A DNA stretch of 64,000 bases from contig NZ_JACIBY010000002.1 in assembly GCF_014195535.1 (NCBI RefSeq), positions 1 to 64,000 of the forward strand, read 5' to 3'. Both the position numbers and the translations under genes were made by a program. The notes below the pieces were generated by a model, which saw only the letters and a list, made by a program, of their open reading frames with translations, had not been told where the DNA came from and searched no databases. Below, piece after piece: positions 1 to 64,000 of this stretch (positions are counted from its first letter, which is position 1; each line of letters begins with the position of its first letter). This DNA comes from Runella defluvii (GTDB taxonomy: Bacteria > Bacteroidota > Bacteroidia > Cytophagales > Spirosomataceae).

Positions 1-126
1 ATATTGAAAGTCTAACCGTTTTTCAACAACCATTTTTATCACTAAGATACAATATGTCAAAGAACTTTAAAAAGATGTGTATATCGGGTAGGTTTCAAAA
101 ACCTATCAGGTTTGGACTAACATACT
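1..126. other. Left-edge non-coding stretch with palindromic repeat
   Basis: No coding signal is visible. Bases 90-113 hold two overlapping hairpins built from the same words: AGGTTT-CAA-AAACCT (90-104) and AAACCT-ATC-AGGTTT (99-113). The same AAACCT/AGGTTT pair recurs around 573-656, so the small gene at 127-564 is bracketed by copies. Confidence 0.6.
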
Positions 127-564
127 ATGAACAACGCACACTACATCCTGGAAAATGGCGTCTTGGAAATTCAAGAGCAACAGCTTTTCATTGATGATAC
201 AGAAAAGAAACAATGGAAAACGGAGGTACTTTTTCTCCTTTTTTTCGTGATTTTAGGTAGTGCCAATGTGGGAGAAGGCATAAAGAAAGACGATTATTTC
301 AAACTATTTTTAGGAGTGGGAATGTTGGGAGTGGCCGCTTTTTCAATATTCGTCAATAGGCGAAGAACCACTACCCAAGCGAAGGTGCATTTAACAGATA
401 TTGTAAAAATAGAAATCAACAAAAAGAGACCCGATAAATGGCTGGCGGGGCATATTTTATTAAAAAATAAGAAAGTACGAACTATCCATCTTAATGAAGA
501 CTTTGACAAAGCACGCTTTATTGAAGATATGCGACTACGAGAGATTCCGATTGCGTTAAAATAG
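127..564 (+). CDS. Small two-helix membrane protein of unknown function
   Basis: A 145-residue protein with a polar N-terminus (about 1-36), two hydrophobic segments (about 37-55 and 61-76) separated by a short charged loop, then a basic stretch (NRRRTTT) and a soluble C-terminal part of alternating charged and hydrophobic residues. The arrangement suggests an inner-membrane hairpin with a small cytoplasmic beta-rich domain, perhaps PH-like, but I do not recognise the family. The ATG at 127 is the only sensible start. The gene stands alone between palindromic repeats and upstream of the caspase-like gene; a functional link is not shown. Confidence 0.6.
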   Translation: MNNAHYILENGVLEIQEQQLFIDDTEKKQWKTEVLFLLFFVILGSANVGEGIKKDDYFKLFLGVGMLGVAAFSIFVNRRRTTTQAKVHLTDIVKIEINKKRPDKWLAGHILLKNKKVRTIHLNEDFDKARFIEDMRLREIPIALK

Positions 565-572
565 TTCATCCC

Positions 573-656
573 AAACCTTCATAGGTTTTGATTAATATAC
601 ATTCCCAAACCTATGAGGTTTACGTTAATAAACTCAGTAGAAAACCTCATAGGTTT
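573..656. repeat. AAACCT/AGGTTT palindrome cluster
   Basis: Three hairpins of the same design: AAACCT-TCAT-AGGTTT at 573-588, AAACCT-ATG-AGGTTT at 607-621 and AAACCT-CAT-AGGTTT at 642-656. Arms are constant; the 3-4 base loops and the spacers vary. They lie between the membrane-protein gene and the caspase-like gene, and would be transcribed in the leader of the latter. Confidence 0.8.
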
Positions 657-666
657 CACAAAGACA

Positions 667-1755
667 ATGAAAACAGCCTTTTTTCTTTTCATTTTTACCC
701 TAACAAGTCTAGCCCAGTCTAAATCAAGTTTTGAGCCGCAACGTACGTGGGTATGTATGATTGGCGTGTTGGAATGGGCCGATGCCAATAGCTTTGCCTC
801 TTTTGAGAAAAAAGGGCGCGTCGATGCTAAAATCGTTCAATTTTTCCAAAAGCAAGGCGTACCTTCCGAACAAATCCTCTACCTCAAAGACCAACAAGCC
901 ACCACCAAAGCCATTCGGGCGGCGATGGCACCGTTTTTACGCCAGGCCAAGCCCAACGATGTGTTGTTTTTTTACTACTGTGGGCACGGTTACAAAAACG
1001 ACGCCAAAAAAGTCTGCTTTGCCAGCTACCAAGGCGCCGACTGGTCAGCCGAAGAAATGGTGCGAACTGTCAATGAAAATTTTGCGGGAAATACGGCTTT
1101 CTTTACCGCCGACTGCTGTAATTCGGGCGGGTTGTCGCAGGAGGTTCGTAAATTTCCCCAACGCAATTATGTCGCGCTCAACTCTGTCGTACCTACCAAC
1201 GTCTCGACGGGCAACTGGACTTTTTCCAATGCGTTGTTGTACGGTCTAAAAGGAGAATCGTTTGTGGATACCGACCAAAACGGTAAAATTACACTGAGTG
1301 AACTCGCCAACTACATCGACGAAGAAATGGCGATTGTAGAAGGACAAAAAGCGGCTTATTTTGTCCCCGAAACCTTGCGCACTTGGGCCATCAGCAGCAA
1401 CGTTTCTCCCAAAAAAGACAAACGGATTGGTCAGCGCGTCCAAGTGGATTATGACGGTACCGATTGGCTGGGATTTGTCGTGGACAGTGACGCAGGAAAA
1501 AAGTTCAACGTTCGTTTTTACAGTTATACCAACAATGAAACCGATTGGGTAGCGTCTTCGCGTTTAAAACCGTTCGTTTGTCCCAAAAGCTACCCCGTAG
1601 GTTCGTCCGTTGAGGTGTATTATGCCGACGATAAAAAATGGTATCCCGCCAAAGTTTTAAAAACGTATTCGTGTTTACACTATATTCATTACAACGATTA
1701 CGGCAGCGAGTGGGACGAATGGATTGCCCTTTCCAACATTCGAGCTAAAAAATAA
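667..1755 (+). CDS. Secreted caspase-like (C14) protein with EF-hand loop and two Tudor-like domains
   Basis: I take the ATG at 667, because it begins a clear signal peptide (MKTAFFLFIFTLTSLAQS); the frame stays open back to 613, but that stretch is repeat sequence. The mature 362-residue protein carries a caspase/metacaspase-type domain: YYCGHG with His107 and TADCCNSGG with Cys151 form the expected His-Cys dyad of peptidase family C14. Residues 201-212 (DTDQNGKITLSE) fit a canonical EF-hand loop. The C-terminus holds two similar about 50-residue modules (about 256-303 and 311-360), each with a basic-aromatic pattern ending in a D/E-x-W motif, resembling Tudor/agenet-type barrels. It likely acts in the periplasm or outside the cell. 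Substrate and partner are unknown; the role of the Tudor-like pair is inference. Confidence 0.82.
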   Translation: MKTAFFLFIFTLTSLAQSKSSFEPQRTWVCMIGVLEWADANSFASFEKKGRVDAKIVQFFQKQGVPSEQILYLKDQQATTKAIRAAMAPFLRQAKPNDVLFFYYCGHGYKNDAKKVCFASYQGADWSAEEMVRTVNENFAGNTAFFTADCCNSGGLSQEVRKFPQRNYVALNSVVPTNVSTGNWTFSNALLYGLKGESFVDTDQNGKITLSELANYIDEEMAIVEGQKAAYFVPETLRTWAISSNVSPKKDKRIGQRVQVDYDGTDWLGFVVDSDAGKKFNVRFYSYTNNETDWVASSRLKPFVCPKSYPVGSSVEVYYADDKKWYPAKVLKTYSCLHYIHYNDYGSEWDEWIALSNIRAKK

Positions 1756-1774
1756 ACCAATTAATTCACCTCCC

Positions 1775-2149
1775 ATGTACAAATCTCTCTTACTTGCCCT
1801 CGTGTCTGTAGGTCTTTTGGCCTCCTGCGGAAACTCCGAAGAGTTGGAACGCCTGCGCAAAGAAAACACCGATTTAAAAGCACAACTCGACTTGCTCAAT
1901 GCCGCCAAAAAGCCTAAGTACATCCTCAAGCTAAAATTGAAACAGGCTAGCTTTTCGTTGAGCGTAAAAAAGCACATTCGTAACGCCATAAATGCCATCG
2001 AATTTGAGCTTCCCGTCGATAAAGATTTTTACGACAGCGTATCGGAAGGCACCGAAATCGTGGATAAGTTTCGCTTTGGCTCGTTGGTATTGTACGGTAC
2101 CCTCGGTGACTGGGAAATGACCGTCAAAGGCAAAGAAATCCGCGAATAA
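1775..2149 (+). CDS. Small lipoprotein with coiled coil, unknown function
   Basis: The start at ATG 1775 gives a lipoprotein signal ending in LLASC, so the 124-residue protein should be lipid-anchored. Residues just after the lipobox form a short heptad coiled coil (EELERLRKENTDLKAQLDLL); the rest is a beta-rich domain of about 85 residues with no recognised motif. It begins 19 bases after the caspase-like gene and probably shares its transcript. Its 3' end faces the end of the CobN-like gene, eight bases away, with no obvious terminator hairpin between them. Confidence 0.7.
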   Translation: MYKSLLLALVSVGLLASCGNSEELERLRKENTDLKAQLDLLNAAKKPKYILKLKLKQASFSLSVKKHIRNAINAIEFELPVDKDFYDSVSEGTEIVDKFRFGSLVLYGTLGDWEMTVKGKEIRE

Positions 2150-2157
2150 GGCACCAT

Positions 2158-5100
2158 CTAATTGCGGTATTTGAGGAAGCCCCCCAATAAACTGCATAAT
2201 ACCAAAAGCCCAAAAATCAACGGGGTAAACCACTGCACTCCTTTTTGCTTAGGAGTTCCTTGCGCACTGTTGTCGGTCAGTACTTTTTCTTCTAGCATTT
2301 TGTACCCCGATACCTTTTGTCGGTTTTGCAATTGTTGCGTCTTTTGGGCATTTTTTTGCGGAGCGTTCGGGTCGTAAGGAAGCACATTTGCATCGTCAGC
2401 GTAGCGTTTCCGATCGGCTTGTTGCTCCGCCTGTGCTTGGTTCAATGGCTTCTGAATCGCCACTTCTACTTTTTTCACAAAAGCTTCCACGTCCTTAGGT
2501 ACCACGCTTTTAGAAGACAATCCTATTCTACGGATATAGTCGGTCAATTCAGCATGATTGCAAGTGGTATGGTTGCACGAAACCCCATGATTATTGATAG
2601 TGGTAATGTACATTTTTACCAAATCGTTTTTCACTGCATCTGAAGGCTTCCAATACCCTTTTCGGATGGCCTCCAACATACGGGCGCTGATGCTTTCTTT
2701 GGCATGTGGGTTTTTCTCTTCAAAAAACGATTCTGTCTTTAAATTGTATCTATCTTTTAACCAAACCTCATAAAACTCCTGCCATTTTTCATCGTTTACT
2801 ACTTCGGGATAAACGACCTGCCAGCCCCAAAGAAACTCTACGCCCTGCATGATATGCCTTGCACCTGCGTACCCTTCTTTTTGCATCTCCTTGATATACG
2901 CAGGGTTAAAATACCTCGAACGTAATTCTTGTCCCATGTATTTTTCCAGCGACTTAATTTCTTCATTTCCCTTGATATGCAAATCTGCCACGTTCAAAGC
3001 GGGGCTTTTTTTTGTTTTGTCAACATGCCTTACTGCCATGGAAATCGCTCCTGCATAGGCAAAAAAATCATCATTGTCGAGCGACATATATACCGAAGAA
3101 GAACGGCTATGAATCACTGACTGAACACCCGACAAGGCCGATTTAAACTCTTTTTCGAGGTTTTCACCCCAATAACCGTTGCCGTAGCCATTGCCCATTC
3201 GTCGGATATACAATTTTGCCAACTGTGCTTCGTCTCCCCATGAACCCGACGAAGCAATGGCTTCTCCCATCTTACTACCATAGGTTCCTGACGGCTCAGC
3301 AAATATCCTAATTTGGCTCCGTAGCCTAGCATCTTGCTCATTTACACCCGCTTGAATCAATTCTAGTCGCAATTTTTCTGAATTTTTACGAATAGGATTA
3401 TCTTCCTCTGGCGATTCGGACGCGAGTTGAAAAGCCTCGTTCATTAGCTCAAAAAACATGGGGAAATTATCACGGTAAAGCCCCGTCGAACTCATCAATA
3501 CATCCACCCGTGGTCGGCCTAATTCTTGTCGGGAAACAAGCTCAACCCCTTCAACTTGTCCTTTTTTATTTCGCTTGAGTTTTACCCCCAACAAGGCCAA
3601 TATCTGTGCTTCTTGCACCCCTTGATGACGAATGGTTTCGACCGCCCATACCTCAAACGCTACCTTTTTAGGATATGCACCATTGCTCTTTTTATATGCT
3701 CCAACAAACGTTTCGGCCAAGCGCTTTCCAATAGAATCGGCATAAGGAACTGGGATAGTTCGGGGGTCGAAGGTGTAAAAATTACGCCCCGTAGGAATAG
3801 CATCAGGGCTACGGATAGGGTCATTGCCCACTTGTGCCTCCACAAACTTTCCATCCAAGGCGTGGAGTAGCATTCGGATTTCTTCTCCTCCTGAACGAGC
3901 CAATTTTGACTTAAACTCTTCGATGCGTTCAGAACCGTTGGGTTTGGCTATGATTTTGGCAAAATTATCCAGTTTATTTCCCTCGGGCGAAACCCCAAAT
4001 GTATGAAACCCAAAAGGGGTAGCACGAGAGCGAGTTTGCTCTATATAGTGTTGCAAAGTCTCAATCATTTCTTTTGCGCCCGTGGGCGGCTGCTCTGCCA
4101 GTTTTTTGTGAGCTCCCCAACCGTCTTTCTCTAAGTCTTTTTTGATACCAAGCTGGGTGGCTTGTTGCTCAATAAGCGCTAAAAGCTGAGACGTTCCGTC
4201 AGGGTTAAGGGCTCTAGCAGTTTCCCATTGCCGAATCAACTGACTGATTTTGACCATTTCGGGCGTCATACCTGCTTCACCAAGGGCAGGAGTTAAGTGG
4301 TCAACAATGGTTGAAGCACCTCGCCGTTTGGCTTGCAGCCCTTCTCCGACGACATCCATGTTGTAGATGTATAATATCGGAAGGTCGCCTGCCAATACCT
4401 CAGGGCTATCCAGATCAGACAAGCCCGACTCCTTTCCATCGAGCCATTCGTGGGTGCCGTGGGTACCCGTATGAACGATGGCGTCCATGTTGTGCTGAAA
4501 CCATAAGTATTGACAGATATATTGGTGGTGAGGCGGTAAGGTTTGTGAGTGATACAACGCCGCTAGGTCTTGCGTACGAGCGCGGTCGGCTTGCGGCATA
4601 AAATAAACATTGCCATACCGAACAGCAGGGAGCACAAAAAACAATTCTCCATTTTTTCGGATGGTCATTATATTTGCTTTCTCAGGCGGCCCCCATTTAT
4701 TGGTTATCTCCAACTGATACTGCTGATTTAATTGGTTGAACCACGCGGTATAAACGCGCAACGGGACTAAAATAGCACCGCCTTTTTCGACCAGTTTGGC
4801 CAATTCCCCTGGCGCATATTTACCAATATTTCTCCCCTTTTCTTTGATTTGTTTTTTGAACGATTCATCCAAAGCTGATGAATAATTTTGGGTGGTATAG
4901 CCGTTTTTGGTCAGCTCTTTTAACAGTACTGGGTAGCTTTCAAAAATATTCAAATAACTCGCCCCAATATTATCTTTTCCTGGTGGGTAATTCCAGTAGA
5001 GGAAAGCGATTTTTTTATCTTTGTTTTGCTTGTTTTGCAAGTTGATATACCTTATTGCTCTGTTGACAATACGGTCAACTCTACTTTTAATGGCTCGTTT

Positions 5101-6180
5101 GTAAGGGATTCCGTCTTTCAATTCCACGCCACCGATTACCGTTGGCTGTACCATTCCAGCAATCTCAGGAATGGCCATTTGCCAAGTTACCTCCGTACTC
5201 GACAACCCTTTTTTATTACGTTCCCATTCTTTGATGCCATTTCCGTAAATATCAATGGCGTTGACCAACGGAACATCTAAGACAGGCAACACCTTTTCTG
5301 CTTGCGAATCAGGAAATTTATAAAACCATGAAATTGCGGCTTTCACGCCTTTATTTTTCAACAACAAAGTATCAATCAGCGTATTTTTCAGGGCTTTACT
5401 TGAAGGATACCCAAACACCATAACTGGCTGAAAACCTTTCCTTTCGATGTTTTGACACACCTCATTTTCAATCGTCAGGATGCCTTCCTTAATCGCCGAT
5501 TCGTACACCAACACCGCAATTTTATCTTTTTTAGGGTCGGGCTGTTGCTGATTGACCCACTCTTCCCACGTTTTGACAATTTTTTGAACCTTTCGGTTTT
5601 TAAAAACGATAAAACCTTTGGCAATGGGCGGATTAGGGGGTTGAACCCGTAAAGAGGGTATTTTTAAATAACTGGAAAACAAATAGACAAGCATTTTTTT
5701 AAGCTCATCGGGAGATTCGTTTTTGTAGTATTTATTCAATTCTTCGTCGGCCTGCATCCCAAATTGTTCAAGTTCCTCAATTGGATATTTGGTAGAAGGC
5801 TCGCCCAGAATCAGCTTTAACGTGCGGTTGGTCTGAAATCTGGCGTTTGTTTGTTTCAAAAAATCAAGGTGTTCTTCAAACATTTCGGTTTCCGACACCT
5901 TCATAAGCATCAAGTCGGAGGCAGGAATGGGGTCTTTTCCGTGATTAGCGTTGGAGCGCGTACGGATAATAATATCTATTTTATTCGCCAAGTTGGGGTA
6001 CTCCCGATAAAAATAGTCTATTGCTTTTACGAGGGCTTCGGCTTTGTTATCACCCACTACAAACAACACCGTTTTATGGTCGGTCTGTTGCAATGAGCTG
6101 TTCCTCAAAAAGAAGAAAAAAACGCCCGCAAAAGCGATTAAAAACGCCCCACCAATGTATTTTTTTAGACCTTCACTCAT
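2158..6180 (-). CDS. hmuS: CobN/HmuS-like chelatase-family protein, membrane-anchored
   Basis: A 1340-residue protein of the CobN/BchH large-subunit chelatase family, usual length about 1200-1400. The signature HTGTHGTHEW plus downstream DGK lies near residues 570-583. Unlike cobaltochelatase CobN it has an N-terminal hydrophobic anchor (about 9-26) and a C-terminal membrane segment followed by KYRN, plus a Cys/His-rich motif (SCNHTTCNH) near the C-terminus. No cobalamin genes are near. Instead it is the last gene of a receptor/TolQ-like/DUF2149 operon, the setting of HmuS in Bacteroides and Porphyromonas heme-uptake loci, where HmuS is proposed to remove iron from heme. I therefore read it as a heme or metalloporphyrin dechelatase; that assignment rests on family and context. 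ATG 6180 is preferred over the preceding TTG. Confidence 0.8.
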   Translation of the reverse strand: MSEGLKKYIGGAFLIAFAGVFFFFLRNSSLQQTDHKTVLFVVGDNKAEALVKAIDYFYREYPNLANKIDIIIRTRSNANHGKDPIPASDLMLMKVSETEMFEEHLDFLKQTNARFQTNRTLKLILGEPSTKYPIEELEQFGMQADEELNKYYKNESPDELKKMLVYLFSSYLKIPSLRVQPPNPPIAKGFIVFKNRKVQKIVKTWEEWVNQQQPDPKKDKIAVLVYESAIKEGILTIENEVCQNIERKGFQPVMVFGYPSSKALKNTLIDTLLLKNKGVKAAISWFYKFPDSQAEKVLPVLDVPLVNAIDIYGNGIKEWERNKKGLSSTEVTWQMAIPEIAGMVQPTVIGGVELKDGIPYKRAIKSRVDRIVNRAIRYINLQNKQNKDKKIAFLYWNYPPGKDNIGASYLNIFESYPVLLKELTKNGYTTQNYSSALDESFKKQIKEKGRNIGKYAPGELAKLVEKGGAILVPLRVYTAWFNQLNQQYQLEITNKWGPPEKANIMTIRKNGELFFVLPAVRYGNVYFMPQADRARTQDLAALYHSQTLPPHHQYICQYLWFQHNMDAIVHTGTHGTHEWLDGKESGLSDLDSPEVLAGDLPILYIYNMDVVGEGLQAKRRGASTIVDHLTPALGEAGMTPEMVKISQLIRQWETARALNPDGTSQLLALIEQQATQLGIKKDLEKDGWGAHKKLAEQPPTGAKEMIETLQHYIEQTRSRATPFGFHTFGVSPEGNKLDNFAKIIAKPNGSERIEEFKSKLARSGGEEIRMLLHALDGKFVEAQVGNDPIRSPDAIPTGRNFYTFDPRTIPVPYADSIGKRLAETFVGAYKKSNGAYPKKVAFEVWAVETIRHQGVQEAQILALLGVKLKRNKKGQVEGVELVSRQELGRPRVDVLMSSTGLYRDNFPMFFELMNEAFQLASESPEEDNPIRKNSEKLRLELIQAGVNEQDARLRSQIRIFAEPSGTYGSKMGEAIASSGSWGDEAQLAKLYIRRMGNGYGNGYWGENLEKEFKSALSGVQSVIHSRSSSVYMSLDNDDFFAYAGAISMAVRHVDKTKKSPALNVADLHIKGNEEIKSLEKYMGQELRSRYFNPAYIKEMQKEGYAGARHIMQGVEFLWGWQVVYPEVVNDEKWQEFYEVWLKDRYNLKTESFFEEKNPHAKESISARMLEAIRKGYWKPSDAVKNDLVKMYITTINNHGVSCNHTTCNHAELTDYIRRIGLSSKSVVPKDVEAFVKKVEVAIQKPLNQAQAEQQADRKRYADDANVLPYDPNAPQKNAQKTQQLQNRQKVSGYKMLEEKVLTDNSAQGTPKQKGVQWFTPLIFGLLVLCSLLGGFLKYRN

Positions 6181-6226
6181 CAAATAGCAAAATAGATTTT
6201 AACAGTTTCCATGAAAGATGTAACAG

Positions 6227-6604
6227 CTATTGGGTATTTTTCTGCGTCGAATCCTGTTTTTCGTCGTTTTCAGGCACATAAATTACCGAGCCGTCTTCGA
6301 GCTTGTATGCTACTCCTAACCGATGGCCTTCTCCCTCACCGATGTTTTTTGTCATTCGCCGAATCGTCGTCTTTTTCCCATCTTTTACCAATACCTGAAT
6401 ACCATCCTTGCGTTCGGTCGTAACGGTCACTTTCGCATCAGGATTCAGCATGTCAGTGAGGTTCATCGAACTCACCAGCGACACCATAAACCCCAAAGCA
6501 AACACCAATCCTGTTTCGAATAGATTGGCCATGATAGAAAGCGGGTTGTTATCGTCGCCTTGCCCGTTGATTAATCCCAAATTTCTTCTTCTTGTTGGTT
6601 TCAT
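6227..6604 (-). CDS. DUF2149-type small membrane protein of heme/porphyrin operon
   Basis: A 125-residue protein with a short basic N-terminus (MKPTRRRN), one strong membrane helix around residues 29-48 and a soluble C-terminal domain ending in a Lys/Asp/Gln-rich tail. This is the topology of an ExbD/TolR-like partner. DUF2149 proteins sit beside TolQ/ExbB-like proteins and HmuS homologues in Bacteroidota heme loci. The ATG at 6604 is used; the frame extends only to a TTG at 6610. It starts 11 bases after the TolQ-like stop and ends 46 bases before the chelatase start, so the four genes appear to be one operon. Its role in coupling proton flow to the chelatase or receptor is inference. Confidence 0.72.
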   Translation of the reverse strand: MKPTRRRNLGLINGQGDDNNPLSIMANLFETGLVFALGFMVSLVSSMNLTDMLNPDAKVTVTTERKDGIQVLVKDGKKTTIRRMTKNIGEGEGHRLGVAYKLEDGSVIYVPENDEKQDSTQKNTQ

Positions 6605-6615
6605 AGTCAACGGTA

Positions 6616-7179
6616 TTAGCGGGTTGTTTCTTCTGATTGAGTTTCAATCGCCTGTCTGATTTCGGCCAAATCTAGGCTATACCACCGCTCATAGTTGGTC
6701 GAAATAATCATGCAAATCACCCCTGCCGTAAGGCCCAGAATCGTAGAACCAAAAGCAATACTCAGGTGGTCCGACAACAGTTTCAGGTTGTTGACACCTA
6801 CTGCTTGTAAAGCTCCGCCTAACGGAATGAGTGTCCCTGCCAACCCCAACGCTGGACCAAGTCTAACCCACACTTTTATGTTGTCGATTCTTTTTTTCAA
6901 CGCCGCCTCTGTGCGGTCATGAAGGAGCCATAAAGGCGCTTCGGGGTCTTTGCCTAGTTGTTTTTTCCACTCGTTGATGCCATAGAGCCTTAGTAAATGC
7001 GCCGAAGGTTGTTGGGGGTTTTTCAGGGTTTCGGGCTCGCCTTTTCGTTGAAATGACTCAACAAGCATACTGCCCAACATAAAAAATGAGTAGCCAATTC
7101 CAAACAACAGCAGAAGGATAGTAGGCCATAAAAGTAGTTGGGTCAAGACCCCAATCGTGTTTTGGATAAGTTGTTCCAT
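6616..7179 (-). CDS. MotA/TolQ/ExbB-family proton channel protein
   Basis: With the start at ATG 7179 the protein is 187 residues with three membrane helices: one near the N-terminus (LLLWPTILLLLFGIGYSF) and a pair in the C-terminal half (LGPALGLAGTLIPLGGAL and FGSTILGLTAGVICMII). This is the ExbB/TolQ layout with the long cytoplasmic segment between helix 1 and helix 2. The frame is open back to 7317, but that part overlaps the receptor gene; the receptor stop and this ATG are one base apart (TGATATG), typical of translational coupling. It probably energises the adjacent TonB-dependent receptor or the HmuS-like protein using the proton gradient. Confidence 0.82.
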   Translation of the reverse strand: MEQLIQNTIGVLTQLLLWPTILLLLFGIGYSFFMLGSMLVESFQRKGEPETLKNPQQPSAHLLRLYGINEWKKQLGKDPEAPLWLLHDRTEAALKKRIDNIKVWVRLGPALGLAGTLIPLGGALQAVGVNNLKLLSDHLSIAFGSTILGLTAGVICMIISTNYERWYSLDLAEIRQAIETQSEETTR

Positions 7180-7180
7180 A

Positions 7181-9427
7181 TCAGAATCTAAACGTGTATC
7201 GTAGCGAAGTATTTCTTCCAGGCATGGGCTGGTAGCGAAGCTCGTAGTAGTTTTCGTCGGTGAGGTTATTGACGCGCAGCGATACCGTATGCTTTTTGTA
7301 AATAGTAAGGTTTGCAACCAAATCGAGCGTTAGGTATGGTGGGTAAGTCACCAGCTGACTTCTGAATTTTTGAGGACTGACCACATCATTAAAGTTCACG
7401 TATTCTCTTGCACCCATGTACCTGCCCGACAGGCGCACAGAAAATCGTTTAAGGTCATCAAATTCAAAGCCTCCTCCTAAGCTCAGGTCGGCTACGTGGC
7501 GGGCCTTCGACTTGGTATCGGGACTTGCGGGGTCAGTACTTTTTATATAATCATCGTACGCCAACATCTTGGTCGCATTAAAAAACAGTTTATATGATTT
7601 TTTAAACTGATTGATTGCCCCAAAATCATAATATCCGTCCATTTCTATACCCGACAGTTTGGAGTAATTGGCATTGGCATACGTGCGATACGAAGCTACT
7701 TTGTAGGTTTTACCATCCAACGCCTGCCAATCGGTGTTCACTTTAGAGGCATCTGAAATTGTAATAATTCGATCATCGACTTTGGTATTAAAATAGGTAG
7801 CATCTAGGTAAAACCCTTTTTCTGCTTTCCCAAAACGCAAACCTGTCTCCCATGTTAAGCTATTTTCATTTTTCAAATCAGGATTTCCCAATGTCACATT
7901 CACTCTCACAGGATTGGTCGTCGTAAATGTTTCAAAATAGCCTGCAATTTGGTTGGCTACTGCATACCGAAATGCCGTCCCTACATTTGCATGAATAGCC
8001 AGTGCTTTGGTCAGGTTAATCTGCGCTCCAAAGTTGGGGCTATAAATGGTCTTACTTTCACTTTTTATATTTGTTTTATCTTCCAGTCCAAAACTCCTAG
8101 TCATGGCATAATTGACAAAATCGGTGCGAAAACTTGGGTTCAAAATCAAACGATTATTGAACACTGAAGCGTACCCCTGGGCAAATATACCAAAGTCATT
8201 AATTAGCCCGTTTGGACTTGACGACGCCCTTTCTTGGGGCACATTTCCCGTTGCGGCCGTTGGGGCATTCCAGTATCGCAAATCCGTCCCTGCAGTGTAA
8301 TAATCTGTACCAAAAGCAAGTCGAAATTGTTCCGAAATTTTAACCTCGTCTTGTAATTGAAAACCTTTGTAATCAACACTGCTCTCATATGACTTGTAAG
8401 GTGTAAACTCCTGACCAGTAGTGGCATTAACAAAAGGCAGCGTTCCTACGTATTCTTTTGAGATATAAGCTTTTGCCAACAAGCTATGCTTCCCAACCTT
8501 ACCTGTTAGCGCCACCTCAGAGGTATTGTATTTACGTTCTGCCTGATCGCGGGTGGTTGTTCGCATATCTCCAATGGTATATACTTTGTTGGTTGCAAAC
8601 CCTTGGCTCATCGCATCAATTCGCCAGTTTTTACTGATTTGATAGCCTAGCCGTGCCATGATAGAATAATTCTGCATTTGCGTGTATTCACGGACAACGC
8701 CATCATATACATCATCGGGCGTATCTAACGTAGTTTGATCCAAAGCAGTCACAGTCGAGTTACGCCACCCAAACGCATTTCTAAAAAAGTTTCCTTTTCC
8801 AATTTTATAGTTATCACCTCGGTTGAAAAAAGTACCCGCGAGGTCAAAATCGAGTTTAGGGGTTATTTTTCCCCCAACATCGGCACCTACCTCCAACGTA
8901 TTCCAAGTTCCATAACCCACATAGGCTTTTCCTCCTATTTTATCTTGCGATTTTTTGGTAATGATATTAATGACTCCCCCCATCGTATTGGCCCCATACA
9001 TAGCTGCCGATGGTCCTTTCAGTACCTCAATACGATCTATAGAACCTCTGTCTAAAACGGCAAGATTTACCGTTCCCGCAGGGCGTCCATTGATAAGCAC
9101 CGATGTCTCGGGCTGAATCGAATTAGAGCCGTGAAAAGTGTTGGGAGCAAATCCCCGCACGTTTACATACGAAAATCCATGAGGGTATTGAACGATGTTT
9201 AATGCGGCTAATTTTTTCAAAAAATCAGCTATATCGTTGGCAGGTGTAAGTTCCAAATCGCGACTTGATAGTACTTCTATTTTCTGTGGAACTTGATTCT
9301 TTTTTAGGAACATTCTAGTCCCTGAAACTGTAACGGTATCTAAACCAATCACTTGTGCATTTAAATTTAGACTTAATGTAATTAAAAAGCACAAGCCAAG
9401 TAGTCTTTGTTTTAGTTTGTGAAGCAT
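7181..9427 (-). CDS. TonB-dependent outer-membrane receptor, probable heme/porphyrin
   Basis: A 748-residue receptor with a signal peptide (cleavage near LNLNAQ), a plug domain beginning at about residue 30 (DTVTVSGTR, then YVNVRGF and IDRIEVLKGPSAAMYGANTMGGVINI), a 22-strand-type barrel and a C-terminal aromatic strand (LRYTFRF). It lacks the N-terminal carboxypeptidase-like domain of SusC-type receptors, so it resembles classical iron/heme/B12 receptors. It is the first gene of an operon with TolQ-like, DUF2149 and CobN/HmuS-like genes, which suggests that it imports heme or another metalloporphyrin, i.e. an HmuR equivalent. No HmuY-like lipoprotein is nearby. The ligand is inferred from context only. 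Confidence 0.85.
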   Translation of the reverse strand: MLHKLKQRLLGLCFLITLSLNLNAQVIGLDTVTVSGTRMFLKKNQVPQKIEVLSSRDLELTPANDIADFLKKLAALNIVQYPHGFSYVNVRGFAPNTFHGSNSIQPETSVLINGRPAGTVNLAVLDRGSIDRIEVLKGPSAAMYGANTMGGVINIITKKSQDKIGGKAYVGYGTWNTLEVGADVGGKITPKLDFDLAGTFFNRGDNYKIGKGNFFRNAFGWRNSTVTALDQTTLDTPDDVYDGVVREYTQMQNYSIMARLGYQISKNWRIDAMSQGFATNKVYTIGDMRTTTRDQAERKYNTSEVALTGKVGKHSLLAKAYISKEYVGTLPFVNATTGQEFTPYKSYESSVDYKGFQLQDEVKISEQFRLAFGTDYYTAGTDLRYWNAPTAATGNVPQERASSSPNGLINDFGIFAQGYASVFNNRLILNPSFRTDFVNYAMTRSFGLEDKTNIKSESKTIYSPNFGAQINLTKALAIHANVGTAFRYAVANQIAGYFETFTTTNPVRVNVTLGNPDLKNENSLTWETGLRFGKAEKGFYLDATYFNTKVDDRIITISDASKVNTDWQALDGKTYKVASYRTYANANYSKLSGIEMDGYYDFGAINQFKKSYKLFFNATKMLAYDDYIKSTDPASPDTKSKARHVADLSLGGGFEFDDLKRFSVRLSGRYMGAREYVNFNDVVSPQKFRSQLVTYPPYLTLDLVANLTIYKKHTVSLRVNNLTDENYYELRYQPMPGRNTSLRYTFRF

Positions 9428-9470
9428 GATGTAGAATTATTTATGGCAAATCGCCGCAATTTACACACTT

Positions 9471-9498
9471 TACCATTCCTAGCCAGATACGAATGGTA
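9471..9498. promoter_or_regulatory. Inverted repeat upstream of heme receptor, possible operator
   Basis: Perfect 8-base arms TACCATTC (9471-9478) and GAATGGTA (9491-9498) separated by 12 bases, 44 bases upstream of the receptor start. It has no T-run on the receptor strand, so it is not an obvious terminator for the preceding S41 gene. A protein-binding site is possible but unproven. Confidence 0.35.
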
Positions 9499-9551
9499 TC
9501 TTTTCTTCCTTTTTACGACAATTAGGCATTTTCTCGGTCAAAAAACGAGAA

Positions 9552-10922
9552 TCATCTCTGATTTTCGAGGTACTTGACTGCCTCACCCAACCAATCCGAT
9601 TCGGGCGACTTGAGCTGAATTTTTGGGGCAATACCCGTTTGGTCAATGGGTGCAGTATCGGTCCACGAAGATTTAACAATGGGAATCACAAACGTAAAAT
9701 CAGGGCACGGAATGGGGGTAGGTTGGCGCAGGTCACCGTAGTCCATCATCCCCATCGTGTTTTCACCCATAGTGATTACTTTTTCAAAATCCTTGACCAC
9801 CTGAATCGAGTATTCGGTGGCGCTCCCGCATAGTGCGTTTTGTAAAACAACCACCTTCTTAGGATTGGGCAAGGCCGCTTCGTAGCTCACAGGAAAGTCG
9901 GGCTGGGGAACGTACGCACCGATATTTTGGCGTAATTTTCGTAACAACGTACTGTCACTGCTATAATCGCTGCTAAAAACGCGGTTATTGTTGATAGAGG
10001 CTTGCATCAGCCCTCCTTTTACCACAAACGGCTTGGTGTATAGATAAGGCAACAGCAATTCCATGCCAAAATTGCCGCCGCCGTTGTTCCGTACATCAAT
10101 AATCAAGTACGGAGTAGCTCGAATGAGCGAATCATTCTTTTTGATAAATGCCTCAAATTGACTCCATTGCATTCCAAAAGTGGGGATTCGTACGCACACC
10201 ACGTTGGGTGAAGGTTTCCAACACGCCAAGCCTTTGTTTCCGTTTTGCCAAGTGGCTACCTCCTGTTCTTCAGCAGGGGTTGCATTGTGCGGGAAGAGTC
10301 GTTTCCAAGGAAAATAATTGTAAAAAAGATTCCCTTGAAACTTCGCGCGCGGGTCGAGGCTGAGCAAATAGCTGCCAAATTCGTGGACGTTGTAAAATGA
10401 CCCGTTTTTCTTGATTTTGGAAAACAATTGTCCCGTTTTATAGGTCGTATCGGCACTTTCAAGTACAATTCCTTTGTAAGCATCAGGTGTTTTGCCGTCT
10501 TTCACAATCGCAATTTTGAGCTTTTTCTCATCATGCCACCAAATCCCTTCGGGCGACGAACTAGGCACTTTTTGGGTCAGCTGGCGCGCCTGACTTTCAG
10601 TAAGTGGGTCAAAAATCTTCGCGACGTGTTCTTTGTTGTAAACGCCTATTTGGAGGTGTTTGTCTTGAAAATAGTTGATGTAGGTAGCCAAAATATCAAA
10701 ACACTCCGCCCGCGACGGACTGCGCATCGACTGAATACGCAACTGCGTCACCATCCGAGCGTACGCAAGGCGATTTTTGGAGGTGCTAACTTTGTCGCTA
10801 TACCCTGCATAATCGGTACTTATTTTTTGAATTAAGGAGTCAAGGTTGGTGCGACAATCGCAGTTTTGGGCACTCACCGCCCAACTTTGCACCACAAAAA
10901 ACAAACACAATAAACGTTTCAT
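9552..10922 (-). CDS. Secreted S41-family peptidase
   Basis: Start chosen at ATG 10922, giving a signal peptide MKRLLCLFFVVQSWAVSAQ and a 456-residue protein. The C-terminal half shows the tail-specific/S41 fold: LIIDVRNNGGGN (274-284) and the nucleophile region CGSATE with Ser367 and Glu370, matching the Ser-x-x-Glu of C-terminal processing peptidases. A Cys-Asp-Cys motif follows the signal peptide. No PDZ domain is apparent in the middle, so it differs from CtpA. A clear paralogue lies at 42730-44148 with the same N-terminal CxC, NYAG/DYAG and C-terminal GMMDYG motifs. It starts 27 bases after miaE and may be cotranscribed with it. The substrate is unknown. Confidence 0.85.
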   Translation of the reverse strand: MKRLLCLFFVVQSWAVSAQNCDCRTNLDSLIQKISTDYAGYSDKVSTSKNRLAYARMVTQLRIQSMRSPSRAECFDILATYINYFQDKHLQIGVYNKEHVAKIFDPLTESQARQLTQKVPSSSPEGIWWHDEKKLKIAIVKDGKTPDAYKGIVLESADTTYKTGQLFSKIKKNGSFYNVHEFGSYLLSLDPRAKFQGNLFYNYFPWKRLFPHNATPAEEQEVATWQNGNKGLACWKPSPNVVCVRIPTFGMQWSQFEAFIKKNDSLIRATPYLIIDVRNNGGGNFGMELLLPYLYTKPFVVKGGLMQASINNNRVFSSDYSSDSTLLRKLRQNIGAYVPQPDFPVSYEAALPNPKKVVVLQNALCGSATEYSIQVVKDFEKVITMGENTMGMMDYGDLRQPTPIPCPDFTFVIPIVKSSWTDTAPIDQTGIAPKIQLKSPESDWLGEAVKYLENQR

Positions 10923-10949
10923 AGCTGATTTTTGGATTAGTTCTAGCAC

Positions 10950-11543
10950 TTAGTGCATACGGTCGCCACGCACTTCGAGGGTTTGCATGATTTTGGCTTC
11001 TTCGGCCAAGAGTTGTTTCCAGCGTTCGCGTACTTTTTCGGCGGGGAGGTATTCTTCAGCCAATTCGATAAAGTTTCGGTAATGCCCTGCCTCCGAAATC
11101 ATCAACTCGTGGTAAAAGCTCCGTAGTTCCTCGTCGGAAATATGTTGTGACAGTAATTTAAACCGCTCACAACTTCGGGCTTCGATAAGCGCACAAAACA
11201 AAAGGCGGTCGAGAAACACTTCCTCACGGTCGCCTTTTTTCTTCACCACTTCTTGCAGGCGGTTGACGTACTCGTCTTTACGAGCGCGCCCGAGTTTATA
11301 GCCGCGTTTGTGGAGTTCTTTCAAAACCATCCGAAAGTGCGCCCATTCTTCGGCAACGACGGGCGTCATTACTTCGACCAATTTTTCTTTTTCGGGAAAA
11401 TGCACAATCATCGAAATACAAGCCGAAGCTGCTTTTTGCTCACAATAAGCGTGATCTACGAGAATTTCTTCCAACTGCATTTCGGCAATATTGACCCAAC
11501 GCGGGTCGGTAGGCAGTTCGAGTCCAAGAGTAGTGAGAGACAT
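10950..11543 (-). CDS. miaE: tRNA 2-methylthio-N6-isopentenyladenosine(37) hydroxylase MiaE
   Basis: A 197-residue all-helical diiron protein matching MiaE in length and motifs: a first ligand helix (EEILVDHAYCEQKAA), the first ExxH pair EEWAHF (Glu66, His69), and a second set of carboxylate/histidine ligands (ALIEARSCE and ISEAGHY). MiaE adds a hydroxyl group to ms2i6A at position 37 of tRNAs that read UNN codons, using O2 and a ferritin-like diiron centre in the cytoplasm. It is the first gene of a possible two-gene transcript with the S41 peptidase; that pairing has no obvious functional logic. Confidence 0.92.
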   Translation of the reverse strand: MSLTTLGLELPTDPRWVNIAEMQLEEILVDHAYCEQKAASACISMIVHFPEKEKLVEVMTPVVAEEWAHFRMVLKELHKRGYKLGRARKDEYVNRLQEVVKKKGDREEVFLDRLLFCALIEARSCERFKLLSQHISDEELRSFYHELMISEAGHYRNFIELAEEYLPAEKVRERWKQLLAEEAKIMQTLEVRGDRMH

Positions 11544-11702
11544 TTTTTAAATGACGAGTTTTTGAATGCAGAATGTCGAATAAGGGGTTCGCAATTATAA
11601 GTTAGAATGGTTTAATTGGGTGCTCTAACGCACGTACAAAATTAGAAAATTCTCTTTTTTCAAACGACACATTTCCTTTCAATCTGCAAATAAATCCCTC
11701 TA

Positions 11703-14700
11703 TTATTGAACCCTAATTAACTGAACACCCACCACTGGACGACCGTCGGCGGTAACCCCCTGTATGACCACACGCACCGTCCGTACTACGTCTGACAACG
11801 GAAAACGCAACTGACTGCGTCCCTGTCCGTCGGTTTGCATTAGGGGTTTCCAATATAAAACATCCCGATAATCCACCTTTGAAGTACTTCCTATTGCTGC
11901 CTCCGCATCGTAGCGGGGCACATAAAATTCGCGTTGTACCGACGGATAACCAATGAAATGAATTGGCGTCATTCCTTCGTTCGTTTTAGAATTTTTCTGC
12001 ATCGACCGAGCACGTTTGGTGTAAAAAGCAATGACCCCATTGCCCGCTCGAACCCCGTATGTCCCAGTAGTACCCGCATTTTTTAGCACTTCGATGCGTT
12101 CGATGTCTCCTGCGTTATAGTACAGCAAAGCCGTTCCGTCGCGGTCCTCTATGGGGACACCATCTATCAAATACAAGGGTTGCATCCCGCTTTTGAAGCT
12201 ATTTACCCCCCGCATAAATACCTTGTAGCTACGCGCTTGGGACACCCCCTCTCGTTGAACGGTCACGCCCGTCAACCGTCCCTGAATCATTTCGTACAGA
12301 TTTTGAAAAACGGGTGACTTGTCGTCGAACACAACAACGGCATCGGCCGCATTGTGCAAACTCCGCAGTTGAACATCCTCAGGTCTTTCTTCGATTTTAC
12401 GCGCTCGAACCGTCACTTCTTGCAAGACTTGAGCCGTTTTATCACGGTAAAAATCAACGTTGGACTCCTGTCGAATCCGAGCCGCTTTCGATTCCGCCCG
12501 CAACATTAACCAATCGGGTGACGCTGTTATGCGCTCCGATTCCCATTGACTACTCGACGTTTCCAAGACCAAAAAGGCTTCTTTGGCAGAAAGTTTTCTT
12601 GACTTTTCATCCGTAATTTGCACCATTAACTGTAGCGTATCAGTCGCCGCCATTCCTACGAGACGGAAGCGCCCCTGCTCGTCAGCCCCTGCCGTTCCTA
12701 CAAAAGATTTGCCAGTGCCTGTCGATACTACCGTGAGTTTCGCCCCAGGAATAGGTTGATTTTTAGCGTTTAGAATGCGGCCTTTGAGCGATACGCCACC
12801 GAACTGTTCTGTTTCGGGCGTACCACTAACGCGTCGCCAGCCCTGCGTCAACAGTAGGTCGTCCAGTGCTTGCAGGGTTTCCGTAGAGCGATTCTTCAGA
12901 TATTGGTTGGGGGTTTCGATACGCCCTCGGAGCTCACCCGTCAGCAATAAGTGGGTGTGAATGTTAGCTTCGGCGGTATCATCAAACACTTGGTCGGCAT
13001 CGGTAATCGAGGCTGATAAAGCGGCCAACACTGGTGCTCCATTATCACTCAAATTGATGCTCAAGATGGCCTGCTCGCGTGGCTGATAGCGGCTTTTGTT
13101 CAAACTCGTCACTACACGGACTGGCGCAGTAGATTCGGGGACAAATACCAATCGTTCGGCGTGGGCCTTACCGAAGGCATCATACAGGGTGATTTGTGCA
13201 AACCCTGCTGGCCAAGTCGTTATAGGCAAGTTTATCTTCGCCACGCCGTTTTGCAAAAGAATTTTTCGCTGGTCAATCACCCGACCGTGTTGCTGTATTA
13301 TCACATAGGCAGAGTCGGGTGAAGTACGTTTCGAACTCCTTATGGTCAACATTAGACGGGTGGTGTCGGTGGTTGCATCAGCCGAAAGCAACAGCCCCTC
13401 CATTTCTGGTTCGGGCAATGGCACACGTTGCGGTTGTTTGTTATAGGTTAAATTGGCGTAATAAGTCCGCTGTGCTTTGGGCTCCAGCAACACGCTCGTC
13501 ATCCCCTGCTGATTGGTTTTAAACCCAACGACTTCCACTCCCAAATCGTCAACAATACGTCCCGCAATAGCCAAGCCGTGTCCATTGGGCTGTAGAATTT
13601 TTACGCCCAAACGCGCTGGTAATCCCAAAATCCAACGCCCCCCTTCTGGCAGAATCTGAACGTCTAATAGCTTAGACACAGTATCATTAGGCATGGCTGC
13701 GTTGCTATTCCGAAGCAGATTATAGACCGTCACCGAACGCTCAAACGCTGGGCGTCGCTGGGCATCGTCTTCGTCGGTATAGGCGCGCAGGTGATAGGTT
13801 CCCGTCATGAGCGTATCCGACAAGCGAAAATTACCTTCACCACGTCCTTCCACGATGCGCACCCACTGGTGCTGCACCAGTTTGCCTGATGGCGTAAGCA
13901 GGTCCACATGGATGGCCGTTTCGCCACTGGCCCGCTGATGGTTGGCCGCGTCGAGTAAATACGTACTCATCCAGAGCCGATCTCCTGTGGCGTAAAAGGG
14001 TTTGTCAATGTGTACAAACAAGGTAGGAGCCAACAACTTAAACCGTTCACTGAAAGCAGCAGTAATGCGTTTTAGGCTGGAATCAGGCAGGGCAATTTTT
14101 CCCTGCATTGCCAACGGATCGTTTGTAAGCGACTCCTTCTCATGCGCTTCGGGTTGCCATTCGGCGGGCAACATCGTCGAGAGTCGATCATCCCCCATTG
14201 AGCCTTGCGCCACCATTCCTTCAGGCTTCGTAATCACCCCATTGGTAGCCAGTTGTAGGTATCCGCTGGGGAGCGATATTTCGGTGTATTCGTAACGGGC
14301 ATCGGGATAAGGTGAAAAGTTGGAAGAGGCATTCCTGTAAAATACAATGAGCTTCATGGACGAAACCAATCGGCGTTCGGTCGATATCTTTCCAGGTTGA
14401 ATCAACGTAGTAGCCTTGACTGGAATCAAGCGCTTGTATTCGCTAATGGCGGCGGCGAGCGTAATGGACTTACGGTCTGCGGGCATTGGTTTAGTAACAT
14501 CTTCCTGAAAAACCATAAAGCCCGCCTGCTCAAACGTATTATCGACCAAACTGGCCATTAAATGCCGAATAGAGCCTTGGTAGGCCGCTAACCGATTGCG
14601 CCGAAACCGATTGGCTTGCCGTTCGCTTTCGGGTTTTAGTTCTTCAAAACGCGCAGTCCCCGCCGAATACGTCTTTCCTGAAGCCGCAGCATCAAAATGT

Positions 14701-15254
14701 TGCAAATCATACACCAATCGGTAGCCCAGCGCCTGATTTTCAATCATTAACGGCTCGTTGGCCGTCGCATACAGGTGGTTGTTCTCTTCGTTAAAATACA
14801 GCACATCACTATTGACAAGCTGGCACTGCCCACCAAATGGTTCACCGAGAAGCTCCTTTTTAAACTGACGTAGCTGTTGTTCTCGTTGCTTTTGATTACC
14901 CCGTACTATGACCGTTTCTAAGGTTTGTGCGCTTGCTTTTAGCCGAAAATCAGCTTTTTGGAGAGAGGCATTGTCAAACCTGAACGTACGTTTTTCGGAC
15001 TCATACCCAATAAAAGAAGCCACAATTTCAACCGTACCAAGCGGAATTCCAACCAGCGTAAATGCTCCTTTTTCGTCGGTCACCGCTCCCCGCGTGCTAC
15101 CATTCACATATACGTTGGCAAACGGCATGGGCTTTCCCGTGGTGGCATCTCCTACGTGGCCAGTGAGTGTGGCGGTGGTTTGTCCATGAACAAAAAGGGA
15201 TGCTTGTATCAGTAGGACAATAGTTGTCCAAGCGGTAACGAGCGAGCAACGCAT
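11703..15254 (-). CDS. Large secreted protein: carboxypeptidase-like, macroglobulin-like and TonB-plug domains, no barrel
   Basis: An 1183-residue protein with a signal peptide (cleavage near FVHGQ). Residues about 27-110 form a carboxypeptidase-D-like regulatory domain (TLTGHVGDATTGKPMPFANV). The middle has macroglobulin MG2-like segments (FVHIDKPFYATGDRLWMSTY, then TGTYHLRAYTDE). A second carboxypeptidase-like module (SLKGRILNAKNQPIPGAKLT) follows, and near the C-terminus a TonB plug-like domain with PLYLIDGVPIEDRDG, DIERIEVLKNAG and YGVRAGNGVIAFYT. There is no receptor barrel after the plug; the chain ends about 110 residues later. Such plug-bearing proteins recur in Bacteroidota but their function is unclear; a scaffold or partner of a separate receptor is possible. 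It stands alone on its transcript. Confidence 0.82.
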   Translation of the reverse strand: MRCSLVTAWTTIVLLIQASLFVHGQTTATLTGHVGDATTGKPMPFANVYVNGSTRGAVTDEKGAFTLVGIPLGTVEIVASFIGYESEKRTFRFDNASLQKADFRLKASAQTLETVIVRGNQKQREQQLRQFKKELLGEPFGGQCQLVNSDVLYFNEENNHLYATANEPLMIENQALGYRLVYDLQHFDAAASGKTYSAGTARFEELKPESERQANRFRRNRLAAYQGSIRHLMASLVDNTFEQAGFMVFQEDVTKPMPADRKSITLAAAISEYKRLIPVKATTLIQPGKISTERRLVSSMKLIVFYRNASSNFSPYPDARYEYTEISLPSGYLQLATNGVITKPEGMVAQGSMGDDRLSTMLPAEWQPEAHEKESLTNDPLAMQGKIALPDSSLKRITAAFSERFKLLAPTLFVHIDKPFYATGDRLWMSTYLLDAANHQRASGETAIHVDLLTPSGKLVQHQWVRIVEGRGEGNFRLSDTLMTGTYHLRAYTDEDDAQRRPAFERSVTVYNLLRNSNAAMPNDTVSKLLDVQILPEGGRWILGLPARLGVKILQPNGHGLAIAGRIVDDLGVEVVGFKTNQQGMTSVLLEPKAQRTYYANLTYNKQPQRVPLPEPEMEGLLLSADATTDTTRLMLTIRSSKRTSPDSAYVIIQQHGRVIDQRKILLQNGVAKINLPITTWPAGFAQITLYDAFGKAHAERLVFVPESTAPVRVVTSLNKSRYQPREQAILSINLSDNGAPVLAALSASITDADQVFDDTAEANIHTHLLLTGELRGRIETPNQYLKNRSTETLQALDDLLLTQGWRRVSGTPETEQFGGVSLKGRILNAKNQPIPGAKLTVVSTGTGKSFVGTAGADEQGRFRLVGMAATDTLQLMVQITDEKSRKLSAKEAFLVLETSSSQWESERITASPDWLMLRAESKAARIRQESNVDFYRDKTAQVLQEVTVRARKIEERPEDVQLRSLHNAADAVVVFDDKSPVFQNLYEMIQGRLTGVTVQREGVSQARSYKVFMRGVNSFKSGMQPLYLIDGVPIEDRDGTALLYYNAGDIERIEVLKNAGTTGTYGVRAGNGVIAFYTKRARSMQKNSKTNEGMTPIHFIGYPSVQREFYVPRYDAEAAIGSTSKVDYRDVLYWKPLMQTDGQGRSQLRFPLSDVVRTVRVVIQGVTADGRPVVGVQLIRVQ

Positions 15255-15402
15255 GGTTGTAAAATGGCTGGTTAGGTATGAAAATCAATGGTGTAGTTCA
15301 ACTCGCTCTTTTAAATTTCACCAATTCGCAAGCTAGTTTGAAAACCTAGCTAATAAAGCTTTAAAATCTTCATCTTTACTCAGGGGACAGGTTAAGCGTA
15401 TT

Positions 15403-15428
15403 AAAAACAAAAAAGCCTCAGCGAGGCT
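15403..15428 (-). terminator. Rho-independent terminator after PLP enzyme gene
   Basis: Read on the minus strand: stem AGCCTC, loop GCT, stem GAGGCT, followed by a T-run with a single interruption. It lies about 180 bases beyond the stop of the dehydratase/racemase gene, so the nested palindrome would be part of that transcript. Confidence 0.7.
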
Positions 15429-15431
15429 AAA

Positions 15432-15566
15432 TCTTAGTAGAAAAAGACAAAAAACCTCCCCCGAAAAACCCATCGGGGCAACCGATGCTCAGAAAGAGGA
15501 CACCCCGATGGGGCTTGATTTCAAACCTGGTTCATTCTTGCTACTAAGATGTAGCTCCTCTGGAGC
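15432..15566. repeat. Nested palindromic MITE-like element
   Basis: Outer arms TCTTAGTAG (15432-15440) and CTACTAAGA (15541-15549) enclose inner arms CCCATCGGGG (15469-15478) and CCCCGATGGG (15503-15512). Immediately outside the right arm is a further hairpin, GCTCC-TCT-GGAGC (15554-15566). The layered symmetry over about 135 bases, without any ORF, resembles a miniature inverted-repeat element or a structured RNA. Confidence 0.6.
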
Positions 15567-15607
15567 AACAAATGCTAGCTTTTTGTTTTGATGCGTTCAA
15601 CCTGTTC

Positions 15608-16549
15608 TCAAAACGGCAATTTCCCCAAGTCCACGTTGCCGCCTGTGAGGATGATGCCTACTTTTTTGCCCGCAGAACGCTCTTTGTTACGGAGCAAGGC
15701 CGCAAAAGGTACGGCGCAGGAAGGTTCAATCACAATTTTCATCCGTTCCCAAATCAAACGCATGGCAGCGATGATTTCGGGGTCGGACGTAAGAAGAATA
15801 TCTTTGACGTGCAAACGAATGATTTCGATGGTTTTATCCCCCAAATTAGTCATTAGTCCGTCGGCGATGGTATTGATGTAAGGCGCTTTTTCAATCCGCC
15901 CTGATTTGAAGGACAATACCGCATCGGCCGCCCCTTCGGGTTCACCCGCAATAACTTCGGCCGTGGGGCAAAGGTAATGCGCCGCCAAGGCCGTGCCGCT
16001 GAGCAATCCCCCACCGCCCACAGGCGCCATAATGGTGTCAAACTTGCCGTAATCTTCGATAAGTTCTTTGGTAGCGGTGGCTTGTCCTGCAATAACACGG
16101 TAGTCGTTGAAGGGGTGAATCATGGTGGCGCCGTATTTGGCAATCACCTCATCCACGGTACTTTCGCGGGCTTCGAGCGTGGGTTCGCATTCAATTACCT
16201 CAGCACCGTAGCCACGTACGGCGTCTTTTTTGACTTGGGGAGCCGTGCGAGGCATCACAATGTACGCCTTGGCTCCTACCAGTCCTGCGGCATACGCAAT
16301 CGCCTGGGCATGGTTGCCCGACGAATGCGTTGTCACGCCATTTTTTAACTCCGTTGGACTTAACGATAACACCGCATTTACCCCTCCACGGGCTTTAAAG
16401 GCGCCAATTTTTTGAAAATTTTCGCATTTAAAATAAATCTCTGCCCCACTCATTCGGTTAATCGTTTGGCACGTAAGCACAGGCGTGCGGTGTACGTGCG
16501 GACGAATGCGCTCGTGGGCGGCTTGGATAATGCTAAGGGTAGGTATCAT
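15608..16549 (-). CDS. PLP-dependent threonine/serine dehydratase or serine racemase-like enzyme
   Basis: Start at ATG 16549 gives 313 residues, the length of fold-type II PLP enzymes without the C-terminal ACT-like regulatory domain of biosynthetic IlvA. The PLP-binding lysine is Lys52 in AFKARGG, the substrate-binding loop is SSGNHAQ (76-82) and the phosphate-binding glycine loop is PVGGGGLLSG. This pattern fits catabolic threonine dehydratase, serine racemase or threo-3-hydroxyaspartate ammonia-lyase; sequence alone does not separate them. The reaction would be alpha,beta-elimination of an L-hydroxy amino acid to a 2-oxo acid and ammonia, or racemisation of serine, in the cytoplasm. It follows the GH3 gene after an 86-base spacer containing a palindromic repeat. 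Confidence 0.88.
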   Translation of the reverse strand: MIPTLSIIQAAHERIRPHVHRTPVLTCQTINRMSGAEIYFKCENFQKIGAFKARGGVNAVLSLSPTELKNGVTTHSSGNHAQAIAYAAGLVGAKAYIVMPRTAPQVKKDAVRGYGAEVIECEPTLEARESTVDEVIAKYGATMIHPFNDYRVIAGQATATKELIEDYGKFDTIMAPVGGGGLLSGTALAAHYLCPTAEVIAGEPEGAADAVLSFKSGRIEKAPYINTIADGLMTNLGDKTIEIIRLHVKDILLTSDPEIIAAMRLIWERMKIVIEPSCAVPFAALLRNKERSAGKKVGIILTGGNVDLGKLPF

Positions 16550-16606
16550 GTCCAAACGGTGTGTTTTGGGTTCCTTTTTTATTTATAAAGCGCTCTAGCA
16601 AAAGTC

Positions 16607-16622
16607 GGGTTGGGAGCAACCC
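16607..16622. repeat. GGTTx-NGAG-x'AACC family hairpin
   Basis: Perfect hairpin GGGTTG-GGAG-CAACCC in the spacer between the GH3 gene and the PLP enzyme gene. It belongs to the tetraloop palindrome family found at 21476, 26964, 30832, 44300 and 53585. Confidence 0.75.
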
Positions 16623-16635
16623 TCCACACTAACTT

Positions 16636-18195
16636 TTACACAGTTAGACCTTGCTTTTGGAGGTAGCTTTCCCAGTCGGTTAGTAAGTTTTTCTTCAATA
16701 CGCGTGGGACTTTGTTTTGTCCCCCCATTTTCCCTTTGGCTTCGAGCCAGCCGTAAAATGTACTAGAAGGAACGACCGTCACCAACACATCTTTCAACGC
16801 ATGGCGGCGCTCTACCACGTAGTCGTCATTCAACACTTTGAGGTGTCCGTCTATTTTTTCTCGCAACACTTCGGGAGCCACGTGGTCGTCGGTACCGATA
16901 TACCAATGGTGCGCAAAAAGTGAATCGGAACGAATGCCCGCTACGGTAAATTCTTTGATGGTAATGTCGAGTTCTTCGGCCGTCAATTCAATGGCTTTGT
17001 TCATGTTTTCGACCGAAAGGTGTTCACCACAAAGGCTCAAATAATGCTTGGTACGACCCGTCACGGCGATTTCGGCGCGTTCTTTGTTGACAAACTTGAC
17101 CGTATCGCCAATCAAATAACGCCACGCCCCCGAGCAAGTGGAAAGCAAAAGTGCGTAGTCCACCCCTTCTTCTACTTCATCAATCATCAGCGTTTCGGGA
17201 TTGCAAATTAGCTCACCGTCCTCGTTGAAGTTTTTATCGTTGAAAGGCACAAATTCGTAGAAAATGCCATTGTCAAGCACCAAGCGCATCCCATCGGCGT
17301 GGGGGCGGTTTTGGAAAGCAATAAACCCTTCCGAAGCCAAATAGGTGTCGATGTAAATCAATGGACGCGCCAAAAGTTTCTCAAAACCTGCACGGTAAGG
17401 TTCAAACGAAACCCCTCCGTGACCAAAAACGGTGAGGTTGGGCCAAATGTCGTGGATGGTATCGAGGTTATAGCGCTCAATGATTTTTTCCATGATGATT
17501 TGAAGCCACGCAGGCACCCCCGCCATAAAACCAATGTCCCAGCTTGGGGCTTCCTCTACAATCTTTTCGAGCTTGCGCGACCAATCGCGTTCGCGGGCAA
17601 TTTCACGTCCTGGCTTGTAGTAGCGTTCAAACCAAAACGGAATATTTTTGGCATTGATACCGCTTACGTCTCCCTCAAAACGCCCTTCGTCGATGGCCGT
17701 CAGGTCGATGCTTCCGCCAACGAGGAAGAAACTTTTCTCGTACAAATCACTCGGAATTTCTTCGTAGCGTCCCAGCGAAAAGATTTGGCGTAAACTCGTA
17801 TTACGAAACGATTTGGCCATGGCTTTCGTCACGGGGATGTATTTTGAAGCGGCTTCGGACGTGCCTGAGCTCAACGCAAAATACTTAACCCGCCCAGGCC
17901 AACAGACGTTTTTTTCGCCTTCCCGCGCCATGCTCCACCACTCACGGTAGATTTTCTCGTAGTTGTGAACGGGAACAAATTCTTTATATTTTTCGTAAAA
18001 AGTTTTGCTTTCGTCAAAAACGGCTGCGTTGAGAATGTCCTCAAACTGGTATTTTTCACCAAACTGCGTATAACGAGCCTTGGCAAGAAGCTTGCTCAGG
18101 GTTTTACGCTGTATGTTAGCAAAATCTACATTTTCTTTCTGAATACGAGTTGAGAGCTTGATTCCTCCTTTTAACAAGTTTCCCAAAAGTGCCAT
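16636..18195 (-). CDS. GH3-family (auxin-responsive promoter type) acyl-adenylating protein
   Basis: A 519-residue soluble protein of the bacterial GH3 family, related to plant JAR1/GH3 enzymes that adenylate carboxylic acids and join them to amino acids. Visible marks are the nucleotide-binding serine/threonine loop ALSSGTSEAASKYIP near residue 110, the VFGHGGVSFEPYR segment, and the C-terminal YLIGDTVKF and TGRTKHYLSLCGEHLS motifs. Length matches the family. In bacteria the substrate is generally unknown. It starts 47 bases after surE and probably shares its transcript. ATG 18195 is the only suitable start. Confidence 0.88.
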   Translation of the reverse strand: MALLGNLLKGGIKLSTRIQKENVDFANIQRKTLSKLLAKARYTQFGEKYQFEDILNAAVFDESKTFYEKYKEFVPVHNYEKIYREWWSMAREGEKNVCWPGRVKYFALSSGTSEAASKYIPVTKAMAKSFRNTSLRQIFSLGRYEEIPSDLYEKSFFLVGGSIDLTAIDEGRFEGDVSGINAKNIPFWFERYYKPGREIARERDWSRKLEKIVEEAPSWDIGFMAGVPAWLQIIMEKIIERYNLDTIHDIWPNLTVFGHGGVSFEPYRAGFEKLLARPLIYIDTYLASEGFIAFQNRPHADGMRLVLDNGIFYEFVPFNDKNFNEDGELICNPETLMIDEVEEGVDYALLLSTCSGAWRYLIGDTVKFVNKERAEIAVTGRTKHYLSLCGEHLSVENMNKAIELTAEELDITIKEFTVAGIRSDSLFAHHWYIGTDDHVAPEVLREKIDGHLKVLNDDYVVERRHALKDVLVTVVPSSTFYGWLEAKGKMGGQNKVPRVLKKNLLTDWESYLQKQGLTV

Positions 18196-18242
18196 GCTAT
18201 CAGGGGTTTTTAGTGTTGTGTATCTTTTCTTTATAGGTTAGA

Positions 18243-19019
18243 CTAGAATTGCCATTGCTGCATGAGCTTCATGGTTTCGTAGGCTGTTAAATCATATTGG
18301 CACGGAACTACCGACACGTAGTTATTTTCTAGTGCCCACTCGCACGTATCTTCCTGACCTGCGTCGAAATTTACGAAATTGCCCGATAGCCAAAAATAGC
18401 TACGGCCGTGTGGGTCTTTTCTTTTGTCAAATTCTTCTTGCCATTTGCCGTTTGTTTGGCGACAAATACGTACTCCCTTCAAGGTGTCTTCCGATTTTTT
18501 CGGAAAATTAACGTTGAGCGCTACCCCTTTTGGTAATCCGTTGGCAAGAACATTGCTGGCGATTTGTTTTACATACGGCCTAACGTGCGAAAAATCCGCG
18601 TCAGACGCAAAGTCGCAAAGCGAAAAACCAATCGACGGAATTCCTTCGATGGCTCCTTCAATCGCCGCCGACATTGTCCCTGAGTACAAGACACTTATCG
18701 AGGTGTTTGAGCCGTGATTGATACCACTTACAACCAAGTCAGGTGTACGGTCTTTGAGGACATAGTGCTTGCCTAATTTTACACAATCGGCAGGAGTGCC
18801 GCTGCATTCGTAGGCTTTTATGCCTTCAAAAATGGGAGTAGCGTGTAATCGAAGCGGCTCTCCGATGGTGATGGCGTGTCCCATGCCCGACTGAGGGCTA
18901 TCGGGGGCAACCACCACCACTTCTCCTAACTCCTGCATTACTTCTACTAACGTCCTGATTCCTAATGAGGTAATACCGTCGTCATTGCTGACCAATATAA
19001 GTGGTTTTGGGGAATACAT
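18243..19019 (-). CDS. surE: 5'/3'-nucleotidase SurE
   Basis: Start at ATG 19019 (MYSPKPLILVSNDDG) gives 258 residues. Asp13-Asp14 of the SNDDG motif bind the catalytic divalent metal; the family motifs APDSPQSGMGHAIT and VSGINHGSN follow at their usual spacing. SurE removes phosphate from nucleoside monophosphates and short polyphosphates in the cytoplasm. It begins 65 bases downstream of the GH95-like gene. On its strand a TAACTTTG that fits the Bacteroidota -7 element lies at 19055-19048, but I see no TTG at the matching -33 distance. It is followed closely by the GH3 gene. Confidence 0.93.
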   Translation of the reverse strand: MYSPKPLILVSNDDGITSLGIRTLVEVMQELGEVVVVAPDSPQSGMGHAITIGEPLRLHATPIFEGIKAYECSGTPADCVKLGKHYVLKDRTPDLVVSGINHGSNTSISVLYSGTMSAAIEGAIEGIPSIGFSLCDFASDADFSHVRPYVKQIASNVLANGLPKGVALNVNFPKKSEDTLKGVRICRQTNGKWQEEFDKRKDPHGRSYFWLSGNFVNFDAGQEDTCEWALENNYVSVVPCQYDLTAYETMKLMQQWQF

Positions 19020-19084
19020 ATTCAATAATCGCTCGTTTAAAGGCTGGCAAAGTTACGGACAAATCGTCATATTTTTATGCTGGC

Positions 19085-21373
19085 CTATTCGTAGCCATTT
19101 TTCAATACTATCTTTCCCCCTTTTTGTGCTACTATTTCAATTTCGGTTTCATCAATGGGCTTCACAATCATTCCTTGTTGTACTTTTACAAGATGCGTTT
19201 TGAAAGGAAGTTTCAGGCGAGCCACACCGCCTTTTTCTGAATACAGCTGAATTTCATCCACATTTCCGCCCGTCCGAGTGGCACTTACCAAAAACGCCCC
19301 CTCCGCACGCAGGTCGCGAAAGGACGCCTCCGCCCAATCGGCAGGAACGGCAGGAAACACGCTAATCACTCCCGAATAACTCTGTAAAAGCATTTCTTGA
19401 ACTCCCGCCGCAAAGGCAAAATTTCCTTCTAAGGTAAATGGACGATAGGTAAATTTGGACAAACCCGATTTGGTTTGATCACCATTGGCATGAAACGAAT
19501 TAGGCAAACAAAAAGCCGAGGCAAACGTTCGGAGGGTTTTGGCCGCACCTGCGCCGTCTTTGGCACGCGCTTTCAGACTGCCCAGCCAAGCGTAGGAGTA
19601 GCCGCACCACCAATCGGGTCCGATAGAATCAAGCAAGGCTATGCTTTTTTGGATGATTTTTTGGTCACGTTCGCCCTTTTCCCACTGAATATCCCCCAAC
19701 GGGTGAATCGCCATCATGTGCGAAAAATGGCGGTGCGATTGCGCATATGCCAGCGACGGAGAAACCTTCAATTCCAAACTATCCGACAAGGCATAATCGG
19801 CCATTTGTTTGTTCAATTTTTTCCAACGGGCCATGTCCTGCGTCAAATTTAGTTCGGTGGCCAGTTCTTCGGCTTTGCCAAACGCAAAACGCATCAACGA
19901 CAAATCGTAGTTGGTATTTTCCGAAAACCAAGCCGTCACTCGGTTGTCGTTGATTTCGGGGCTAGAGCCTATCGGCAGTTGGCGTTTCCAATCGTCGTTG
20001 AGAATGGTGTTTTTTTCGAGGAAAGTGGCCACTTGTTTAAACCACGGATACGCCCGTTCTTGCAAAAAACGGCGGTCCATGCTGTAGCGCCACTGAAGGT
20101 AAAAGTGCTGCGACAACCAAGCCGACACCGTTGGAGAAAAAGAATATTGAATCCAACCTCCCATGGGCACGCCCGTCAGCGTGGTTACGCCTGGGACGTT
20201 GATACCATCCGTTTGAAAAAACCATTTGGTGTATTCGCGGTACGCCGCGCGGTTGGCATCAAGGTGGTCGAGGTAGCCCATTGCTTCGTCGAGGTGATTG
20301 GCGGCATAGCTCGGCCAATAACTTAGCTGCGTGTTGAGGTCATGGTGAAAATCCCCTTTCCACGGTGGAAGGCGGCCATTGTCGGCCGTCCACACGGCTT
20401 GCAGCGAAATGGGCGGCGCTCCTTTGCGGGCCGTACTGCCAAATTTGTATTGTTCGAGGTAGTATTGTTTTTCGAGCAATGGGTCGGGCAATTTGAGGCT
20501 TGATTTTCCCCAAAAATTTTTCCACCAACTCAAGTGCGGAAGCATCGCTTTTTCGTACGACATAGCCGTGGCCGTCAACTCATTGGCAGGTGTTTTGGGC
20601 TTGTTGGGGTAATGCGCCGAAATACTCCACACGCCTTCCCACGTTTTGTCAGCCACTTCTTTCCAACGGATACTTACTTCGTATTCAAAATCGCCCCACC
20701 CTTTTTGGCGGTACGTCGCCGACTTTGAGTTTTGTTTTACTTTCCCTTGTTTATACCCCAACCGCGCCAAATCGTCGCCCGCTACTGAGCCGCCTGCTGT
20801 TTTGTCCACTTCGCCTTCGTATTTGGGGGCTAACAGCTGAATATCAAACTCTTTTACGCCTTCTAACCGAAAATACCCAAACGGCAAATTGGCATGAACG
20901 AAGGAGGTAAGGCGCGCTCCATTCGCCCATTTCACTTCTGCCACCGCCCGTTGAATGTCCAAACGCGCACTGGTTACGGCACCCCATTCTTTTGAGGCGA
21001 TTTCGAGGGCGGCTCCAGGAATTTTGCTGGGAGCAGGCTCTTTTTCGTACGGCACATCACCGTATTCTTGTACTGTTTTGTAGTTATTTTTCTTGATTTG
21101 TTCTTGAACCCACTTGTAGGTAAACTCAGGCTTTTTCATGCCTTCCATCGGGCGTAAATCCCAGAGTTCGGCATGGTCGAGTGAAAAACGCAGCTTATCA
21201 TCTTTTTGCCAAATCAACTCTCCCACGAAGCCATTCCCCAACGGCAATGCCTCGTCCCAACGCGTCGGAAGTTTATCAAAAACAAGGTCGTGACTGGCCG
21301 ACACTTGCGCCGAAATAGTGGTGTGTAGGCTACCCACAAGAAACAGTAGCAGCCCTAAAAAGCGTTTGGACAT
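19085..21373 (-). CDS. Secreted GH95-like glycoside hydrolase (alpha-L-fucosidase/galactosidase type)
   Basis: A 762-residue protein with a signal peptide (MSKRFLGLLLFLVGSLHTTISAQ). The N-terminal domain begins with WDEALPLGNGFVGELIW, the start typical of GH95 enzymes, and the (alpha/alpha)6 barrel carries the signature LQAVWTADNGRLPPWKGDFH with HHDLNTQLSYWPSYAANH, followed by a Trp/Tyr-rich core (WFKQVATFLEKN, HFSHMMAIHPLGD). GH95 members release alpha-1,2-linked L-fucose or L-galactose from the ends of glycans. It sits in a region with a second putative glycosidase and two sulfatases, which suggests work on sulfated, fucose-containing glycans in the periplasm. Exact specificity is inferred. 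Confidence 0.85.
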   Translation of the reverse strand: MSKRFLGLLLFLVGSLHTTISAQVSASHDLVFDKLPTRWDEALPLGNGFVGELIWQKDDKLRFSLDHAELWDLRPMEGMKKPEFTYKWVQEQIKKNNYKTVQEYGDVPYEKEPAPSKIPGAALEIASKEWGAVTSARLDIQRAVAEVKWANGARLTSFVHANLPFGYFRLEGVKEFDIQLLAPKYEGEVDKTAGGSVAGDDLARLGYKQGKVKQNSKSATYRQKGWGDFEYEVSIRWKEVADKTWEGVWSISAHYPNKPKTPANELTATAMSYEKAMLPHLSWWKNFWGKSSLKLPDPLLEKQYYLEQYKFGSTARKGAPPISLQAVWTADNGRLPPWKGDFHHDLNTQLSYWPSYAANHLDEAMGYLDHLDANRAAYREYTKWFFQTDGINVPGVTTLTGVPMGGWIQYSFSPTVSAWLSQHFYLQWRYSMDRRFLQERAYPWFKQVATFLEKNTILNDDWKRQLPIGSSPEINDNRVTAWFSENTNYDLSLMRFAFGKAEELATELNLTQDMARWKKLNKQMADYALSDSLELKVSPSLAYAQSHRHFSHMMAIHPLGDIQWEKGERDQKIIQKSIALLDSIGPDWWCGYSYAWLGSLKARAKDGAGAAKTLRTFASAFCLPNSFHANGDQTKSGLSKFTYRPFTLEGNFAFAAGVQEMLLQSYSGVISVFPAVPADWAEASFRDLRAEGAFLVSATRTGGNVDEIQLYSEKGGVARLKLPFKTHLVKVQQGMIVKPIDETEIEIVAQKGGKIVLKNGYE

Positions 21374-21475
21374 GGGTCAGAGTTTATACTAAAAGTGACT
21401 TCAACGCCCCAATTTACCAAGCAATGCCCAATTTTTTACATTAGAAAAATATTAAAGCGCTCGAAACTCCCTAAC

Positions 21476-21520
21476 GAGGTTTTGAGAAACCTCGGTTTTC
21501 GGTTAGGAGTAACCGAAAAC
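21476..21520. repeat. Double hairpin: GAGGTTT-TGAG and GTTTTCGGTTA-GGAG
   Basis: Two adjacent perfect hairpins: GAGGTTT-TGAG-AAACCTC (21476-21493) and GTTTTCGGTTA-GGAG-TAACCGAAAAC (21495-21520, 11-base stem). The same double hairpin recurs at 26964-27008. Degenerate half-copies (AACCGAAAGCACTTGCT and similar) continue to about 21575. Confidence 0.85.
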
Positions 21521-21596
21521 ACTTGCTGTAATTAACCGAAAGCACTTGCTATGAGTAACCAAAAGCAGTTGCCACCACCTATGCTAGGTTATCAAC

Positions 21597-21632
21597 AAAA
21601 AAGCGCCGAGGTGGTTTCCTCGACGCTTTTTG
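21597..21632 (-). terminator. Terminator hairpin after CARDB-like gene
   Basis: A-rich 5' arm and T-rich 3' arm around GCG-C-CGAGG and CCTCG-A-CGC with a TGGTTT loop. It is symmetrical enough to work in both directions; on the minus strand it follows the stop of the 21648-22172 gene by 15 bases. Confidence 0.8.
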
Positions 21633-21647
21633 CAAGGCTGAGTCGCC

Positions 21648-22172
21648 TTAGTCTCGCGGATGTTTCGTCATCGAATTGTTAGACGCCTTCGAATCGTCAT
21701 TTTTTGTATTATTATCACTCAAAATATCTGGCTCATATACAATAATTGCCTTGTACTGAGGAGGAAATTCATCGCTTGGCTTGAAGGCGGGGCGCTCGTA
21801 CGAAAAACTAAAAGAGGCATTTGCATTGAGGTTTTGAAAGGGAAATAGCTTTACCATTTTTCGATTTGTGCTGCTATATTCCTCCCAAAGCTGAACATTT
21901 TGCTGGTTGCTTCCGCTTTCATAATTCATTAAACCCAAGTTTTTGACGGTGACTGTAACACGAATTTTGTCGCCTGTATTAAGTTTTAGAAATGAAAAAC
22001 GGATGTCATCAATGGCAGGGTCAATAGTACCTAAGCGACCTGAATTGGCTCCCCGAATCACCGCAGCGGAGGGGTCGGCGAGTTTAGGCTGAATTTGGCT
22101 CGTTTGAGAAAACACTACAGAAGAAACTGCCAAAAGTGTTATGAGAATGCAAGAAAAAAATGAAGGCTTCAT
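21648..22172 (-). CDS. Secreted protein of unknown function, CARDB-like
   Basis: A 174-residue protein with a signal peptide (cleavage near SSVVFSQ). The body has a single beta-sandwich-like domain: KIRVTVTVKNLGLMNY, then LFPFQNLNANASFSFSYERP, which resembles the CARDB fold used in cell-surface adhesion modules. The C-terminus is polar and rich in Asn, Asp and Ser. It is the last gene of a three-gene minus-strand group of secreted proteins (spacers of 31 and 16 bases) headed by a papain-like protein. I do not recognise a specific family; CARDB similarity is by pattern only. Confidence 0.6.
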   Translation of the reverse strand: MKPSFFSCILITLLAVSSVVFSQTSQIQPKLADPSAAVIRGANSGRLGTIDPAIDDIRFSFLKLNTGDKIRVTVTVKNLGLMNYESGSNQQNVQLWEEYSSTNRKMVKLFPFQNLNANASFSFSYERPAFKPSDEFPPQYKAIIVYEPDILSDNNTKNDDSKASNNSMTKHPRD

Positions 22173-22203
22173 GGAAGTAGTTGTTATTAAAAGTAAAGAA
22201 AAT

Positions 22204-22674
22204 TCAGGAACGAGGAGCTAACACGCGCGGCTTAACAGTGAAGCGAATCGAACGGCTGCAATTTCCATCACGCCCTGTGACTGACCTCCCCGTTGCCATC
22301 AACATGACATCGTAGGTTTCGTTTACATTTCGAAAAGTATATCGAAATTCGTTGCTCGTAGAAGTCTGATTGTAAAGCACTTCATTCCGACCATTGGTAA
22401 TGTACAGTGAGAAATGCCCCTGACAACCCGAACGCACTGGCAGTGTAGGTATAATAAATTGTACGGGTTGTGTGGGGCTGGGCGGCAATTCTAAATCTCG
22501 TGAAATCATGACGCCAACAGTGCCATAAATTGCCTTAGAACCCAGCATAAAGTTGGAGGTAACAGCCTCAGAAAAGCAGCGACAAATACGGCTATCGGGC
22601 GACTGAGCTACGGCCTGGTTGTTTTCTAAAAACAACCCTACTACGGCACAAACGAGGGTGATAAGATATTTCAT
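22204..22674 (-). CDS. Secreted protein of unknown function
   Basis: A 156-residue protein with a signal peptide (cleavage near NNQAVAQ). The mature part contains four cysteines (Cys-Arg-Cys near the start, one in SGCQGHF, one in DGNCSR), suggesting disulfides, and a beta-rich centre (GHFSLYITNGRNEVLYNQ). No family is recognised. It is the middle gene of the secreted cassette and is probably made together with the papain-like protein upstream and the CARDB-like protein downstream; a chaperone, inhibitor or binding partner role is conceivable. Confidence 0.6.
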   Translation of the reverse strand: MKYLITLVCAVVGLFLENNQAVAQSPDSRICRCFSEAVTSNFMLGSKAIYGTVGVMISRDLELPPSPTQPVQFIIPTLPVRSGCQGHFSLYITNGRNEVLYNQTSTSNEFRYTFRNVNETYDVMLMATGRSVTGRDGNCSRSIRFTVKPRVLAPRS

Positions 22675-22690
22675 GTCTGATTATGGAGCT

Positions 22691-23842
22691 TTAGCGAAAA
22701 GTAGCTTCAAAAGGGCGATTATTTCCATCAAATCGTACCAACGGGCGGCCTGTCTGGGCAAATACAACACGCTCTTGGTCACTGCTTTTGGCTACCACCC
22801 GAAGCAAATCGACGTTCCAATTATCTCCTCCTATTCCTCCTCCAAAAGTAGTTTGGAGCATCACACATTTGATTTGACTCAATGGAGCTGCACGGCGAAG
22901 GGTCAGCGGTACATTTTCGGTATAATTGTCCATCCAACGGACATTTTTATTGATATTGGCATACACATCCGTTGACCCATCGGCATATTTTACAATCACA
23001 TTGACATTGTCATTACCGCCACGCAAGTCGTCGCCACCTGTGCCTATTTCAATCAGTAATTGGCGTACCAATCCATCGTTGGCCAAGGGGGTGGGAGAAA
23101 TGACAGGTGGACGCACAGTGGTATATTTTTTATCTACGAAGTACGTGAGCCACTTATTCGCTGGACGTTCTTGATAGTAGTAATTTTGGGCGGTAACATT
23201 GACGCGCAGCGTCTGTGTTTCGTTCGGATAATTGGGATCATAGATAAAGATTTTAAAATCTTCTTTATTATCGCCCAAATCCCCTTTGTAACGTCCCAAA
23301 TCATACCCTATAGCCAAGACCTGATGGTGAGGGCCTACCCCGCCATTTCCGCTTTTAAATAACCCTAGTGGAACTGGGCTTCCTGAGCGCATCATTTCGA
23401 CCAATTCTTGTATCCTGCCACCATTGGTTCCTTGCAGCCCCCAGTTAAAAAATTCATTTGTACGCCAGCCGAATGGATTAAAAATCAGTTCGGCCCACTT
23501 ATCGGAATTTGAGCTACCGTTGACGTTGAGTAAAGTAGAGTTATTTTGTCTCGCCAAAATATACTGTTGCAAAGTTGTACCCGAAGCAGGGCGGTGGGTT
23601 TGGGCTGGAATAGGCTGGTTGTTTTTGTAATAATCGAGTGCCGAATAAACCATCCCTCCGCACAGACCTCCAAAACGAGGGCCATTAAGACCCGCAATTT
23701 GAATCTGGGTTTGAAATTCGTTGGAAAACTTAAAACCATGCTTGATGGGGTCAAACGTAGTGCGTCTCTCTTGAGCGTGAACTCTTGCTGTCATGATTAC
23801 AAGTCCTAATACGAGCGATAATAATGTTGTTAGCTTTTTCAT
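22691..23842 (-). CDS. Secreted papain-like fold protein with C-terminal beta domain
   Basis: Start at ATG 23842 gives a 383-residue protein with signal peptide (cleavage near ARVHAQ). Cys61 in FGGLCGGMVYSALDYY, His172/173 in VGPHHQVLAIGYD and Asp202 in IYDPNYP are spaced like the Cys-His-Asp/Asn triad of papain-type cysteine peptidases or C39-like folds. The last 130 residues form a separate beta domain beginning LLIEIGTGGDDLRGGNDNVN, with ADGSTDVY and GGIGGDNWNVDLL motifs. I infer a secreted cysteine hydrolase with a carbohydrate- or protein-binding tail. It heads a three-gene group and has a good Bacteroidota promoter (23875-23905) with a 26-base leader, which supports the chosen start. 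Confidence 0.7.
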   Translation of the reverse strand: MKKLTTLLSLVLGLVIMTARVHAQERRTTFDPIKHGFKFSNEFQTQIQIAGLNGPRFGGLCGGMVYSALDYYKNNQPIPAQTHRPASGTTLQQYILARQNNSTLLNVNGSSNSDKWAELIFNPFGWRTNEFFNWGLQGTNGGRIQELVEMMRSGSPVPLGLFKSGNGGVGPHHQVLAIGYDLGRYKGDLGDNKEDFKIFIYDPNYPNETQTLRVNVTAQNYYYQERPANKWLTYFVDKKYTTVRPPVISPTPLANDGLVRQLLIEIGTGGDDLRGGNDNVNVIVKYADGSTDVYANINKNVRWMDNYTENVPLTLRRAAPLSQIKCVMLQTTFGGGIGGDNWNVDLLRVVAKSSDQERVVFAQTGRPLVRFDGNNRPFEATFR

Positions 23843-23874
23843 GATAATCAATAAGTTATGTTGAATTGATGGGT

Positions 23875-23905
23875 CAAAGGTAGTGGGTCAACGCACGCTC
23901 GTCAA
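23875..23905 (-). promoter_or_regulatory. Bacteroidota-type promoter of the secreted cassette
   Basis: On the minus strand: TTG (23905-23903), 20-base spacer, then TACCTTTG (23882-23875), fitting the TTG / TAnnTTTG consensus exactly. Transcription would begin near 23868, 26 bases before the ATG at 23842. Confidence 0.65.
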
Positions 23906-23932
23906 TTACCCTTTTGGGTGATTTTTAAAACC

Positions 23933-23969
23933 AAAAAGCCGCCGAGGATAAGTTCCCCGACGGCTTTTT
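23933..23969 (-). terminator. Terminator after LuxR-type response regulator
   Basis: AAAAAGCCG (23933-23941) pairs with CGGCTTTTT (23961-23969) around an imperfect inner stem. It lies 19 bases beyond the response regulator stop on the minus strand and separates it from the secreted cassette. Confidence 0.8.
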
Positions 23970-23987
23970 AGCATAAGTTTATATATG

Positions 23988-24626
23988 TTAAACGGCTACA
24001 ATTTTTTCTTTGAGGGCTTTGGCCACAGCCTCCGTTCCGCACGACACGTGGAGTTTGGTATAAATGTTTTTGAGATGTTTTTTAACGGTATCTAATGAAA
24101 TAAAGCACTCAGCAGCAATCATTTTGTAGCCGTTGCCTTTGATGAGTAATTGTAAAATTTCTTTTTCACGCTCCGACAAATTGTAGTCTGGCGCTGGTTT
24201 TGACGCCTGTCGGAAGTAGTGAAAAATCTTGTTGGCTACTTGAGGACTCATGGGCGAGCCCCCTTCCATTGCTTCTTGCAAAGCAGCCATGAGGCGCGCG
24301 GGAGGCGTATGTTTGAGTAAATATCCATCAGCACCTGCACAAATACACTCAAAAATTTGCTCATCGTCATCAAACACCGTAAACATGATGATTTTGGTGG
24401 CTGGGCGTACTGCTTTGATAGCTTTAAGACCTTCAACCCCACTACGTCCAGGCATATCGATATCCATAATGACCAAATCGGGCTCATGCAAGAGGACTTC
24501 TTCTGCCGCACGCAAGCAGTTTTCAAACGCAGCTTTGACGCTAAAAAACATTCCATCGTTCAAAAGTAATTGGAGCGACTGGCGAAGTTGGTTGTTATCT
24601 TCAAAGATGAGGAGTGAGGTTGCCAT
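23988..24626 (-). CDS. NarL/LuxR-family response regulator
   Basis: A 212-residue two-domain regulator. The N-terminal receiver has the acidic pair in FEDN, the phospho-acceptor Asp55 in LVIMDIDMPG, and a Lys in YLLKHTPP. The C-terminal LuxR-type helix-turn-helix begins LSEREKEILQLLIKGNGYKMIA and ends with LDTVKKHLKNIYTKL. It lies 64 bases downstream of a TPR sensor kinase with a HisKA_3-type dimerisation motif, the normal partner for NarL-type regulators. Its targets are unknown; the neighbouring secreted cassette and sulfatase genes are candidates by position only. Confidence 0.92.
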   Translation of the reverse strand: MATSLLIFEDNNQLRQSLQLLLNDGMFFSVKAAFENCLRAAEEVLLHEPDLVIMDIDMPGRSGVEGLKAIKAVRPATKIIMFTVFDDDEQIFECICAGADGYLLKHTPPARLMAALQEAMEGGSPMSPQVANKIFHYFRQASKPAPDYNLSEREKEILQLLIKGNGYKMIAAECFISLDTVKKHLKNIYTKLHVSCGTEAVAKALKEKIVAV

Positions 24627-24690
24627 TTCACAAAATTAGTGGATGTTAATGGGTTTGTAAAGTACCCTTTTGGGTGATTTTTGTTTGCGG

Positions 24691-26895
24691 TTATACTTCC
24701 ATGGTAAGCTCAATTGAGGTACCTCTGTGCGGTTGAGAAGAAATCATAAACTTACTTTTGAGCAAGTCGGCACGGTGCTGCATGTTGTTAAGGCCATTTC
24801 CTTTACGAATGGTATTCATCTCAAATCCAATTCCATTGTCTTCTATTCGCAAATGCAACACATTTCCTATCACGGCAAGCTTTATCTGCGCCTTGGTGGC
24901 CTTTGAATATTTCACTAAATTGTTGATGGCCTCTTTATATACCAAATAAAAGTCTCGCCGCTTGTCCATCGGAAGTTTAAAGTGACTCACGTCTTCTGGG
25001 AATTCCAATTGGTAAAGAATCGAAGCTCCATCGAGCATATCAGCGGCGTAGCGGCGCATCCGAACCAACAAGTTTTGAATATCGTCATATTGTGGATTAA
25101 TGTTCCACACAATATCTCCCAAACTTTCGCTGATTTGTTGGATACTTTCCCCTGCTTGCTGAAGGTATTCTTGGGCCTGAGTTGGAACAGAAAGTGTACG
25201 TTTGGTTAGTTCATTTAAAATATTAACGTTGGTCAGTGATGAGCCTATTTCATCATGCAAGTCTTTTGAAATGGTGTTTCTGACGGCCAGAAGCGCTTCT
25301 TTTTCTTGGAGTTTTTTGCGAAGCTGATAACGGTTAAATAAAATCCAGGCAAGCAACATCGACAGCAGCACCAGCCCTGCTCCCACCATCTGAATCATCT
25401 GTTGGCGTTGAAGCTGCCGTTCTTTCAATTCTTTATCTTTTTGGCTAAGTTCCAATCGCTGACGAGCCAACTGAAGTTCTTGTTCCTTGTTTTTAGTAAT
25501 CAAAAGTTGTTTTTCAAATAACTCCTTTTGTCGAGAAAAAATGGCATCTCGGAGCTTTTGTTGCTGGGTAAGGAGTTGAATTTTATCTTCTTTCCGTTGG
25601 GCTTCCAGTTTATCCCCCACAATAATCGCCTTTTGTTTTTCTATTTCTAGCTGACGAATGAGTTTTTCGGTATTCAGCTTGGCTATTTCAAAATCCTTCC
25701 GTTCCGATTCATATTTTACCTGCAAATCTGAAATATTCTTTTTTAACTGTATGCCCTCTAAGCTATCTTTTAGTGCGTGGTATTGGGCCGAATGTAGGTA
25801 CGCATTTTTAAAATCGTTGACCTTGGCAAAGTAGGAAGACTGGCTCAAATATACATCGCGCAAAATATCTTTTCGTTGAAGCGAATCAGCCAATCGCTCA
25901 GCCTCTCTATAATACCGAACCATCTGATCATTATGCTGCATTTTTGCGCAAATTTCGGCAGCAATACGGCTTTTAGCCGCCGCACTAGCCAAGTCGTTGG
26001 TAGCTCGGCTTAAAGCAATCGACTGCTCAATCGCCTCTAGCGCTTCTGGGTATTTTTGCTGACGTTCAAGCAACAAGGCCAAATTTTGGTATGCTTGCAC
26101 TAGGTGCTTTTTTTGCCCATTGATAGTTGCATATTTGACAGATTTTTGACGATAAACTGTCGCCGAATCTAGCTGGTTGTAAGCTGAATACATGGTACTC
26201 AAGTTACCTGTTACCGTAGCCAAACCCAAAACATTGTTATTTTTTGCGTGAACTCGCAAGGCTTCTTTGGCGTACTTGATAGCCTCCTCTTTGTTCTCAA
26301 GTCGATAGAAAGCATTGGCAAGATTGCCTGCCGAATTAGCCCAGCCATGCAAATCCCCGAGCTGTTCGTGCAGTTTCATGGCTTTAAAGTACCAATTTGC
26401 TTCTTGTTCGCGCTGGTTTTGTTTTCCTGCCAATACCCCCAAATCATTGTACAATACCGCCGTATAGTTCGAAGTTTGTTTGTCAAAATAAGTAGTAAGC
26501 GCCTTTTGAAAAAACTGTTCTGCTACGGGTAAATCATTGTTATACATCCAATATTTACCCTGTTGTAACTCTGCCAATGCAAGCATGAAGGGGTCATTGA
26601 GTTGTGTGGCTATGCGGGTTCCTATCTGCCAATATTGCCGCACATCGGTATTGGGCGTGTGTTCTACCAATAAAAAAGCGATTTTTAAATTAGCCCAACC
26701 TTCACCGCGCAACATCGCTGTTTGTTGGCTCAAAGACAACGCCTGCTTTGCCAAAAGTAATGCTTGAGACACCTCCTCAGCCGCGTCTGCGGCATTGAGT
26801 AATCCATAAATATTGAGCGAATCTGCTTTGGTATAGCGCTGTGCATTTAGTACCAATGAAAATGTAAGCCACCAAGACAACCAAAGGTATTTCAT
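24691..26895 (-). CDS. TPR-containing sensor histidine kinase (NarX/DesK type)
   Basis: Start at ATG 26895 gives a signal sequence (MKYLWLSWWLTFSLVLNAQ) and 734 residues. The periplasmic part is a run of TPR-like helical repeats (roughly residues 25-380; e.g. TVTGNLSTMYSAYNQLDSAT), followed by a long charged coiled coil, one membrane helix (AGLVLLSMLLAWILF), a HisKA_3-type motif with the phospho-acceptor His in ISKDLHDEIGSSL, and a HATPase domain (EAINNLVKYS, IEDNGIGFE, GNGLNNMQHRA). It should phosphorylate the response regulator encoded next. The promoter at 26926-26955 gives a 24-base leader and supports this start rather than the upstream open frame. Confidence 0.9.
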   Translation of the reverse strand: MKYLWLSWWLTFSLVLNAQRYTKADSLNIYGLLNAADAAEEVSQALLLAKQALSLSQQTAMLRGEGWANLKIAFLLVEHTPNTDVRQYWQIGTRIATQLNDPFMLALAELQQGKYWMYNNDLPVAEQFFQKALTTYFDKQTSNYTAVLYNDLGVLAGKQNQREQEANWYFKAMKLHEQLGDLHGWANSAGNLANAFYRLENKEEAIKYAKEALRVHAKNNNVLGLATVTGNLSTMYSAYNQLDSATVYRQKSVKYATINGQKKHLVQAYQNLALLLERQQKYPEALEAIEQSIALSRATNDLASAAAKSRIAAEICAKMQHNDQMVRYYREAERLADSLQRKDILRDVYLSQSSYFAKVNDFKNAYLHSAQYHALKDSLEGIQLKKNISDLQVKYESERKDFEIAKLNTEKLIRQLEIEKQKAIIVGDKLEAQRKEDKIQLLTQQQKLRDAIFSRQKELFEKQLLITKNKEQELQLARQRLELSQKDKELKERQLQRQQMIQMVGAGLVLLSMLLAWILFNRYQLRKKLQEKEALLAVRNTISKDLHDEIGSSLTNVNILNELTKRTLSVPTQAQEYLQQAGESIQQISESLGDIVWNINPQYDDIQNLLVRMRRYAADMLDGASILYQLEFPEDVSHFKLPMDKRRDFYLVYKEAINNLVKYSKATKAQIKLAVIGNVLHLRIEDNGIGFEMNTIRKGNGLNNMQHRADLLKSKFMISSQPHRGTSIELTMEV

Positions 26896-26925
26896 AGGAG
26901 AAGGGGCTTTACCATGAGCTCTAAA

Positions 26926-26955
26926 CAAAGTTAACAAAAATCCATGCATGTTCAA
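26926..26955 (-). promoter_or_regulatory. Bacteroidota-type promoter of the TPR kinase operon
   Basis: On the minus strand TTG (26955-26953), 19-base spacer, TAACTTTG (26933-26926): an exact match to TTG / TAnnTTTG. Predicted transcript start near 26919. The double hairpin repeat at 26964 lies immediately upstream of the -33 element. Confidence 0.65.
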
Positions 26956-26963
26956 CACTTAAC

Positions 26964-27008
26964 GAGGTTTTGAGAAACCTCGGTTTTCGGTTAGGAGTAA
27001 CCGAAAAC
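26964..27008. repeat. Double hairpin, second copy
   Basis: GAGGTTT-TGAG-AAACCTC (26964-26981) and GTTTTCGGTTA-GGAG-TAACCGAAAAC (26983-27008). Together with flanks it is identical over about 55 bases to the copy at 21474-21527. It sits between the end of a sulfatase gene and the TPR kinase promoter. Confidence 0.85.
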
Positions 27009-27034
27009 ACTTGCTTTGGGTAGCCGAAAACACC

Positions 27035-28480
27035 TTACAGCCGGTTTTCACCTTTCCAAGCTGTAATGGAATTTCGAAAGGGTTTCTCCGAATCATAATT
27101 GGGGTTAGGCGACGGAAATCTTGCCCCCGTCTCCGACTGCCAACGCTGGAGTTTTTTTCGTAATTGCGCTGCCAATTGGGGTTTTTCAGTCACAAGGTTA
27201 TGCTGCTCCGATACGTCGTCACGAACGTTGTACAACTCCCAACGGTTTTCGCCCAAAAACTCAATCAATTTGTAGTCTCCTGCCATCACTGCCCCCGTAG
27301 GCGGGCGTTGCGGCGTATGATAATGGGGATAATGCCAGTACAATGTGCGCGTTTCTTTGGGAGATTTCCCTTTCAATGTCGGTACAAAACTCCGTCCATC
27401 CACGTCTTTTTTCTTCGCCAATTGCGCCAATTCGAGGAGCGTAGGCACATAATCAATACTAGCGACCACGTCTTGCGGCGTAGAACGCGGCTGAGTTACG
27501 GCAGGATAACGCACCAGCAACGGTACTCGAATCCCGCCTTCGTAATAAAAGCCTTTTCCTTCGCGCAGGGGTGCATTTCCATCGACCTCCACCAGCCCAC
27601 CGTTGTCCGACGTAAACACCACAATTGTATTGTCGCGCATTCCCAACTCATCTAATTTTTTTAAGATTCGGCCTACACTTTCGTCCAAACTCTGAATCAT
27701 GGCGGCATAGATGGGATTTGGCTTGCTGACTCCCAATGTCTTTTTCTTTTCCTCGTATTTTTTGACGTAATCGGGTTTCCCTTGCAGCGGGGTGTGTACT
27801 TGGTAGTAGCTCATATTGAGAAAAAACGGCTGTGGATTATTGGCGTGTTTTTCAATCAACTTCAGCGCATGGTCCGTCAAAAAATCGGTAAGATAATCGC
27901 CTTCTTTTCCACCTTCGGGAAGGAATTTGACGGAATAATCGGCGTTAGGCGTTACGTTTTTGTAGGGATAAAAATACGACCCAGGCTGCCCTTTTGAATG
28001 TCCTCCAATATTGACATCAAAACCCCGATTGTGCGGCCAAAACTCCTCGGTTTCTCCCAAATGCCACTTGCCAACGTGGTAGGTGGCGTATCCGTTTTTA
28101 TGTAATAGTTCGGGCAAAATCTCTTCTTCTTTCGGCAATTCGTAACGCATTTTGGCCGTCTGAAACTTGGCATAAGGATACACCACCCCAGGAATCCAAT
28201 CGGTGATTTGGAGGCGGGCGGGGTATTTTCCAGTCATGATGGACGCCCTCGTAGGCGAGCAAACCGCACAAGCAGCATAGGCTCGCTGAAACTGCGCTCC
28301 CTCGGCCGCCAACTGATTGAGATTGGGGGTTTCGTGAAACGTATTGCCGTAACATCCCAAATCGGCCCAACCGAGGTCGTCGGCCAACATAAAAACAATA
28401 TTGGGCGCCTTACGTGGTGCTTGAAACGCGCACAAGGCCAGTAGCGAAAGGGCAATGCTTACCAAAAATAGCTTTTTCAT
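27035..28480 (-). CDS. Secreted type I sulfatase
   Basis: A 481-residue alkaline-phosphatase-superfamily sulfatase with signal sequence (MKKLFLVSIALSLLALCAF). The metal-binding start NIVFMLADDLGWADLGCYG is followed by the formylglycine motif CSPTRAS (Cys to be converted), KWHLGE, and the second metal site FTSDNGG. The C-terminus has the usual HYPHYHTPQRPP and ENRWELYNVRDD stretch of exo-acting S1 sulfatases. It removes sulfate esters from sugars, probably in the periplasm, and needs an anaerobic-type or FGE maturase encoded elsewhere. The substrate class cannot be read from the sequence with confidence. It is divergent from the neighbouring GHL6-like gene. Confidence 0.92.
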   Translation of the reverse strand: MKKLFLVSIALSLLALCAFQAPRKAPNIVFMLADDLGWADLGCYGNTFHETPNLNQLAAEGAQFQRAYAACAVCSPTRASIMTGKYPARLQITDWIPGVVYPYAKFQTAKMRYELPKEEEILPELLHKNGYATYHVGKWHLGETEEFWPHNRGFDVNIGGHSKGQPGSYFYPYKNVTPNADYSVKFLPEGGKEGDYLTDFLTDHALKLIEKHANNPQPFFLNMSYYQVHTPLQGKPDYVKKYEEKKKTLGVSKPNPIYAAMIQSLDESVGRILKKLDELGMRDNTIVVFTSDNGGLVEVDGNAPLREGKGFYYEGGIRVPLLVRYPAVTQPRSTPQDVVASIDYVPTLLELAQLAKKKDVDGRSFVPTLKGKSPKETRTLYWHYPHYHTPQRPPTGAVMAGDYKLIEFLGENRWELYNVRDDVSEQHNLVTEKPQLAAQLRKKLQRWQSETGARFPSPNPNYDSEKPFRNSITAWKGENRL

Positions 28481-28502
28481 AAATAGTTTGTAAAAACGAC
28501 TA

Positions 28503-28617
28503 GGTCAGACGACAGTCAGACCGATATAAGATGACCGAGCTCATAAAGCGGTCTGATTATCATCTGACCGATAAACAACGCAATGGGCTATAACGCGGTC
28601 TGACTATCGTCTGACCG
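28503..28617. repeat. CGGTCtGAY palindrome cluster
   Basis: Three related hairpins in the intergenic space between divergent sulfatase and glycosidase genes: 28503-28523 (GGTCAGAC-GACA-GTCAGACC, reverse orientation), 28549-28570 (CGGTCTGAT-TATC-ATCTGACCG) and 28596-28617 (CGGTCTGAC-TATC-GTCTGACCG). All keep one T:T or A:A mismatch at the same place and show the GAT/ATC versus GAC/GTC compensatory change. Confidence 0.8.
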
Positions 28618-28699
28618 AATGCAGAATGCAATACATAAGCAAGAGTTAGGTAAACGTTACCCATAAAATGCTTTGAGAAATGATTAACCCCTCCTTTCA

Positions 28700-30817
28700 A
28701 TGTTAAAATCAGTTACGTTTTGCCTGTTTTTTAGTTTGTGTAGTTGCCTGAGCTTTGCACAAAAAGCGAGCACATGGCCTGCCGATTTGCCTTGGTGGAA
28801 GCGCAATAACCTGCGCGTCATCCAAACCAACCTACCTGCTTACGAAGCCGCTACCCTCAATGCCGACTCACTGCTGAAAGATTTGGAAGCTTGTTCCGCC
28901 AATACACTACTTATCAATGCGGGTGGAATTATGGCGTTTTACCCCACCAAACTACCTTTCCATTACACCAACCCCTACATGAAGGGCAACATGCTAGGCG
29001 ACGTTGTTGCCCGTTGTCATCAAAAAGGCATCAAGGTCATTGTTCGGTTTGATTTTAGTCGCGTTCACGAAAGCATTTTCAAAGCCCATCCCGACTGGTG
29101 CTATATTTCTCCCAAAGGCGAACGAATCATCAATACAGATATGTACGTGGTGTCCATCAATGCGCCTTACGTTCAGGAATGTGCTTTTAAAATCATCGAA
29201 GAGGTCATCGACAACTACCCCATCGACGGTATTTTTCTGAACATGCCAGGGTACCAAGTCAATAATCCGTACGAAGGCAAATACCACGGCATTGACCAAA
29301 ACGAAGCGGATAAAAAGCGATTTGCGCAATACAGTAATGGCCTGTCGCTGCCCGTCGAGGAAAACAAAGCCGACCCCGTTTTTCAAAAATACCTCGCTTT
29401 CAAAAAATTCACGGTCGAAGATTGGTCGGAGCGGTTGCATACATTGGTAAAGTCGAAAAACGAGCAAATCGCCATTTGCACCTACATGGATCGTTTCGTG
29501 GACATCATTCGGCACGAGTCGCAAACCAACAGCTTGCCGTACTGGCCTTACTCAGCCTCCGACAACGTGGGCAATGCCATCAATTCGTTTCCCAACCACA
29601 TCATTAGCAACAGTAGTATTCAGCAAATCTCGTTTCAGTCGCGCTACAACGCCGTGGAACCCGAGGAAGTATCCATTCGTTTGTACGAAAACATTGCCAA
29701 TGGCTCTGGCCTCGACATCAGCATGATGGGCGACATGCGCGGCTACGAGGATGAGCGCAATTACGGAGTCATCAAAAAAATATACGCCCACCACAAAAAA
29801 TACGAGCCTTATTTCGGAAACTATAAATCGGTGGCCAAAATAGCTGTGGTAGCCCCAGGCGCATGGCCCAGCGGCAATCCCATGCAAGAATACCGTGGCA
29901 TTCAGCTCATGTTACGCGAAGCACATTTGCCTTTTGACATTATTGAAGACGCTCAAATTGAGCATTTAGCCGCCAAAATAAAGGGTTACAAAGTGGTGAT
30001 TTTACCTGACATTACGTATTTGAGCAAAACCGCCATTGAGGCATTGAAAGAAGCAGTCAAACAGGGAGTTCAGCTCATTGCCACCAATCAAACGATGTTT
30101 GATAACCCAGCGGCTTTGCAAGAATTGTTTGGCGCAAAAATCATCAACAAAGACCACGAAGGCAGCGGCTTTTACCTTGCACCCGACAACAAAGAGGTTT
30201 TCAAACGTTTTGCCCAACAAAAAATGGTGTTTTGGAAATTTAACTTGGGACTGTACGACTTCTCGGGCACCGACCAACGACTATTACCTATTCTTTCCAA
30301 AGGCCGCCCTGGCCCGCCCGAAATCATTGGTGGTCACGACCCGACGGGGTATTTTGCGATGGGGATGAAACAACATGCACGGAGCAAAGCAGTGCTATTG
30401 CCCATCAACCTCGGTAAGCTTTATTACTTACATGGGTACGAAGAACACAAAAACATTCTCCTCGATGCCCTCAACCTCGTTTATCCCGAAGCAGGTGAAT
30501 TAATACAAACCAATGCCCACGAACGCGTAGAGGTGATTTTGAAAGAATATACCAAAAACATACCCGGAAACAGAAATAAATCTGTTTCCGATGGCCTGAT
30601 TTTGCACTTGGTGAATATTACTGGTTTTAGTGGAAATACGTATTTTGCTCCTCTGCCCATTGCTAACCTGAGTTTTCGGATTCAAACGCCGTTCAAACCT
30701 TCCAAGGTTTTTTCGATGGTAAACAAAGAACCCGTGGTGTATTCGTGGAAAAACGGGGTGCTCGAATTGAAGCTTTCTAAGTTGGCAGATTTTGAAGGAA
30801 TTGTGATTGATAAGTAG
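28700..30817 (+). CDS. Secreted putative glycoside hydrolase (GHL6-like, with GATase-like trimerisation domain)
   Basis: A 705-residue protein with a signal peptide (cleavage near LSFAQ). Residues about 30-330 look like a TIM barrel of the GHL6/GH42-like kind: NTLLINAGGIMAFYPTKLPF, KGIKVIVRFDFSR and DGIFLNMPGY lie on successive strands. The part from about 370 (AKIAVVAPGAWPSG, YKVVILPDITYLS, GVQLIATNQT) resembles the class I glutamine-amidotransferase-like trimerisation domain of GH42 beta-galactosidases. The C-terminal about 100 residues are beta-rich. Catalytic acids are not certain. It precedes a sulfatase gene on the same strand (83-base spacer) in a glycan-degradation region. Assignment to a numbered GH family is tentative. 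Confidence 0.7.
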   Translation: MLKSVTFCLFFSLCSCLSFAQKASTWPADLPWWKRNNLRVIQTNLPAYEAATLNADSLLKDLEACSANTLLINAGGIMAFYPTKLPFHYTNPYMKGNMLGDVVARCHQKGIKVIVRFDFSRVHESIFKAHPDWCYISPKGERIINTDMYVVSINAPYVQECAFKIIEEVIDNYPIDGIFLNMPGYQVNNPYEGKYHGIDQNEADKKRFAQYSNGLSLPVEENKADPVFQKYLAFKKFTVEDWSERLHTLVKSKNEQIAICTYMDRFVDIIRHESQTNSLPYWPYSASDNVGNAINSFPNHIISNSSIQQISFQSRYNAVEPEEVSIRLYENIANGSGLDISMMGDMRGYEDERNYGVIKKIYAHHKKYEPYFGNYKSVAKIAVVAPGAWPSGNPMQEYRGIQLMLREAHLPFDIIEDAQIEHLAAKIKGYKVVILPDITYLSKTAIEALKEAVKQGVQLIATNQTMFDNPAALQELFGAKIINKDHEGSGFYLAPDNKEVFKRFAQQKMVFWKFNLGLYDFSGTDQRLLPILSKGRPGPPEIIGGHDPTGYFAMGMKQHARSKAVLLPINLGKLYYLHGYEEHKNILLDALNLVYPEAGELIQTNAHERVEVILKEYTKNIPGNRNKSVSDGLILHLVNITGFSGNTYFAPLPIANLSFRIQTPFKPSKVFSMVNKEPVVYSWKNGVLELKLSKLADFEGIVIDK

Positions 30818-30831
30818 CACGCTCGTGTCAA

Positions 30832-30847
30832 GGGTTGCTCACAACCC
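30832..30847. repeat. GGTTx-NGAG-x'AACC family hairpin (reverse orientation)
   Basis: GGGTTG-CTCA-CAACCC; read on the minus strand the loop is TGAG. It lies just after the stop of the putative glycosidase gene and before the sulfatase gene and is flanked on both sides by GCTCG. Confidence 0.7.
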
Positions 30848-30900
30848 GCTCGAAAGAAACATAGAGCAAACTCGAAACTGTAAACACGAAACTGAAAAAC

Positions 30901-32430
30901 ATGAAAAAAACTTTCCTCACAACCATTGCCTTTGGGCTGACACTCGGCATGGGATTGTTGTCGTTTAAGCCCAAAGATAAACGCCCAAACATCCTGATTC
31001 TGTTTTCGGACGACCACGCCTTGCAAGCCATCAGCGCTTACGGCAGTCCCTACATCAAAACGCCTAACATCGACCGCTTGGCCAAAGAGGGGGCATTGTA
31101 CCAAAATATGTTTTGTACCAACTCCCTCTGCGCCCCTAGCCGTGCTACGCTGCTGACGGGGAAATACAGCCACAAAAACGGCCACCGCGACAACCTCACA
31201 AAGTTTGACGCAGGCCAACCGATGTACCCAAAATACCTCCAAGCCGCTGGTTATCAAACGGGTTGGATTGGCAAATGGCACTTAGAAGCTACCCCTCAAT
31301 ACTTCGATTATTGGTCGGTGTTGCCTGGGCAAGGTGCTTATTACAACCCTGATTTTATCGAAATGGGAGGAAAAACGGTTCGCCAAGAAGGCTACGCTAC
31401 CGATGTCATTACCGAAAAAGCGCTTCATTGGCTCGACCAAGACCGTGACCCTTCGAAGCCATTTTGTTTGGTGATTGGTCACAAATGTCCGCACCGAAAT
31501 TGGCAACCTGACACCACCGATTTGCGGGCTTTTGACCACGTAAAATTCCCCCTTCCTAAGAGTTTTTACGATTCGTACGAAGGACGGATTGCCGCCAAGC
31601 GCCAAGACATGACCGTCACCAAAACCATGCGCTTGAAAGAAGACCTCAAAGTGGACGCGGGCAACGACCCTTTTGTGAAACGCATGAACCCCGCCCAACG
31701 CAAGGCGTGGCTCGCTTACTACGACCAAGTAACCGCCGATTTTAAGAAACAAAACCTGTCGGGACGGGCGCTTGATGAGTGGAAATACCAACGGTACATG
31801 CAAGATTATTTGGGCACCCTCCTTTCGCTCGACCGTAACGTGGGTAAAGTGCTTGATTATTTGGACAAAAAAGGCTTAACCGAAAATACCTTGGTGGTGT
31901 ATTCGTCCGACCAAGGGTTTTATTTGGGCGAACACGGCTGGTTCGACAAGCGATTTATGTACGAAGAATCGCACCACATGCCAATGCTGATTCGGTATCC
32001 AAAACGCCTCAAAGCAGGCACCATCGACCGAGCTATTCATAACAATACCGACTTTGCCCCCACTATTTTACAAGAAGCAGGGCTGAGTGTTCCTACTGAT
32101 ATGCAAGGGCAGTCGTTTTTTAGCAAAAAAGCGCGCAAATCGACCTATTACCACTATTACGAATACCCCGCCGAACACAGCGTTCAAACGCACTTTGGCA
32201 TCCGCACCGACCGCTATAAACTGATTCGCTTTTACAAAGACGGTGAGTTTTGGGAGTTGTACGACCTCCAAAAAGACCCCGAAGAGATGAATAATTTGTA
32301 CGGCAAACCCGCCTATCAGAAGATTCAAAAACAGCTTACGGCCGACCTAAAACAACTCATTCGACAATACGACGATACTGACGCCGCTGCGATTTTGGCC
32401 AAAGACGAGGCAAGTCAATTGTCCAAATAA
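30901..32430 (+). CDS. Secreted type I sulfatase, N-acetylglucosamine-6-sulfatase-like
   Basis: A 509-residue sulfatase with an N-terminal signal sequence (MKKTFLTTIAFGLTLGMGLL). The metal-binding site NILILFSDDHALQAISAYG is followed by the formylglycine motif CAPSRATLLTGKYSHKNG, GKWHL, and the late metal motif YSSDQGFYLGEHGWFDKR. The DDHALQ start and the GEHGWFDKRFMYEE block resemble the heparan/N-acetylglucosamine-6-sulfatase branch (S1_11-like) more than the neighbouring sulfatase at 27035-28480. The C-terminal FWELYDLQKDPEEMNNLYG is typical. It likely desulfates a glycan handled with the adjacent glycosidase. Subfamily placement is by motif memory and should be treated as likely, not proven. 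Confidence 0.9.
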   Translation: MKKTFLTTIAFGLTLGMGLLSFKPKDKRPNILILFSDDHALQAISAYGSPYIKTPNIDRLAKEGALYQNMFCTNSLCAPSRATLLTGKYSHKNGHRDNLTKFDAGQPMYPKYLQAAGYQTGWIGKWHLEATPQYFDYWSVLPGQGAYYNPDFIEMGGKTVRQEGYATDVITEKALHWLDQDRDPSKPFCLVIGHKCPHRNWQPDTTDLRAFDHVKFPLPKSFYDSYEGRIAAKRQDMTVTKTMRLKEDLKVDAGNDPFVKRMNPAQRKAWLAYYDQVTADFKKQNLSGRALDEWKYQRYMQDYLGTLLSLDRNVGKVLDYLDKKGLTENTLVVYSSDQGFYLGEHGWFDKRFMYEESHHMPMLIRYPKRLKAGTIDRAIHNNTDFAPTILQEAGLSVPTDMQGQSFFSKKARKSTYYHYYEYPAEHSVQTHFGIRTDRYKLIRFYKDGEFWELYDLQKDPEEMNNLYGKPAYQKIQKQLTADLKQLIRQYDDTDAAAILAKDEASQLSK

Positions 32431-32445
32431 GCAATGTAATGGTTC

Positions 32446-32478
32446 GCGATAGCACGAGATGTTATTTCGTGCTATCGC
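32446..32478. terminator. Bidirectional terminator hairpin between convergent genes
   Basis: Perfect 12-base stem GCGATAGCACGA (32446-32457) and TCGTGCTATCGC (32467-32478) with a 9-base loop, between the sulfatase (plus) and a TonB receptor (minus) that converge here. The T-run on the plus side is short (CCCTTTA). Confidence 0.7.
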
Positions 32479-32481
32479 CCT

Positions 32482-34821
32482 TTAAAATTCGATTTTATAG
32501 CTCAAATTGGGAATAACAATCGGGCTCAAATCCTTCTCAACTGCACGGGTTTGAAGGTTATAGCGAAACCCGTTAAAATCAGGCTGGGAAGTCAGGTTCA
32601 GAATTTTCAGCGCAATTTCGCGGGAGCTTTTACGCTTATTGAGTTTATAACTTGCCGTAAAATGCACATTGAGTGCGGGAGCCACTTGCATCGAAAATGC
32701 CTTCGTTTCGTCAAAAACCGCTTGTTTGGCTATTTCCGACGCCGCCTGATTAACGGGCGAATAACGGTTGCCTCCTTGGTACGTAAAGCGAGCGTTGAGG
32801 CTTAGCACATTTTGGTGTTCGTTGCCCAATTGCCATTCTTTTCCAAACAAGACATTAGCCACAAAATTTCGATTAAAGCGCGTGTTTCGCCACACGCCAT
32901 CGCCACCTTTGTATTCAGACGAAAAAAGGGAGCCCGTCAGCAAGTAATAGTAGCCTTTGGATAGGTACTTTTCGAGGGTGATGTCCACCCCGTAATTTCT
33001 CCCTGCTCCTGTATTTTGCAACTTTTCGGCAAAAAACCAGTCATTTTGAACGTTGAGCAATGAAAAAGAGCTTCCCAACATCACGGGCACCGAAAACAAC
33101 GATTGATAGTAGGGCTCCATGCGTAGATGAGCAACGTCCGAAATAGCCCAATCATAGCTTAACACTAAATGATGGGCTTTGGTAAAATCTAGGTTTTTAT
33201 TGACCGCGGTTTCTCCCGTTGCCAATGAATTGTTAAAATAATAATTCAAACGCTCCAATCGGCTATGCAGCCCATAGGCCACTCCCACCGAGTGAGTGGG
33301 ATTCCACTGGTAGCGGAATCCCACTCGGGGTTCAAGCGTGACGTGCTTGTTTAACGAAAAAAACTGGCTGTTAATACCTACATTCATGGAAAGCGAGCGG
33401 GACAGCTGAAACGAAGAACTGCTGTACGCCGACAATAAAGTACTAAACCCGCGTGCATCGACCAATGATTTTAGCGGGGCATCATTCCCTCCCTGCGCCT
33501 TGGCCAAGGCTAAATCATACTGCATTCCTGTGAGCAACATACCTGTTTTATTGGTATGTTTTGTACCAAAAGCTTTATTGATAAAAGAGGATAAAACAAA
33601 CGTAGCATTGGCCACTGAAATGTTGCTTTTGGGTACCAAAGCCAAGGCAGACGTGAGGCGTTGTGTTCTCCAATCTGTGCCTGTTGTAGTGGCCGCGAGG
33701 GTGGTTTGGAGGTACGCACTATTCTTGAGCACCAATGTATGTTTTACCCCTACGGCTCCCATGTATTGCTCAATATCGTTTTGTTCTCTATCGTCGTCGT
33801 ACTTCCATTGGGTGCTATCGGTTTTGGCTTTTGCGCCCGTTTTATCGGCCAGCCCAATCCCCCAAACCGAAAAAGTACCCGCTCGTTTGGTCGGAAAATT
33901 TAATTTAAAAGAGAAATCTTGAAACTTCAGGCCGCCGACATTTTCGGGTAAAATAGGCGTCAACAAGGCCAACGTCGAATAGCGGTAATTGAACAAGTAG
34001 GATGCTTTTCCTCCCTTTTTAAACGGCCCCTCCGACGAGGCGTCAATGCCAATAACCCCCGCCTGAAAGGTGTGTTCGTGCTTTTGGTTGTTTCCCTTTC
34101 GCATCGAAACGTCAAACACGCCCGACAAGGCATTGTTGTATTCGGCAGGAAAAGCACCCGTAAAAAAATCGGAATTGGCCAGCATTTGGCTGCTTAGCGC
34201 CGTCAAAGACCCACCCCCAAACGACTTCAAATCGCCAAAATGGTTGGGGTTAGGGATTTCAATTCCCTCCATTTTCCACTGCAAAAACTTGGGCGCATTG
34301 CCCCGTACGATGATTCCGTTATCGTCGGTGTTGCCAGCTACTCCTGCAAACGAAGACGCCAACCGCGAAGGGTCATCAAAGCCGCCCGCGTAGCGTTTGG
34401 CCTCCTCCACGCTTAGCATCCGCGCACTTACGGTAGCCATCGGGTTGAGGGGAAGTTCTTTGTTGACCTTAGGCCGTACTTCCACTTCAGCGAGCAATTG
34501 ACTGGTTTCTTTTAATTGTATGGACAAAAATGTTTGTTTGGCCGAACTAACCACGGTTTCGCGCAGGAGCACAGGCTCATAACCCACACAAGACACGCTG
34601 AGGGTATAACGCCCAACGGGCACGTTGGAAAGGGTAAAATTGCCGAGTGAATCGGTGAGCACTCCCAGCAAAGGCGTAGTGGCAAGAACAGCCACGGAGG
34701 CGTACGGAATGGGGGTAAGAGTAGCGTCGTTGATGACTGTTCCGCGAATGGTTTGGCTAGGCTGGGCGGCAGATGTGAAGACTATGCCCCAAAAAAAGAG
34801 GATAGAAAATAAATATTTCAT
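32482..34821 (-). CDS. TonB-dependent receptor with carboxypeptidase-like domain
   Basis: Start at ATG 34821 gives a signal peptide (cleavage near FTSAAQ) and 779 residues. An N-terminal carboxypeptidase-D-like domain (TIRGTVINDATLTPIPYASV) leads into a plug with GIIVRGNAPKFLQWKMEGIEIPNP and AEYNNALSGVFDVSMRKG, then the barrel, ending NLSYKIEF. It lacks a SusD partner. The PAS-LuxR regulator gene ends 78 bases upstream on the same strand. Its ligand is unknown; the lack of a SusD neighbour argues against it being a standard polysaccharide importer. Confidence 0.85.
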   Translation of the reverse strand: MKYLFSILFFWGIVFTSAAQPSQTIRGTVINDATLTPIPYASVAVLATTPLLGVLTDSLGNFTLSNVPVGRYTLSVSCVGYEPVLLRETVVSSAKQTFLSIQLKETSQLLAEVEVRPKVNKELPLNPMATVSARMLSVEEAKRYAGGFDDPSRLASSFAGVAGNTDDNGIIVRGNAPKFLQWKMEGIEIPNPNHFGDLKSFGGGSLTALSSQMLANSDFFTGAFPAEYNNALSGVFDVSMRKGNNQKHEHTFQAGVIGIDASSEGPFKKGGKASYLFNYRYSTLALLTPILPENVGGLKFQDFSFKLNFPTKRAGTFSVWGIGLADKTGAKAKTDSTQWKYDDDREQNDIEQYMGAVGVKHTLVLKNSAYLQTTLAATTTGTDWRTQRLTSALALVPKSNISVANATFVLSSFINKAFGTKHTNKTGMLLTGMQYDLALAKAQGGNDAPLKSLVDARGFSTLLSAYSSSSFQLSRSLSMNVGINSQFFSLNKHVTLEPRVGFRYQWNPTHSVGVAYGLHSRLERLNYYFNNSLATGETAVNKNLDFTKAHHLVLSYDWAISDVAHLRMEPYYQSLFSVPVMLGSSFSLLNVQNDWFFAEKLQNTGAGRNYGVDITLEKYLSKGYYYLLTGSLFSSEYKGGDGVWRNTRFNRNFVANVLFGKEWQLGNEHQNVLSLNARFTYQGGNRYSPVNQAASEIAKQAVFDETKAFSMQVAPALNVHFTASYKLNKRKSSREIALKILNLTSQPDFNGFRYNLQTRAVEKDLSPIVIPNLSYKIEF

Positions 34822-34899
34822 GGACTGTGCAGTGAGTGATTTGAGGACACAAAATTCCCTCAAATCACTTGCCAGCACAATACTGATTTATCAGTAGGT

Positions 34900-35670
34900 T
34901 TACTCCAAAAGCCCCCACTTGGAGGCAAATTTGACAGCCTCAAACGAATTATTGGCCCCTAATTTTTCCAAAAATCGTTGACGATGGGTGTTAACCGTAT
35001 GCACACTGATGGAAAGTTTGTCCGAAATTTCTTTGCTTAAAAAACCTTCTTTGACCAACTTTAAAATCTCTAACTCTCTTTTGGTCAACTCCAATTCAGC
35101 TTTAGGGGGAGTATCAAAGGGAATAAAATGCCCCGTTCGGAAGTTCAATAGCTGGGACTTGACGGGTAGGTTTTCTTCTTGGTTGGGCGACACATCCACG
35201 ATGCTGAGCATGAGCCAGATTTGCCCTTTGCGGTCCAATTCCAGCATTTGATACTGCTCAATAAGGCGAACGTACTTCTCCTCGGCGTTCAGCATTCGGT
35301 ATTCATAAATGACCTTGTGGTTCAGTTTTTCATCGCTCGAAAACGCATTAAACATTTTCAGGATAGAAATCCCATTCAGAGCCAGTTGAACTTTATCTTC
35401 GGGATGAATTTTACCATCAAAAAACTGATGTCCTAAACCTTCGTAATCAGCAGGTGAATAGCCTAACAACTTACCATAGTTGGCTGAATAAAAGGCAATT
35501 TGCTTCTTATTTATATCAAAAATACTGATACCCGAATTTCCAATCTGGGAGAGCGTTTGTAAAGCCGACACGTGCGCAGGAAGGACGGTATAATCGAGGT
35601 CTTCTTCCCGATACTGATACTGCATCAAAAACGTAAAAAATATCTCTTGTATGCTATTTTGTTCCGACAT
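34900..35670 (-). CDS. PAS-domain LuxR-type transcription regulator
   Basis: A 256-residue protein with a PAS-like sensor domain (about 50-165; GNSGISIFDINKKQIAFYSANYGKLLGYSPADYEG) and a C-terminal LuxR helix-turn-helix (LTKRELEILKLVKEGFLSKEISDKLSISVHTVNTHRQRFLEKLGA, residues about 192-236). No receiver domain is present, so it probably senses a ligand or redox state directly instead of being phosphorylated. It is followed on the same strand by the TonB receptor gene and could control it. Confidence 0.88.
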   Translation of the reverse strand: MSEQNSIQEIFFTFLMQYQYREEDLDYTVLPAHVSALQTLSQIGNSGISIFDINKKQIAFYSANYGKLLGYSPADYEGLGHQFFDGKIHPEDKVQLALNGISILKMFNAFSSDEKLNHKVIYEYRMLNAEEKYVRLIEQYQMLELDRKGQIWLMLSIVDVSPNQEENLPVKSQLLNFRTGHFIPFDTPPKAELELTKRELEILKLVKEGFLSKEISDKLSISVHTVNTHRQRFLEKLGANNSFEAVKFASKWGLLE

Positions 35671-35703
35671 GGTGGATAAAAGGGTTATTGTCTATATATA
35701 ATT

Positions 35704-36531
35704 TCAGAATGACGGTGTACGCTCACTCAACTCATTGATGCAGTTTTCAAGTTCATTCACCCACTCAGGGTTTATAGTTGTATCGGCTCTAGCCGAATCC
35801 AAATTTTGCTGCAATAAAGGGATTAACTCTACTTTTTCGCTCGCAAGTACGGCCGTTAAAAGTAACGTTCCAAACTCTCCCTTCTCAAGTTCTTGGGCGA
35901 TAATAGGCAAAACCCTGTCATCTCTGCGTTTGGCCAAACCTATGATAGCTTCATATCTTGTCTCCTGATATTTATCGGAAACTCTACGCCACAATGCCTT
36001 ATTAATAGATTCACTATGTACTTCTATTTGCCTGCCGAGTCCAAAAGTTGACCAGTTTCGTATGTAGCTAATTTTGTCTGAGGACAATTTAATTAGGGTA
36101 TCAACTGCCCTAAGATTAGTCAATCCGAGTAAAGCAAAAACCACTGCTTTTCGTACCTCTTTGTCTTTATGTTCTGCAAAAGATGAAACAATACCAACCT
36201 GAATATCATTTAGGTCGTCATTATTATGACCAATCGCGCAAAGCAATGACATTATTACTTTTGAATCCGTTTCTCTTAGAATTGTATCGAAGTATAATTG
36301 GAGAGTTGGCTGGAGAAATGGCCTCGGAGAAGGCCCTAATTGGGCTAAAATATCAATTCCTAGACACCTTTTATAAGAATCTGATGATTTGATAAATTCT
36401 TCACACTTGTTAAAAAGTTTTTCGGTCGGTCTTTTTCTTAGAATCACAATAGTCCCCCAACGAGCCTTCTCCGACTTATTCTGAGTTAGCCTCACTAACA
36501 ACCGCTCATCACTCCAGTCTTCTTTACTCAT
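35704..36531 (-). CDS. HEAT-repeat protein
   Basis: A 275-residue soluble protein made of HEAT/ARM-like helical repeats, seen as recurring segments such as KSEKARWGTIVILRKRPTEKLF, KEVRKAVVFALLGLTNLRAV, ISYIRNWSTFGLG and QETRYEAIIGLAKRRDDRVL, spaced about 35-40 residues apart from about residue 15 to 240. No catalytic motif or signal peptide is visible. It begins two bases after the stop of the preceding 165-residue gene, so the two are surely translated from one message. Function is unknown; such proteins usually act as scaffolds. Confidence 0.75.
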   Translation of the reverse strand: MSKEDWSDERLLVRLTQNKSEKARWGTIVILRKRPTEKLFNKCEEFIKSSDSYKRCLGIDILAQLGPSPRPFLQPTLQLYFDTILRETDSKVIMSLLCAIGHNNDDLNDIQVGIVSSFAEHKDKEVRKAVVFALLGLTNLRAVDTLIKLSSDKISYIRNWSTFGLGRQIEVHSESINKALWRRVSDKYQETRYEAIIGLAKRRDDRVLPIIAQELEKGEFGTLLLTAVLASEKVELIPLLQQNLDSARADTTINPEWVNELENCINELSERTPSF

Positions 36532-36533
36532 TT

Positions 36534-37031
36534 CTATCCCCCCTTTAATTTCCCTAAAATAAAGTTAGCTATTTTACTCCCTGACTGACTCCCCAATATG
36601 ATAAATTCTTTTTTCTTCTTGTCAGATGTTTCGACATAAACTTTGCCGTCGTGGGGATAATATCCCATACCCCACTTGTTCTTTGGATCATGGTAGACCT
36701 TTTTTATGTGAGCCAAGGGAAGTATAAAATTTGATTTATCATAGGCCAATACCTCTTCACTTTCCAGTTCACATTCTTGTATTTTATCTACATATTTAGC
36801 GCTCAAATACGAATAGGGGTTGCTTAAATCACCTTCTATCGCCATCATTTTTGTTACTTTTTTCGTCAAAATGTCGCCACCTCCCTCTACACTAACCAGC
36901 CCATTTACTTTTATTCCCAGCAATTTATCCTTCACAATTACTACCAGATAGGTTCTGTTTAGAATAAGATTGTAGTATTCCATAGCGACAAAATGGTTGT
37001 CTTCGGTAAATTCAAAGTCTTTAAATTTCAT
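36534..37031 (-). CDS. Cytoplasmic protein of unknown function, partner of HEAT-repeat gene
   Basis: A 165-residue protein without signal or membrane segment. The N-terminal half is beta-rich (NLILNRTYLVVIVKDKLLGIKVNGLVSV); the C-terminal half has a conserved-looking aromatic/glycine block (YHDPKNKWGMGYYPHDGKVYV) and a basic tail. PH-like fold is possible but not demonstrated. It precedes the HEAT-repeat gene by two bases. The pair has base use somewhat richer in A+T than the flanking genes, by eye. Confidence 0.6.
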   Translation of the reverse strand: MKFKDFEFTEDNHFVAMEYYNLILNRTYLVVIVKDKLLGIKVNGLVSVEGGGDILTKKVTKMMAIEGDLSNPYSYLSAKYVDKIQECELESEEVLAYDKSNFILPLAHIKKVYHDPKNKWGMGYYPHDGKVYVETSDKKKKEFIILGSQSGSKIANFILGKLKGG

Positions 37032-37215
37032 TATGCCTTTTTTTTCGATTGCTTTTTATTATAAAAATAACGGTATCCTGATTCTTCTAACATAATACCT
37101 GTTCAAGTTTTCGGCTACAGGCTGTTTTATCTTTTACCTACTAAAAGCAAAACGCTCAGGTTTCCCCAAGCGCCTTACCAATTTCGTACTTCGTCATTTC
37201 TTGATTCTACCTTTG

Positions 37216-38622
37216 CTAATCCATGCCTTTCAATTCAGTTACCACTTTGGTGATAGAATCTTTGGCGTCCCCAAACAACATCATACAGTTGGGGTAATAA
37301 AACAGTTCGTTGTCGATACCAGCGTAACCCGCCGCCATCGAACGCTTGCTGACAATCACCGTTTTGGCTTTGTCGGCGTTCAAAATGGGCATTCCGTAAA
37401 TCGGGCTGGCGGGATTGCTGCGGGCTGCGGGGTTTACTACGTCGTTGGCGCCTACGACAAACACCACGTCGGTGGTCGCAAACTGGTCGTTGATTTCTTC
37501 CATTTCTACCAACTTATCGTAGGCTACGTTCGATTCTGCCAAAAGCACGTTCATGTGCCCAGGCATCCGTCCTGCCACGGGGTGAATCGCGTATTTTACC
37601 TCCACACCACGCTGTTCGAGCAAGGCTTCGAGTTCGTGAATTACGTGCTGCGCCTGCGCTACTGCCAAACCATAGCCTGGCACCACAATCACTTTTTGGG
37701 CGTAGTTCATCATAATCGCCACGTCAGAAGGCGTACTGCTTTTTACGGCCCCGCCCGTTGTGGCACTTCCTCCGCCAGCGGCAGCAGCGCTACCCCCGCC
37801 AAACGAGCCAAAAATCACGTTTGTAAGGGAACGGTTCATGGCATTACACATCAAAATCGTCAGCAACGTACCTGCCGAACCTACCAAAATCCCGCCCGTA
37901 AGCATCACTTGGTTATCGTACAAAAACCCACCGAAAGCCGCCGCCACTCCCGTAAAAGAGTTAAGAAGCGAAATCACCACTGGCATATCGGCGCCTCCAA
38001 TTGGTAACACAAAAAGGACACCATAGGCCAACGACAACGCAAAAACGGTGTAAAGCAAAACCGCACTTGGATGCCCCAACGCAATGTAAACAGTCAGTCC
38101 TAACGTCGCTATCAACAACACCAAGGTAAGGATGTTTTGCGCAGGCAAGCGGAAGGTTTTTTTCATAATTTCCTGCAACTTGGCATAGGCGATGATACTT
38201 CCTGAGAACGACACGCTACCAATCACCAAGCCTGCTACAATCGTCAAAACCGTGGCGGGAGAAGCATCGTCGTGCAGGTGTCCAAATTCGACCAACGAAA
38301 TAAGTGCTGCACAAGCGCCTCCCATTCCGTTGAAAAGGCTCACCATTTGCGGCATATCGGTCATTTTTACTTTTTTGGCCGAAATCCAACCGACGACTGT
38401 TCCGATGGCAATCCCCCCGAAAATCCAGCCGTAGTTGCCAATAGGCTCGCCGTCCTCGTTGGTATGCATAAAAATAGTACCCAAAATAGCAATCGCCATG
38501 CCTGCCGCTGCCAAGAAGTTGCCATTACGGGCAGTTTTGGGTCCCGAAAGCATTTTTAATCCTACGATAAAAAATACCGAGCCCAAAAGGTAAATAAGGT
38601 ATAACCAATATTGTTGTATCAT
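37216..38622 (-). CDS. pntB: NAD(P) transhydrogenase subunit beta
   Basis: A 468-residue membrane protein, full length for PntB. The first about 270 residues contain nine membrane helices (e.g. YLIYLLGSVFFIVGLKML, YGVLFVLPIGGADMPVVISLL). The C-terminal soluble domain III binds NADP(H): VIVVPGYGLAVAQAQHVIHEL, YAIHPVAGRMPGHMNVLLAE, FVVGANDVVNPAA and the lid GMPILNADKAKTVIVSKRSMAAGYAG. Together with the two upstream subunits it forms the proton-translocating transhydrogenase that makes NADPH from NADH using the proton gradient. A stretch near residues 280-298 is Gly/Ala/Ser-rich and forms the domain II-III linker. Confidence 0.95.
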   Translation of the reverse strand: MIQQYWLYLIYLLGSVFFIVGLKMLSGPKTARNGNFLAAAGMAIAILGTIFMHTNEDGEPIGNYGWIFGGIAIGTVVGWISAKKVKMTDMPQMVSLFNGMGGACAALISLVEFGHLHDDASPATVLTIVAGLVIGSVSFSGSIIAYAKLQEIMKKTFRLPAQNILTLVLLIATLGLTVYIALGHPSAVLLYTVFALSLAYGVLFVLPIGGADMPVVISLLNSFTGVAAAFGGFLYDNQVMLTGGILVGSAGTLLTILMCNAMNRSLTNVIFGSFGGGSAAAAGGGSATTGGAVKSSTPSDVAIMMNYAQKVIVVPGYGLAVAQAQHVIHELEALLEQRGVEVKYAIHPVAGRMPGHMNVLLAESNVAYDKLVEMEEINDQFATTDVVFVVGANDVVNPAARSNPASPIYGMPILNADKAKTVIVSKRSMAAGYAGIDNELFYYPNCMMLFGDAKDSITKVVTELKGMD

Positions 38623-38634
38623 TTCAGTTGACGG

Positions 38635-38943
38635 TTACTTTTTCTTTTTAAACATTTCTAACATACGGTCGGTGACGACGAAACCACCCACAACGTTGAG
38701 TGTTCCGAGAATAACCGCCAAAAAGCCGAGTATCAACGCGGGCCAGTTACCCGCTTCGGCATGACCCATGACGATAATCGCCCCGATGATAACCACCCCG
38801 TGGATGGCATTGGCACCCGACATCAGCGGGGTATGCAGGGCGGAGGGTACTTTGGAAATCACCTCAATCCCCACAAAAATGGAGAGAATGAGGATGTAGA
38901 TGAGTTGTATGTTTTCGCCAATAAATGTGATGATTGCGTCCAT
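38635..38943 (-). CDS. pntAB: NAD(P) transhydrogenase subunit alpha part 2 (membrane)
   Basis: A 102-residue protein with three to four membrane helices (NIQLIYILILSIFVGIEVIS, MSGANAIHGVVIIGAIIVMG, ALILGFLAVILGTLNVVGGF) and a basic tail VTDRMLEMFKKKK. It corresponds to the C-terminal membrane part of PntA, encoded separately as in Rhodospirillum and many Bacteroidota. It lies 15 bases after the soluble alpha part and 12 bases before pntB on the minus strand, so the three form one operon and one enzyme. Confidence 0.93.
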   Translation of the reverse strand: MDAIITFIGENIQLIYILILSIFVGIEVISKVPSALHTPLMSGANAIHGVVIIGAIIVMGHAEAGNWPALILGFLAVILGTLNVVGGFVVTDRMLEMFKKKK

Positions 38944-38958
38944 AGTTTGAAGATGACG

Positions 38959-40086
38959 TTATTTTAAAATTGATTTGGTAAAGGCGTGGACCAGCTGACC
39001 TTGGTGCGTGATGAGGCTTCCTTTGGTAATTTCCTCCTCCAGTTCCCACTTAAAACCATCTTTGTTGGCCAAATGCAATAGCAACGTACTGATGTTTTTG
39101 GCGTACAAGTCGCTGGCATTGGTCGCGAGTAGTGCGGGTAGATTTGACTCTCCAATAATCGTGACCCCATTTTTTACGACCGTCTGATTGGCTTCGCTCA
39201 AGGCACAGTTACCGCCCGATTCTACGGCCATATCGACAATCACACTGCCCGTTTTCATCGACTTCACCATTTCTTCCGTCACCAAAATGGGCGCTTTTTT
39301 ACCCATCACCAAGGCCGTTGTGATGACGATGTCTGCGTCCTTGATGCGCTGTTTGATAAGGTCTTGTTGTTTTTGGAGAAACTCCGCCGACACTTCTTTG
39401 GCATACCCACCTTCCGACTTGTTGGCTTCCATGCCTTCGACGCTCAGAAACTTCCCACCCAGCGACTCCACTTGTTCTTTGGTTTCGGGGCGAACGTCGG
39501 TTACTTCCACCACCGCGCCAAGGCGTTTGGCCGTCGCGATGGCCTGTAATCCTGCCACCCCAGCGCCAAAAATCAGTACCCGCGAGGGTTTGATGGTTCC
39601 TGCGGCCGTCATCATCAGCGGAAAAATTTTACCCAGCGCGTTGGCTCCCAGCAATACCGCCTTGTAGCCCGCGAGGTTGGCCTGCGAGCTGAGCGCATCC
39701 ATGCTTTGGGCTTTGGTCGTACGTGGAACGGCATCCATGCTAAAGGCTGAAATTTTCTTGGCATTGAGGGCTTGAACCAGTTCAGGCTGCGTGTAGGCGT
39801 ACAGAAACGAAATGCTCACTGCGCCTTCGCGCATTTGAGCCACTTCTTCCAGCGTAGGAGCGTTGACTTTTAGAACGACATCGGCGTCGGCAAGGAGCGT
39901 TTTGACATCTGCTACCACTTGAGCGCCTGCTTTCTCGTAATCGGTGTTAAGTAAGGAAGATTTCTCGCCAGCATCATGTTGGACGGCGCAGGTAAAACCC
40001 GCTTTGAGAAGAGACTTAACAATGTCAGGTGTGACCGCAACCCGCTTTTCGTAGGTTTTGGTTTCTTTCAAAATAGCTATTTTCAA
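38959..40086 (-). CDS. pntAA: NAD(P) transhydrogenase subunit alpha part 1 (NAD-binding)
   Basis: A 375-residue soluble protein related to alanine dehydrogenase. It starts MKIAILKETKTYEKRVAVTP, carries the RQD-type loop region changed to SQANLAGYKAVL, and the Rossmann motif VLIFGAGVAGLQAIATAKRLGA, which binds NAD(H). It is domain I of the proton-translocating transhydrogenase and is the first gene of the pntAA-pntAB-pntB operon. The 183 bases upstream show no clear TTG/TAnnTTTG promoter. Length and domain content are normal. Confidence 0.94.
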   Translation of the reverse strand: MKIAILKETKTYEKRVAVTPDIVKSLLKAGFTCAVQHDAGEKSSLLNTDYEKAGAQVVADVKTLLADADVVLKVNAPTLEEVAQMREGAVSISFLYAYTQPELVQALNAKKISAFSMDAVPRTTKAQSMDALSSQANLAGYKAVLLGANALGKIFPLMMTAAGTIKPSRVLIFGAGVAGLQAIATAKRLGAVVEVTDVRPETKEQVESLGGKFLSVEGMEANKSEGGYAKEVSAEFLQKQQDLIKQRIKDADIVITTALVMGKKAPILVTEEMVKSMKTGSVIVDMAVESGGNCALSEANQTVVKNGVTIIGESNLPALLATNASDLYAKNISTLLLHLANKDGFKWELEEEITKGSLITHQGQLVHAFTKSILK

Positions 40087-40269
40087 GGTTGAAGTAGTTT
40101 ATTGGAATAAAACCCCAAAATATAGGACATTATCCACATAAACAATAAGATTCGCCAGTTTTCGGAAAATCTTTTTGTATCGACCAGCACTGGGCTAAAA
40201 ATGGCAACGGCTACCTCTGCAAAGCACAAAGGCAGCCATTGAAAAAGAGACAATTAAAGTAACACAGCA

Positions 40270-42702
40270 TTATTTACGAATCCGAGCCGCATCCTCACTT
40301 ACCCCCGATTTTCGGCCCCGAGCTTGGTACTTCGACTTCCCAAAATTGTACGTCACCCGAAACGACGCATAGCGCTGCGGCTGCACGTTGGTAAACGTCA
40401 TATCCGAATCATCCACTTTGATGTTTGCCCTAAAAATGCTCGTCCAAAAAATATCGTTGAGGTTCAGTTGCGTATTCCAGCGGTTATTGGCAAAGCTTTT
40501 TTGGACGCCTACATTCATTGCTCCCAACGAGCGCGCTCGGTAGAAACTAGCACGCTCGGGAACATTGTACCAACCTGATACTTCGAGCGTGTATCCTTTG
40601 GGCAACGTGAACATGTTGGACACCCAGAGCGAGGCCGATAGCCCAGCCACCGAATTGCTTTGGCCATTGAGGGTGACATTTTCGCCCCCGTAGGCCGTGC
40701 TGAGGTACATTTGATAGTTCCATTTGGGCAGTAACGTAGCCGAATGACTCACATCAAAAAATAGGCGATGGTTGTTGGCATTGACCTGTTGCCAAGTCGT
40801 AAGACGCGTAGTGGCATTGTACAATGGCAACTGAGTCACCCCGTTTTGGTTGTAGTTATAACCCGTGACCAACATGAGTTTTTTGTACGAATACGTCACC
40901 TCCGATACATTCCGAATACGAGGATACAAAAACGGGTTTCCCATCGCTACTGTATAAGGGTCGATGAAAAAAGGGAAAGGATTGAGCTGCCAAACAGTAG
41001 GCCGCGAAAGTTTGCGCGACGAACTCCATACCAAATTACTGTTGTCGTTGAGTTTATACTGCAATGTCAGGTTAGGTAAAATATTCCAATAGTTGCGGTT
41101 TACAATCGCTCCCAATGTGACGGATTCACCTTGGGTAACGGTATTTTCGGCCCGTAGCCCTGCCGTAAAACCTAGCTTTTTAAACTGCTTGCTCATTTGC
41201 ATAAAAAACATCGTGATGTTTTCGTCAAATGTAAACTCATTACTTCGCCCAAAATCTCTACGAAAATCCGCTACTGTCAAAGGAGTCGAGCGAGACGCGT
41301 CCGTCCGAATGAGTGTATCGTAGTCAATTTTAGCAAGGTTTTTTACGTAATTCATTTTAAAACCTGCCTCCAATTTCCACTCTTTCCCCACAACATCCGT
41401 GTAAATCGCATTCAATGTCCTGAAAGTGGAATTAGCAAGTTGGTCATTGCGCTGCACCGATATACCCCGCACTTGTTCGTTGTTTCGCACAAATTCCGAC
41501 ACCATGTTCTGCGTTCCTGGTTTCTGACTACCTGCCACGGCCACCTCCACCATCAGTTCACGGCCTTTGTTATTTTTATACGTATAGCCCGCCAATCCCG
41601 TCAACGAGCGACTATTTTCCGTCATTTGGTTGTGACTCACCGTCAACGGTTGCTCATTTCCACGCAACACCGACTTATTTTCCGCATAGGTTGAGCTGGG
41701 AGCCCTGCCCACATCACCCGTAACTTTAAAATCAAAGCTATGATGCGGACTGACCACGTACTCTACCCCTGCCACTGCGTTGAAACTCTGGGTGGGGTTT
41801 TTGAGGTACGAATACGACTCAAACACATCTTTATTTCCTTCTTTTCCCATTACACGTCGGTCGGTCAGTTCTTGGTACCAATTGGATGAATTCCAGCCTG
41901 TATTCAGCGAAAACGCCATTTTTTGCGTTTTATACGTTAGGTTTCCACCCGCATCGCCCGTCGCAAAACGGTGTTGCAAATACGTCCCATAAATCGAACC
42001 CCGCCCGCCCAAGTTTTGATCACGTTTGAGCTTGATATTAATCACCGTCTGAAACGACGACTCGTACTTGGCAGGCGGCGTGGGCATGAGTTCAATCGTT
42101 TCGATTTGGTCGGGGGTCAGCGACTTGAGGTAGTTTTTTTCCTGCTCTTCGGTCATTCGTAGGTCTTTGCCGTCAATCAAAATTTTGGGCGATGTTCCTC
42201 TAAACGTAATTTTTCCGCTCATGTCCACCAACAACCCTGGCGAACGCCGCATTACTTCAAGGGCGTTGGTAGCGGTTTTGAACATTTTGCTGTCCACATT
42301 TACGATGATATTCCCCATTTTTTGTTCAAAAACAGGCTTAGTCCCCTTCACCACGACTTCGTTGAGCTGTTTTTGGTCGGCCTGTAAGAATAGCGTCCCT
42401 AGATCCAAGTCTCGTTGGTTTTCATTAATATGGATTGGAGCCGACACAAAACGCTGGTATTCAACGCTAGAAATGGCCAGCAAATAGTGTCCATCTGCGA
42501 TATTTTGCAGCGTAAAACGCCCCAGTGTGTCCGTCACGCCCCCTTTTACGAGCGATGAATCTGACGATGATAGCAGCGCTACACTCGCAAACTCCACGCC
42601 TTTTTGGGTGCTCAATTCCACCGTGCGTCCTTTGATGCTTCCTTTGTTTTGGGCAAAGCATAGCCCGCTGACCAGGGTCAGTACAACGAAAAGATGTTTC
42701 AT
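40270..42702 (-). CDS. Outer-membrane beta-barrel receptor (TonB receptor-like, OMP_b-brl_3 type)
   Basis: An 810-residue protein with a signal peptide (cleavage near GLCFAQ), a carboxypeptidase-like domain (IKGRTVELSTQKGVEFASV), a plug-like domain (EVVVKGTKPVFEQKMGNIIV, ITFRGTSPKILIDGKDL, IETIELMPTPPAKYE) and a long outer-membrane barrel rich in alternating aromatic strands. The plug NVDS and SPKILIDGK words are typical of the barrel family annotated as outer membrane beta-barrel family protein 3, whose substrates are mostly unknown. It follows the second S41 peptidase gene after 27 bases, which suggests cotranscription. Confidence 0.85.
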   Translation of the reverse strand: MKHLFVVLTLVSGLCFAQNKGSIKGRTVELSTQKGVEFASVALLSSSDSSLVKGGVTDTLGRFTLQNIADGHYLLAISSVEYQRFVSAPIHINENQRDLDLGTLFLQADQKQLNEVVVKGTKPVFEQKMGNIIVNVDSKMFKTATNALEVMRRSPGLLVDMSGKITFRGTSPKILIDGKDLRMTEEQEKNYLKSLTPDQIETIELMPTPPAKYESSFQTVINIKLKRDQNLGGRGSIYGTYLQHRFATGDAGGNLTYKTQKMAFSLNTGWNSSNWYQELTDRRVMGKEGNKDVFESYSYLKNPTQSFNAVAGVEYVVSPHHSFDFKVTGDVGRAPSSTYAENKSVLRGNEQPLTVSHNQMTENSRSLTGLAGYTYKNNKGRELMVEVAVAGSQKPGTQNMVSEFVRNNEQVRGISVQRNDQLANSTFRTLNAIYTDVVGKEWKLEAGFKMNYVKNLAKIDYDTLIRTDASRSTPLTVADFRRDFGRSNEFTFDENITMFFMQMSKQFKKLGFTAGLRAENTVTQGESVTLGAIVNRNYWNILPNLTLQYKLNDNSNLVWSSSRKLSRPTVWQLNPFPFFIDPYTVAMGNPFLYPRIRNVSEVTYSYKKLMLVTGYNYNQNGVTQLPLYNATTRLTTWQQVNANNHRLFFDVSHSATLLPKWNYQMYLSTAYGGENVTLNGQSNSVAGLSASLWVSNMFTLPKGYTLEVSGWYNVPERASFYRARSLGAMNVGVQKSFANNRWNTQLNLNDIFWTSIFRANIKVDDSDMTFTNVQPQRYASFRVTYNFGKSKYQARGRKSGVSEDAARIRK

Positions 42703-42729
42703 TACTGTTAAGAAAAAAGGGTTAAAACG

Positions 42730-44148
42730 CTATTTTGATTGCCAGTAATTTTGAACAAATTTTATCCAATCTTTTTCCGAGCTTGGAATCTGAACATCGG
42801 GCTGAAAACCAACGTTGTCGATGGGGGCATAATCGACCCAACCTGTGCGGGTGGTGGGCAAGCGTAATTCAAAGTTTTTGCACGGCAACTCGTGTTCACG
42901 CACATTACCATAGTCCATCATTCCGCCTGTATGGTTACCGAAGAGCGTCACTTTTTTACTTTGTTTGGCATAAAACACAAAGTACTCCGCGCTGCTGTAG
43001 CAGTTTTCATTCATTAGCACCGCCACTTTTTGGGGATACGGCAGCACCTCCCCGTACGACATCGTATCGGCAGGATATTCCACCATTTGTCCCACTTTTA
43101 ATCGGTTTTTAGCCAGTGATTCCTGCCAAGGTTTTGCATCTTTGGCCGAAATCCACCCTTGAGTCAGCGCTCGGTCAATCATCGCTTCTTCCGCTTTTAA
43201 ATTGTCGGGGGTACTTCTAAAATGTGAGTGAATATCTCGAAAAGTATTGGTATTGAGGTATTTTAAAATGGCAGGAAAAGACCCATTCATTCCGCCGAAG
43301 TTGTCACGAATATCTACAATCAAATGGGAGGAATTCCGTATCGTTGCATCGTGTGCCTTCAAGACACTATCTACCATTTCAAAGGAAATACCAAAGGAAG
43401 GAATTCGTACGTAAAAAGTTTGCTTATCAATCGCTTTTACATGAAACTCCTCCTCAGCCTGCTGTGCTTTAGCGAGCTCATCGGGGGTTGCCTTTTGCGG
43501 ATATTGCCGTACCCAGTAGCCCGAATTAGGGACGTTGAGCAAGTTTCCTTCCAGCGGGAAGGTACGTTCAGACGAAGTGAGGTCGCCTGCCCAGTAAATT
43601 CCTTTATAAGGGCTTGGGCCACTAGCGGCGGCTTCAAATTTAACCATGCCTACTTGCCATTTTTTATTTTGAGCCGCCAACACCACCGCTGCCATTTTAT
43701 CGGGTTGTTGTGGGTCACGCATGAGTGCCACGCGGTAACTACCATCCACGATTTCCCAGATGCCTTCCAAGGGGTGTAATTTGCCAACGTGGGCATCAAA
43801 GTAGCTTTTCGCTTGCTGCTCGTCGGTGCTGATGGTACGAATGGGAACCGTTACTTCGGGTGTATTAAAAGAAACCTGAAAATGCCCGTCTTTGAAAAAA
43901 CGCTTGTACGCCCGTACCAATTGAAAACACTGTTTATCACCTGGCAAGTCACGGGCTGCCGTTCGCAAACTATCCAGTAATCGTTCGTACCGTGGTCGTG
44001 TTTGGGTAGTTACTTTGTCTTGAAAACCTGCATAGTTGGCTTCTGTTTTCTGGATATACGTAGCCAATACCGCCGAGCATTCACAGTTTTGGGCCATGCT
44101 TTCAGTTGCAAAAAGTAAGAAAATACAGAGAAAAAATCGGTTTGCCAT
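42730..44148 (-). CDS. Secreted S41-family peptidase, second paralogue
   Basis: Start at ATG 44148 gives a signal peptide (MANRFFLCIFLLFATESMAQ) and 472 residues. It matches the 9552-10922 protein along its whole length: NCECSAV after the signal peptide, NYAGFQDKV, the LIVDIRDNFGGMNGSFP active-site loop, the nucleophile region NCYSSAEYF with a Ser-x-x-Glu pattern, and the late TGGMMDYGN and WVDYAPIDNVGFQPDVQIP. The frame stays open 35 codons upstream, but without a signal peptide. It precedes the outer-membrane receptor gene by 27 bases and may be cotranscribed with it. Confidence 0.85.
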   Translation of the reverse strand: MANRFFLCIFLLFATESMAQNCECSAVLATYIQKTEANYAGFQDKVTTQTRPRYERLLDSLRTAARDLPGDKQCFQLVRAYKRFFKDGHFQVSFNTPEVTVPIRTISTDEQQAKSYFDAHVGKLHPLEGIWEIVDGSYRVALMRDPQQPDKMAAVVLAAQNKKWQVGMVKFEAAASGPSPYKGIYWAGDLTSSERTFPLEGNLLNVPNSGYWVRQYPQKATPDELAKAQQAEEEFHVKAIDKQTFYVRIPSFGISFEMVDSVLKAHDATIRNSSHLIVDIRDNFGGMNGSFPAILKYLNTNTFRDIHSHFRSTPDNLKAEEAMIDRALTQGWISAKDAKPWQESLAKNRLKVGQMVEYPADTMSYGEVLPYPQKVAVLMNENCYSSAEYFVFYAKQSKKVTLFGNHTGGMMDYGNVREHELPCKNFELRLPTTRTGWVDYAPIDNVGFQPDVQIPSSEKDWIKFVQNYWQSK

Positions 44149-44543
44149 ACGCTTTGGTTTGTTTAGAAATCGTGGTTCAAAACTGCACGGATACGTTGTC
44201 GTTACCAAAGTTTTTTGACGAACCTCGCTTTCCTCTCGACGAAAACTCAACAAATGGGACGTTTAGGTTGCTTACGACCAAACCCTAATACGACGATTTC
44301 CTGCGGTTGTGAGCAACCGCAGGCACATGCGGGAGGTTACTCCTAACCGACCCAATTCGACGATTTCTGCGGTTGTGAGCAACCGCCCACACATAACCGC
44401 CCACACGTGCGGGAGGTTACTCCTAACCGACCCAATTCGGCGATTTCTGCGGTTGTGAGCAACCGCAGGCACATAACCACCGACACATATTGATAGAAAC
44501 TAATGCACTTTGACGAAATTTGCCCAAATTTTTAGACGAACGT
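44149..44543. other. 395-base gap filled with hairpin repeats
   Basis: No gene is supported here. Bases 44149-44260 show nothing identifiable; 44260-44485 is a cluster of palindromic repeats (listed separately); the last 60 bases lead into the LytS-like kinase gene and show no good TTG/TAnnTTTG promoter. Confidence 0.6.
44300..44467. repeat. GGTTx-NGAG-x'AACC hairpin cluster
   Basis: Five hairpins of the tetraloop family: CCTGCGGTTG-TGAG-CAACCGCAGG (44300-44323), GGTTA-CTCC-TAACC (44335-44348), GCGGTTG-TGAG-CAACCGC (44369-44386), GGTTA-CTCC-TAACC (44415-44428) and TGCGGTTG-TGAG-CAACCGCA (44448-44467). The second and third are repeated as a unit by the fourth and fifth with an 80-base period. 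A worn copy (GGTTG-CTTA-CGACC) lies just upstream near 44264. Confidence 0.85.
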
Positions 44544-45689
44544 ATGAATCGCCTCGACCAACCGAATCTACAACTATTTGATGTCGTTGAACAAGCCTTA
44601 GATTTCTATAATTCTAGGCTTTGGCTGCGTATTTTGGCACATCTGTGTTACATTTACTTGAGCTATACATTTCTTGCCAACGAGTTTTTCGTTGAAGACT
44701 TAAAATACGGCGTCCATTTTTATGTGTACTGGCTCACCAATTTAGCCGCTGCCTACGCCATTTTTTATTATTTATTTCCTACCTACTTCGTCACAGAACG
44801 CTACTCGTACTTTTTTTTACCCGTCGCTTTCTGGTACTTTACGGTCTTTAGCTATTTCACTCACGCGTTTCTTCAAGAAGTGTACAGCAACAATACCGTT
44901 GTTAGTTATTCGGCATCCAGAGAAGATAACCCTTTCCTTGCCTTTCTCGACGTCTATAGTCGATACGGTTTGTGGGGGCACTTTCGAAGCATATCGTTTG
45001 CGTTTGTCGTGTTTTTTGAATTCAAGTCTCATTTTGGACTCATTATTTTCGTAAAATCCGTCAAGTACTTTATTGAAAATATCATCAAGCAAAAACACCT
45101 CAATGACCTTAACCACGACCTCGAATCTCGGTTTTTGCAAAGTCAGCTTAATCCTCACTTTTTATTCAATTCGCTCAACAATATCTATGGGCTCATTCTA
45201 AACCAAAAGCCTACCACCACCGCCGCCATCAGCCAACTACAGAGCCTTTTGAAAGAATCTTTTGATGATTCTAAGGGCAATAACGTACCGCTACTTTCAG
45301 AAATTAATTACCTCAAAAACTACATCAGCCTCGAAAAAATCAGGCACGACCAAAACGTTCATATTGATTTTAAGGTGGACGAAAACACGGTGAATAAGCA
45401 TTTCATTGCTCCTCGGGTTTTGTTACCTTTTGTCGAAAACGCCTTCAAACATGGCCTAAGCGACAACCTCAAATACGCCCAAATCGACATCCACATTTCC
45501 CTGAAAAACAACCAGTTGCATTTCTATATCTACAATTCAAAACCCGATTTAAAAGTATCGAAAACCAAAGTAGGTGGAATAGGCTTGGTCAATATCAAAC
45601 GCCGCCTATCGCTTCTTTACCCCGACCATTCGCTCCAAATCCACGATAACCCAAACAGCTATGAAGTCCACCTTAGATTACCTTTATGA
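44544..45689 (+). CDS. LytS-type sensor histidine kinase
   Basis: Start at ATG 44544 (an upstream in-frame TTG at 44520 is less likely) gives 381 residues. Four membrane helices fill residues about 25-170, followed by the His_kinase (LytS/YehU) domain: phospho-acceptor His205 in QLNPHFLFNSLNNIYG, N-box Glu298-Asn299 in LPFVENAFKHG, and the glycine box VGGIGLVNIKRRL. All catalytic motifs are intact. It overlaps the next, degenerate kinase gene by 29 bases and is in an operon with a LytTR regulator. It should respond to an envelope or membrane cue and phosphorylate the LytTR regulator. Confidence 0.92.
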   Translation: MNRLDQPNLQLFDVVEQALDFYNSRLWLRILAHLCYIYLSYTFLANEFFVEDLKYGVHFYVYWLTNLAAAYAIFYYLFPTYFVTERYSYFFLPVAFWYFTVFSYFTHAFLQEVYSNNTVVSYSASREDNPFLAFLDVYSRYGLWGHFRSISFAFVVFFEFKSHFGLIIFVKSVKYFIENIIKQKHLNDLNHDLESRFLQSQLNPHFLFNSLNNIYGLILNQKPTTTAAISQLQSLLKESFDDSKGNNVPLLSEINYLKNYISLEKIRHDQNVHIDFKVDENTVNKHFIAPRVLLPFVENAFKHGLSDNLKYAQIDIHISLKNNQLHFYIYNSKPDLKVSKTKVGGIGLVNIKRRLSLLYPDHSLQIHDNPNSYEVHLRLPL

Positions 45690-46713
45690 TAAACGAGCAG
45701 GCATTTTTGAGTTCTTGTTTTGGCTTTTTTGGTTTTTCAACAATACCATTTACGTCGGCTCTACCACCAATATGTTCACGTCGGGTGCCTTGTTTTGGTC
45801 GTTCGGAAACATCATCGTTTTTTACATCACTTACCGATTGGCATTGTACTGTGTGCGTCGGCTGTTTGTGCACTATAAGTATGTCATTTATTTGTTTTTA
45901 GTATATGTGGTGGGACATTTAGTCAAAACGGTCGTCAACGAAATCATCTGGCAAATTGCGCTAAGCCACCTTGATTTTGGAACGTTCAACCAAGACTACC
46001 AAAAAATGATCAATATCGACGGAGGGGGACTACTGAAGCGCTTGTCCGATTTTTTGCTCAACCCTATTATATTTTTGATACAAGCCTCCCGTTGGTTGCC
46101 CATTTCCTTAAAGATAATGATAGACTTGGCCTTAGAGCAACGCAAAAACAATGCGCTGAATAAAAACAAAATGGACTTGGAGATAAAGCTTCTAAAATCG
46201 CAGATTAACCCTCAGTTTATCAATGAGTCGCTCGAAAACATCAAAAATGTGGTCAATACCGACCCTAAAAAGGCCGAACAAATGACCCTCAAACTTTCAA
46301 ATATGATTCGCTATACTCTTTATGAAACGGATGTCGAGAAAGTAGCGCTTCAGAAGGAATTGGATTTTATGATTAATTACGTTGATTTGCAAGAAACGCG
46401 ACTCGCAGACCACGTAAACGTCAATTTTCGGCTCAAAACCCATTTCCTCGACAGCCTGACGATTAGTCCATTACTAATTTTTCCCCTGTTAGAAAAAGCC
46501 TTTAAATGTATAAAATCCAACTGCGAGGTCGATATAAAAACGCAAGACGCGGTGTTAGAGGTAAAAATTGAGTCGGACTACGTTCCCGACTGCCAGCATT
46601 CGGGCATCGAAACTGTACAAAAAAGATTGGCGTTTTTGTACCCCAACAAGCATCGATTGAAGGTAATCGAAAATGAAGGAATGTATAAAGTTGATTTAAA
46701 ACTTGAGCTATGA
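45661..46713 (+). CDS. Degenerate LytS-type kinase (probable pseudokinase)
   Basis: A 350-residue paralogue of the preceding kinase, with membrane helices in residues about 15-160 and a His_kinase-like domain. The phospho-acceptor is lost: the motif reads QINPQFINES with Gln185 where the first kinase has His205. The N-box reads FPLLEKAFKCI, with Lys279 in place of the ATP/Mg-binding Asn, and the glycine box is reduced to HSGIETVQKRL. The reading frame is intact, so it is not a decaying gene by obvious signs. I infer a non-catalytic partner that could form a heterodimer with the active kinase. Its start overlaps the first gene by 29 bases and its stop overlaps the regulator start (ATGA). Confidence 0.88.
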   Translation: MKSTLDYLYDKRAGIFEFLFWLFWFFNNTIYVGSTTNMFTSGALFWSFGNIIVFYITYRLALYCVRRLFVHYKYVIYLFLVYVVGHLVKTVVNEIIWQIALSHLDFGTFNQDYQKMINIDGGGLLKRLSDFLLNPIIFLIQASRWLPISLKIMIDLALEQRKNNALNKNKMDLEIKLLKSQINPQFINESLENIKNVVNTDPKKAEQMTLKLSNMIRYTLYETDVEKVALQKELDFMINYVDLQETRLADHVNVNFRLKTHFLDSLTISPLLIFPLLEKAFKCIKSNCEVDIKTQDAVLEVKIESDYVPDCQHSGIETVQKRLAFLYPNKHRLKVIENEGMYKVDLKLEL

Positions 46714-47486
46714 AAAATCTCCGTTGCATTATTGTTGAAGACGAGCCCATCGCCCAGGAAATCATCGAGACTTTTGTCAAACGGCTTCCTTTTTTAGAGC
46801 TTACGGGCAAGGCAAGCAACGCCTTTGAAGCCTATGAGCTTCTATCACAACACTCCATCGACTTGATTTTTTGCGATATTGAAATGCCCCAAATCTCAGG
46901 CTTGGAGTTTCTCAAATCGCTGTCGTATCGGCCACAAGTGATTATGACAACGGCTTTTCACCAGTATGCTCACGATGGGTTTGAACTGGATGTTACTGAT
47001 TATCTGCTCAAACCCATCGCCTTTGAGCGTTTTCTAAGGGCCATCCAAAAAGTAAAAGAGCGGCGAGAGGCCAAAGAAATCCTCGAAAAACGCCGCAACG
47101 AACTACAAGAACCAGCACTGGAAACCGAAGCCAAAACTCCCCCAACGCCTCGCGGGGAAGACAACGGGATTTTTGTCAAAGAAGATGGGAATTTGGTCAA
47201 GGTTCTATTTGATGAAATTCAGTACGTAGAAGCAATGAAGGATTATGTTAAAATTTACCTCCGCGACCGTTTTATCGTGACGTACCTAACCATGAAAAAA
47301 ATGGAAGAAAGCCTGCCAGAAAGCCTCTTTGTGCGGGTACACAAATCGTACATTGCCAGTTTGCCAAAAATCAAAAGCATCAGCGGCAATATGTTATCAT
47401 TTCATTCGCATACGCAGATTCCGATTGGGATGCAATATCGGGATGGCTTATTGGCGAAATTAGAAGGGCAAATTGTTATTCGTTAA
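46710..47486 (+). CDS. LytTR-family response regulator
   Basis: A 258-residue regulator: receiver domain with acidic pair EDE (10-12), phospho-acceptor Asp56 in LIFCDIEMP and Lys in YLLKPI, a Pro/Glu-rich linker, then a LytTR DNA-binding domain (IFVKEDGNLVKVLFDEIQYVE through VHKSYIAS). LytTR domains bind imperfect direct repeats upstream of targets. It is translationally coupled to the pseudokinase gene by an ATGA overlap. The stop codon lies at the left edge of a 76-base tandem hairpin array, so the message probably ends in or runs through it. Confidence 0.93.
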   Translation: MKNLRCIIVEDEPIAQEIIETFVKRLPFLELTGKASNAFEAYELLSQHSIDLIFCDIEMPQISGLEFLKSLSYRPQVIMTTAFHQYAHDGFELDVTDYLLKPIAFERFLRAIQKVKERREAKEILEKRRNELQEPALETEAKTPPTPRGEDNGIFVKEDGNLVKVLFDEIQYVEAMKDYVKIYLRDRFIVTYLTMKKMEESLPESLFVRVHKSYIASLPKIKSISGNMLSFHSHTQIPIGMQYRDGLLAKLEGQIVIR

Positions 47487-47850
47487 CTAACCTCCCGAAT
47501 GTTTATACTCTACGCAGGCGAACATTCGGGAGCTTAAGCACAAATTACATTCGTTAAAACAGCAAACCTCCCGAATGTTTGTACTCTACGCAAGCGAACA
47601 TTCGGGTGGTTAAGCACAAATCACATTCGTTAAAATAACAAACCTCCCGAATGTTTGTACTCGATGCAAGCGAACATTCGGGAGGTTGAGCACAAATCAC
47701 ATTCGTTAAAACAGCAAACCTCCCGAATGTTTGTACTCTACGCAGGCGAACATTCGGGAGGTTGAGCACAAATCATATTCGTTAAAACAGCAAACCTCCC
47801 GAATGTTTGTACTCTACGCAGGCGAACATTCGGGAGGTTAAAGTTGAGCA
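47487..47850. repeat. 76-base tandem array of five hairpin units
   Basis: CCTCCCGAATGTT starts at 47491, 47567, 47643, 47719 and 47795, an exact 76-base period. In each unit AACCTCCCGAATGTT pairs with AACATTCGGGAGGTT across a loop of about 15 bases (TGTACTCTACGCAGGCG-like); the connecting segment (GCACAAATCACATTCGTTAAAACAGC-like) is also conserved. The array fills the whole spacer between convergent genes (LytTR regulator and hslU) and ends at 47839. There is no poly-T after the hairpins. The conserved, not unique, connectors exclude CRISPR. Confidence 0.92.
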
Positions 47851-49287
47851 TTACAATATATATTGGCTCAAATCGCGGTTTTTGACCAAGTTAGCCAAAC
47901 GCTCCTGCACCAACTCTTTGGTCACAATCACGTGGGCATTAGGCCCGATAACATCAGGAATGTCAAACATGAAGTCATTGAGTAAAGTACTCATCACCGT
48001 TTGAAGGCGACGCGCACCAATGTTTTCCACTTCTGAATTGATGGTAAATGCCAATTTTGCCAACTCTAGCAATGCGTCATCTTGGAACGTCAATTCGACA
48101 CCCTCTGCCTCCATCAACGCAAAATATTGACGCGTGAGAGAGTTACGCGGCTCTTTCAAAATACGGTAGAAATCGTTTTCCGTCAAGCTTTGCAATTCGA
48201 CCCGAATCGGGAAACGTCCCTGTAATTCTGGAATCAAATCCGAAGGTTTAGACACGTGAAAAGCCCCCGCTGCTACAAACAAAATGTGGTCGGTTTTGAT
48301 TGGGCCGTGTTTGGTATTGACCGTTGAGCCTTCGACAATCGGGAGCAAATCGCGCTGAACCCCCTCGCGGCTTACGTCAGGTCCTCCGCCTTTTCCGTTG
48401 GAATTAGCGATTTTGTCAATCTCGTCAATAAAAATAATTCCTAAATTTTCGGCCTTCAGCAACGCTTCTTCTTTGACTTCATCCATGTCAATGAGCTTGG
48501 CTGCTTCCTCTTCCAACAATATCTTACGGGCATCGGCAATGCTCATTTTACGTTTTTTATTACGCTTAGGCATCATGTTACCAAGCATTTCTTGCAAATT
48601 CATCATCGACATATCGTCGATAGGTCCACCCATAACACCAATATTTGGAGCCGACGAAGACTGCATATCAATCTCGATTTTCCGATTTTCGAGTTCACCC
48701 GCCCGTAGTTTATCACGGAAACGCACGCGTGTTCGCTCGTTGAGTTCGTGGTCGGGCATCGACGAAACAGGCGGAGGAGGATTAACGGCGTCGGTATCAT
48801 CCGTAATCTCAAAACCTACGCTTGGGCGGCTGTTGTTCTTGGGCGTGTTATTGGGATACATCGGCGGAATCAGCACATCCAAAATAATTTCCTCTACGAT
48901 GTCCTGTGCCTTTTGTTTTACTTCTTCTTTTTTGGCCGTTTTCACCATATTTACGGCTTGTTCTACCAAGTCGCGCACCATGCTTTCGACGTCACGCCCC
49001 ACGTATCCCACTTCCGTAAATTTAGATGCTTCTACTTTCACAAAAGGGGCATCGGCGATTTTGGCCAAGCGGCGGGCAATTTCGGTTTTCCCGACCCCCG
49101 TCGCGCCAATCATCAAAATATTATTAGGAATAATTTCTTTTTGCATCTCGGGCGTGCTGTTCATCCGACGCCAACGGTTTCGGAGTGCAATCGCCACGTT
49201 GCGCTTGGCATCGTGCTGCCCGATAATGTATTTGTCTAGTTCGGCGACTATTTCGCGGGGAGTTAGTTTATCTAATTGTGAGGACAT
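47851..49287 (-). CDS. hslU: ATP-dependent protease ATPase subunit HslU (ClpY)
   Basis: A 478-residue AAA+ unfoldase. It starts with LTPREIVAELDKYIIGQHDAK, has Walker A GATGVGKTE, the pore loop GYVGRD, an I domain (about residues 110-240), Walker B IIFIDEID and the C-terminal sensor/GARRLQTVMSTLLND motif, ending in the SQYIL tail that docks into HslV. Length is normal for Bacteroidota HslU. The peptidase hslV is not adjacent in this window. It works in the cytoplasm, unfolding proteins for HslV. It is transcribed away from the small lipoprotein gene at 49426. Confidence 0.96.
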   Translation of the reverse strand: MSSQLDKLTPREIVAELDKYIIGQHDAKRNVAIALRNRWRRMNSTPEMQKEIIPNNILMIGATGVGKTEIARRLAKIADAPFVKVEASKFTEVGYVGRDVESMVRDLVEQAVNMVKTAKKEEVKQKAQDIVEEIILDVLIPPMYPNNTPKNNSRPSVGFEITDDTDAVNPPPPVSSMPDHELNERTRVRFRDKLRAGELENRKIEIDMQSSSAPNIGVMGGPIDDMSMMNLQEMLGNMMPKRNKKRKMSIADARKILLEEEAAKLIDMDEVKEEALLKAENLGIIFIDEIDKIANSNGKGGGPDVSREGVQRDLLPIVEGSTVNTKHGPIKTDHILFVAAGAFHVSKPSDLIPELQGRFPIRVELQSLTENDFYRILKEPRNSLTRQYFALMEAEGVELTFQDDALLELAKLAFTINSEVENIGARRLQTVMSTLLNDFMFDIPDVIGPNAHVIVTKELVQERLANLVKNRDLSQYIL

Positions 49288-49367
49288 CCGTTAATTTGAC
49301 AATGTGAAAATAGATAAATTTAAGAAGGCAATAAGGGCATTTTTTTTGCAAAACAAATGTAGAAACG

Positions 49368-49398
49368 TTGGCATTTTCAAATTTGACCTCTATTTTTG
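49368..49398 (+). promoter_or_regulatory. Bacteroidota-type promoter of small lipoprotein gene
   Basis: TTG (49368-49370), 20-base spacer, TATTTTTG (49391-49398): exact fit to TTG / TAnnTTTG. Predicted transcript start near 49405, about 20 bases before ATG 49426. Confidence 0.65.
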
Positions 49399-49425
49399 TA
49401 CAAATTTGATAAACGAATCTTGAAG

Positions 49426-49716
49426 ATGAAACGTAACTTTTTGAAAATAAGTGCTTTGTTGTTGACGGTTTCTTTAGCCTCTTGTAAGTATCAAAAGAAC
49501 AATACCATCGAACAGACGGATTTGCGTGCTGGTGATGAATACGTTTACGGCGTTCATCCCGATTCGGCGGCTCGTCAAACCAAGATTAAATATACGGCAA
49601 AACCAGAATTGGAGCAACGTACCAACGCCATCCGTGAAAAATTGTTTGGTGGTGCTACTCCAGAAACTACTGCTCCTGCGGCCACCCCTGCTGATACAGT
49701 TGTAGCAGCGAAATAA
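49426..49716 (+). CDS. Small lipoprotein of unknown function
   Basis: Start at ATG 49426 gives 96 residues with a lipoprotein signal ending in SLASC. The mature part is short and polar (KYQKNNTIEQTDLRAGDEYVYGVHPDSAARQ) with an Ala/Thr/Pro-rich tail. It has its own good promoter and a strong terminator (49742-49773), so it is an independent transcript. Lipid-anchored; function unknown. Small, abundant-looking lipoproteins of this kind occur widely in Cytophagales, but I cannot place it in a family. Confidence 0.7.
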   Translation: MKRNFLKISALLLTVSLASCKYQKNNTIEQTDLRAGDEYVYGVHPDSAARQTKIKYTAKPELEQRTNAIREKLFGGATPETTAPAATPADTVVAAK

Positions 49717-49741
49717 TTTCTGCGGGATTTGTTATAAATTT

Positions 49742-49773
49742 GAAGCGACGCTCGAACAAGCGTCGCTTCTTTT
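49742..49773 (+). terminator. Terminator after small lipoprotein gene
   Basis: 11-base stem GAAGCGACGCT (49742-49752) and AGCGTCGCTTC (49759-49769), loop CGAACA, followed by TTTT. Lies 25 bases after the lipoprotein stop. Confidence 0.9.
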
Positions 49774-49799
49774 GTTTCCATCAACCTTCTACTAAACCA

Positions 49800-50252
49800 A
49801 TGAAACCATTTTTTCTCCTTTGCTTTTTTCTCACTGCGTCATTTATTGGCTTTTCGCAAACCGAAGAAGCTGCCGTCAAAGTGCCGATTCAACAACTTTT
49901 TGAAGGAATGAAAAAAAGTGACTCGTCGATGGTACACCAAACATTGCTTGCCAACGCCCGCCTCGAATCAATTGTGAAAGCCAAATCGGGCGACATCAGT
50001 GTTAAGTCCGATTCGTTTGATGGGTTTCTAAAAAGCATTGGCAAAGCTACACCTGGCGACCTTGACGAACGCCTCTCGGGAATGCAAATTCGCATTGATG
50101 GTGACTTGGCCACTGCTTGGACTCCCTACAAATTTTATTACAAAGGCAATTTTAGCCACTGTGGTGTCAATGCGTTTCAATTAATAAAAACACCTGCGGG
50201 CTGGAAAATCCTCAGCATCATTGATACGCGCCGCAAAGAGGCGTGTGAGTAA
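49800..50252 (+). CDS. Secreted NTF2-like protein
   Basis: Start at ATG 49800 gives a signal peptide (MKPFFLLCFFLTASFIGFSQ) and 150 residues. The mature domain has the cone-fold pattern of NTF2/SnoaL-like (putative lumazine-binding) proteins: a helix with VKVPIQQLFEGMKKSDSSMVHQ, central strands, and a final pair of strands with TAWTPYKFYYKG and AFQLIKTPAGWKILSIID. Such proteins bind small molecules or serve as enzymes; no catalytic residue set is evident. It follows the lipoprotein terminator, so it is likely a separate transcript. The start upstream at 49740 overlaps the terminator and is rejected. Confidence 0.8.
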   Translation: MKPFFLLCFFLTASFIGFSQTEEAAVKVPIQQLFEGMKKSDSSMVHQTLLANARLESIVKAKSGDISVKSDSFDGFLKSIGKATPGDLDERLSGMQIRIDGDLATAWTPYKFYYKGNFSHCGVNAFQLIKTPAGWKILSIIDTRRKEACE

Positions 50253-50278
50253 ATTTCAAAAATATAAGACACAATTAC

Positions 50279-50536
50279 ATGCGCTACGTTGGAGACATCG
50301 CCACGACTGATTCGTACAAAATTTCGCTCTATACTTGGAATGAAAAATACATCGTCAAGATTGAAGCTGGGCCTTACGAACAAATGTATAAAGTAAATCA
50401 ATTGGACTTTTGGGGAGACGAAGCTGCTTTGAGAGAAATTTTCGCGGACGAGGTTTTCCTAAAAAGTGTGTTTGCCCGTTTTCAGCAAATGCACAGCGAC
50501 TTCAACGACGTCCTTACCCGATTTGATTTAGTCTAG
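50279..50536 (+). CDS. Small conserved-looking protein of unknown function
   Basis: An 85-residue cytoplasmic protein, MRYVGDIATTDSYKISLY at the start, with an N-terminal beta-rich half (YIVKIEAGPYEQMYKV) and a helical C-terminal half (FLKSVFARFQQMHSDFNDVLTRF). It begins 26 bases after the NTF2-like gene and precedes another small gene. I do not recognise it; steady codon use and a clean start support it as real. Confidence 0.65.
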   Translation: MRYVGDIATTDSYKISLYTWNEKYIVKIEAGPYEQMYKVNQLDFWGDEAALREIFADEVFLKSVFARFQQMHSDFNDVLTRFDLV

Positions 50537-50564
50537 TAGTGGTTCATACTCAAACTTTTTTGCC

Positions 50565-50750
50565 ATGACTTTTGAAGAATACCTTGTCACCAAAAAAATT
50601 GACACAAAAACCTTTAGCCAACAAGAAGCGGAGCGTTTTCAGGAATGGGAGCAGCTGTTCTCTCAAATTCACCCTGAGAGTTTTACCGCCCAAAAGAAGT
50701 TTCTTCTCAACGATATCCGTCGGAAGTACTTATTAAAAAACGAAGGATAA
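50565..50750 (+). CDS. Small helical protein of unknown function
   Basis: A 61-residue charged, mainly helical protein (MTFEEYLVTKKIDTKTFSQQ, EQLFSQIHPESF, KFLLNDIRRKYLL). No signal peptide or membrane segment. It starts 28 bases after the 85-residue gene and probably shares its transcript. Its end meets the end of cdaA across a perfect palindrome (AAACGGCGCCGTTT, 50751-50764) that may serve as a shared 3' boundary. Not recognised. Confidence 0.65.
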   Translation: MTFEEYLVTKKIDTKTFSQQEAERFQEWEQLFSQIHPESFTAQKKFLLNDIRRKYLLKNEG

Positions 50751-50762
50751 AAACGGCGCCGT

Positions 50763-51563
50763 TTACTTTCTGCCTACCTCAAACAAGTACTTTTTGAGGC
50801 GTTCTTCGACTTCTGAAGCCGAAATATTGCTAAGGAATTGGCCTTCTATGGCCAACGAAATACGCCCTGTTTCTTCCGAAACGACAATCACCGCCGCGTC
50901 GGTTACTTCGCTCATACCAAGTGCCGCGCGGTGACGGAAGCCCAAGTTTCCGAAATCATCGCTATCCGAAACGGGTAAAATACAGCGTGCAGCTTTGATG
51001 CGCCCATCGGCCACGATGACGCCCCCGTCGTTCATAGGGCTGTATTGATTAAAAAGCGATAGAAAAAGGCGTTTTGACAACACACTGTCCACCTCTTCGC
51101 CCGTTTGGATGTATTTATCGAGTTCATCGTTTTTCTTGAGTACTAGCAAGCCCCCCGTAAACTCAGCTGCCAGTGCCCGAACCGCCTCTATGATAGGCTT
51201 GATTTCATTGATTTTATCGGCCGAAGTTGGTTGGCGAAAAAAACGTCCAATGAGACGGTTATTGGCAAAAGCAGTTGATTTCCCGACAAACAACAAAAAA
51301 CGACGAATCTCTTGTTGGAAAATAACAATCAAAGCCACCGCGCCCACACCCATGAAATACTCCAGGATTTTGGTGAGCAATTCCAAACCAATGGCCCTGA
51401 CGACCAAGTAAAAAAGGTAAATCAACAAATACCCTAAAAATACCCTACTCGCCAAACTTCCCCGCACCAAGTAGTAAATCTGATACAAAAGGAAAGCTAC
51501 CAAGGCAATATCCAAGACGTCAACCCACTCAACGTTCAAAAAACCGATGTGAAAAACGAACAT
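50763..51563 (-). CDS. cdaA: Diadenylate cyclase CdaA (DAC family)
   Basis: A 266-residue protein with two to three N-terminal membrane helices (about 13-33, 40-57, 68-85) and a DAC domain. It makes cyclic di-AMP from two ATP molecules, a second messenger for osmotic and wall control. The RHR motif is intact (GFRHRAALG, 209-217), as is SEVTDAAVIVVSEETG. The usual DGA of the active site reads NDGG (178-181), so the Ala is Gly and the preceding His is Asn. The fold and length are normal. It begins 31 bases after the DedA gene and is probably cotranscribed with it. Confidence 0.9.
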   Translation of the reverse strand: MFVFHIGFLNVEWVDVLDIALVAFLLYQIYYLVRGSLASRVFLGYLLIYLFYLVVRAIGLELLTKILEYFMGVGAVALIVIFQQEIRRFLLFVGKSTAFANNRLIGRFFRQPTSADKINEIKPIIEAVRALAAEFTGGLLVLKKNDELDKYIQTGEEVDSVLSKRLFLSLFNQYSPMNDGGVIVADGRIKAARCILPVSDSDDFGNLGFRHRAALGMSEVTDAAVIVVSEETGRISLAIEGQFLSNISASEVEERLKKYLFEVGRK

Positions 51564-51594
51564 AATAACGACTAGCTATTTTGATATTGGCAAT

Positions 51595-52230
51595 TTATTC
51601 GTCAGCAATTTCTTTTTTGGCGTTAAAATACCCTTTTACTACCGTAAACGTCGTAATTCCTAAAAAGAAAAAGATGATGTAATGTACGTAATCTATAATC
51701 CACGGAAATTTTTCCCCAAAATAATATCCTCCACCTGTCAATCCAAAAATCCACAATCCCGCTCCCAACACATTAAATAACATAAAGCCGCCAATGTTCA
51801 TCCGCACCAATCCTGCCAAAATCGGCGCAAAGGTGCGCACAACGGGCAAAAATCGACTAATCACCAAGGTGCGACTTCCGTACTTATCGAAATACTTACG
51901 GGTGGTGTTGATGTGTTGTTTCTTAAAGAACAGCGAATCGGGTCGATTTTGTATGCGATCCCCAAAAAAACGTCCCGTTAGGTAGCCCGTCAAAGACCCC
52001 ACAATGGCGGCTAAAAACAGGCACGTCAGCAACAAAAAGATGGGAACGTCGAGGATTTTGAGCGCACAAAATACACCTGCCAAAAAAACGAGGTAGTCGC
52101 CTGGCAGAAAAAACGCAAAAAACAGCCCATTTTCGGCAAAAATAATAAGCGTTATGAGCACTAGCCCTCCCGTGCGGATAAGTTCCTCGGAGTTAAGGAG
52201 GTATTGGAAAAAGTCAAGGATAGAATTCAT
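51595..52230 (-). CDS. DedA-family membrane protein
   Basis: Start at ATG 52230 (MNSILDFFQYLLNSEELIR) gives 211 residues. The DedA/SNARE-associated pattern is clear: ENGLFFAFFLPGDYLVFLAG, then GYLTGRFFGDRI, and the late RFLPVVRTFAPILAGLVRMN motif with the conserved FxRxxP arginine. Several DedA proteins move undecaprenyl phosphate or other lipids across the inner membrane or affect membrane proton balance. It is upstream of cdaA with a 31-base spacer; no functional link is established. Confidence 0.92.
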   Translation of the reverse strand: MNSILDFFQYLLNSEELIRTGGLVLITLIIFAENGLFFAFFLPGDYLVFLAGVFCALKILDVPIFLLLTCLFLAAIVGSLTGYLTGRFFGDRIQNRPDSLFFKKQHINTTRKYFDKYGSRTLVISRFLPVVRTFAPILAGLVRMNIGGFMLFNVLGAGLWIFGLTGGGYYFGEKFPWIIDYVHYIIFFFLGITTFTVVKGYFNAKKEIADE

Positions 52231-52345
52231 GTTCAAAATTACACAACTTATCTTTCACAGCAAGCCCTCTGCCTGTTGCATACTAATTTTCTAGGGTAAT
52301 AATTCACTTTTTCGTACTTTTCGGGGCAAAATAACCCATCGAGCC

Positions 52346-53575
52346 GTGAAAAATAACAAATCCGTCATCTTCCCCAGCGCTACTTTTCTTTTTGTGTTCA
52401 AATGGTTGGTAATGGCCCTTATCGTGGGAGTTTTGGCGGGTTCGGCTTCGGCTTTTTTTTTGGTATCGCTCAATTGGGTTACCAACTGGCGAGAAACGCA
52501 TGCTTGGATTACCTGGTTTTTGCCAGTCGGTGGGTTTATCGTCGGAGCCGCCTATTACTATTGGGGGCAAGATGTGGTAAAAGGCAACAACCAACTCATC
52601 GAAGAATTTCACAGTCCATCCCAGATTGTTCCGCTCAAAATGGCACCGCTTGTGCTTTTTGGAACGTTAGTTACGCACTTGTTTGGCGGCTCAGCGGGGC
52701 GCGAAGGTACGGCCGTTCAAATGGGGGGAGCTATTGCTGATCAGTTTACCAAACTCTTCCGATTTTCGGACGATGACCGCCGCATTTTACTAATCATTGG
52801 AATCAGTGCGGGGTTTGCCTCGGTATTTGGGACACCGCTAGCGGGCAGTGTTTTTGCCCTCGAAGTCCTGATTGTGGGGCGTATGCGCTACGAAGCGCTT
52901 TTACCTAGCCTTCTCACGGCACTGGTCGCCGATTATACCTGCCACGCATGGCAAGTAGCTCATACGCATTATAGTATCCCCAACGTACCTCATATTCATG
53001 CAGATACGCTACTTTGGGTCGTTTTTGCGGGCATTTTATTTGGTCTAACATCCCTTTCTTTTTCTAAAATCGTACACTTTTGGGGTGATTTTTTCAAACG
53101 AACCATTGCCTATCCCCCACTTCGGCCCGTGGTTGGGGGAGCGGTATTGGCGGTTTGTATTTGGCTTTTGGGCACAACTCGGCACATTGGTTTGGGCGTG
53201 CCAACCATTGTCGCCTCTTTTACCGAGCCGCTTGCTCCTTACGATTTTGTACTCAAACTTTTGTTGACCACCTTCACCCTCGGCGCAGGTTTTAAGGGCG
53301 GGGAAGTCACTCCCCTTTTCTTCATTGGCGCTACGTTGGGCAATGCACTTTCGGCTTTCGTACCGCTGCCGATGGCGTTGCTGGCAGGGATGGGTTTCGT
53401 ATCTGTCTTCGCAGGTGCGACCAATACGCCGATTGCCTGTACACTGATGGGGATGGAGCTTTTTGGGGCCGAATGTGGCGTTTTTATTGCCTTATCGAGC
53501 GTCATCGCTTACCTTTTTTCGGGGCACTCAAGCATTTATAGCGCTCAAGTATTTCAAAAGGAGAAACACGATTAG
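52346..53575 (+). CDS. ClC-family chloride/fluoride transporter
   Basis: A 409-residue ClC protein starting at GTG 52346. The permeation motifs are GSAGREGTAVQ (gating Glu120; the usual GREGP has Thr here) and, in place of GSGIP, the sequence KGNNQLIEEF (Gly80-Asn81-Asn82). TPLAGSVFALEV and FKGGEVTPLFFIGA follow, with about ten to twelve helices and no C-terminal CBS pair. ClC proteins exchange Cl- or, in the CLC-F branch, F- against H+. The GNN/GREGT combination differs from the Cl- type and may point to the fluoride branch. No fluoride riboswitch is seen upstream. Confidence 0.88.
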   Translation: MKNNKSVIFPSATFLFVFKWLVMALIVGVLAGSASAFFLVSLNWVTNWRETHAWITWFLPVGGFIVGAAYYYWGQDVVKGNNQLIEEFHSPSQIVPLKMAPLVLFGTLVTHLFGGSAGREGTAVQMGGAIADQFTKLFRFSDDDRRILLIIGISAGFASVFGTPLAGSVFALEVLIVGRMRYEALLPSLLTALVADYTCHAWQVAHTHYSIPNVPHIHADTLLWVVFAGILFGLTSLSFSKIVHFWGDFFKRTIAYPPLRPVVGGAVLAVCIWLLGTTRHIGLGVPTIVASFTEPLAPYDFVLKLLLTTFTLGAGFKGGEVTPLFFIGATLGNALSAFVPLPMALLAGMGFVSVFAGATNTPIACTLMGMELFGAECGVFIALSSVIAYLFSGHSSIYSAQVFQKEKHD

Positions 53576-53584
53576 TCAGTGAGA

Positions 53585-53794
53585 GGGAGGTTGCTCACAA
53601 CCTCCCTTCTTGTGTCTCTGGTTGCTCACAACCTGAGTTTTACTAAAGATACGCTCAATCAAGGAGGTTGTGAGCAACCTCCTGCACACTATACGCTAGC
53701 CAAGGAGGTTGTAAGCAACCTCCTGCACATTATACGCTAATCAAGGAGGTTGTGAGCAACCTCCTACACGCTATACGAGCAACCTCCTGCACGG
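53585..53794. repeat. GGTTx-NGAG-x'AACC hairpins including a 41-base tandem array
   Basis: GGGAGGTTG-CTCA-CAACCTCCC (53585-53606), GGTTG-CTCA-CAACC (53620-53633), then a tandem array with a 41-base period: AGGAGGTTG-TGAG-CAACCTCCT at 53662-53683, the same with loop TAAG at 53703-53724 and again TGAG at 53744-53765, followed by a half copy (AGCAACCTCCTGCAC, 53780-53794). Connectors read GCACACTATACGCTAGCCA-like. They fill the space between clcA-like and the DUF4249 gene (convergent). Confidence 0.9.
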
Positions 53795-53795
53795 A

Positions 53796-54689
53796 CTACA
53801 ACTGATATACATTGACAATCAGCGTATCGGCATTTACGCCCGTAAAGACACCCAGACCGTTGGTAATGGCCGTTGGAGGTGTGCTGATGTTTTGGGTCGT
53901 TGTTCCTGTTGATTTGTAAAGCGCGGCATAGTCCGCATTCAACCGATACAAAACTGCGTAATGCTTGCCAAAATACTGAAATGTCTGCGGCATAATGCTA
54001 CTCGAACTCGCCATCGTTGGTTCATTGTTGAAGCGACGAGCAAACGGGCTTTGGGTAGTTTCGGCGGGCAAAATTGTAATAGGCGTTGGGTTTGTTTCGG
54101 TATTGATAAACGCTACAAAATGATAATCGCTGGTGGGATTGTTCCACGTTGCCTCAATTGGGCTACGGTCTTCCCCCGACGGCGGACGAAAACCACCCGT
54201 CGTGCCGCTACTAAGGTCGATTTGGGTTCGATAAATTACGTTTCGGCTCAAGGCAAAACCCGTAGGGCGTGTCGGAATGCTGGTAATTGCTGAAACAGGC
54301 AATCCTTTATACTCAAAATCTAAGGTGTAAGTCAAGCCAAAAGTCACCAATTCTGTCGCAGCCGACTCGTACATTCCTTCGCTGACTTCTTTTAAGGTAA
54401 AAACTTTCCCGTTGCTTACGTGGATTTTAATCGTTTGCCCCGTTATTGGTCTTGAAACCAAATCAGCATCGTCGCTCGAAGCAGCGTAGGAAGTCACCGT
54501 TGTCAATTTTAAGCTTACAGGTTTTCCTGGCACTAAGAAAGCTTCTACGACGGGTTTTTGGTTAGAAAAAACCACCTGATTTGTGTCCGTACAAGACGCC
54601 AAGCCAAACACGCCTAAGAGCAGACCCATCAGCGTTATTTGTTGAAATTTCTGGAAAAAAGTTGCTATGTAGTTCATCGAAAAATTCAT
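53796..54689 (-). CDS. DUF4249 family lipoprotein
   Basis: A 297-residue lipoprotein with a lipobox FGLASC at about residue 33. The beta-rich mature domain (VVEAFLVPGKPVSLKLT, GLTYTLDFEYKGLPVSAITSIP, then RPTGFAL) fits DUF4249, a Bacteroidota family usually encoded next to a TonB receptor. The upstream receptor gene ends 36 bases away. It probably sits in the outer membrane and assists that receptor. The start may also be the ATG at 54677. Confidence 0.82.
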   Translation of the reverse strand: MNFSMNYIATFFQKFQQITLMGLLLGVFGLASCTDTNQVVFSNQKPVVEAFLVPGKPVSLKLTTVTSYAASSDDADLVSRPITGQTIKIHVSNGKVFTLKEVSEGMYESAATELVTFGLTYTLDFEYKGLPVSAITSIPTRPTGFALSRNVIYRTQIDLSSGTTGGFRPPSGEDRSPIEATWNNPTSDYHFVAFINTETNPTPITILPAETTQSPFARRFNNEPTMASSSSIMPQTFQYFGKHYAVLYRLNADYAALYKSTGTTTQNISTPPTAITNGLGVFTGVNADTLIVNVYQL

Positions 54690-54725
54690 GTTGAGGTTTA
54701 CAAAAACACAGTCTCCTCTCGCCTT

Positions 54726-57476
54726 CTAGCGGAGTTTCCACGAGAAAGTGACGTTTGGCGTGAATCCCAAGTAATTGACATTAGTGGTTTGAAGCACACT
54801 TTCGCCGTTTTCGGTAATGACTTCAAAACGTTTGTACCACACATTTTTGCGGTTGTATAGGTTAAATACCGAAAGTCCGATGCTTCCCCAACGCGCATTG
54901 TAGGTCGCCGAAATATCGAGGCGGTTATAGGACGAGAAACGGGTCGCATTTTTATCCGACGGCATTGTAAAATTACGTATCGAGCCGTCCAACAACTTAA
55001 CTTGGTATGCCCCCACAATGGAAGTATAAGGACGGCCTGTCGAGACTATTTGAGTCAGGGAGAAGTCGATGTTTTTCCAACGATATGCCCCAATAAACTT
55101 AAATTGATGACGCACGTCTTGGTCGGAATGGTAGGGCAAATCAGAAAACGCTGACACGTTCCGAAGCGCTTCTGAGAGCGTATAACCTATCCAGCCGTTG
55201 AAATCCCCAAACTTGCGTTGCACCAACACATCCACGCCGCGTACTACTTCATTTCCGTTAAAAAACGTTTCCTGAACGCTCAACCCTTGGCGAATTTGGG
55301 GCACAAAACGCAGGGTATATTCGGTGATACCCGTGTTGTTTTTTTGATAAAATTCCACGTCCACCAAGTACTGCTTGTATTCATAACTTCCCCCCACAAT
55401 GAGGTGATCCGACTGCGTGACGGGAAGCGTTCCGCCGTTGGCCAGTAACCAGTAACTACGGTTACCTTGCGTCAAATCTTCGCGGTTGATTTGTTTGGCA
55501 AACTGAAAATAACGCCCCGTCGCCATTTTGAGCTTTATTTTATCACTTAGGGCAAAAGTTGCGCTCAGGCGGGGCTCAAAATACAGTTTATTGGTCACGT
55601 CAAAATGATTGATACGAAGACCTGGTTTCAACAACAACTTGGTATTAAACAACCGCATTTGGTCTTGCAAATAAAACGCCGTGATAAGGCCGCGGTCGTT
55701 TTTGCTTAGTACATTGACAGTGTCGTTTTGGATGTATTGATAATCAATGGTATTGGCCGTCGAGTGGATTCCAAACTCCAATTGATTGTGCGGCGTAAGT
55801 TTGTATTCAAAGTCTATTTTGGCCGTAAAATCCTTCAAATCATTGGTTTCAACTTGTCCGATATTTTGTTTGCGCGTAATCGCCACCGAAGTATCCGTGG
55901 CAGGAATGGTACTAACGACGGTGCGGGTATTGTCGCGGTTGCTGTAAAAGTTAGAATAGCTTACAAGCATATTGCTGTACAATTTGTCGTTCCAGCGCCG
56001 CGACCATTTAAAGCTACTTCCCAAATTCCCCCAAGCCGAAATGTCATTGGAAGAAGTGGAAGCACCCAAGTCGCCACCACGACCGAAGTTGAAAGATGAC
56101 GCCGACGAGTTATCCATCTTATCCGTTCCATTGTACAAACTCCACGTCAAGATGTCCTTTTTGGAAAGGTTCCACGTCAGTTTAGCGTTTAAATCATAGA
56201 AATACGACTGTGCTGTTTGGTTTTGAAGCGCATTATTCCCAAATCGTCCTCCAGGACCACCAGGGGGACGGCCAAAACCCGTTTGGGCTACCGTCGTTTG
56301 GCGTTCGGAGGTAAACGTGTTAAAGATTTTTTCGTACAGCGGCCCTTTGTACGAGCGCCGCCCTGCCACCAAAAGCGTCAATTTTTTCCCCAACGGCGTT
56401 TCAAGGTAGGCATTGGCACTCAGCAGGCTCAAATCAGCGCCTGCGTTGATTTTATTTTTGTTTCCTTCCTTCCCCGTAATTTCCGCTACGGCCGAAATCC
56501 GCCCGCCAAACTTGGCATCAAAACCTCCTTTGTAGAGCTGAATATCTTTGAGGGCGTTGTAATTAAAAGCTGAGAAAAAGCCAAAAAGGTGATCGACATG
56601 ATAGACCGTGAAGCCATCGTACAAAACGAGGGTCTGGTCGGGAGTCCCTCCCCGAACATATAGCCCCGACGACGATTCGTTGGAGGCACTGACCCCAGGC
56701 ATCAATTGAAATGCTCGAAAGGGGTCCCGTTCACCGATATTGGGGAGTTTTGCTAAATTTTTGGGAGTCATTTTAATCATTCCCACAATCTCGTTGGCTT
56801 TTAGCACTTCCGTTTTTTCTCCCAACACCATCACTTCTTCAAGTTCCTGCTCGCCTGGCTCAATTTCGATAATAAAATTATCAAGCGGTGTTTTGGGGGA
56901 TAGAAACACGGTCGCATTTTTGTAGCCCACGTAGCTAACCAGCAACGTAGCAGTATCGGAAGGCACTTTCAACAACGTAAAATATCCGTCCACGTTGGTC
57001 TGTGCCCCAATGTTGGTTCCTCGAACCGCTACCGTGGCAAAAGGCATGTTTTCAGAAGTTCCTTTTTCAACAATTCGCCCCACGAGCGTAAAATCAGCGC
57101 GGGTAGGTACACCACGATAGCGCGTATCAAATTCTTTACGGGCCTCTTTGGGAAGTTCAGGCGAGTTTTTAGGGACAATTTTAACCATATTGGCCTCCGT
57201 AATATAAAAGGTAAGCTCTTTGGTATCGCGCAGTACACCTTTCAAGCCATCGAGAAATTTGGTGTTATCAAACCAATACGATACGCGGTACTTCTTGACC
57301 AATTCTTCGTCGTAATCGACCTTGACATTGTACTTTTTCTTCAAATCAGTCAACACAAACAGCAAAGGCTTGTTGTTATAAAATTCGTCTTTGATAACAA
57401 GCTCTGCCTCCGCAGGCCCCTGCGCCCATCCAGCAAACGTCCCCAGCAAAAGAAGAACGAGTAATAATTGTTTCAT
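54726..57476 (-). CDS. TonB-dependent receptor with STN and carboxypeptidase-like domains
   Basis: Start at ATG 57476 gives 916 residues: signal peptide (cleavage near FAGWAQ), an STN (secretin/TonB short N-terminal) domain at about 25-110 (NNKPLLFVLTDLKKKYNVKVDY), a carboxypeptidase-like domain (TLVGRIVEKGTSENMPFATV), a plug (GLYVRGGTPDQTLVLYDGFTVYHVDHL), and a barrel ending VTFSWKLR. An STN domain in Bacteroidota receptors usually means control by a FecR/sigma system. The nearest ECF sigma gene lies 1.6 kb upstream on the opposite strand and is not in an operon with it. DUF4249 follows 36 bases later. Substrate unknown. Confidence 0.88.
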   Translation of the reverse strand: MKQLLLVLLLLGTFAGWAQGPAEAELVIKDEFYNNKPLLFVLTDLKKKYNVKVDYDEELVKKYRVSYWFDNTKFLDGLKGVLRDTKELTFYITEANMVKIVPKNSPELPKEARKEFDTRYRGVPTRADFTLVGRIVEKGTSENMPFATVAVRGTNIGAQTNVDGYFTLLKVPSDTATLLVSYVGYKNATVFLSPKTPLDNFIIEIEPGEQELEEVMVLGEKTEVLKANEIVGMIKMTPKNLAKLPNIGERDPFRAFQLMPGVSASNESSSGLYVRGGTPDQTLVLYDGFTVYHVDHLFGFFSAFNYNALKDIQLYKGGFDAKFGGRISAVAEITGKEGNKNKINAGADLSLLSANAYLETPLGKKLTLLVAGRRSYKGPLYEKIFNTFTSERQTTVAQTGFGRPPGGPGGRFGNNALQNQTAQSYFYDLNAKLTWNLSKKDILTWSLYNGTDKMDNSSASSFNFGRGGDLGASTSSNDISAWGNLGSSFKWSRRWNDKLYSNMLVSYSNFYSNRDNTRTVVSTIPATDTSVAITRKQNIGQVETNDLKDFTAKIDFEYKLTPHNQLEFGIHSTANTIDYQYIQNDTVNVLSKNDRGLITAFYLQDQMRLFNTKLLLKPGLRINHFDVTNKLYFEPRLSATFALSDKIKLKMATGRYFQFAKQINREDLTQGNRSYWLLANGGTLPVTQSDHLIVGGSYEYKQYLVDVEFYQKNNTGITEYTLRFVPQIRQGLSVQETFFNGNEVVRGVDVLVQRKFGDFNGWIGYTLSEALRNVSAFSDLPYHSDQDVRHQFKFIGAYRWKNIDFSLTQIVSTGRPYTSIVGAYQVKLLDGSIRNFTMPSDKNATRFSSYNRLDISATYNARWGSIGLSVFNLYNRKNVWYKRFEVITENGESVLQTTNVNYLGFTPNVTFSWKLR

Positions 57477-57505
57477 AAAGTATGGATTATAGTTCAAAAA
57501 GCCGA

Positions 57506-57569
57506 CAACGACGGCGGTAACGTCGTTCGGTAGTTTTATTACCTTCGAGTACGTTTCCTGCCGTCGTTG
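57506..57569. repeat. Inverted repeat between lipoprotein and receptor genes
   Basis: CAACGACGGC (57506-57515) and GCCGTCGTTG (57560-57569), 44 bases apart, in the spacer between the 57621-58112 lipoprotein gene and the STN receptor. Further CGTCGT words lie between the arms. Role unclear (operator or weak terminator). Confidence 0.45.
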
Positions 57570-57620
57570 CGTGGCATTAATTTTCTATGTGTAGATGTAT
57601 CGTCAAAATCCGACGACGGT

Positions 57621-58112
57621 TTAAAGCGCCTTGGCCGCCGCGATGGTCACTGTCACTTGAGCAGAAACCCCCGTTGTGGCATCGGTATCGGTATAAGTTT
57701 CTTGGAGTTTTATGGCTCCATTGCCAATCTGCCCAATAGTTTCACCCACCGACAACATATCAAATGACCCATTGCCTAAGGCTTTGAGCTCAATGGAATC
57801 GTAGGTTTCGGTATAAGATTGCATGGTACCTGTGCTATCGCGTTGCGAAATTTTCAAGACAATATTGACGATGTTCGCCGATTTTTTGGCCACTGACATC
57901 TCAATCGTTATGTTTTCTTTGATACTTGTATTGGTTAAGTCAATGCTTTGGGCTACGCCATTGATTGACTCAGTGTAGGTAGTGCCGTTGTACGACCCAA
58001 TCACTTGGTCGGCGGGCTCAGGATCGACGGTTGTTTTGGAACAACTTGACAAAAGGGCAGCACTCAATAGCGCGAAAATGCTTCCTAAGAAGAGGTTTGA
58101 GATTGTTTTCAT
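57621..58112 (-). CDS. Lipoprotein of unknown function
   Basis: A 163-residue lipoprotein with the lipobox ALLSSC. The mature protein is beta-rich, with repeated Thr/Ser-rich strands (VIGSYNGTTYTESINGVAQS, MQSYTETYDSIELKALGNGS, ATTGVSAQVTVTIAAAK), resembling lipocalin-like or porin-associated beta domains. It begins just after the PepSY terminator and ends 144 bases before the STN receptor start, on the same strand. It may belong to the same surface system; I cannot name a family. Confidence 0.7.
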   Translation of the reverse strand: MKTISNLFLGSIFALLSAALLSSCSKTTVDPEPADQVIGSYNGTTYTESINGVAQSIDLTNTSIKENITIEMSVAKKSANIVNIVLKISQRDSTGTMQSYTETYDSIELKALGNGSFDMLSVGETIGQIGNGAIKLQETYTDTDATTGVSAQVTVTIAAAKAL

Positions 58113-58167
58113 AAACTTTAGGTGTGTAATAGTGTATGTACTTCTAACTAGACATTATTAAGAAAAA

Positions 58168-58192
58168 CAACCCAAGCTTATGGCTTGGGTTG
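58168..58192 (-). terminator. Terminator after PepSY-like gene
   Basis: CAACCCAAGC (58168-58177) pairs with GCTTGGGTTG (58183-58192) around TTATG; on the minus strand a T-rich tract (TTTTTCTT) follows. Lies 14 bases beyond the stop of the 58206-58856 gene. Confidence 0.85.
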
Positions 58193-58205
58193 CGAAAGAG
58201 CTAAA

Positions 58206-58856
58206 CTAGCGGCCTTTTTTTCCTTTTTTACCGCGTTGTGGGTGCGCTGGCGGCGTTGTTTCTTGCGTAAACGTACCTGCTGCCGTAAACTGTACTACTT
58301 TACGAGATGCTTTTTTCTCTTCGTCGGTGCCCGATGTAAGTTCAACCACAACAAAGAAATCCCCTGCTTCATTTGTTCCTGCTTTCACGGCCGTATAGGT
58401 GGCGTAGTTCGACGTAATGTACGTTGTAATAGCCGCTGGCAGACTGGCAATTTCAACACTTGTCAACTTGGCTTTTTTACCATACTTTTCAAGCACTTTG
58501 TTGAAAGTACCATCTGCGTTAAAGAGTACGCCAGTGTGCGTTCCGTCAGCGAGTTTCAACCCTACCACAATTTGTCCTGCTGCGTCTTTTCCCGCAAACT
58601 GAATTTCCGCTCCCGCGTAGTTTGTGGTAATGTAAGAACTTACGGCTGCTGGCAAATCTGCTTCTTCGATTTCGGTTAGCTTACCTTTACACTTTTGTTT
58701 GGTTACAGTGTCGGTTGTGGCCGCAGCACGAGCTGCCGAAAGCTGCACTACTTCTGTCAAATCTTCCGTTGTCGAATTGGCGTTGATGTCTTCACGGTTG
58801 CAGCTCACCAAAAATAGCCCTACTAACGCGAACACAAAAAACAATGTCTTTTTCAT
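58206..58856 (-). CDS. PepSY-like lipoprotein (two repeats)
   Basis: A 216-residue lipoprotein (lipobox LFLVSC) with two PepSY-like (DUF2874 type) units: EIEEADLPAAVSSYITTNYA (about 62-81) and SVEIASLPAAITTYITSNYA (about 132-151), each followed by a strand pair (IVVGLKLADGTHTGV; FFVVVELTSGTDEEK). The tail is very basic (RGKKGKKGR). PepSY-like domains bind or inhibit peptidases or act as small sensor modules; the exact role is unknown. It is a single-gene transcript with its own terminator, divergent from the ECF sigma gene. Confidence 0.82.
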   Translation of the reverse strand: MKKTLFFVFALVGLFLVSCNREDINANSTTEDLTEVVQLSAARAAATTDTVTKQKCKGKLTEIEEADLPAAVSSYITTNYAGAEIQFAGKDAAGQIVVGLKLADGTHTGVLFNADGTFNKVLEKYGKKAKLTSVEIASLPAAITTYITSNYATYTAVKAGTNEAGDFFVVVELTSGTDEEKKASRKVVQFTAAGTFTQETTPPAHPQRGKKGKKGR

Positions 58857-59071
58857 GGTTTGTTTTTGTTAAGTTGAAAAATTGATAGTTGGAAATTGAT
58901 TTCAGTAGCCATTACGTAGGGTTTTTGCAGGGCGTGGCAAAAAAGTTTTAAATTTTTTTAAGAAAAAAAAAGTGTAATTTGTTGCAACACTAGGCCACAT
59001 AATAGCGTACAGGCGTGTATGTATCAGGCAGATATTGAAGCCGCTAACAACCATCCAAATCCGTTACTACC

Positions 59072-59668
59072 TTGTTTTTTCGAAAAAAAACCAACTTTAC
59101 CGAAGATGACCTGGAGGAAGTCATCCAAGCGTGCAGGAGCAACGACAGCCGCGCGCAGAGGGTGCTTTTTCAGCAATTTTTCGGTTATGCCAAGGGAATC
59201 AGCTTGCGGTATTCGTCATCGATGGAAGAAGCTGAAGAAATTTTGAACGAAAGTTTCTTAAAGGTTTTCCAGCACATCGACCGCTACGACCTCACCCAGC
59301 CTTTCAAGGCTTGGTTGCGGACGATTGTGGTCAATACCGCGATTAGCTATTACCGAAAGCATCAAAAATTTCATGGCGAGATTGGGCTAGATAATATTCA
59401 CGAGCCATCAAACGACGCGTCGGTCATTGACCAAATATCTGCCGAGGAGATTTTGGCTTTGGTGCAACAGTTGAAACCGATTTATCGTACTGTCTTTACG
59501 ATGCACGTGGTGGACGGCTACCAGCTTCGTGAGATTGCAGATGTGCTCAATTTTAATGAAGCCACCGTACGCTCGCATTTTTCACGAGCCCGTACCCGTT
59601 TGCAAGAGTTAATCAAGCAATCATACCCGCTTTTTAGCGAGGGGAAAGTAGAACAGAAGTTTAAGTGA
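59072..59668 (+). CDS. ECF-family RNA polymerase sigma factor
   Basis: A 198-residue sigma-70-type factor. Region 2 (ACRSNDSRAQRVLFQQFFGYAKGISLRYSSSMEEAEEILNESFLKVFQHIDRYD, in part) and region 4 (LKPIYRTVFTMHVVDGYQL, then EIADVLNFNEATVRSHFSRARTRL) are clear. The frame has no ATG before region 2: a stop lies at 59045 and the only start codon that gives the whole domain is TTG at 59072, unusual here. It is followed 80 bases later by an envelope-spanning protein that is probably its regulator. Targets unknown. Confidence 0.9.
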   Translation: MFFRKKTNFTEDDLEEVIQACRSNDSRAQRVLFQQFFGYAKGISLRYSSSMEEAEEILNESFLKVFQHIDRYDLTQPFKAWLRTIVVNTAISYYRKHQKFHGEIGLDNIHEPSNDASVIDQISAEEILALVQQLKPIYRTVFTMHVVDGYQLREIADVLNFNEATVRSHFSRARTRLQELIKQSYPLFSEGKVEQKFK

Positions 59669-59748
59669 GTACCCCAAATTACTGAATTAAACGGCGATTT
59701 TCAGCCCAAAAACAATAAACTAAGTGTGAAAACACGCTACCAACAACA

Positions 59749-61416
59749 ATGAAACCCGATAAATTTGACGAAGCTATACGCCAAAAGTTGGAAGGGATTC
59801 AGCCCAGTTTTCAAGAAGACGACTGGTCGAAGTTTGCCGCTTACCAAGCAGCCCATACTTCACAGCCCTTTTTCCAACGCTTTAGTGCGCGCACTGCATG
59901 GTACACTGCTGCTAGTGTAGCGGCTGCCATGATGGTATTTGCCAATGTCTATCAGTATCGAACCAACAAAAAACTGGACCACGAAGTAGTCGAGCTTAAA
60001 GCAACTATTGCCAAGCAAAAAGACGCTCCCGTTCGAGTGACTACCCGCGTAGATACTGTTTATATTACCAAATACATCGAAGTAAAATCTTCTAAACTCA
60101 ATACCTATGATTCATCTGTACCTTCTTTAAATGACGAAAGCCCCGACGAAACAATAGGCCAAGAACCCGCCGTAGCCGAACGCCTCAAAAATGTTGGAAA
60201 GATTATTCGTCAAAGTCCTAACCAACGAATCAGCAACGCATTTGAACGTACGCCCAAACAAGTGGATGCCGTTAGCGACGTGTCGGGCGAAGTTGAAAGC
60301 GATGTTATCAACAAAAAAGGAATTGAGAAAGAAGATGTGATCCAACGAGGAAATGGGGTAAATGCAAATGCCAACTCAGTCCGCAATCCCGTCCGCCCCG
60401 CCCGTGAAAACGAGGCAAAGGCGGGTCGTGTCAACCGCAACCAAATTGCCGCTCGCGAGTCGATTTCTTCAAAAAACAGCTCGTTGGTTTCGCAACAATC
60501 AACCAGCAAAAACAACACAAATACAGGCACATACCAAACGTCCAAAGTTCTTTCTGAAGAATCCAATGGAATACGCCCTGAAAGTGCTCTTTCAGAAAGC
60601 GAGTCGGGAGCCATCGCCTTGCTAGAACCCCGCACCGAAATCGAAGAATTAGCGGGTATCCCTCCCGCAGAAGCCAAAGTAGAGCGGTATGCCTATACGA
60701 AGTTATCAAACCCTTCTAATCAGGCAACCTCCACTTCGGCGGCTACCACTGCGGCCTCGGCGGCCGCACCACCACCACCTCCTCCTCCTTCAATTTCGTT
60801 TAAAAACATGAAATTCAGAATGGGTGTTGGCTTAAACATTAGCAATGGCTCAACCACTTATACGGCCAATACAAGCTTGCTTTTGGGCAAGTTTTGGAGT
60901 ATAAACGTGGGTCTAGCGCGTGCTTTTATCATAGGGCCCCAATACTATACCGAAGATAATTTTAAGGAAAAAACGAAAAGCGATTTTAAAGATTGGAACA
61001 AAAAAGGGCCCATTCAACCGCCAATGGCGCCACCTCAAGCGTTCAATATCTCAACCAGTGCTACTTTGTGGCAGCTACCCGTGAGTTTGACGTATCGTTG
61101 GCCAATGAATGACGGGTTTGCCTTTTTATTATCGGGAGGAACCAACTTTAATTTATCCGCTTGTCAATCATTTAGTTTTTATACCCGCGAACGCAACGGA
61201 GAATTGACACAAAAACGGGGAGATTTTGTGCTTAAACCTACGCTGTCAAACGACCTTATTGCGGCCGCTGGTGTTGAAAAACAATGGAGACACCTTGTCG
61301 TCCAAGCAGAAACTTATATTGCCCCTTATTTACAAAAACCGTCATACCTCACCGAAAACCGCAACTTAGGTATTCGATTTAAGGTCATGTATCAGTTTGG
61401 GAAAAAAGCCATTTAG
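59749..61416 (+). CDS. Envelope-spanning protein: anti-sigma-like N-terminus and outer-membrane barrel-like C-terminus
   Basis: A 555-residue protein. Residues 1-45 (DKFDEAIRQKLEGIQPSFQE, WSKFAAYQA) look like the cytoplasmic N-terminus of Bacteroidota anti-sigma partners; one membrane helix follows (about 48-66), then a short coiled coil (KLDHEVVELKATIAKQKD), about 240 residues of Ser/Asn/Glu-rich linker ending in a polyproline run (residue about 340), and a C-terminal domain (about 350-555) with alternating strands (FRMGVGLNISNGSTTYTANT, LPVSLTYRW, FKVMYQFGKKAI) like an outer-membrane beta barrel. It follows the ECF sigma gene and should control it. The chain would cross the periplasm. Confidence 0.75.
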   Translation: MKPDKFDEAIRQKLEGIQPSFQEDDWSKFAAYQAAHTSQPFFQRFSARTAWYTAASVAAAMMVFANVYQYRTNKKLDHEVVELKATIAKQKDAPVRVTTRVDTVYITKYIEVKSSKLNTYDSSVPSLNDESPDETIGQEPAVAERLKNVGKIIRQSPNQRISNAFERTPKQVDAVSDVSGEVESDVINKKGIEKEDVIQRGNGVNANANSVRNPVRPARENEAKAGRVNRNQIAARESISSKNSSLVSQQSTSKNNTNTGTYQTSKVLSEESNGIRPESALSESESGAIALLEPRTEIEELAGIPPAEAKVERYAYTKLSNPSNQATSTSAATTAASAAAPPPPPPPSISFKNMKFRMGVGLNISNGSTTYTANTSLLLGKFWSINVGLARAFIIGPQYYTEDNFKEKTKSDFKDWNKKGPIQPPMAPPQAFNISTSATLWQLPVSLTYRWPMNDGFAFLLSGGTNFNLSACQSFSFYTRERNGELTQKRGDFVLKPTLSNDLIAAAGVEKQWRHLVVQAETYIAPYLQKPSYLTENRNLGIRFKVMYQFGKKAI

Positions 61417-61468
61417 GCCACCAAAGTGACTTTTTATTACCAAACGTTCAACTAGCCCGCTTTGATCG

Positions 61469-61503
61469 CCCGTCGTGCTCACCAGCCGACGGGTTATTTT
61501 TTT
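61469..61503 (+). terminator. Terminator of the sigma/anti-sigma operon
   Basis: CCCGTCG (61469-61475) pairs with CGACGGG (61487-61493), followed by TTATTTTTTT. Lies about 50 bases after the stop of the envelope-spanning gene. Confidence 0.85.
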
Positions 61504-61535
61504 ATATTTGACCCTCAATCTGACTTGTCCAAACT

Positions 61536-62327
61536 ATGCGCATTTCTTTTGTAGGAGCAGGAAACGTAGCTTGGCACCTAGCCCAAGCCCTCGAAAACGC
61601 AGGCCACCATATTGTCGAAATATACAGTCGCGATGCCCGAAACGCTCGTCGGCTTGTCAATAAACTATACGATACCCACATCGCTCCCGACCTTGACTTT
61701 GCCGAAAGCACTGCCGAATTGCTCATTTTGGCCGTTGCCGACGATGCCCTTACCGACGTGGTTTCGCGGTTGGTACTTCCCGAAAACTGTACGGTGGTTC
61801 ACACTTCAGGCACAAAATCACTGGCAGAATTTCAGCAGCTTATTGATATTTATAGCGACATTCCTGCCAAAACGGGCGTTTTGTATCCCCTCCAAACGTT
61901 CAGCAAAGACGTCGAACTATCGCTAGTTGATGTACCATTTTGCATCGAATCGTCGGAAGCCGTTACGGAAAAAATGCTGATTCAATTGGCCCAAGGCATC
62001 AGTAATGTTGTTTATCTTATGACCTCCGAAGAACGGCGTTTGATGCACATTGGGGCGGTTTTTGCCTGCAATTTCAGCAATCATTTGTTGGCCATCTCCA
62101 AACGAATTTTGGATGCCGAGCACCTAGAGTTTGACTTGCTCAAACCCCTCATCCGCGAAACACTCCGCAAGGCCCTTCAAAGCCCCGACCCTGCGCTCGT
62201 CCAGACAGGGCCAGCACGCCGTGGCGACCATCAAACCATCGAAACGCACCTCGACTACCTCGAACGCTATCCTGCTTGGCAAGGCATCTATGAAGTTTTG
62301 TCTGAAAGTATTCAGCGGGTTCGATAA
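61536..62327 (+). CDS. DUF2520/Rossmann-like NAD(P)-binding oxidoreductase
   Basis: A 263-residue protein. The N-terminal Rossmann domain starts MRISFVGAGNVAWHLAQALENAG and has ILAVADDALTDVV; the C-terminal helical DUF2520 domain contains TGVLYPLQTFSKD, the MHIGAVFACNFSNHLLAI segment and GPARRGDHQTIETHL. It resembles F420-dependent/ketopantoate-like reductases, but the reaction is unknown. A TATATTTG -7-like element lies at 61503-61510; no TTG is found at the -33 position. It is a single gene, convergent with cvpA. Confidence 0.88.
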   Translation: MRISFVGAGNVAWHLAQALENAGHHIVEIYSRDARNARRLVNKLYDTHIAPDLDFAESTAELLILAVADDALTDVVSRLVLPENCTVVHTSGTKSLAEFQQLIDIYSDIPAKTGVLYPLQTFSKDVELSLVDVPFCIESSEAVTEKMLIQLAQGISNVVYLMTSEERRLMHIGAVFACNFSNHLLAISKRILDAEHLEFDLLKPLIRETLRKALQSPDPALVQTGPARRGDHQTIETHLDYLERYPAWQGIYEVLSESIQRVR

Positions 62328-62330
62328 AGG

Positions 62331-62375
62331 AGTGGTGAGAGATGAGTGATGAGAGATAAGTGATGAGAGATGAGT
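62331..62375. repeat. 14-base tandem repeat
   Basis: Three units of AGTGATGAGAGATG-like sequence (62331-62344, 62345-62358, 62359-62372) plus the start of a fourth, in the 70-base space between two convergent genes. Confidence 0.8.
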
Positions 62376-62397
62376 CACGAAAATCGCCATTCTCTCT

Positions 62398-62922
62398 CTA
62401 CTCTCCTCTTCCCCATTCACGAATGAGGTTGCCACCTACGGGAATCCAATCAGAGATGACACTGATAATTTTGGGAGCAATGGGAACGGTATATTCGTAT
62501 AAAAAACTTTCGTTGCGGTATTTGGGCGGCATGGCTACCCCAATCGTACTAAGCAACCAAAAGAAAACACTGATACCAAACACCCACGTAAATATACCAA
62601 CAGCAGCCCCTGCTAGGTTGTCGAGCGTGCCTAAGATGGTATAACGGAGCATGGAACGTAACGAATACCCAATGCGGTTGACCATGAAGATGGTCGGGAA
62701 GAAAATAACTGAAAAGCCAATAAATGGCAAAAACTTACGCGTAAGCTCTACCGTCAGGTAAGGTGCGAGCAAATCGGTACCAAAACGAAGAAATTTAAAA
62801 CCCACAATCATGGCTATCACAAAGGCTGCTACGCCGACAACTTCGACGAGTAGCCCCTTGCGATAGCCATTAAATGCTCCCCAAGCGAGTGGGATAATAA
62901 TGAGCAAATCTAGGGTGTTCAT
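62398..62922 (-). CDS. CvpA-family membrane protein
   Basis: A 174-residue membrane protein with four helices: LDLLIIIPLAWGAFNGYRKGLL, VVGVAAFVIAMIVGFKFL, the central FIGFSVIFFPTIFMVNRI and a final AAVGIFTWVFGISVFFWLL. NGYRKGLL is the CvpA signature. CvpA proteins affect envelope integrity and colicin V export in Escherichia coli. It overlaps the YqeY-like gene by four bases (ATGA), so they are one transcription and translation unit. Confidence 0.9.
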   Translation of the reverse strand: MNTLDLLIIIPLAWGAFNGYRKGLLVEVVGVAAFVIAMIVGFKFLRFGTDLLAPYLTVELTRKFLPFIGFSVIFFPTIFMVNRIGYSLRSMLRYTILGTLDNLAGAAVGIFTWVFGISVFFWLLSTIGVAMPPKYRNESFLYEYTVPIAPKIISVISDWIPVGGNLIREWGRGE

Positions 62923-63371
62923 CCCACGAGCAAGCTTTTCGCCAGTGTTTGTACCACTTTACCGTCGGTTTGGCCTGCCAGTTCTTTCATAGCAACGCCC
63001 ATGATTTTACCTATTTCAGCAGGCGATTTAGCCCCTACCCGCTCAATAATCTCCACGAGTTTGGCCTTTACTTCTTCCTCTGAAAGTTGTTGTGGTAAAT
63101 ATTTTTCAATGACCGCGATTTCGGCTACTTCCTTTTCCAACAAATCGGGACGATTTTGTTGTTCATAAATAGAGGCCGAATCACGACGTTGTTTGGCGGC
63201 TTTGGTCAACAGCTTCAGTTCATCGTCGGCACTCAAATCTCCACTTGCTCCTTCTTTCGTTTCTTCCAAGAGAATCAACGACTTAATGGCACGTAATGCG
63301 CGGAGTGTATCCTGATTTTTATCGCGCATGGCCTGCTTGATGTCCTCGTCTATGCGTTTCTTCAGCGTCAT
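62919..63371 (-). CDS. GatB/YqeY domain protein
   Basis: A 150-residue helical protein of the GatB/YqeY family: MTLKKRIDEDIKQAMRDKNQ, then TLRALRAIKSLIL, and the C-terminal KIMGVAMKELAGQTDGKVVQTLAKSLL. This domain in GatB helps tRNA-dependent amidotransferase bind tRNA; free YqeY proteins have an unknown, probably tRNA-related, role. It precedes cvpA with a four-base overlap and is divergent from the tRNA-His gene. A TAATTTTG -7-like element lies at 63395-63388 on its strand without a clear -33. Confidence 0.92.
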   Translation of the reverse strand: MTLKKRIDEDIKQAMRDKNQDTLRALRAIKSLILLEETKEGASGDLSADDELKLLTKAAKQRRDSASIYEQQNRPDLLEKEVAEIAVIEKYLPQQLSEEEVKAKLVEIIERVGAKSPAEIGKIMGVAMKELAGQTDGKVVQTLAKSLLVG

Positions 63372-63428
63372 GATTTAAAATAGTTTACAAAATTATGTTG
63401 CAAATCTACGAAAAAAATGCGCTAAGGC

Positions 63429-63460
63429 TTGGAAAATTTAAAAAGGTGTGCTTATCTTTG
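63429..63460 (+). promoter_or_regulatory. Bacteroidota-type promoter of tRNA-His
   Basis: TTG (63429-63431), 21-base spacer, TATCTTTG (63453-63460). Predicted transcript start near 63466, a few bases before the tRNA. Confidence 0.65.
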
Positions 63461-63474
63461 CACTCCCAAAACAC

Positions 63475-63549
<75 letters not shown>

Positions 63550-63551
63550 CT

Positions 63552-63586
63552 AAAAAAATCCCAATGCAAAGCGTTGGGATTTTTTG
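63552..63586 (+). terminator. Terminator after tRNA-His
   Basis: A-run, ATCCCAA, loop TGCAAAGCG, TTGGGAT and a T-run; strong in both directions. It directly follows the tRNA. Confidence 0.9.
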
Positions 63587-63642
63587 TGTTTATCGATTCA
63601 AAAAACCTTTTCTCCGAGTTTTTGTTAGATAAGTACTACTAT

Positions 63643-64000
63643 ATGAAAACATTTTTCTCATCTCTGCGCGCCTCGTCCACCTTTGAATACACCTGCTGGA
63701 TTATACTACCTGCTATGAACCTTACTGGATTGGCAGGTTTGTTCCTTAGAGAATCCGAGGAGTTCTTCAAAGCACTCGTTCCTTTTCACTTGGTAACTTC
63801 ATTGTTCATCATGATGATTTTTCACCAAGACTGGAACCGTTCTTTTGTGATTTATTGCATCGTTACCTATCTCATTGGATTTGGTGTAGAAGCACTGGGC
63901 GTCCACACAGGTCTTATTTTTGGACATTATCAGTACGGCGAAACACTAGGCTGGAAAGTCATTGGCGTTCCATTGACCATTGGTCTTAACTGGCTCGCAA
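63643..64000 (+). CDS. cruF: Carotenoid biosynthesis protein CruF-like (cut by window edge)
   Basis: Only the first 119 codons are in the window; the frame is open to base 64000. The start is ATG 63643. Three membrane helices are visible (WIILPAMNLTGLAGLFL, LVTSLFIMMIF, SFVIYCIVTYLIGFGVEALG) and the signature GVEALGVHTGLIFGHYQYG then GWKVIGVPLTIGLNW matches the CruF/DUF422 family of carotenoid 1',2'-hydratases, which add water to acyclic carotenoid ends (psi ends) in the membrane. Cytophagales pigments such as flexixanthin and saproxanthin need this step. The rest of the gene and any crt neighbours lie beyond the window. Confidence 0.8.
   Translation, partial: MKTFFSSLRASSTFEYTCWIILPAMNLTGLAGLFLRESEEFFKALVPFHLVTSLFIMMIFHQDWNRSFVIYCIVTYLIGFGVEALGVHTGLIFGHYQYGETLGWKVIGVPLTIGLNWLA

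Follow-up and report, generated by a model that had tools for sequence, protein, structure and literature searches.

Tagged tetraloop hairpins of Runella defluvii as probable REP elements cognate to a RAYT transposase

We have analyzed 64,000 nucleotides of Runella defluvii DNA (the window), in which an initial annotation had described scattered tetraloop hairpins as REP-type elements, possibly mobilized by a RAYT transposase encoded elsewhere. We conclude, with a probability of roughly 0.86, that these hairpins are REP elements, non-autonomous single-stranded DNA hairpins that are recognized, and probably were once dispersed, by the RAYT encoded at C4:567261-567848. The hairpins form one family that also surrounds the RAYT gene and are, thus, very probably its mobile passengers. 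The family is characterized by a 9-bp, partly covarying stem with a conserved GG[T/G]T in its inner part, a conserved NRAG tetraloop and, at constant spacing, a CAC/GTG tag. The REP-type reading is supported by about 600 sites in the genome, paired changes in relatives and the location of the RAYT gene inside hairpin arrays, from which we infer mobility. However, the canonical GT[AG]G tag is missing and several genomes contain copies without a close RAYT.

Hairpin copies and their conserved parts

The window contains 18 matches to GGTTNNNNNNAACC (GGTT-N6-AACC), compared to a mean of 2.10 and a maximum of 6 in 100 shuffled sequences. Sixteen of these have a paired x position (GGTTx/x'AACC) and an NRAG loop (TGAG, GGAG or TAAG, in either orientation), in agreement with the at least sixteen hairpins described previously, whose coordinates are right to within a few bases. 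The matches at 2571 and 54560, with an unpaired x, lie outside the family. The members are arranged in six clusters:

16604..16629, + strand: hairpin with GGAG loop; CAC tag at 16627-16629
21474..21499, + strand: first (5') hairpin of a two-hairpin composite; no tag, TGAG loop
21497..21522, + strand: second (3') hairpin of that composite; GGAG loop, 10-bp stem; CAC tag at 21520-21522
26962..26987, + strand: first (5') hairpin of another such composite; no tag, TGAG loop
26985..27010, + strand: tagged 3' hairpin of the second composite, loop GGAG; CAC at 27008-27010
30825..30850, - strand: tagged hairpin, loop TGAG (CTCA on the + strand), six inner pairs; CAC at 30825-30827 (- strand)
44301..44326, + strand: tagged hairpin, loop TGAG, 10-bp stem
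44327..44352, - strand: hairpin, loop GGAG, degenerate tag (CAT)
44367..44392, + strand: tagged hairpin, loop TGAG
44407..44432, - strand: tagged hairpin, loop GGAG
44447..44472, + strand: tagged hairpin, loop TGAG
53581..53606, - strand: hairpin, loop TGAG, degenerate tag (CTC); both-sides stem change from T:A to G:C in the G003 orthologue
53612..53637, - strand: tagged hairpin, loop TGAG
53662..53687, + strand: tagged hairpin with TGAG loop; belongs to a local array
53703..53728, + strand: tagged hairpin with TAAG loop; same array as 53662..53687
53744..53769, + strand: tagged hairpin, loop TGAG, last of that array

Genome-wide (8 Mb), 620 GGTTNNRAGNAACC sites were found, compared to 31 for the reversed pattern, which removes the earlier concern that few further copies might exist. 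In 1.16 Mb of contig C1, 102 perfectly paired tetraloop hairpins (stem of at least 8 pairs) were counted, 41 of them with a TGAG/CTCA loop, while three Markov resamplings gave 19, 26 and 21.

The tag, which the initial annotation lacked, is a CAC trinucleotide fixed at positions +11 to +13 downstream of the loop. It is present in 12 of the 16 window copies and starts at +11 in 68 of 89 dereplicated copies, with frequencies of.82 (C),.81 (A) and.83 (C) at the three positions. The opposite strand of a tagged copy reads 5'-GTG-[10 nt]-CTYN loop-[arm], the loop being mostly CTCA. A search of C1 free of any constraint on loop or stem sequence, requiring five inner pairs and CAC at +11, returned 118 hairpins. 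Of the 85 whose loop ends in [GA]AG, 83 have GGTTx or GGGTA as the inner stem, and the inner-stem sequence is therefore also kept. The proposal that structure, rather than sequence, is conserved thus holds for the x pair and the outer stem, but not for the inner stem and loop.

Covariation was assessed on 87 copies picked by their 3' half alone, with 1000 shuffles. Pairing exceeds every shuffle at pair 1 (83/87; shuffled mean 36.7, maximum 48), pair 3 (85/87; 74.1, 79) and at pairs 6 (77/87; 25.8, 38), 7 (56/87; 20.9, 33), 8 (51/87; 34.4, 45) and 9 (58/87; 22.7, 39), consistent with the described coordinated change of the two sides of the outer stem, and falls to chance at pair 10 (25/87; shuffled 20.9). 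On 66 of these copies the covariation score is 0.467 versus 0.114 (0 of 500 shuffles), and slid versions score at most 0.128. The x pair covaries as claimed, with G:C, T:A and A:T all represented; C:G was seen neither in the unconstrained C1 search nor in the 87-copy set.

Relatives maintain these paired changes, as exemplified by the both-sides change at window position 53589 in G003 and by altered, yet paired, stems in a second genus (g5). Ten hairpins from g5 RAYT loci combined with 45 from Runella give a covariation score of 0.617 versus 0.143, with both-sides changes in 7 of 9 pairs, such that the stems change in step between genera. Pairing could also be maintained by mutation, if hairpin-templated quasi-palindrome repair at replication restored the stems without selection. 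Such repair would yield both-sides changes like that at 53589, but it leaves the conserved loop, inner stem, unpaired tag and RAYT linkage unexplained. As the sole cause we regard it as very improbable, although it could act in addition to the main REP explanation.

The RAYT gene and its hairpin arrays

A RAYT transposase elsewhere in the genome, flanked by copies, had been suggested as a possibility, and the one close RAYT gene (C4:567261-567848) is indeed located on a contig other than that of the window, with dense hairpin arrays on both sides. The 3.6-kb RAYT loci contain 31 (G000), 32 (G010) and 28 (G003) cores. The protein matches NCBIfam NF047646 with 101.3 bits (cut-off 80) and the IS200 model only weakly (18.6 bits, cut-off 55). 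It contains the motifs NHIH and YMHNNP (HUH and Y1 with Y---NP). Its sole PDB sequence match is 4er8, the structure of E. coli TnpAREP. The AlphaFold model (pLDDT 85.0, pTM 0.79) has the same entry as its top Foldseek match (E 3.9e-9), indicating a TnpAREP fold, and W94-Q95 of E. coli TnpAREP aligns with W-D of the Runella protein.

In the two genera, all eight intact close RAYTs have one or more NRAG hairpins within ∼1.5 kb on either side, and seven of the eight loci have a CAC-tagged one; the exception is G150, with a single, untagged NRAG hairpin. In contrast, the GGTT core was found at none of 23 distant RAYT loci. Core sites number 508–620 in the three genomes of the genus Runella that have an intact RAYT and at most 97 in the other ten of the 13 compared, with background-level counts in four. 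Across 200 genomes of the bacterial family, at least 5 strict copies are present in 11 of the 12 that encode a close RAYT (at least 100 bits), compared to 7 of the 188 that do not (Fisher 9.5e-13; both cut-offs were set post hoc and the genomes are non-independent).

Within g5, copy number is not tied to RAYT presence. Two genomes without a close RAYT contain at least 121 (G204) and at least 91 (G198) copies, compared to at least 62 (G016), 62 (G150) and 53 (G186) in genomes with one. At least eight genomes keep hairpins without a close RAYT (G012, G011 and G009 of Runella; G177, G183, G198, G204 and G064 of g5). A hidden RAYT does not explain these hairpins, since a looser search of 20 genomes recovered only distant RAYTs, with the hairpins not beside them. 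The RAYT genes of G001, G002, G007 and G065 are fragmentary or interrupted and constitute natural knock-outs; no NRAG hairpin was found beside the broken genes of G002 and G065.

Genomic placement and insertion history

The 42 hairpin clusters on C1 are mostly at gene 3' ends, and 38 are intergenic. Based on crude ORF calls, 19 are convergent, 19 tandem, 4 inside called ORFs and none divergent, while 767 of 3000 random intergenic points are divergent. One exception is the window cluster 44301-44472, which sits between divergent ORFs. The clustering is BIME-like, with two or more copies in 29 of the 42 clusters and preferred spacings.

This bias of the C1 clusters toward gene 3' ends and away from divergent gaps would also suit transcribed 3'-UTR RNA hairpins, kept for termination or mRNA 3'-end protection and spread by local duplication or recombination only, as would the paired changes kept at the orthologous G003 site. 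REPs can also have host roles, and an RNA role and the REP reading are not exclusive. However, as initially claimed, poly-T is almost entirely missing: among 103 copies, runs of at least 5 T occur close to the hairpin in none on the NRAG strand and in 4 on the other, by which Rho-independent terminators are rejected. G:T is scarce at pairs 6, 7, 8 and 9 (3, 1, 2 and 7 of 87), whereas in GTAG REPs frequent G:T has been taken to indicate transcription (PMC3733652). Also at odds with RNA elements are the tag outside the stem at fixed spacing, the physical linkage to one RAYT clade and not to the distant loci checked, and the background-level counts in four Runella-genus genomes. We therefore consider a purely RNA-based origin improbable. 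A known Rfam family was likewise rejected, as only a tRNA reached the gathering score in the window.

Regulators act mostly in divergent gaps, and the lack of C1 clusters there argues against double-stranded DNA sites, with GGTTx..x'AACC as the inverted repeat bound by a dimeric regulator or nucleoid protein. The conserved inner GGTT/AACC arms would fit such a site, but a symmetric one needs neither the asymmetric NRAG loop, the one-sided tag nor the covarying pairs 6–9, and the arrays surround an HUH transposase gene. The asymmetric loop and tag disfavor a symmetric site, and this interpretation is highly unlikely.

Comparison with close relatives indicates that the REP copies are mostly old. 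Nineteen of the 25 C1 clusters beyond 380 kb have an alignable G010 span, and the hairpins are also present in G010 at 18 of these; most compared copies are thus common to the sister species. Within the window, 21497..21522 is kept in both G010 and G003. The 16604..16629 site (16608) is absent from G010 and present in G003 with the same stem and a TAAG loop, making a loss in G010 likelier than a gain. Hairpin 26985..27010 is kept in G010 and absent from G003. The site at 26966 is also absent from G003, where the adjoining sequence shows only about 74% identity. The six differing sites that were inspected appear to reflect arrays that have grown or shrunk, or the substitution of other repeats. 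At 419704, G000 has 86 bp extra between two like hairpins, an array/spacer change; 893247 differs by 5 versus 2 repeats, an array change; additional G010 sequence at 404902 and 932579 represents array/spacer changes; and at 916353 and 1099400 other sequence or repeats occupy the site. As the differing sites are losses, array/spacer changes and replacements, they establish no insertion end, and no transposition event with clean ends was found in the G010 and G003 comparisons. Upstream CAC, as a target site of single copies, is not enriched at any one distance. Recent change appears to be mainly local gain or loss within arrays.

Two-hairpin composites and relation to known systems

The head-to-tail composites at 21474-21522 and 26962-27010 had previously been missed. 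Among such composites the first hairpin is untagged in 45 of 45 and the second tagged in 43 of 45, although many are in RAYT arrays or orthologous, and hence non-independent, and geometry partly forces the absence of the tag from the first hairpin. TT[AC]AC precedes the first hairpin as the majority sequence in 17 dereplicated composites, and 23-nt composites are located beside the g5 RAYTs of G016 (CAC tag in 1 of 2) and G186. Single tagged copies (117 dereplicated) outnumber composites. A tentative and rather doubtful extension is that the full unit is a ∼50-nt composite, TT[AC]AC-untagged hairpin-tagged hairpin-NCAC with loops 21–23 nt apart, equivalent to a two-ended miniature IS200/IS605-like element. 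Its left end would be the TTMAC site and its right end the CAC site, with single hairpins as solo ends, and the unit would flank RAYT genes in both genera. If true, the composite would structurally bridge insertion sequences and REPs.

Characteristic REP properties are evident: a short palindrome in hundreds of dispersed copies, an extragenic location mostly after genes, and flanking of the cognate RAYT (a REPtron) in both genera. GT[AG]G (GTAG) was not found at the 5' foot; GTG (CAC) at the fixed +11 position is in its place. E. coli TnpAREP cleaves and rejoins DNA beside REP hairpins in vitro. By analogy, we infer that the RAYT cleaves and moves these elements. The putative active strand is 5'-GTG-[10-nt arm]-CTYA-[arm], of which RAYT would read the 5' tag and loop bases in a single-stranded hairpin extruded at the replication fork; cleavage and rejoining next to that hairpin would result in a slow spread of copies into the gaps after genes.

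We interpret the hairpins as REPs whose tag and loop are atypical and whose cognate enzyme probably belongs to TnpAREP subclass 2.6, which reportedly corresponds to group 5 of Bertels. As described for that subclass, they occur in Bacteroidetes, lack GT[AG]G and have copies elsewhere in the genome (PMC6006769). The subclass motifs NH[LIV]H and YIH[QN]NP-like are close to the NHIH and, mostly, Y[MI]H[NT]NP of the close RAYTs described here, in which, however, D, T or E comes after the W in place of the Q of the tabulated WQ (PMC6006769). The account consulted offers no consensus for the subclass 2.6 repeats and describes them as having "atypical secondary structures", called weaker, unlike the many strong stems here; it treats subclass 2.6 and class 3 repeats as REP-like despite lacking GT[AG]G (PMC6006769).

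Group 3 (subclass 2.5) REPs, such as REPMb of Marinomonas and REPSm of Stenotrophomonas, are similar in having a short hairpin with a 5' tag on one strand and a nearly fixed foot and stem length (PMC6006769). However, their tag is GT[AG]G rather than GTG (CAC on the other strand), the Runella tag-loop arm is exactly 10 nt and only partly paired, and the RAYT is from a different clade. The REPMb loop, in which bases matter, is given as T-T-N-A, compared to mostly C-T-Y-A on the Runella tag strand (PMC8266576). IS200/IS605 ends (IS608, ISDra2) are also described there as single-stranded hairpins with loop contacts (PMC8266576) and have a related enzyme fold; Runella, in contrast, has one close RAYT gene embedded in repeats and a weak IS200 model match. 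E. coli REP/BIME with TnpAREP shares the inverted and tandem arrays around one transposase gene and the intergenic location after genes, but neither its conserved mid-stem bulge nor GTAG was found in the Runella copies. A search of the open-licence literature found no description of the repeat in Runella or Spirosoma, although one may exist elsewhere.

In the literature consulted, the biochemistry of REP recognition has been resolved only for GTAG-tagged TnpAREP groups (PMC8266576). A candidate pair, with tag, loop, spacing and enzyme, is now defined for a Bacteroidota RAYT clade with "atypical" repeats, and is accompanied by natural variation in two genera and by natural knock-outs. It offers a testable prediction of the bases recognized by RAYT, and suggests a single-strand hairpin logic that can persist through a change of tag.

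Structure and covariation of the hairpins

The core site GGTT-N6-AACC occurs 18 times in the window, compared to 2.1 expected, and 16 of the 18 sites contain a paired base on either side of an NRAG loop (GGTTx/x'AACC), in one orientation or the other. The sites fall into six clusters (near 16.6, 21.5, 27.0, 30.8, 44.3–44.5 and 53.6–53.8 kb), all situated between long ORFs, and 12 of the 16 hairpins are followed by a CAC tag. Across all contigs of the genome, the pattern GGTTNNRAGNAACC is found 620 times and its backwards-read version 31 times. One protein encoded in the window shares 98% identity over 263 residues with a protein of Runella limosa DSM 17973. A separate repeat unit of about 75 bp, which contains a longer palindrome (AACCTCCCGAATGTT...AACATTCGGGAGGTT), is present in five tandem copies at 47490–47850; it differs from the hairpin family and is expanded in R. 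defluvii (G000), with a single copy in the related genomes G010 and G003.

The tag was analyzed in 140 core copies, dereplicated to 89. Each base of CAC, at +11 to +13 after the loop, is conserved in 81–83% of these, with an exact start at +11 in 68 copies; outside the core used for selection, no further column is comparably informative. The complementary strand reads 5'-GTG-10 nt-CTYN-arm. A search of contig C1 (1.16 Mb) requiring at least five inner pairs and CAC at +11, with loop and stem sequence left free, identified 118 hairpins, 83 of them with a TGAG, GGAG or TAAG loop. The loop ends in [GA]AG in 85, whose inner stems are GGTTG (46), GGTTT (24), GGGTA (9), GGTTA (4) and two others; the other 33 have scattered loops. 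Recurrent C1 hairpins with stems of at least 9, GTT-CTGA-AAC (4) and GTT-CAA-AAC (6), are possibly other REP-like families.

In order to avoid selecting for pairing, copies were chosen by loop, 3' arm and tag only (121, dereplicated to 87). The left arm pairs at positions 1, 3, 6, 7, 8 and 9 in 83, 85, 77, 56, 51 and 58 of the 87 copies, compared to shuffled means of 36.7, 74.1, 25.8, 20.9, 34.4 and 22.7, respectively, each exceeding the maximum of 1000 shuffles; pairing at position 10 is at chance level. Positions 2, 4 and 5 are paired in 85, 83 and 83 copies, but shuffling is uninformative there since selection fixes the 3' base. Position 3 is T:A in 79 copies, G:C in 6 and unpaired in 2. 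The covariation score for 66 of the 87 copies is 0.467, compared to 0.114 when shuffled (reached in none of 500 shuffles) and at most 0.128 in slid versions. One stem pair is altered on both sides in the G003 orthologue of the hairpin at 53589. Ten further tagged hairpins come from the flanks of RAYT (REP-associated tyrosine transposase) genes in a second genus (g5, possibly Spirosoma). They retain an NRAG loop and CAC, and their stems, such as GTGTCGGGTT and ATGTCAGTTT, are paired. Together with 45 Runella hairpins, they display changes on both sides at 7 of 9 pairs (score 0.617 vs 0.143). Since hairpin copies share descent, cell counts do not represent independent events. The copies constitute one structured family with a tag and a loop.

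Some copies form head-to-tail pairs with a spacing of 21–23 nt, of which 45 were found in stretches of G000, G010 and G003. The first hairpin lacks the tag in all 45, and the second carries it in 43. After dereplication, 17 remain, with TT[AC]AC as the majority bases ahead of the first hairpin. Two lie in the window:
21474–21522, composite of two hairpins, head-to-tail
26962–27010, composite of two hairpins, head-to-tail

Association with a RAYT clade

Seven Y1 transposase-like stretches were detected in the genome with PF01797. In the loci around them, three of which are shortened by contig ends, the hairpin family adjoins just one, C4:567261–567848. This gene is flanked by dense hairpin arrays and encodes a 196-residue protein that scores 101.3 bits against NCBIfam REP_Tyr_transpos (cut-off 80), compared to 18.6 bits against the IS200 model (cut-off 55). 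The sole PDB sequence match of its profile, and the best structural match of its predicted structure (pLDDT 85.0, pTM 0.79), is E. coli TnpAREP (4er8). In PMC6006769, W94-Q95 of the E. coli enzyme is tied to GTAG recognition, whereas the aligned region of the Runella protein is W-D. A second RAYT-type gene of this genome, L037 (C2:562207–562440), scores 100 bits against REP_Tyr_transpos and has no adjoining tetraloop hairpin of at least 7 pairs.

Among 39 genomes compared, core-pattern counts are 620 in G000, 527 in G003, 508 in G010 and 73 in G016, and these four contain an intact close RAYT (the C4 gene itself in G000; 95% in G010, 93% in G003, 54% in G016). Counts are 32–97 in G001, G002 and G007, where the close RAYT is reduced to fragments with stops, and in G009, G011 and G012, which contain distant RAYTs only; in G004, G005, G006 and G008 they do not exceed the reversed control. 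The RAYTs of G016 and G186 are also adjoined by 23-nt composites. In a family survey of 200 genomes, at least 5 strict tagged copies were found in 11 of the 12 genomes with a close RAYT (≥100 bits), compared to 7 of the 188 others. The exception, G065, has a RAYT gene with a stop that is flanked by a different hairpin, and zero family copies.

A covariance model was applied to 30 chosen genomes, with 150 candidates scored per genome, so that counts are lower bounds. Within Runella, these agree with the pattern-based distribution. Within g5, copy number does not track RAYT presence on these lower bounds: genomes with a close RAYT have at least 114 (G159), 97 (G168), 62 (G016), 62 (G150) and 53 (G186) copies, and those without at least 121 (G204), 91 (G198), 71 (G177), 71 (G183) and 31 (G064). 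In our reading, the repeats of RAYT-less genomes may have persisted while the RAYT was lost. The HUH motif of the RAYT L231 (G159 C1:1979039–1979581) is NYIH, not NHIH, despite the many hairpin copies of that genome. Overall, the family is linked to one RAYT clade across two genera, with co-divergence.

A distant RAYT in G011 (L157/L289, C1 near 1093900), apparently split over two reading frames, is flanked by a private hairpin family, GTTGTTGGTG-TTAT-CACCAACAAC, and further private hairpins occur at distant RAYTs L147, L154, L155 and L166. Thus, this bacterial family may harbor several coexisting pairs of RAYT and repeat.

Genomic location and possible mechanism

The hairpins are located mostly at gene 3' ends. 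With ORFs called greedily, the 42 clusters of C1 comprise 19 convergent, 19 tandem and 4 inside called ORFs, with none divergent; the single divergent-gap cluster of the window is at 44.3 kb. Above 380 kb on C1, 19 of 25 clusters could be aligned to G010, and hairpins are present there at 18. Six inspected sites that differ between G000 and G010 mostly reflect gain, loss or replacement of arrays. The C1 site near 893247 holds a tandem array of 32-bp period, with 5 copies compared to 2 in G010; from the second repeat onward, the loop, 3' arm and CAC are present and the 5' arm is missing. Near 916353 and 1099400, hairpins are surrounded by short reiterated TCGA/GCAGA-type repeats that differ from G010.

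The GTG strand was taken as the tag strand because GTG is then 5' of the hairpin, like GTAG, and because the CTYA loop resembles the T-T-N-A loop of REPMb. Alternatively, the CAC strand could be the one used, with CAC serving as the 3' cleavage site. By analogy with TnpAREP biochemistry in PMC8266576, the RAYT would recognize the tag and loop in single-strand DNA and cleave beside the hairpin, and hairpin copies would disperse slowly.
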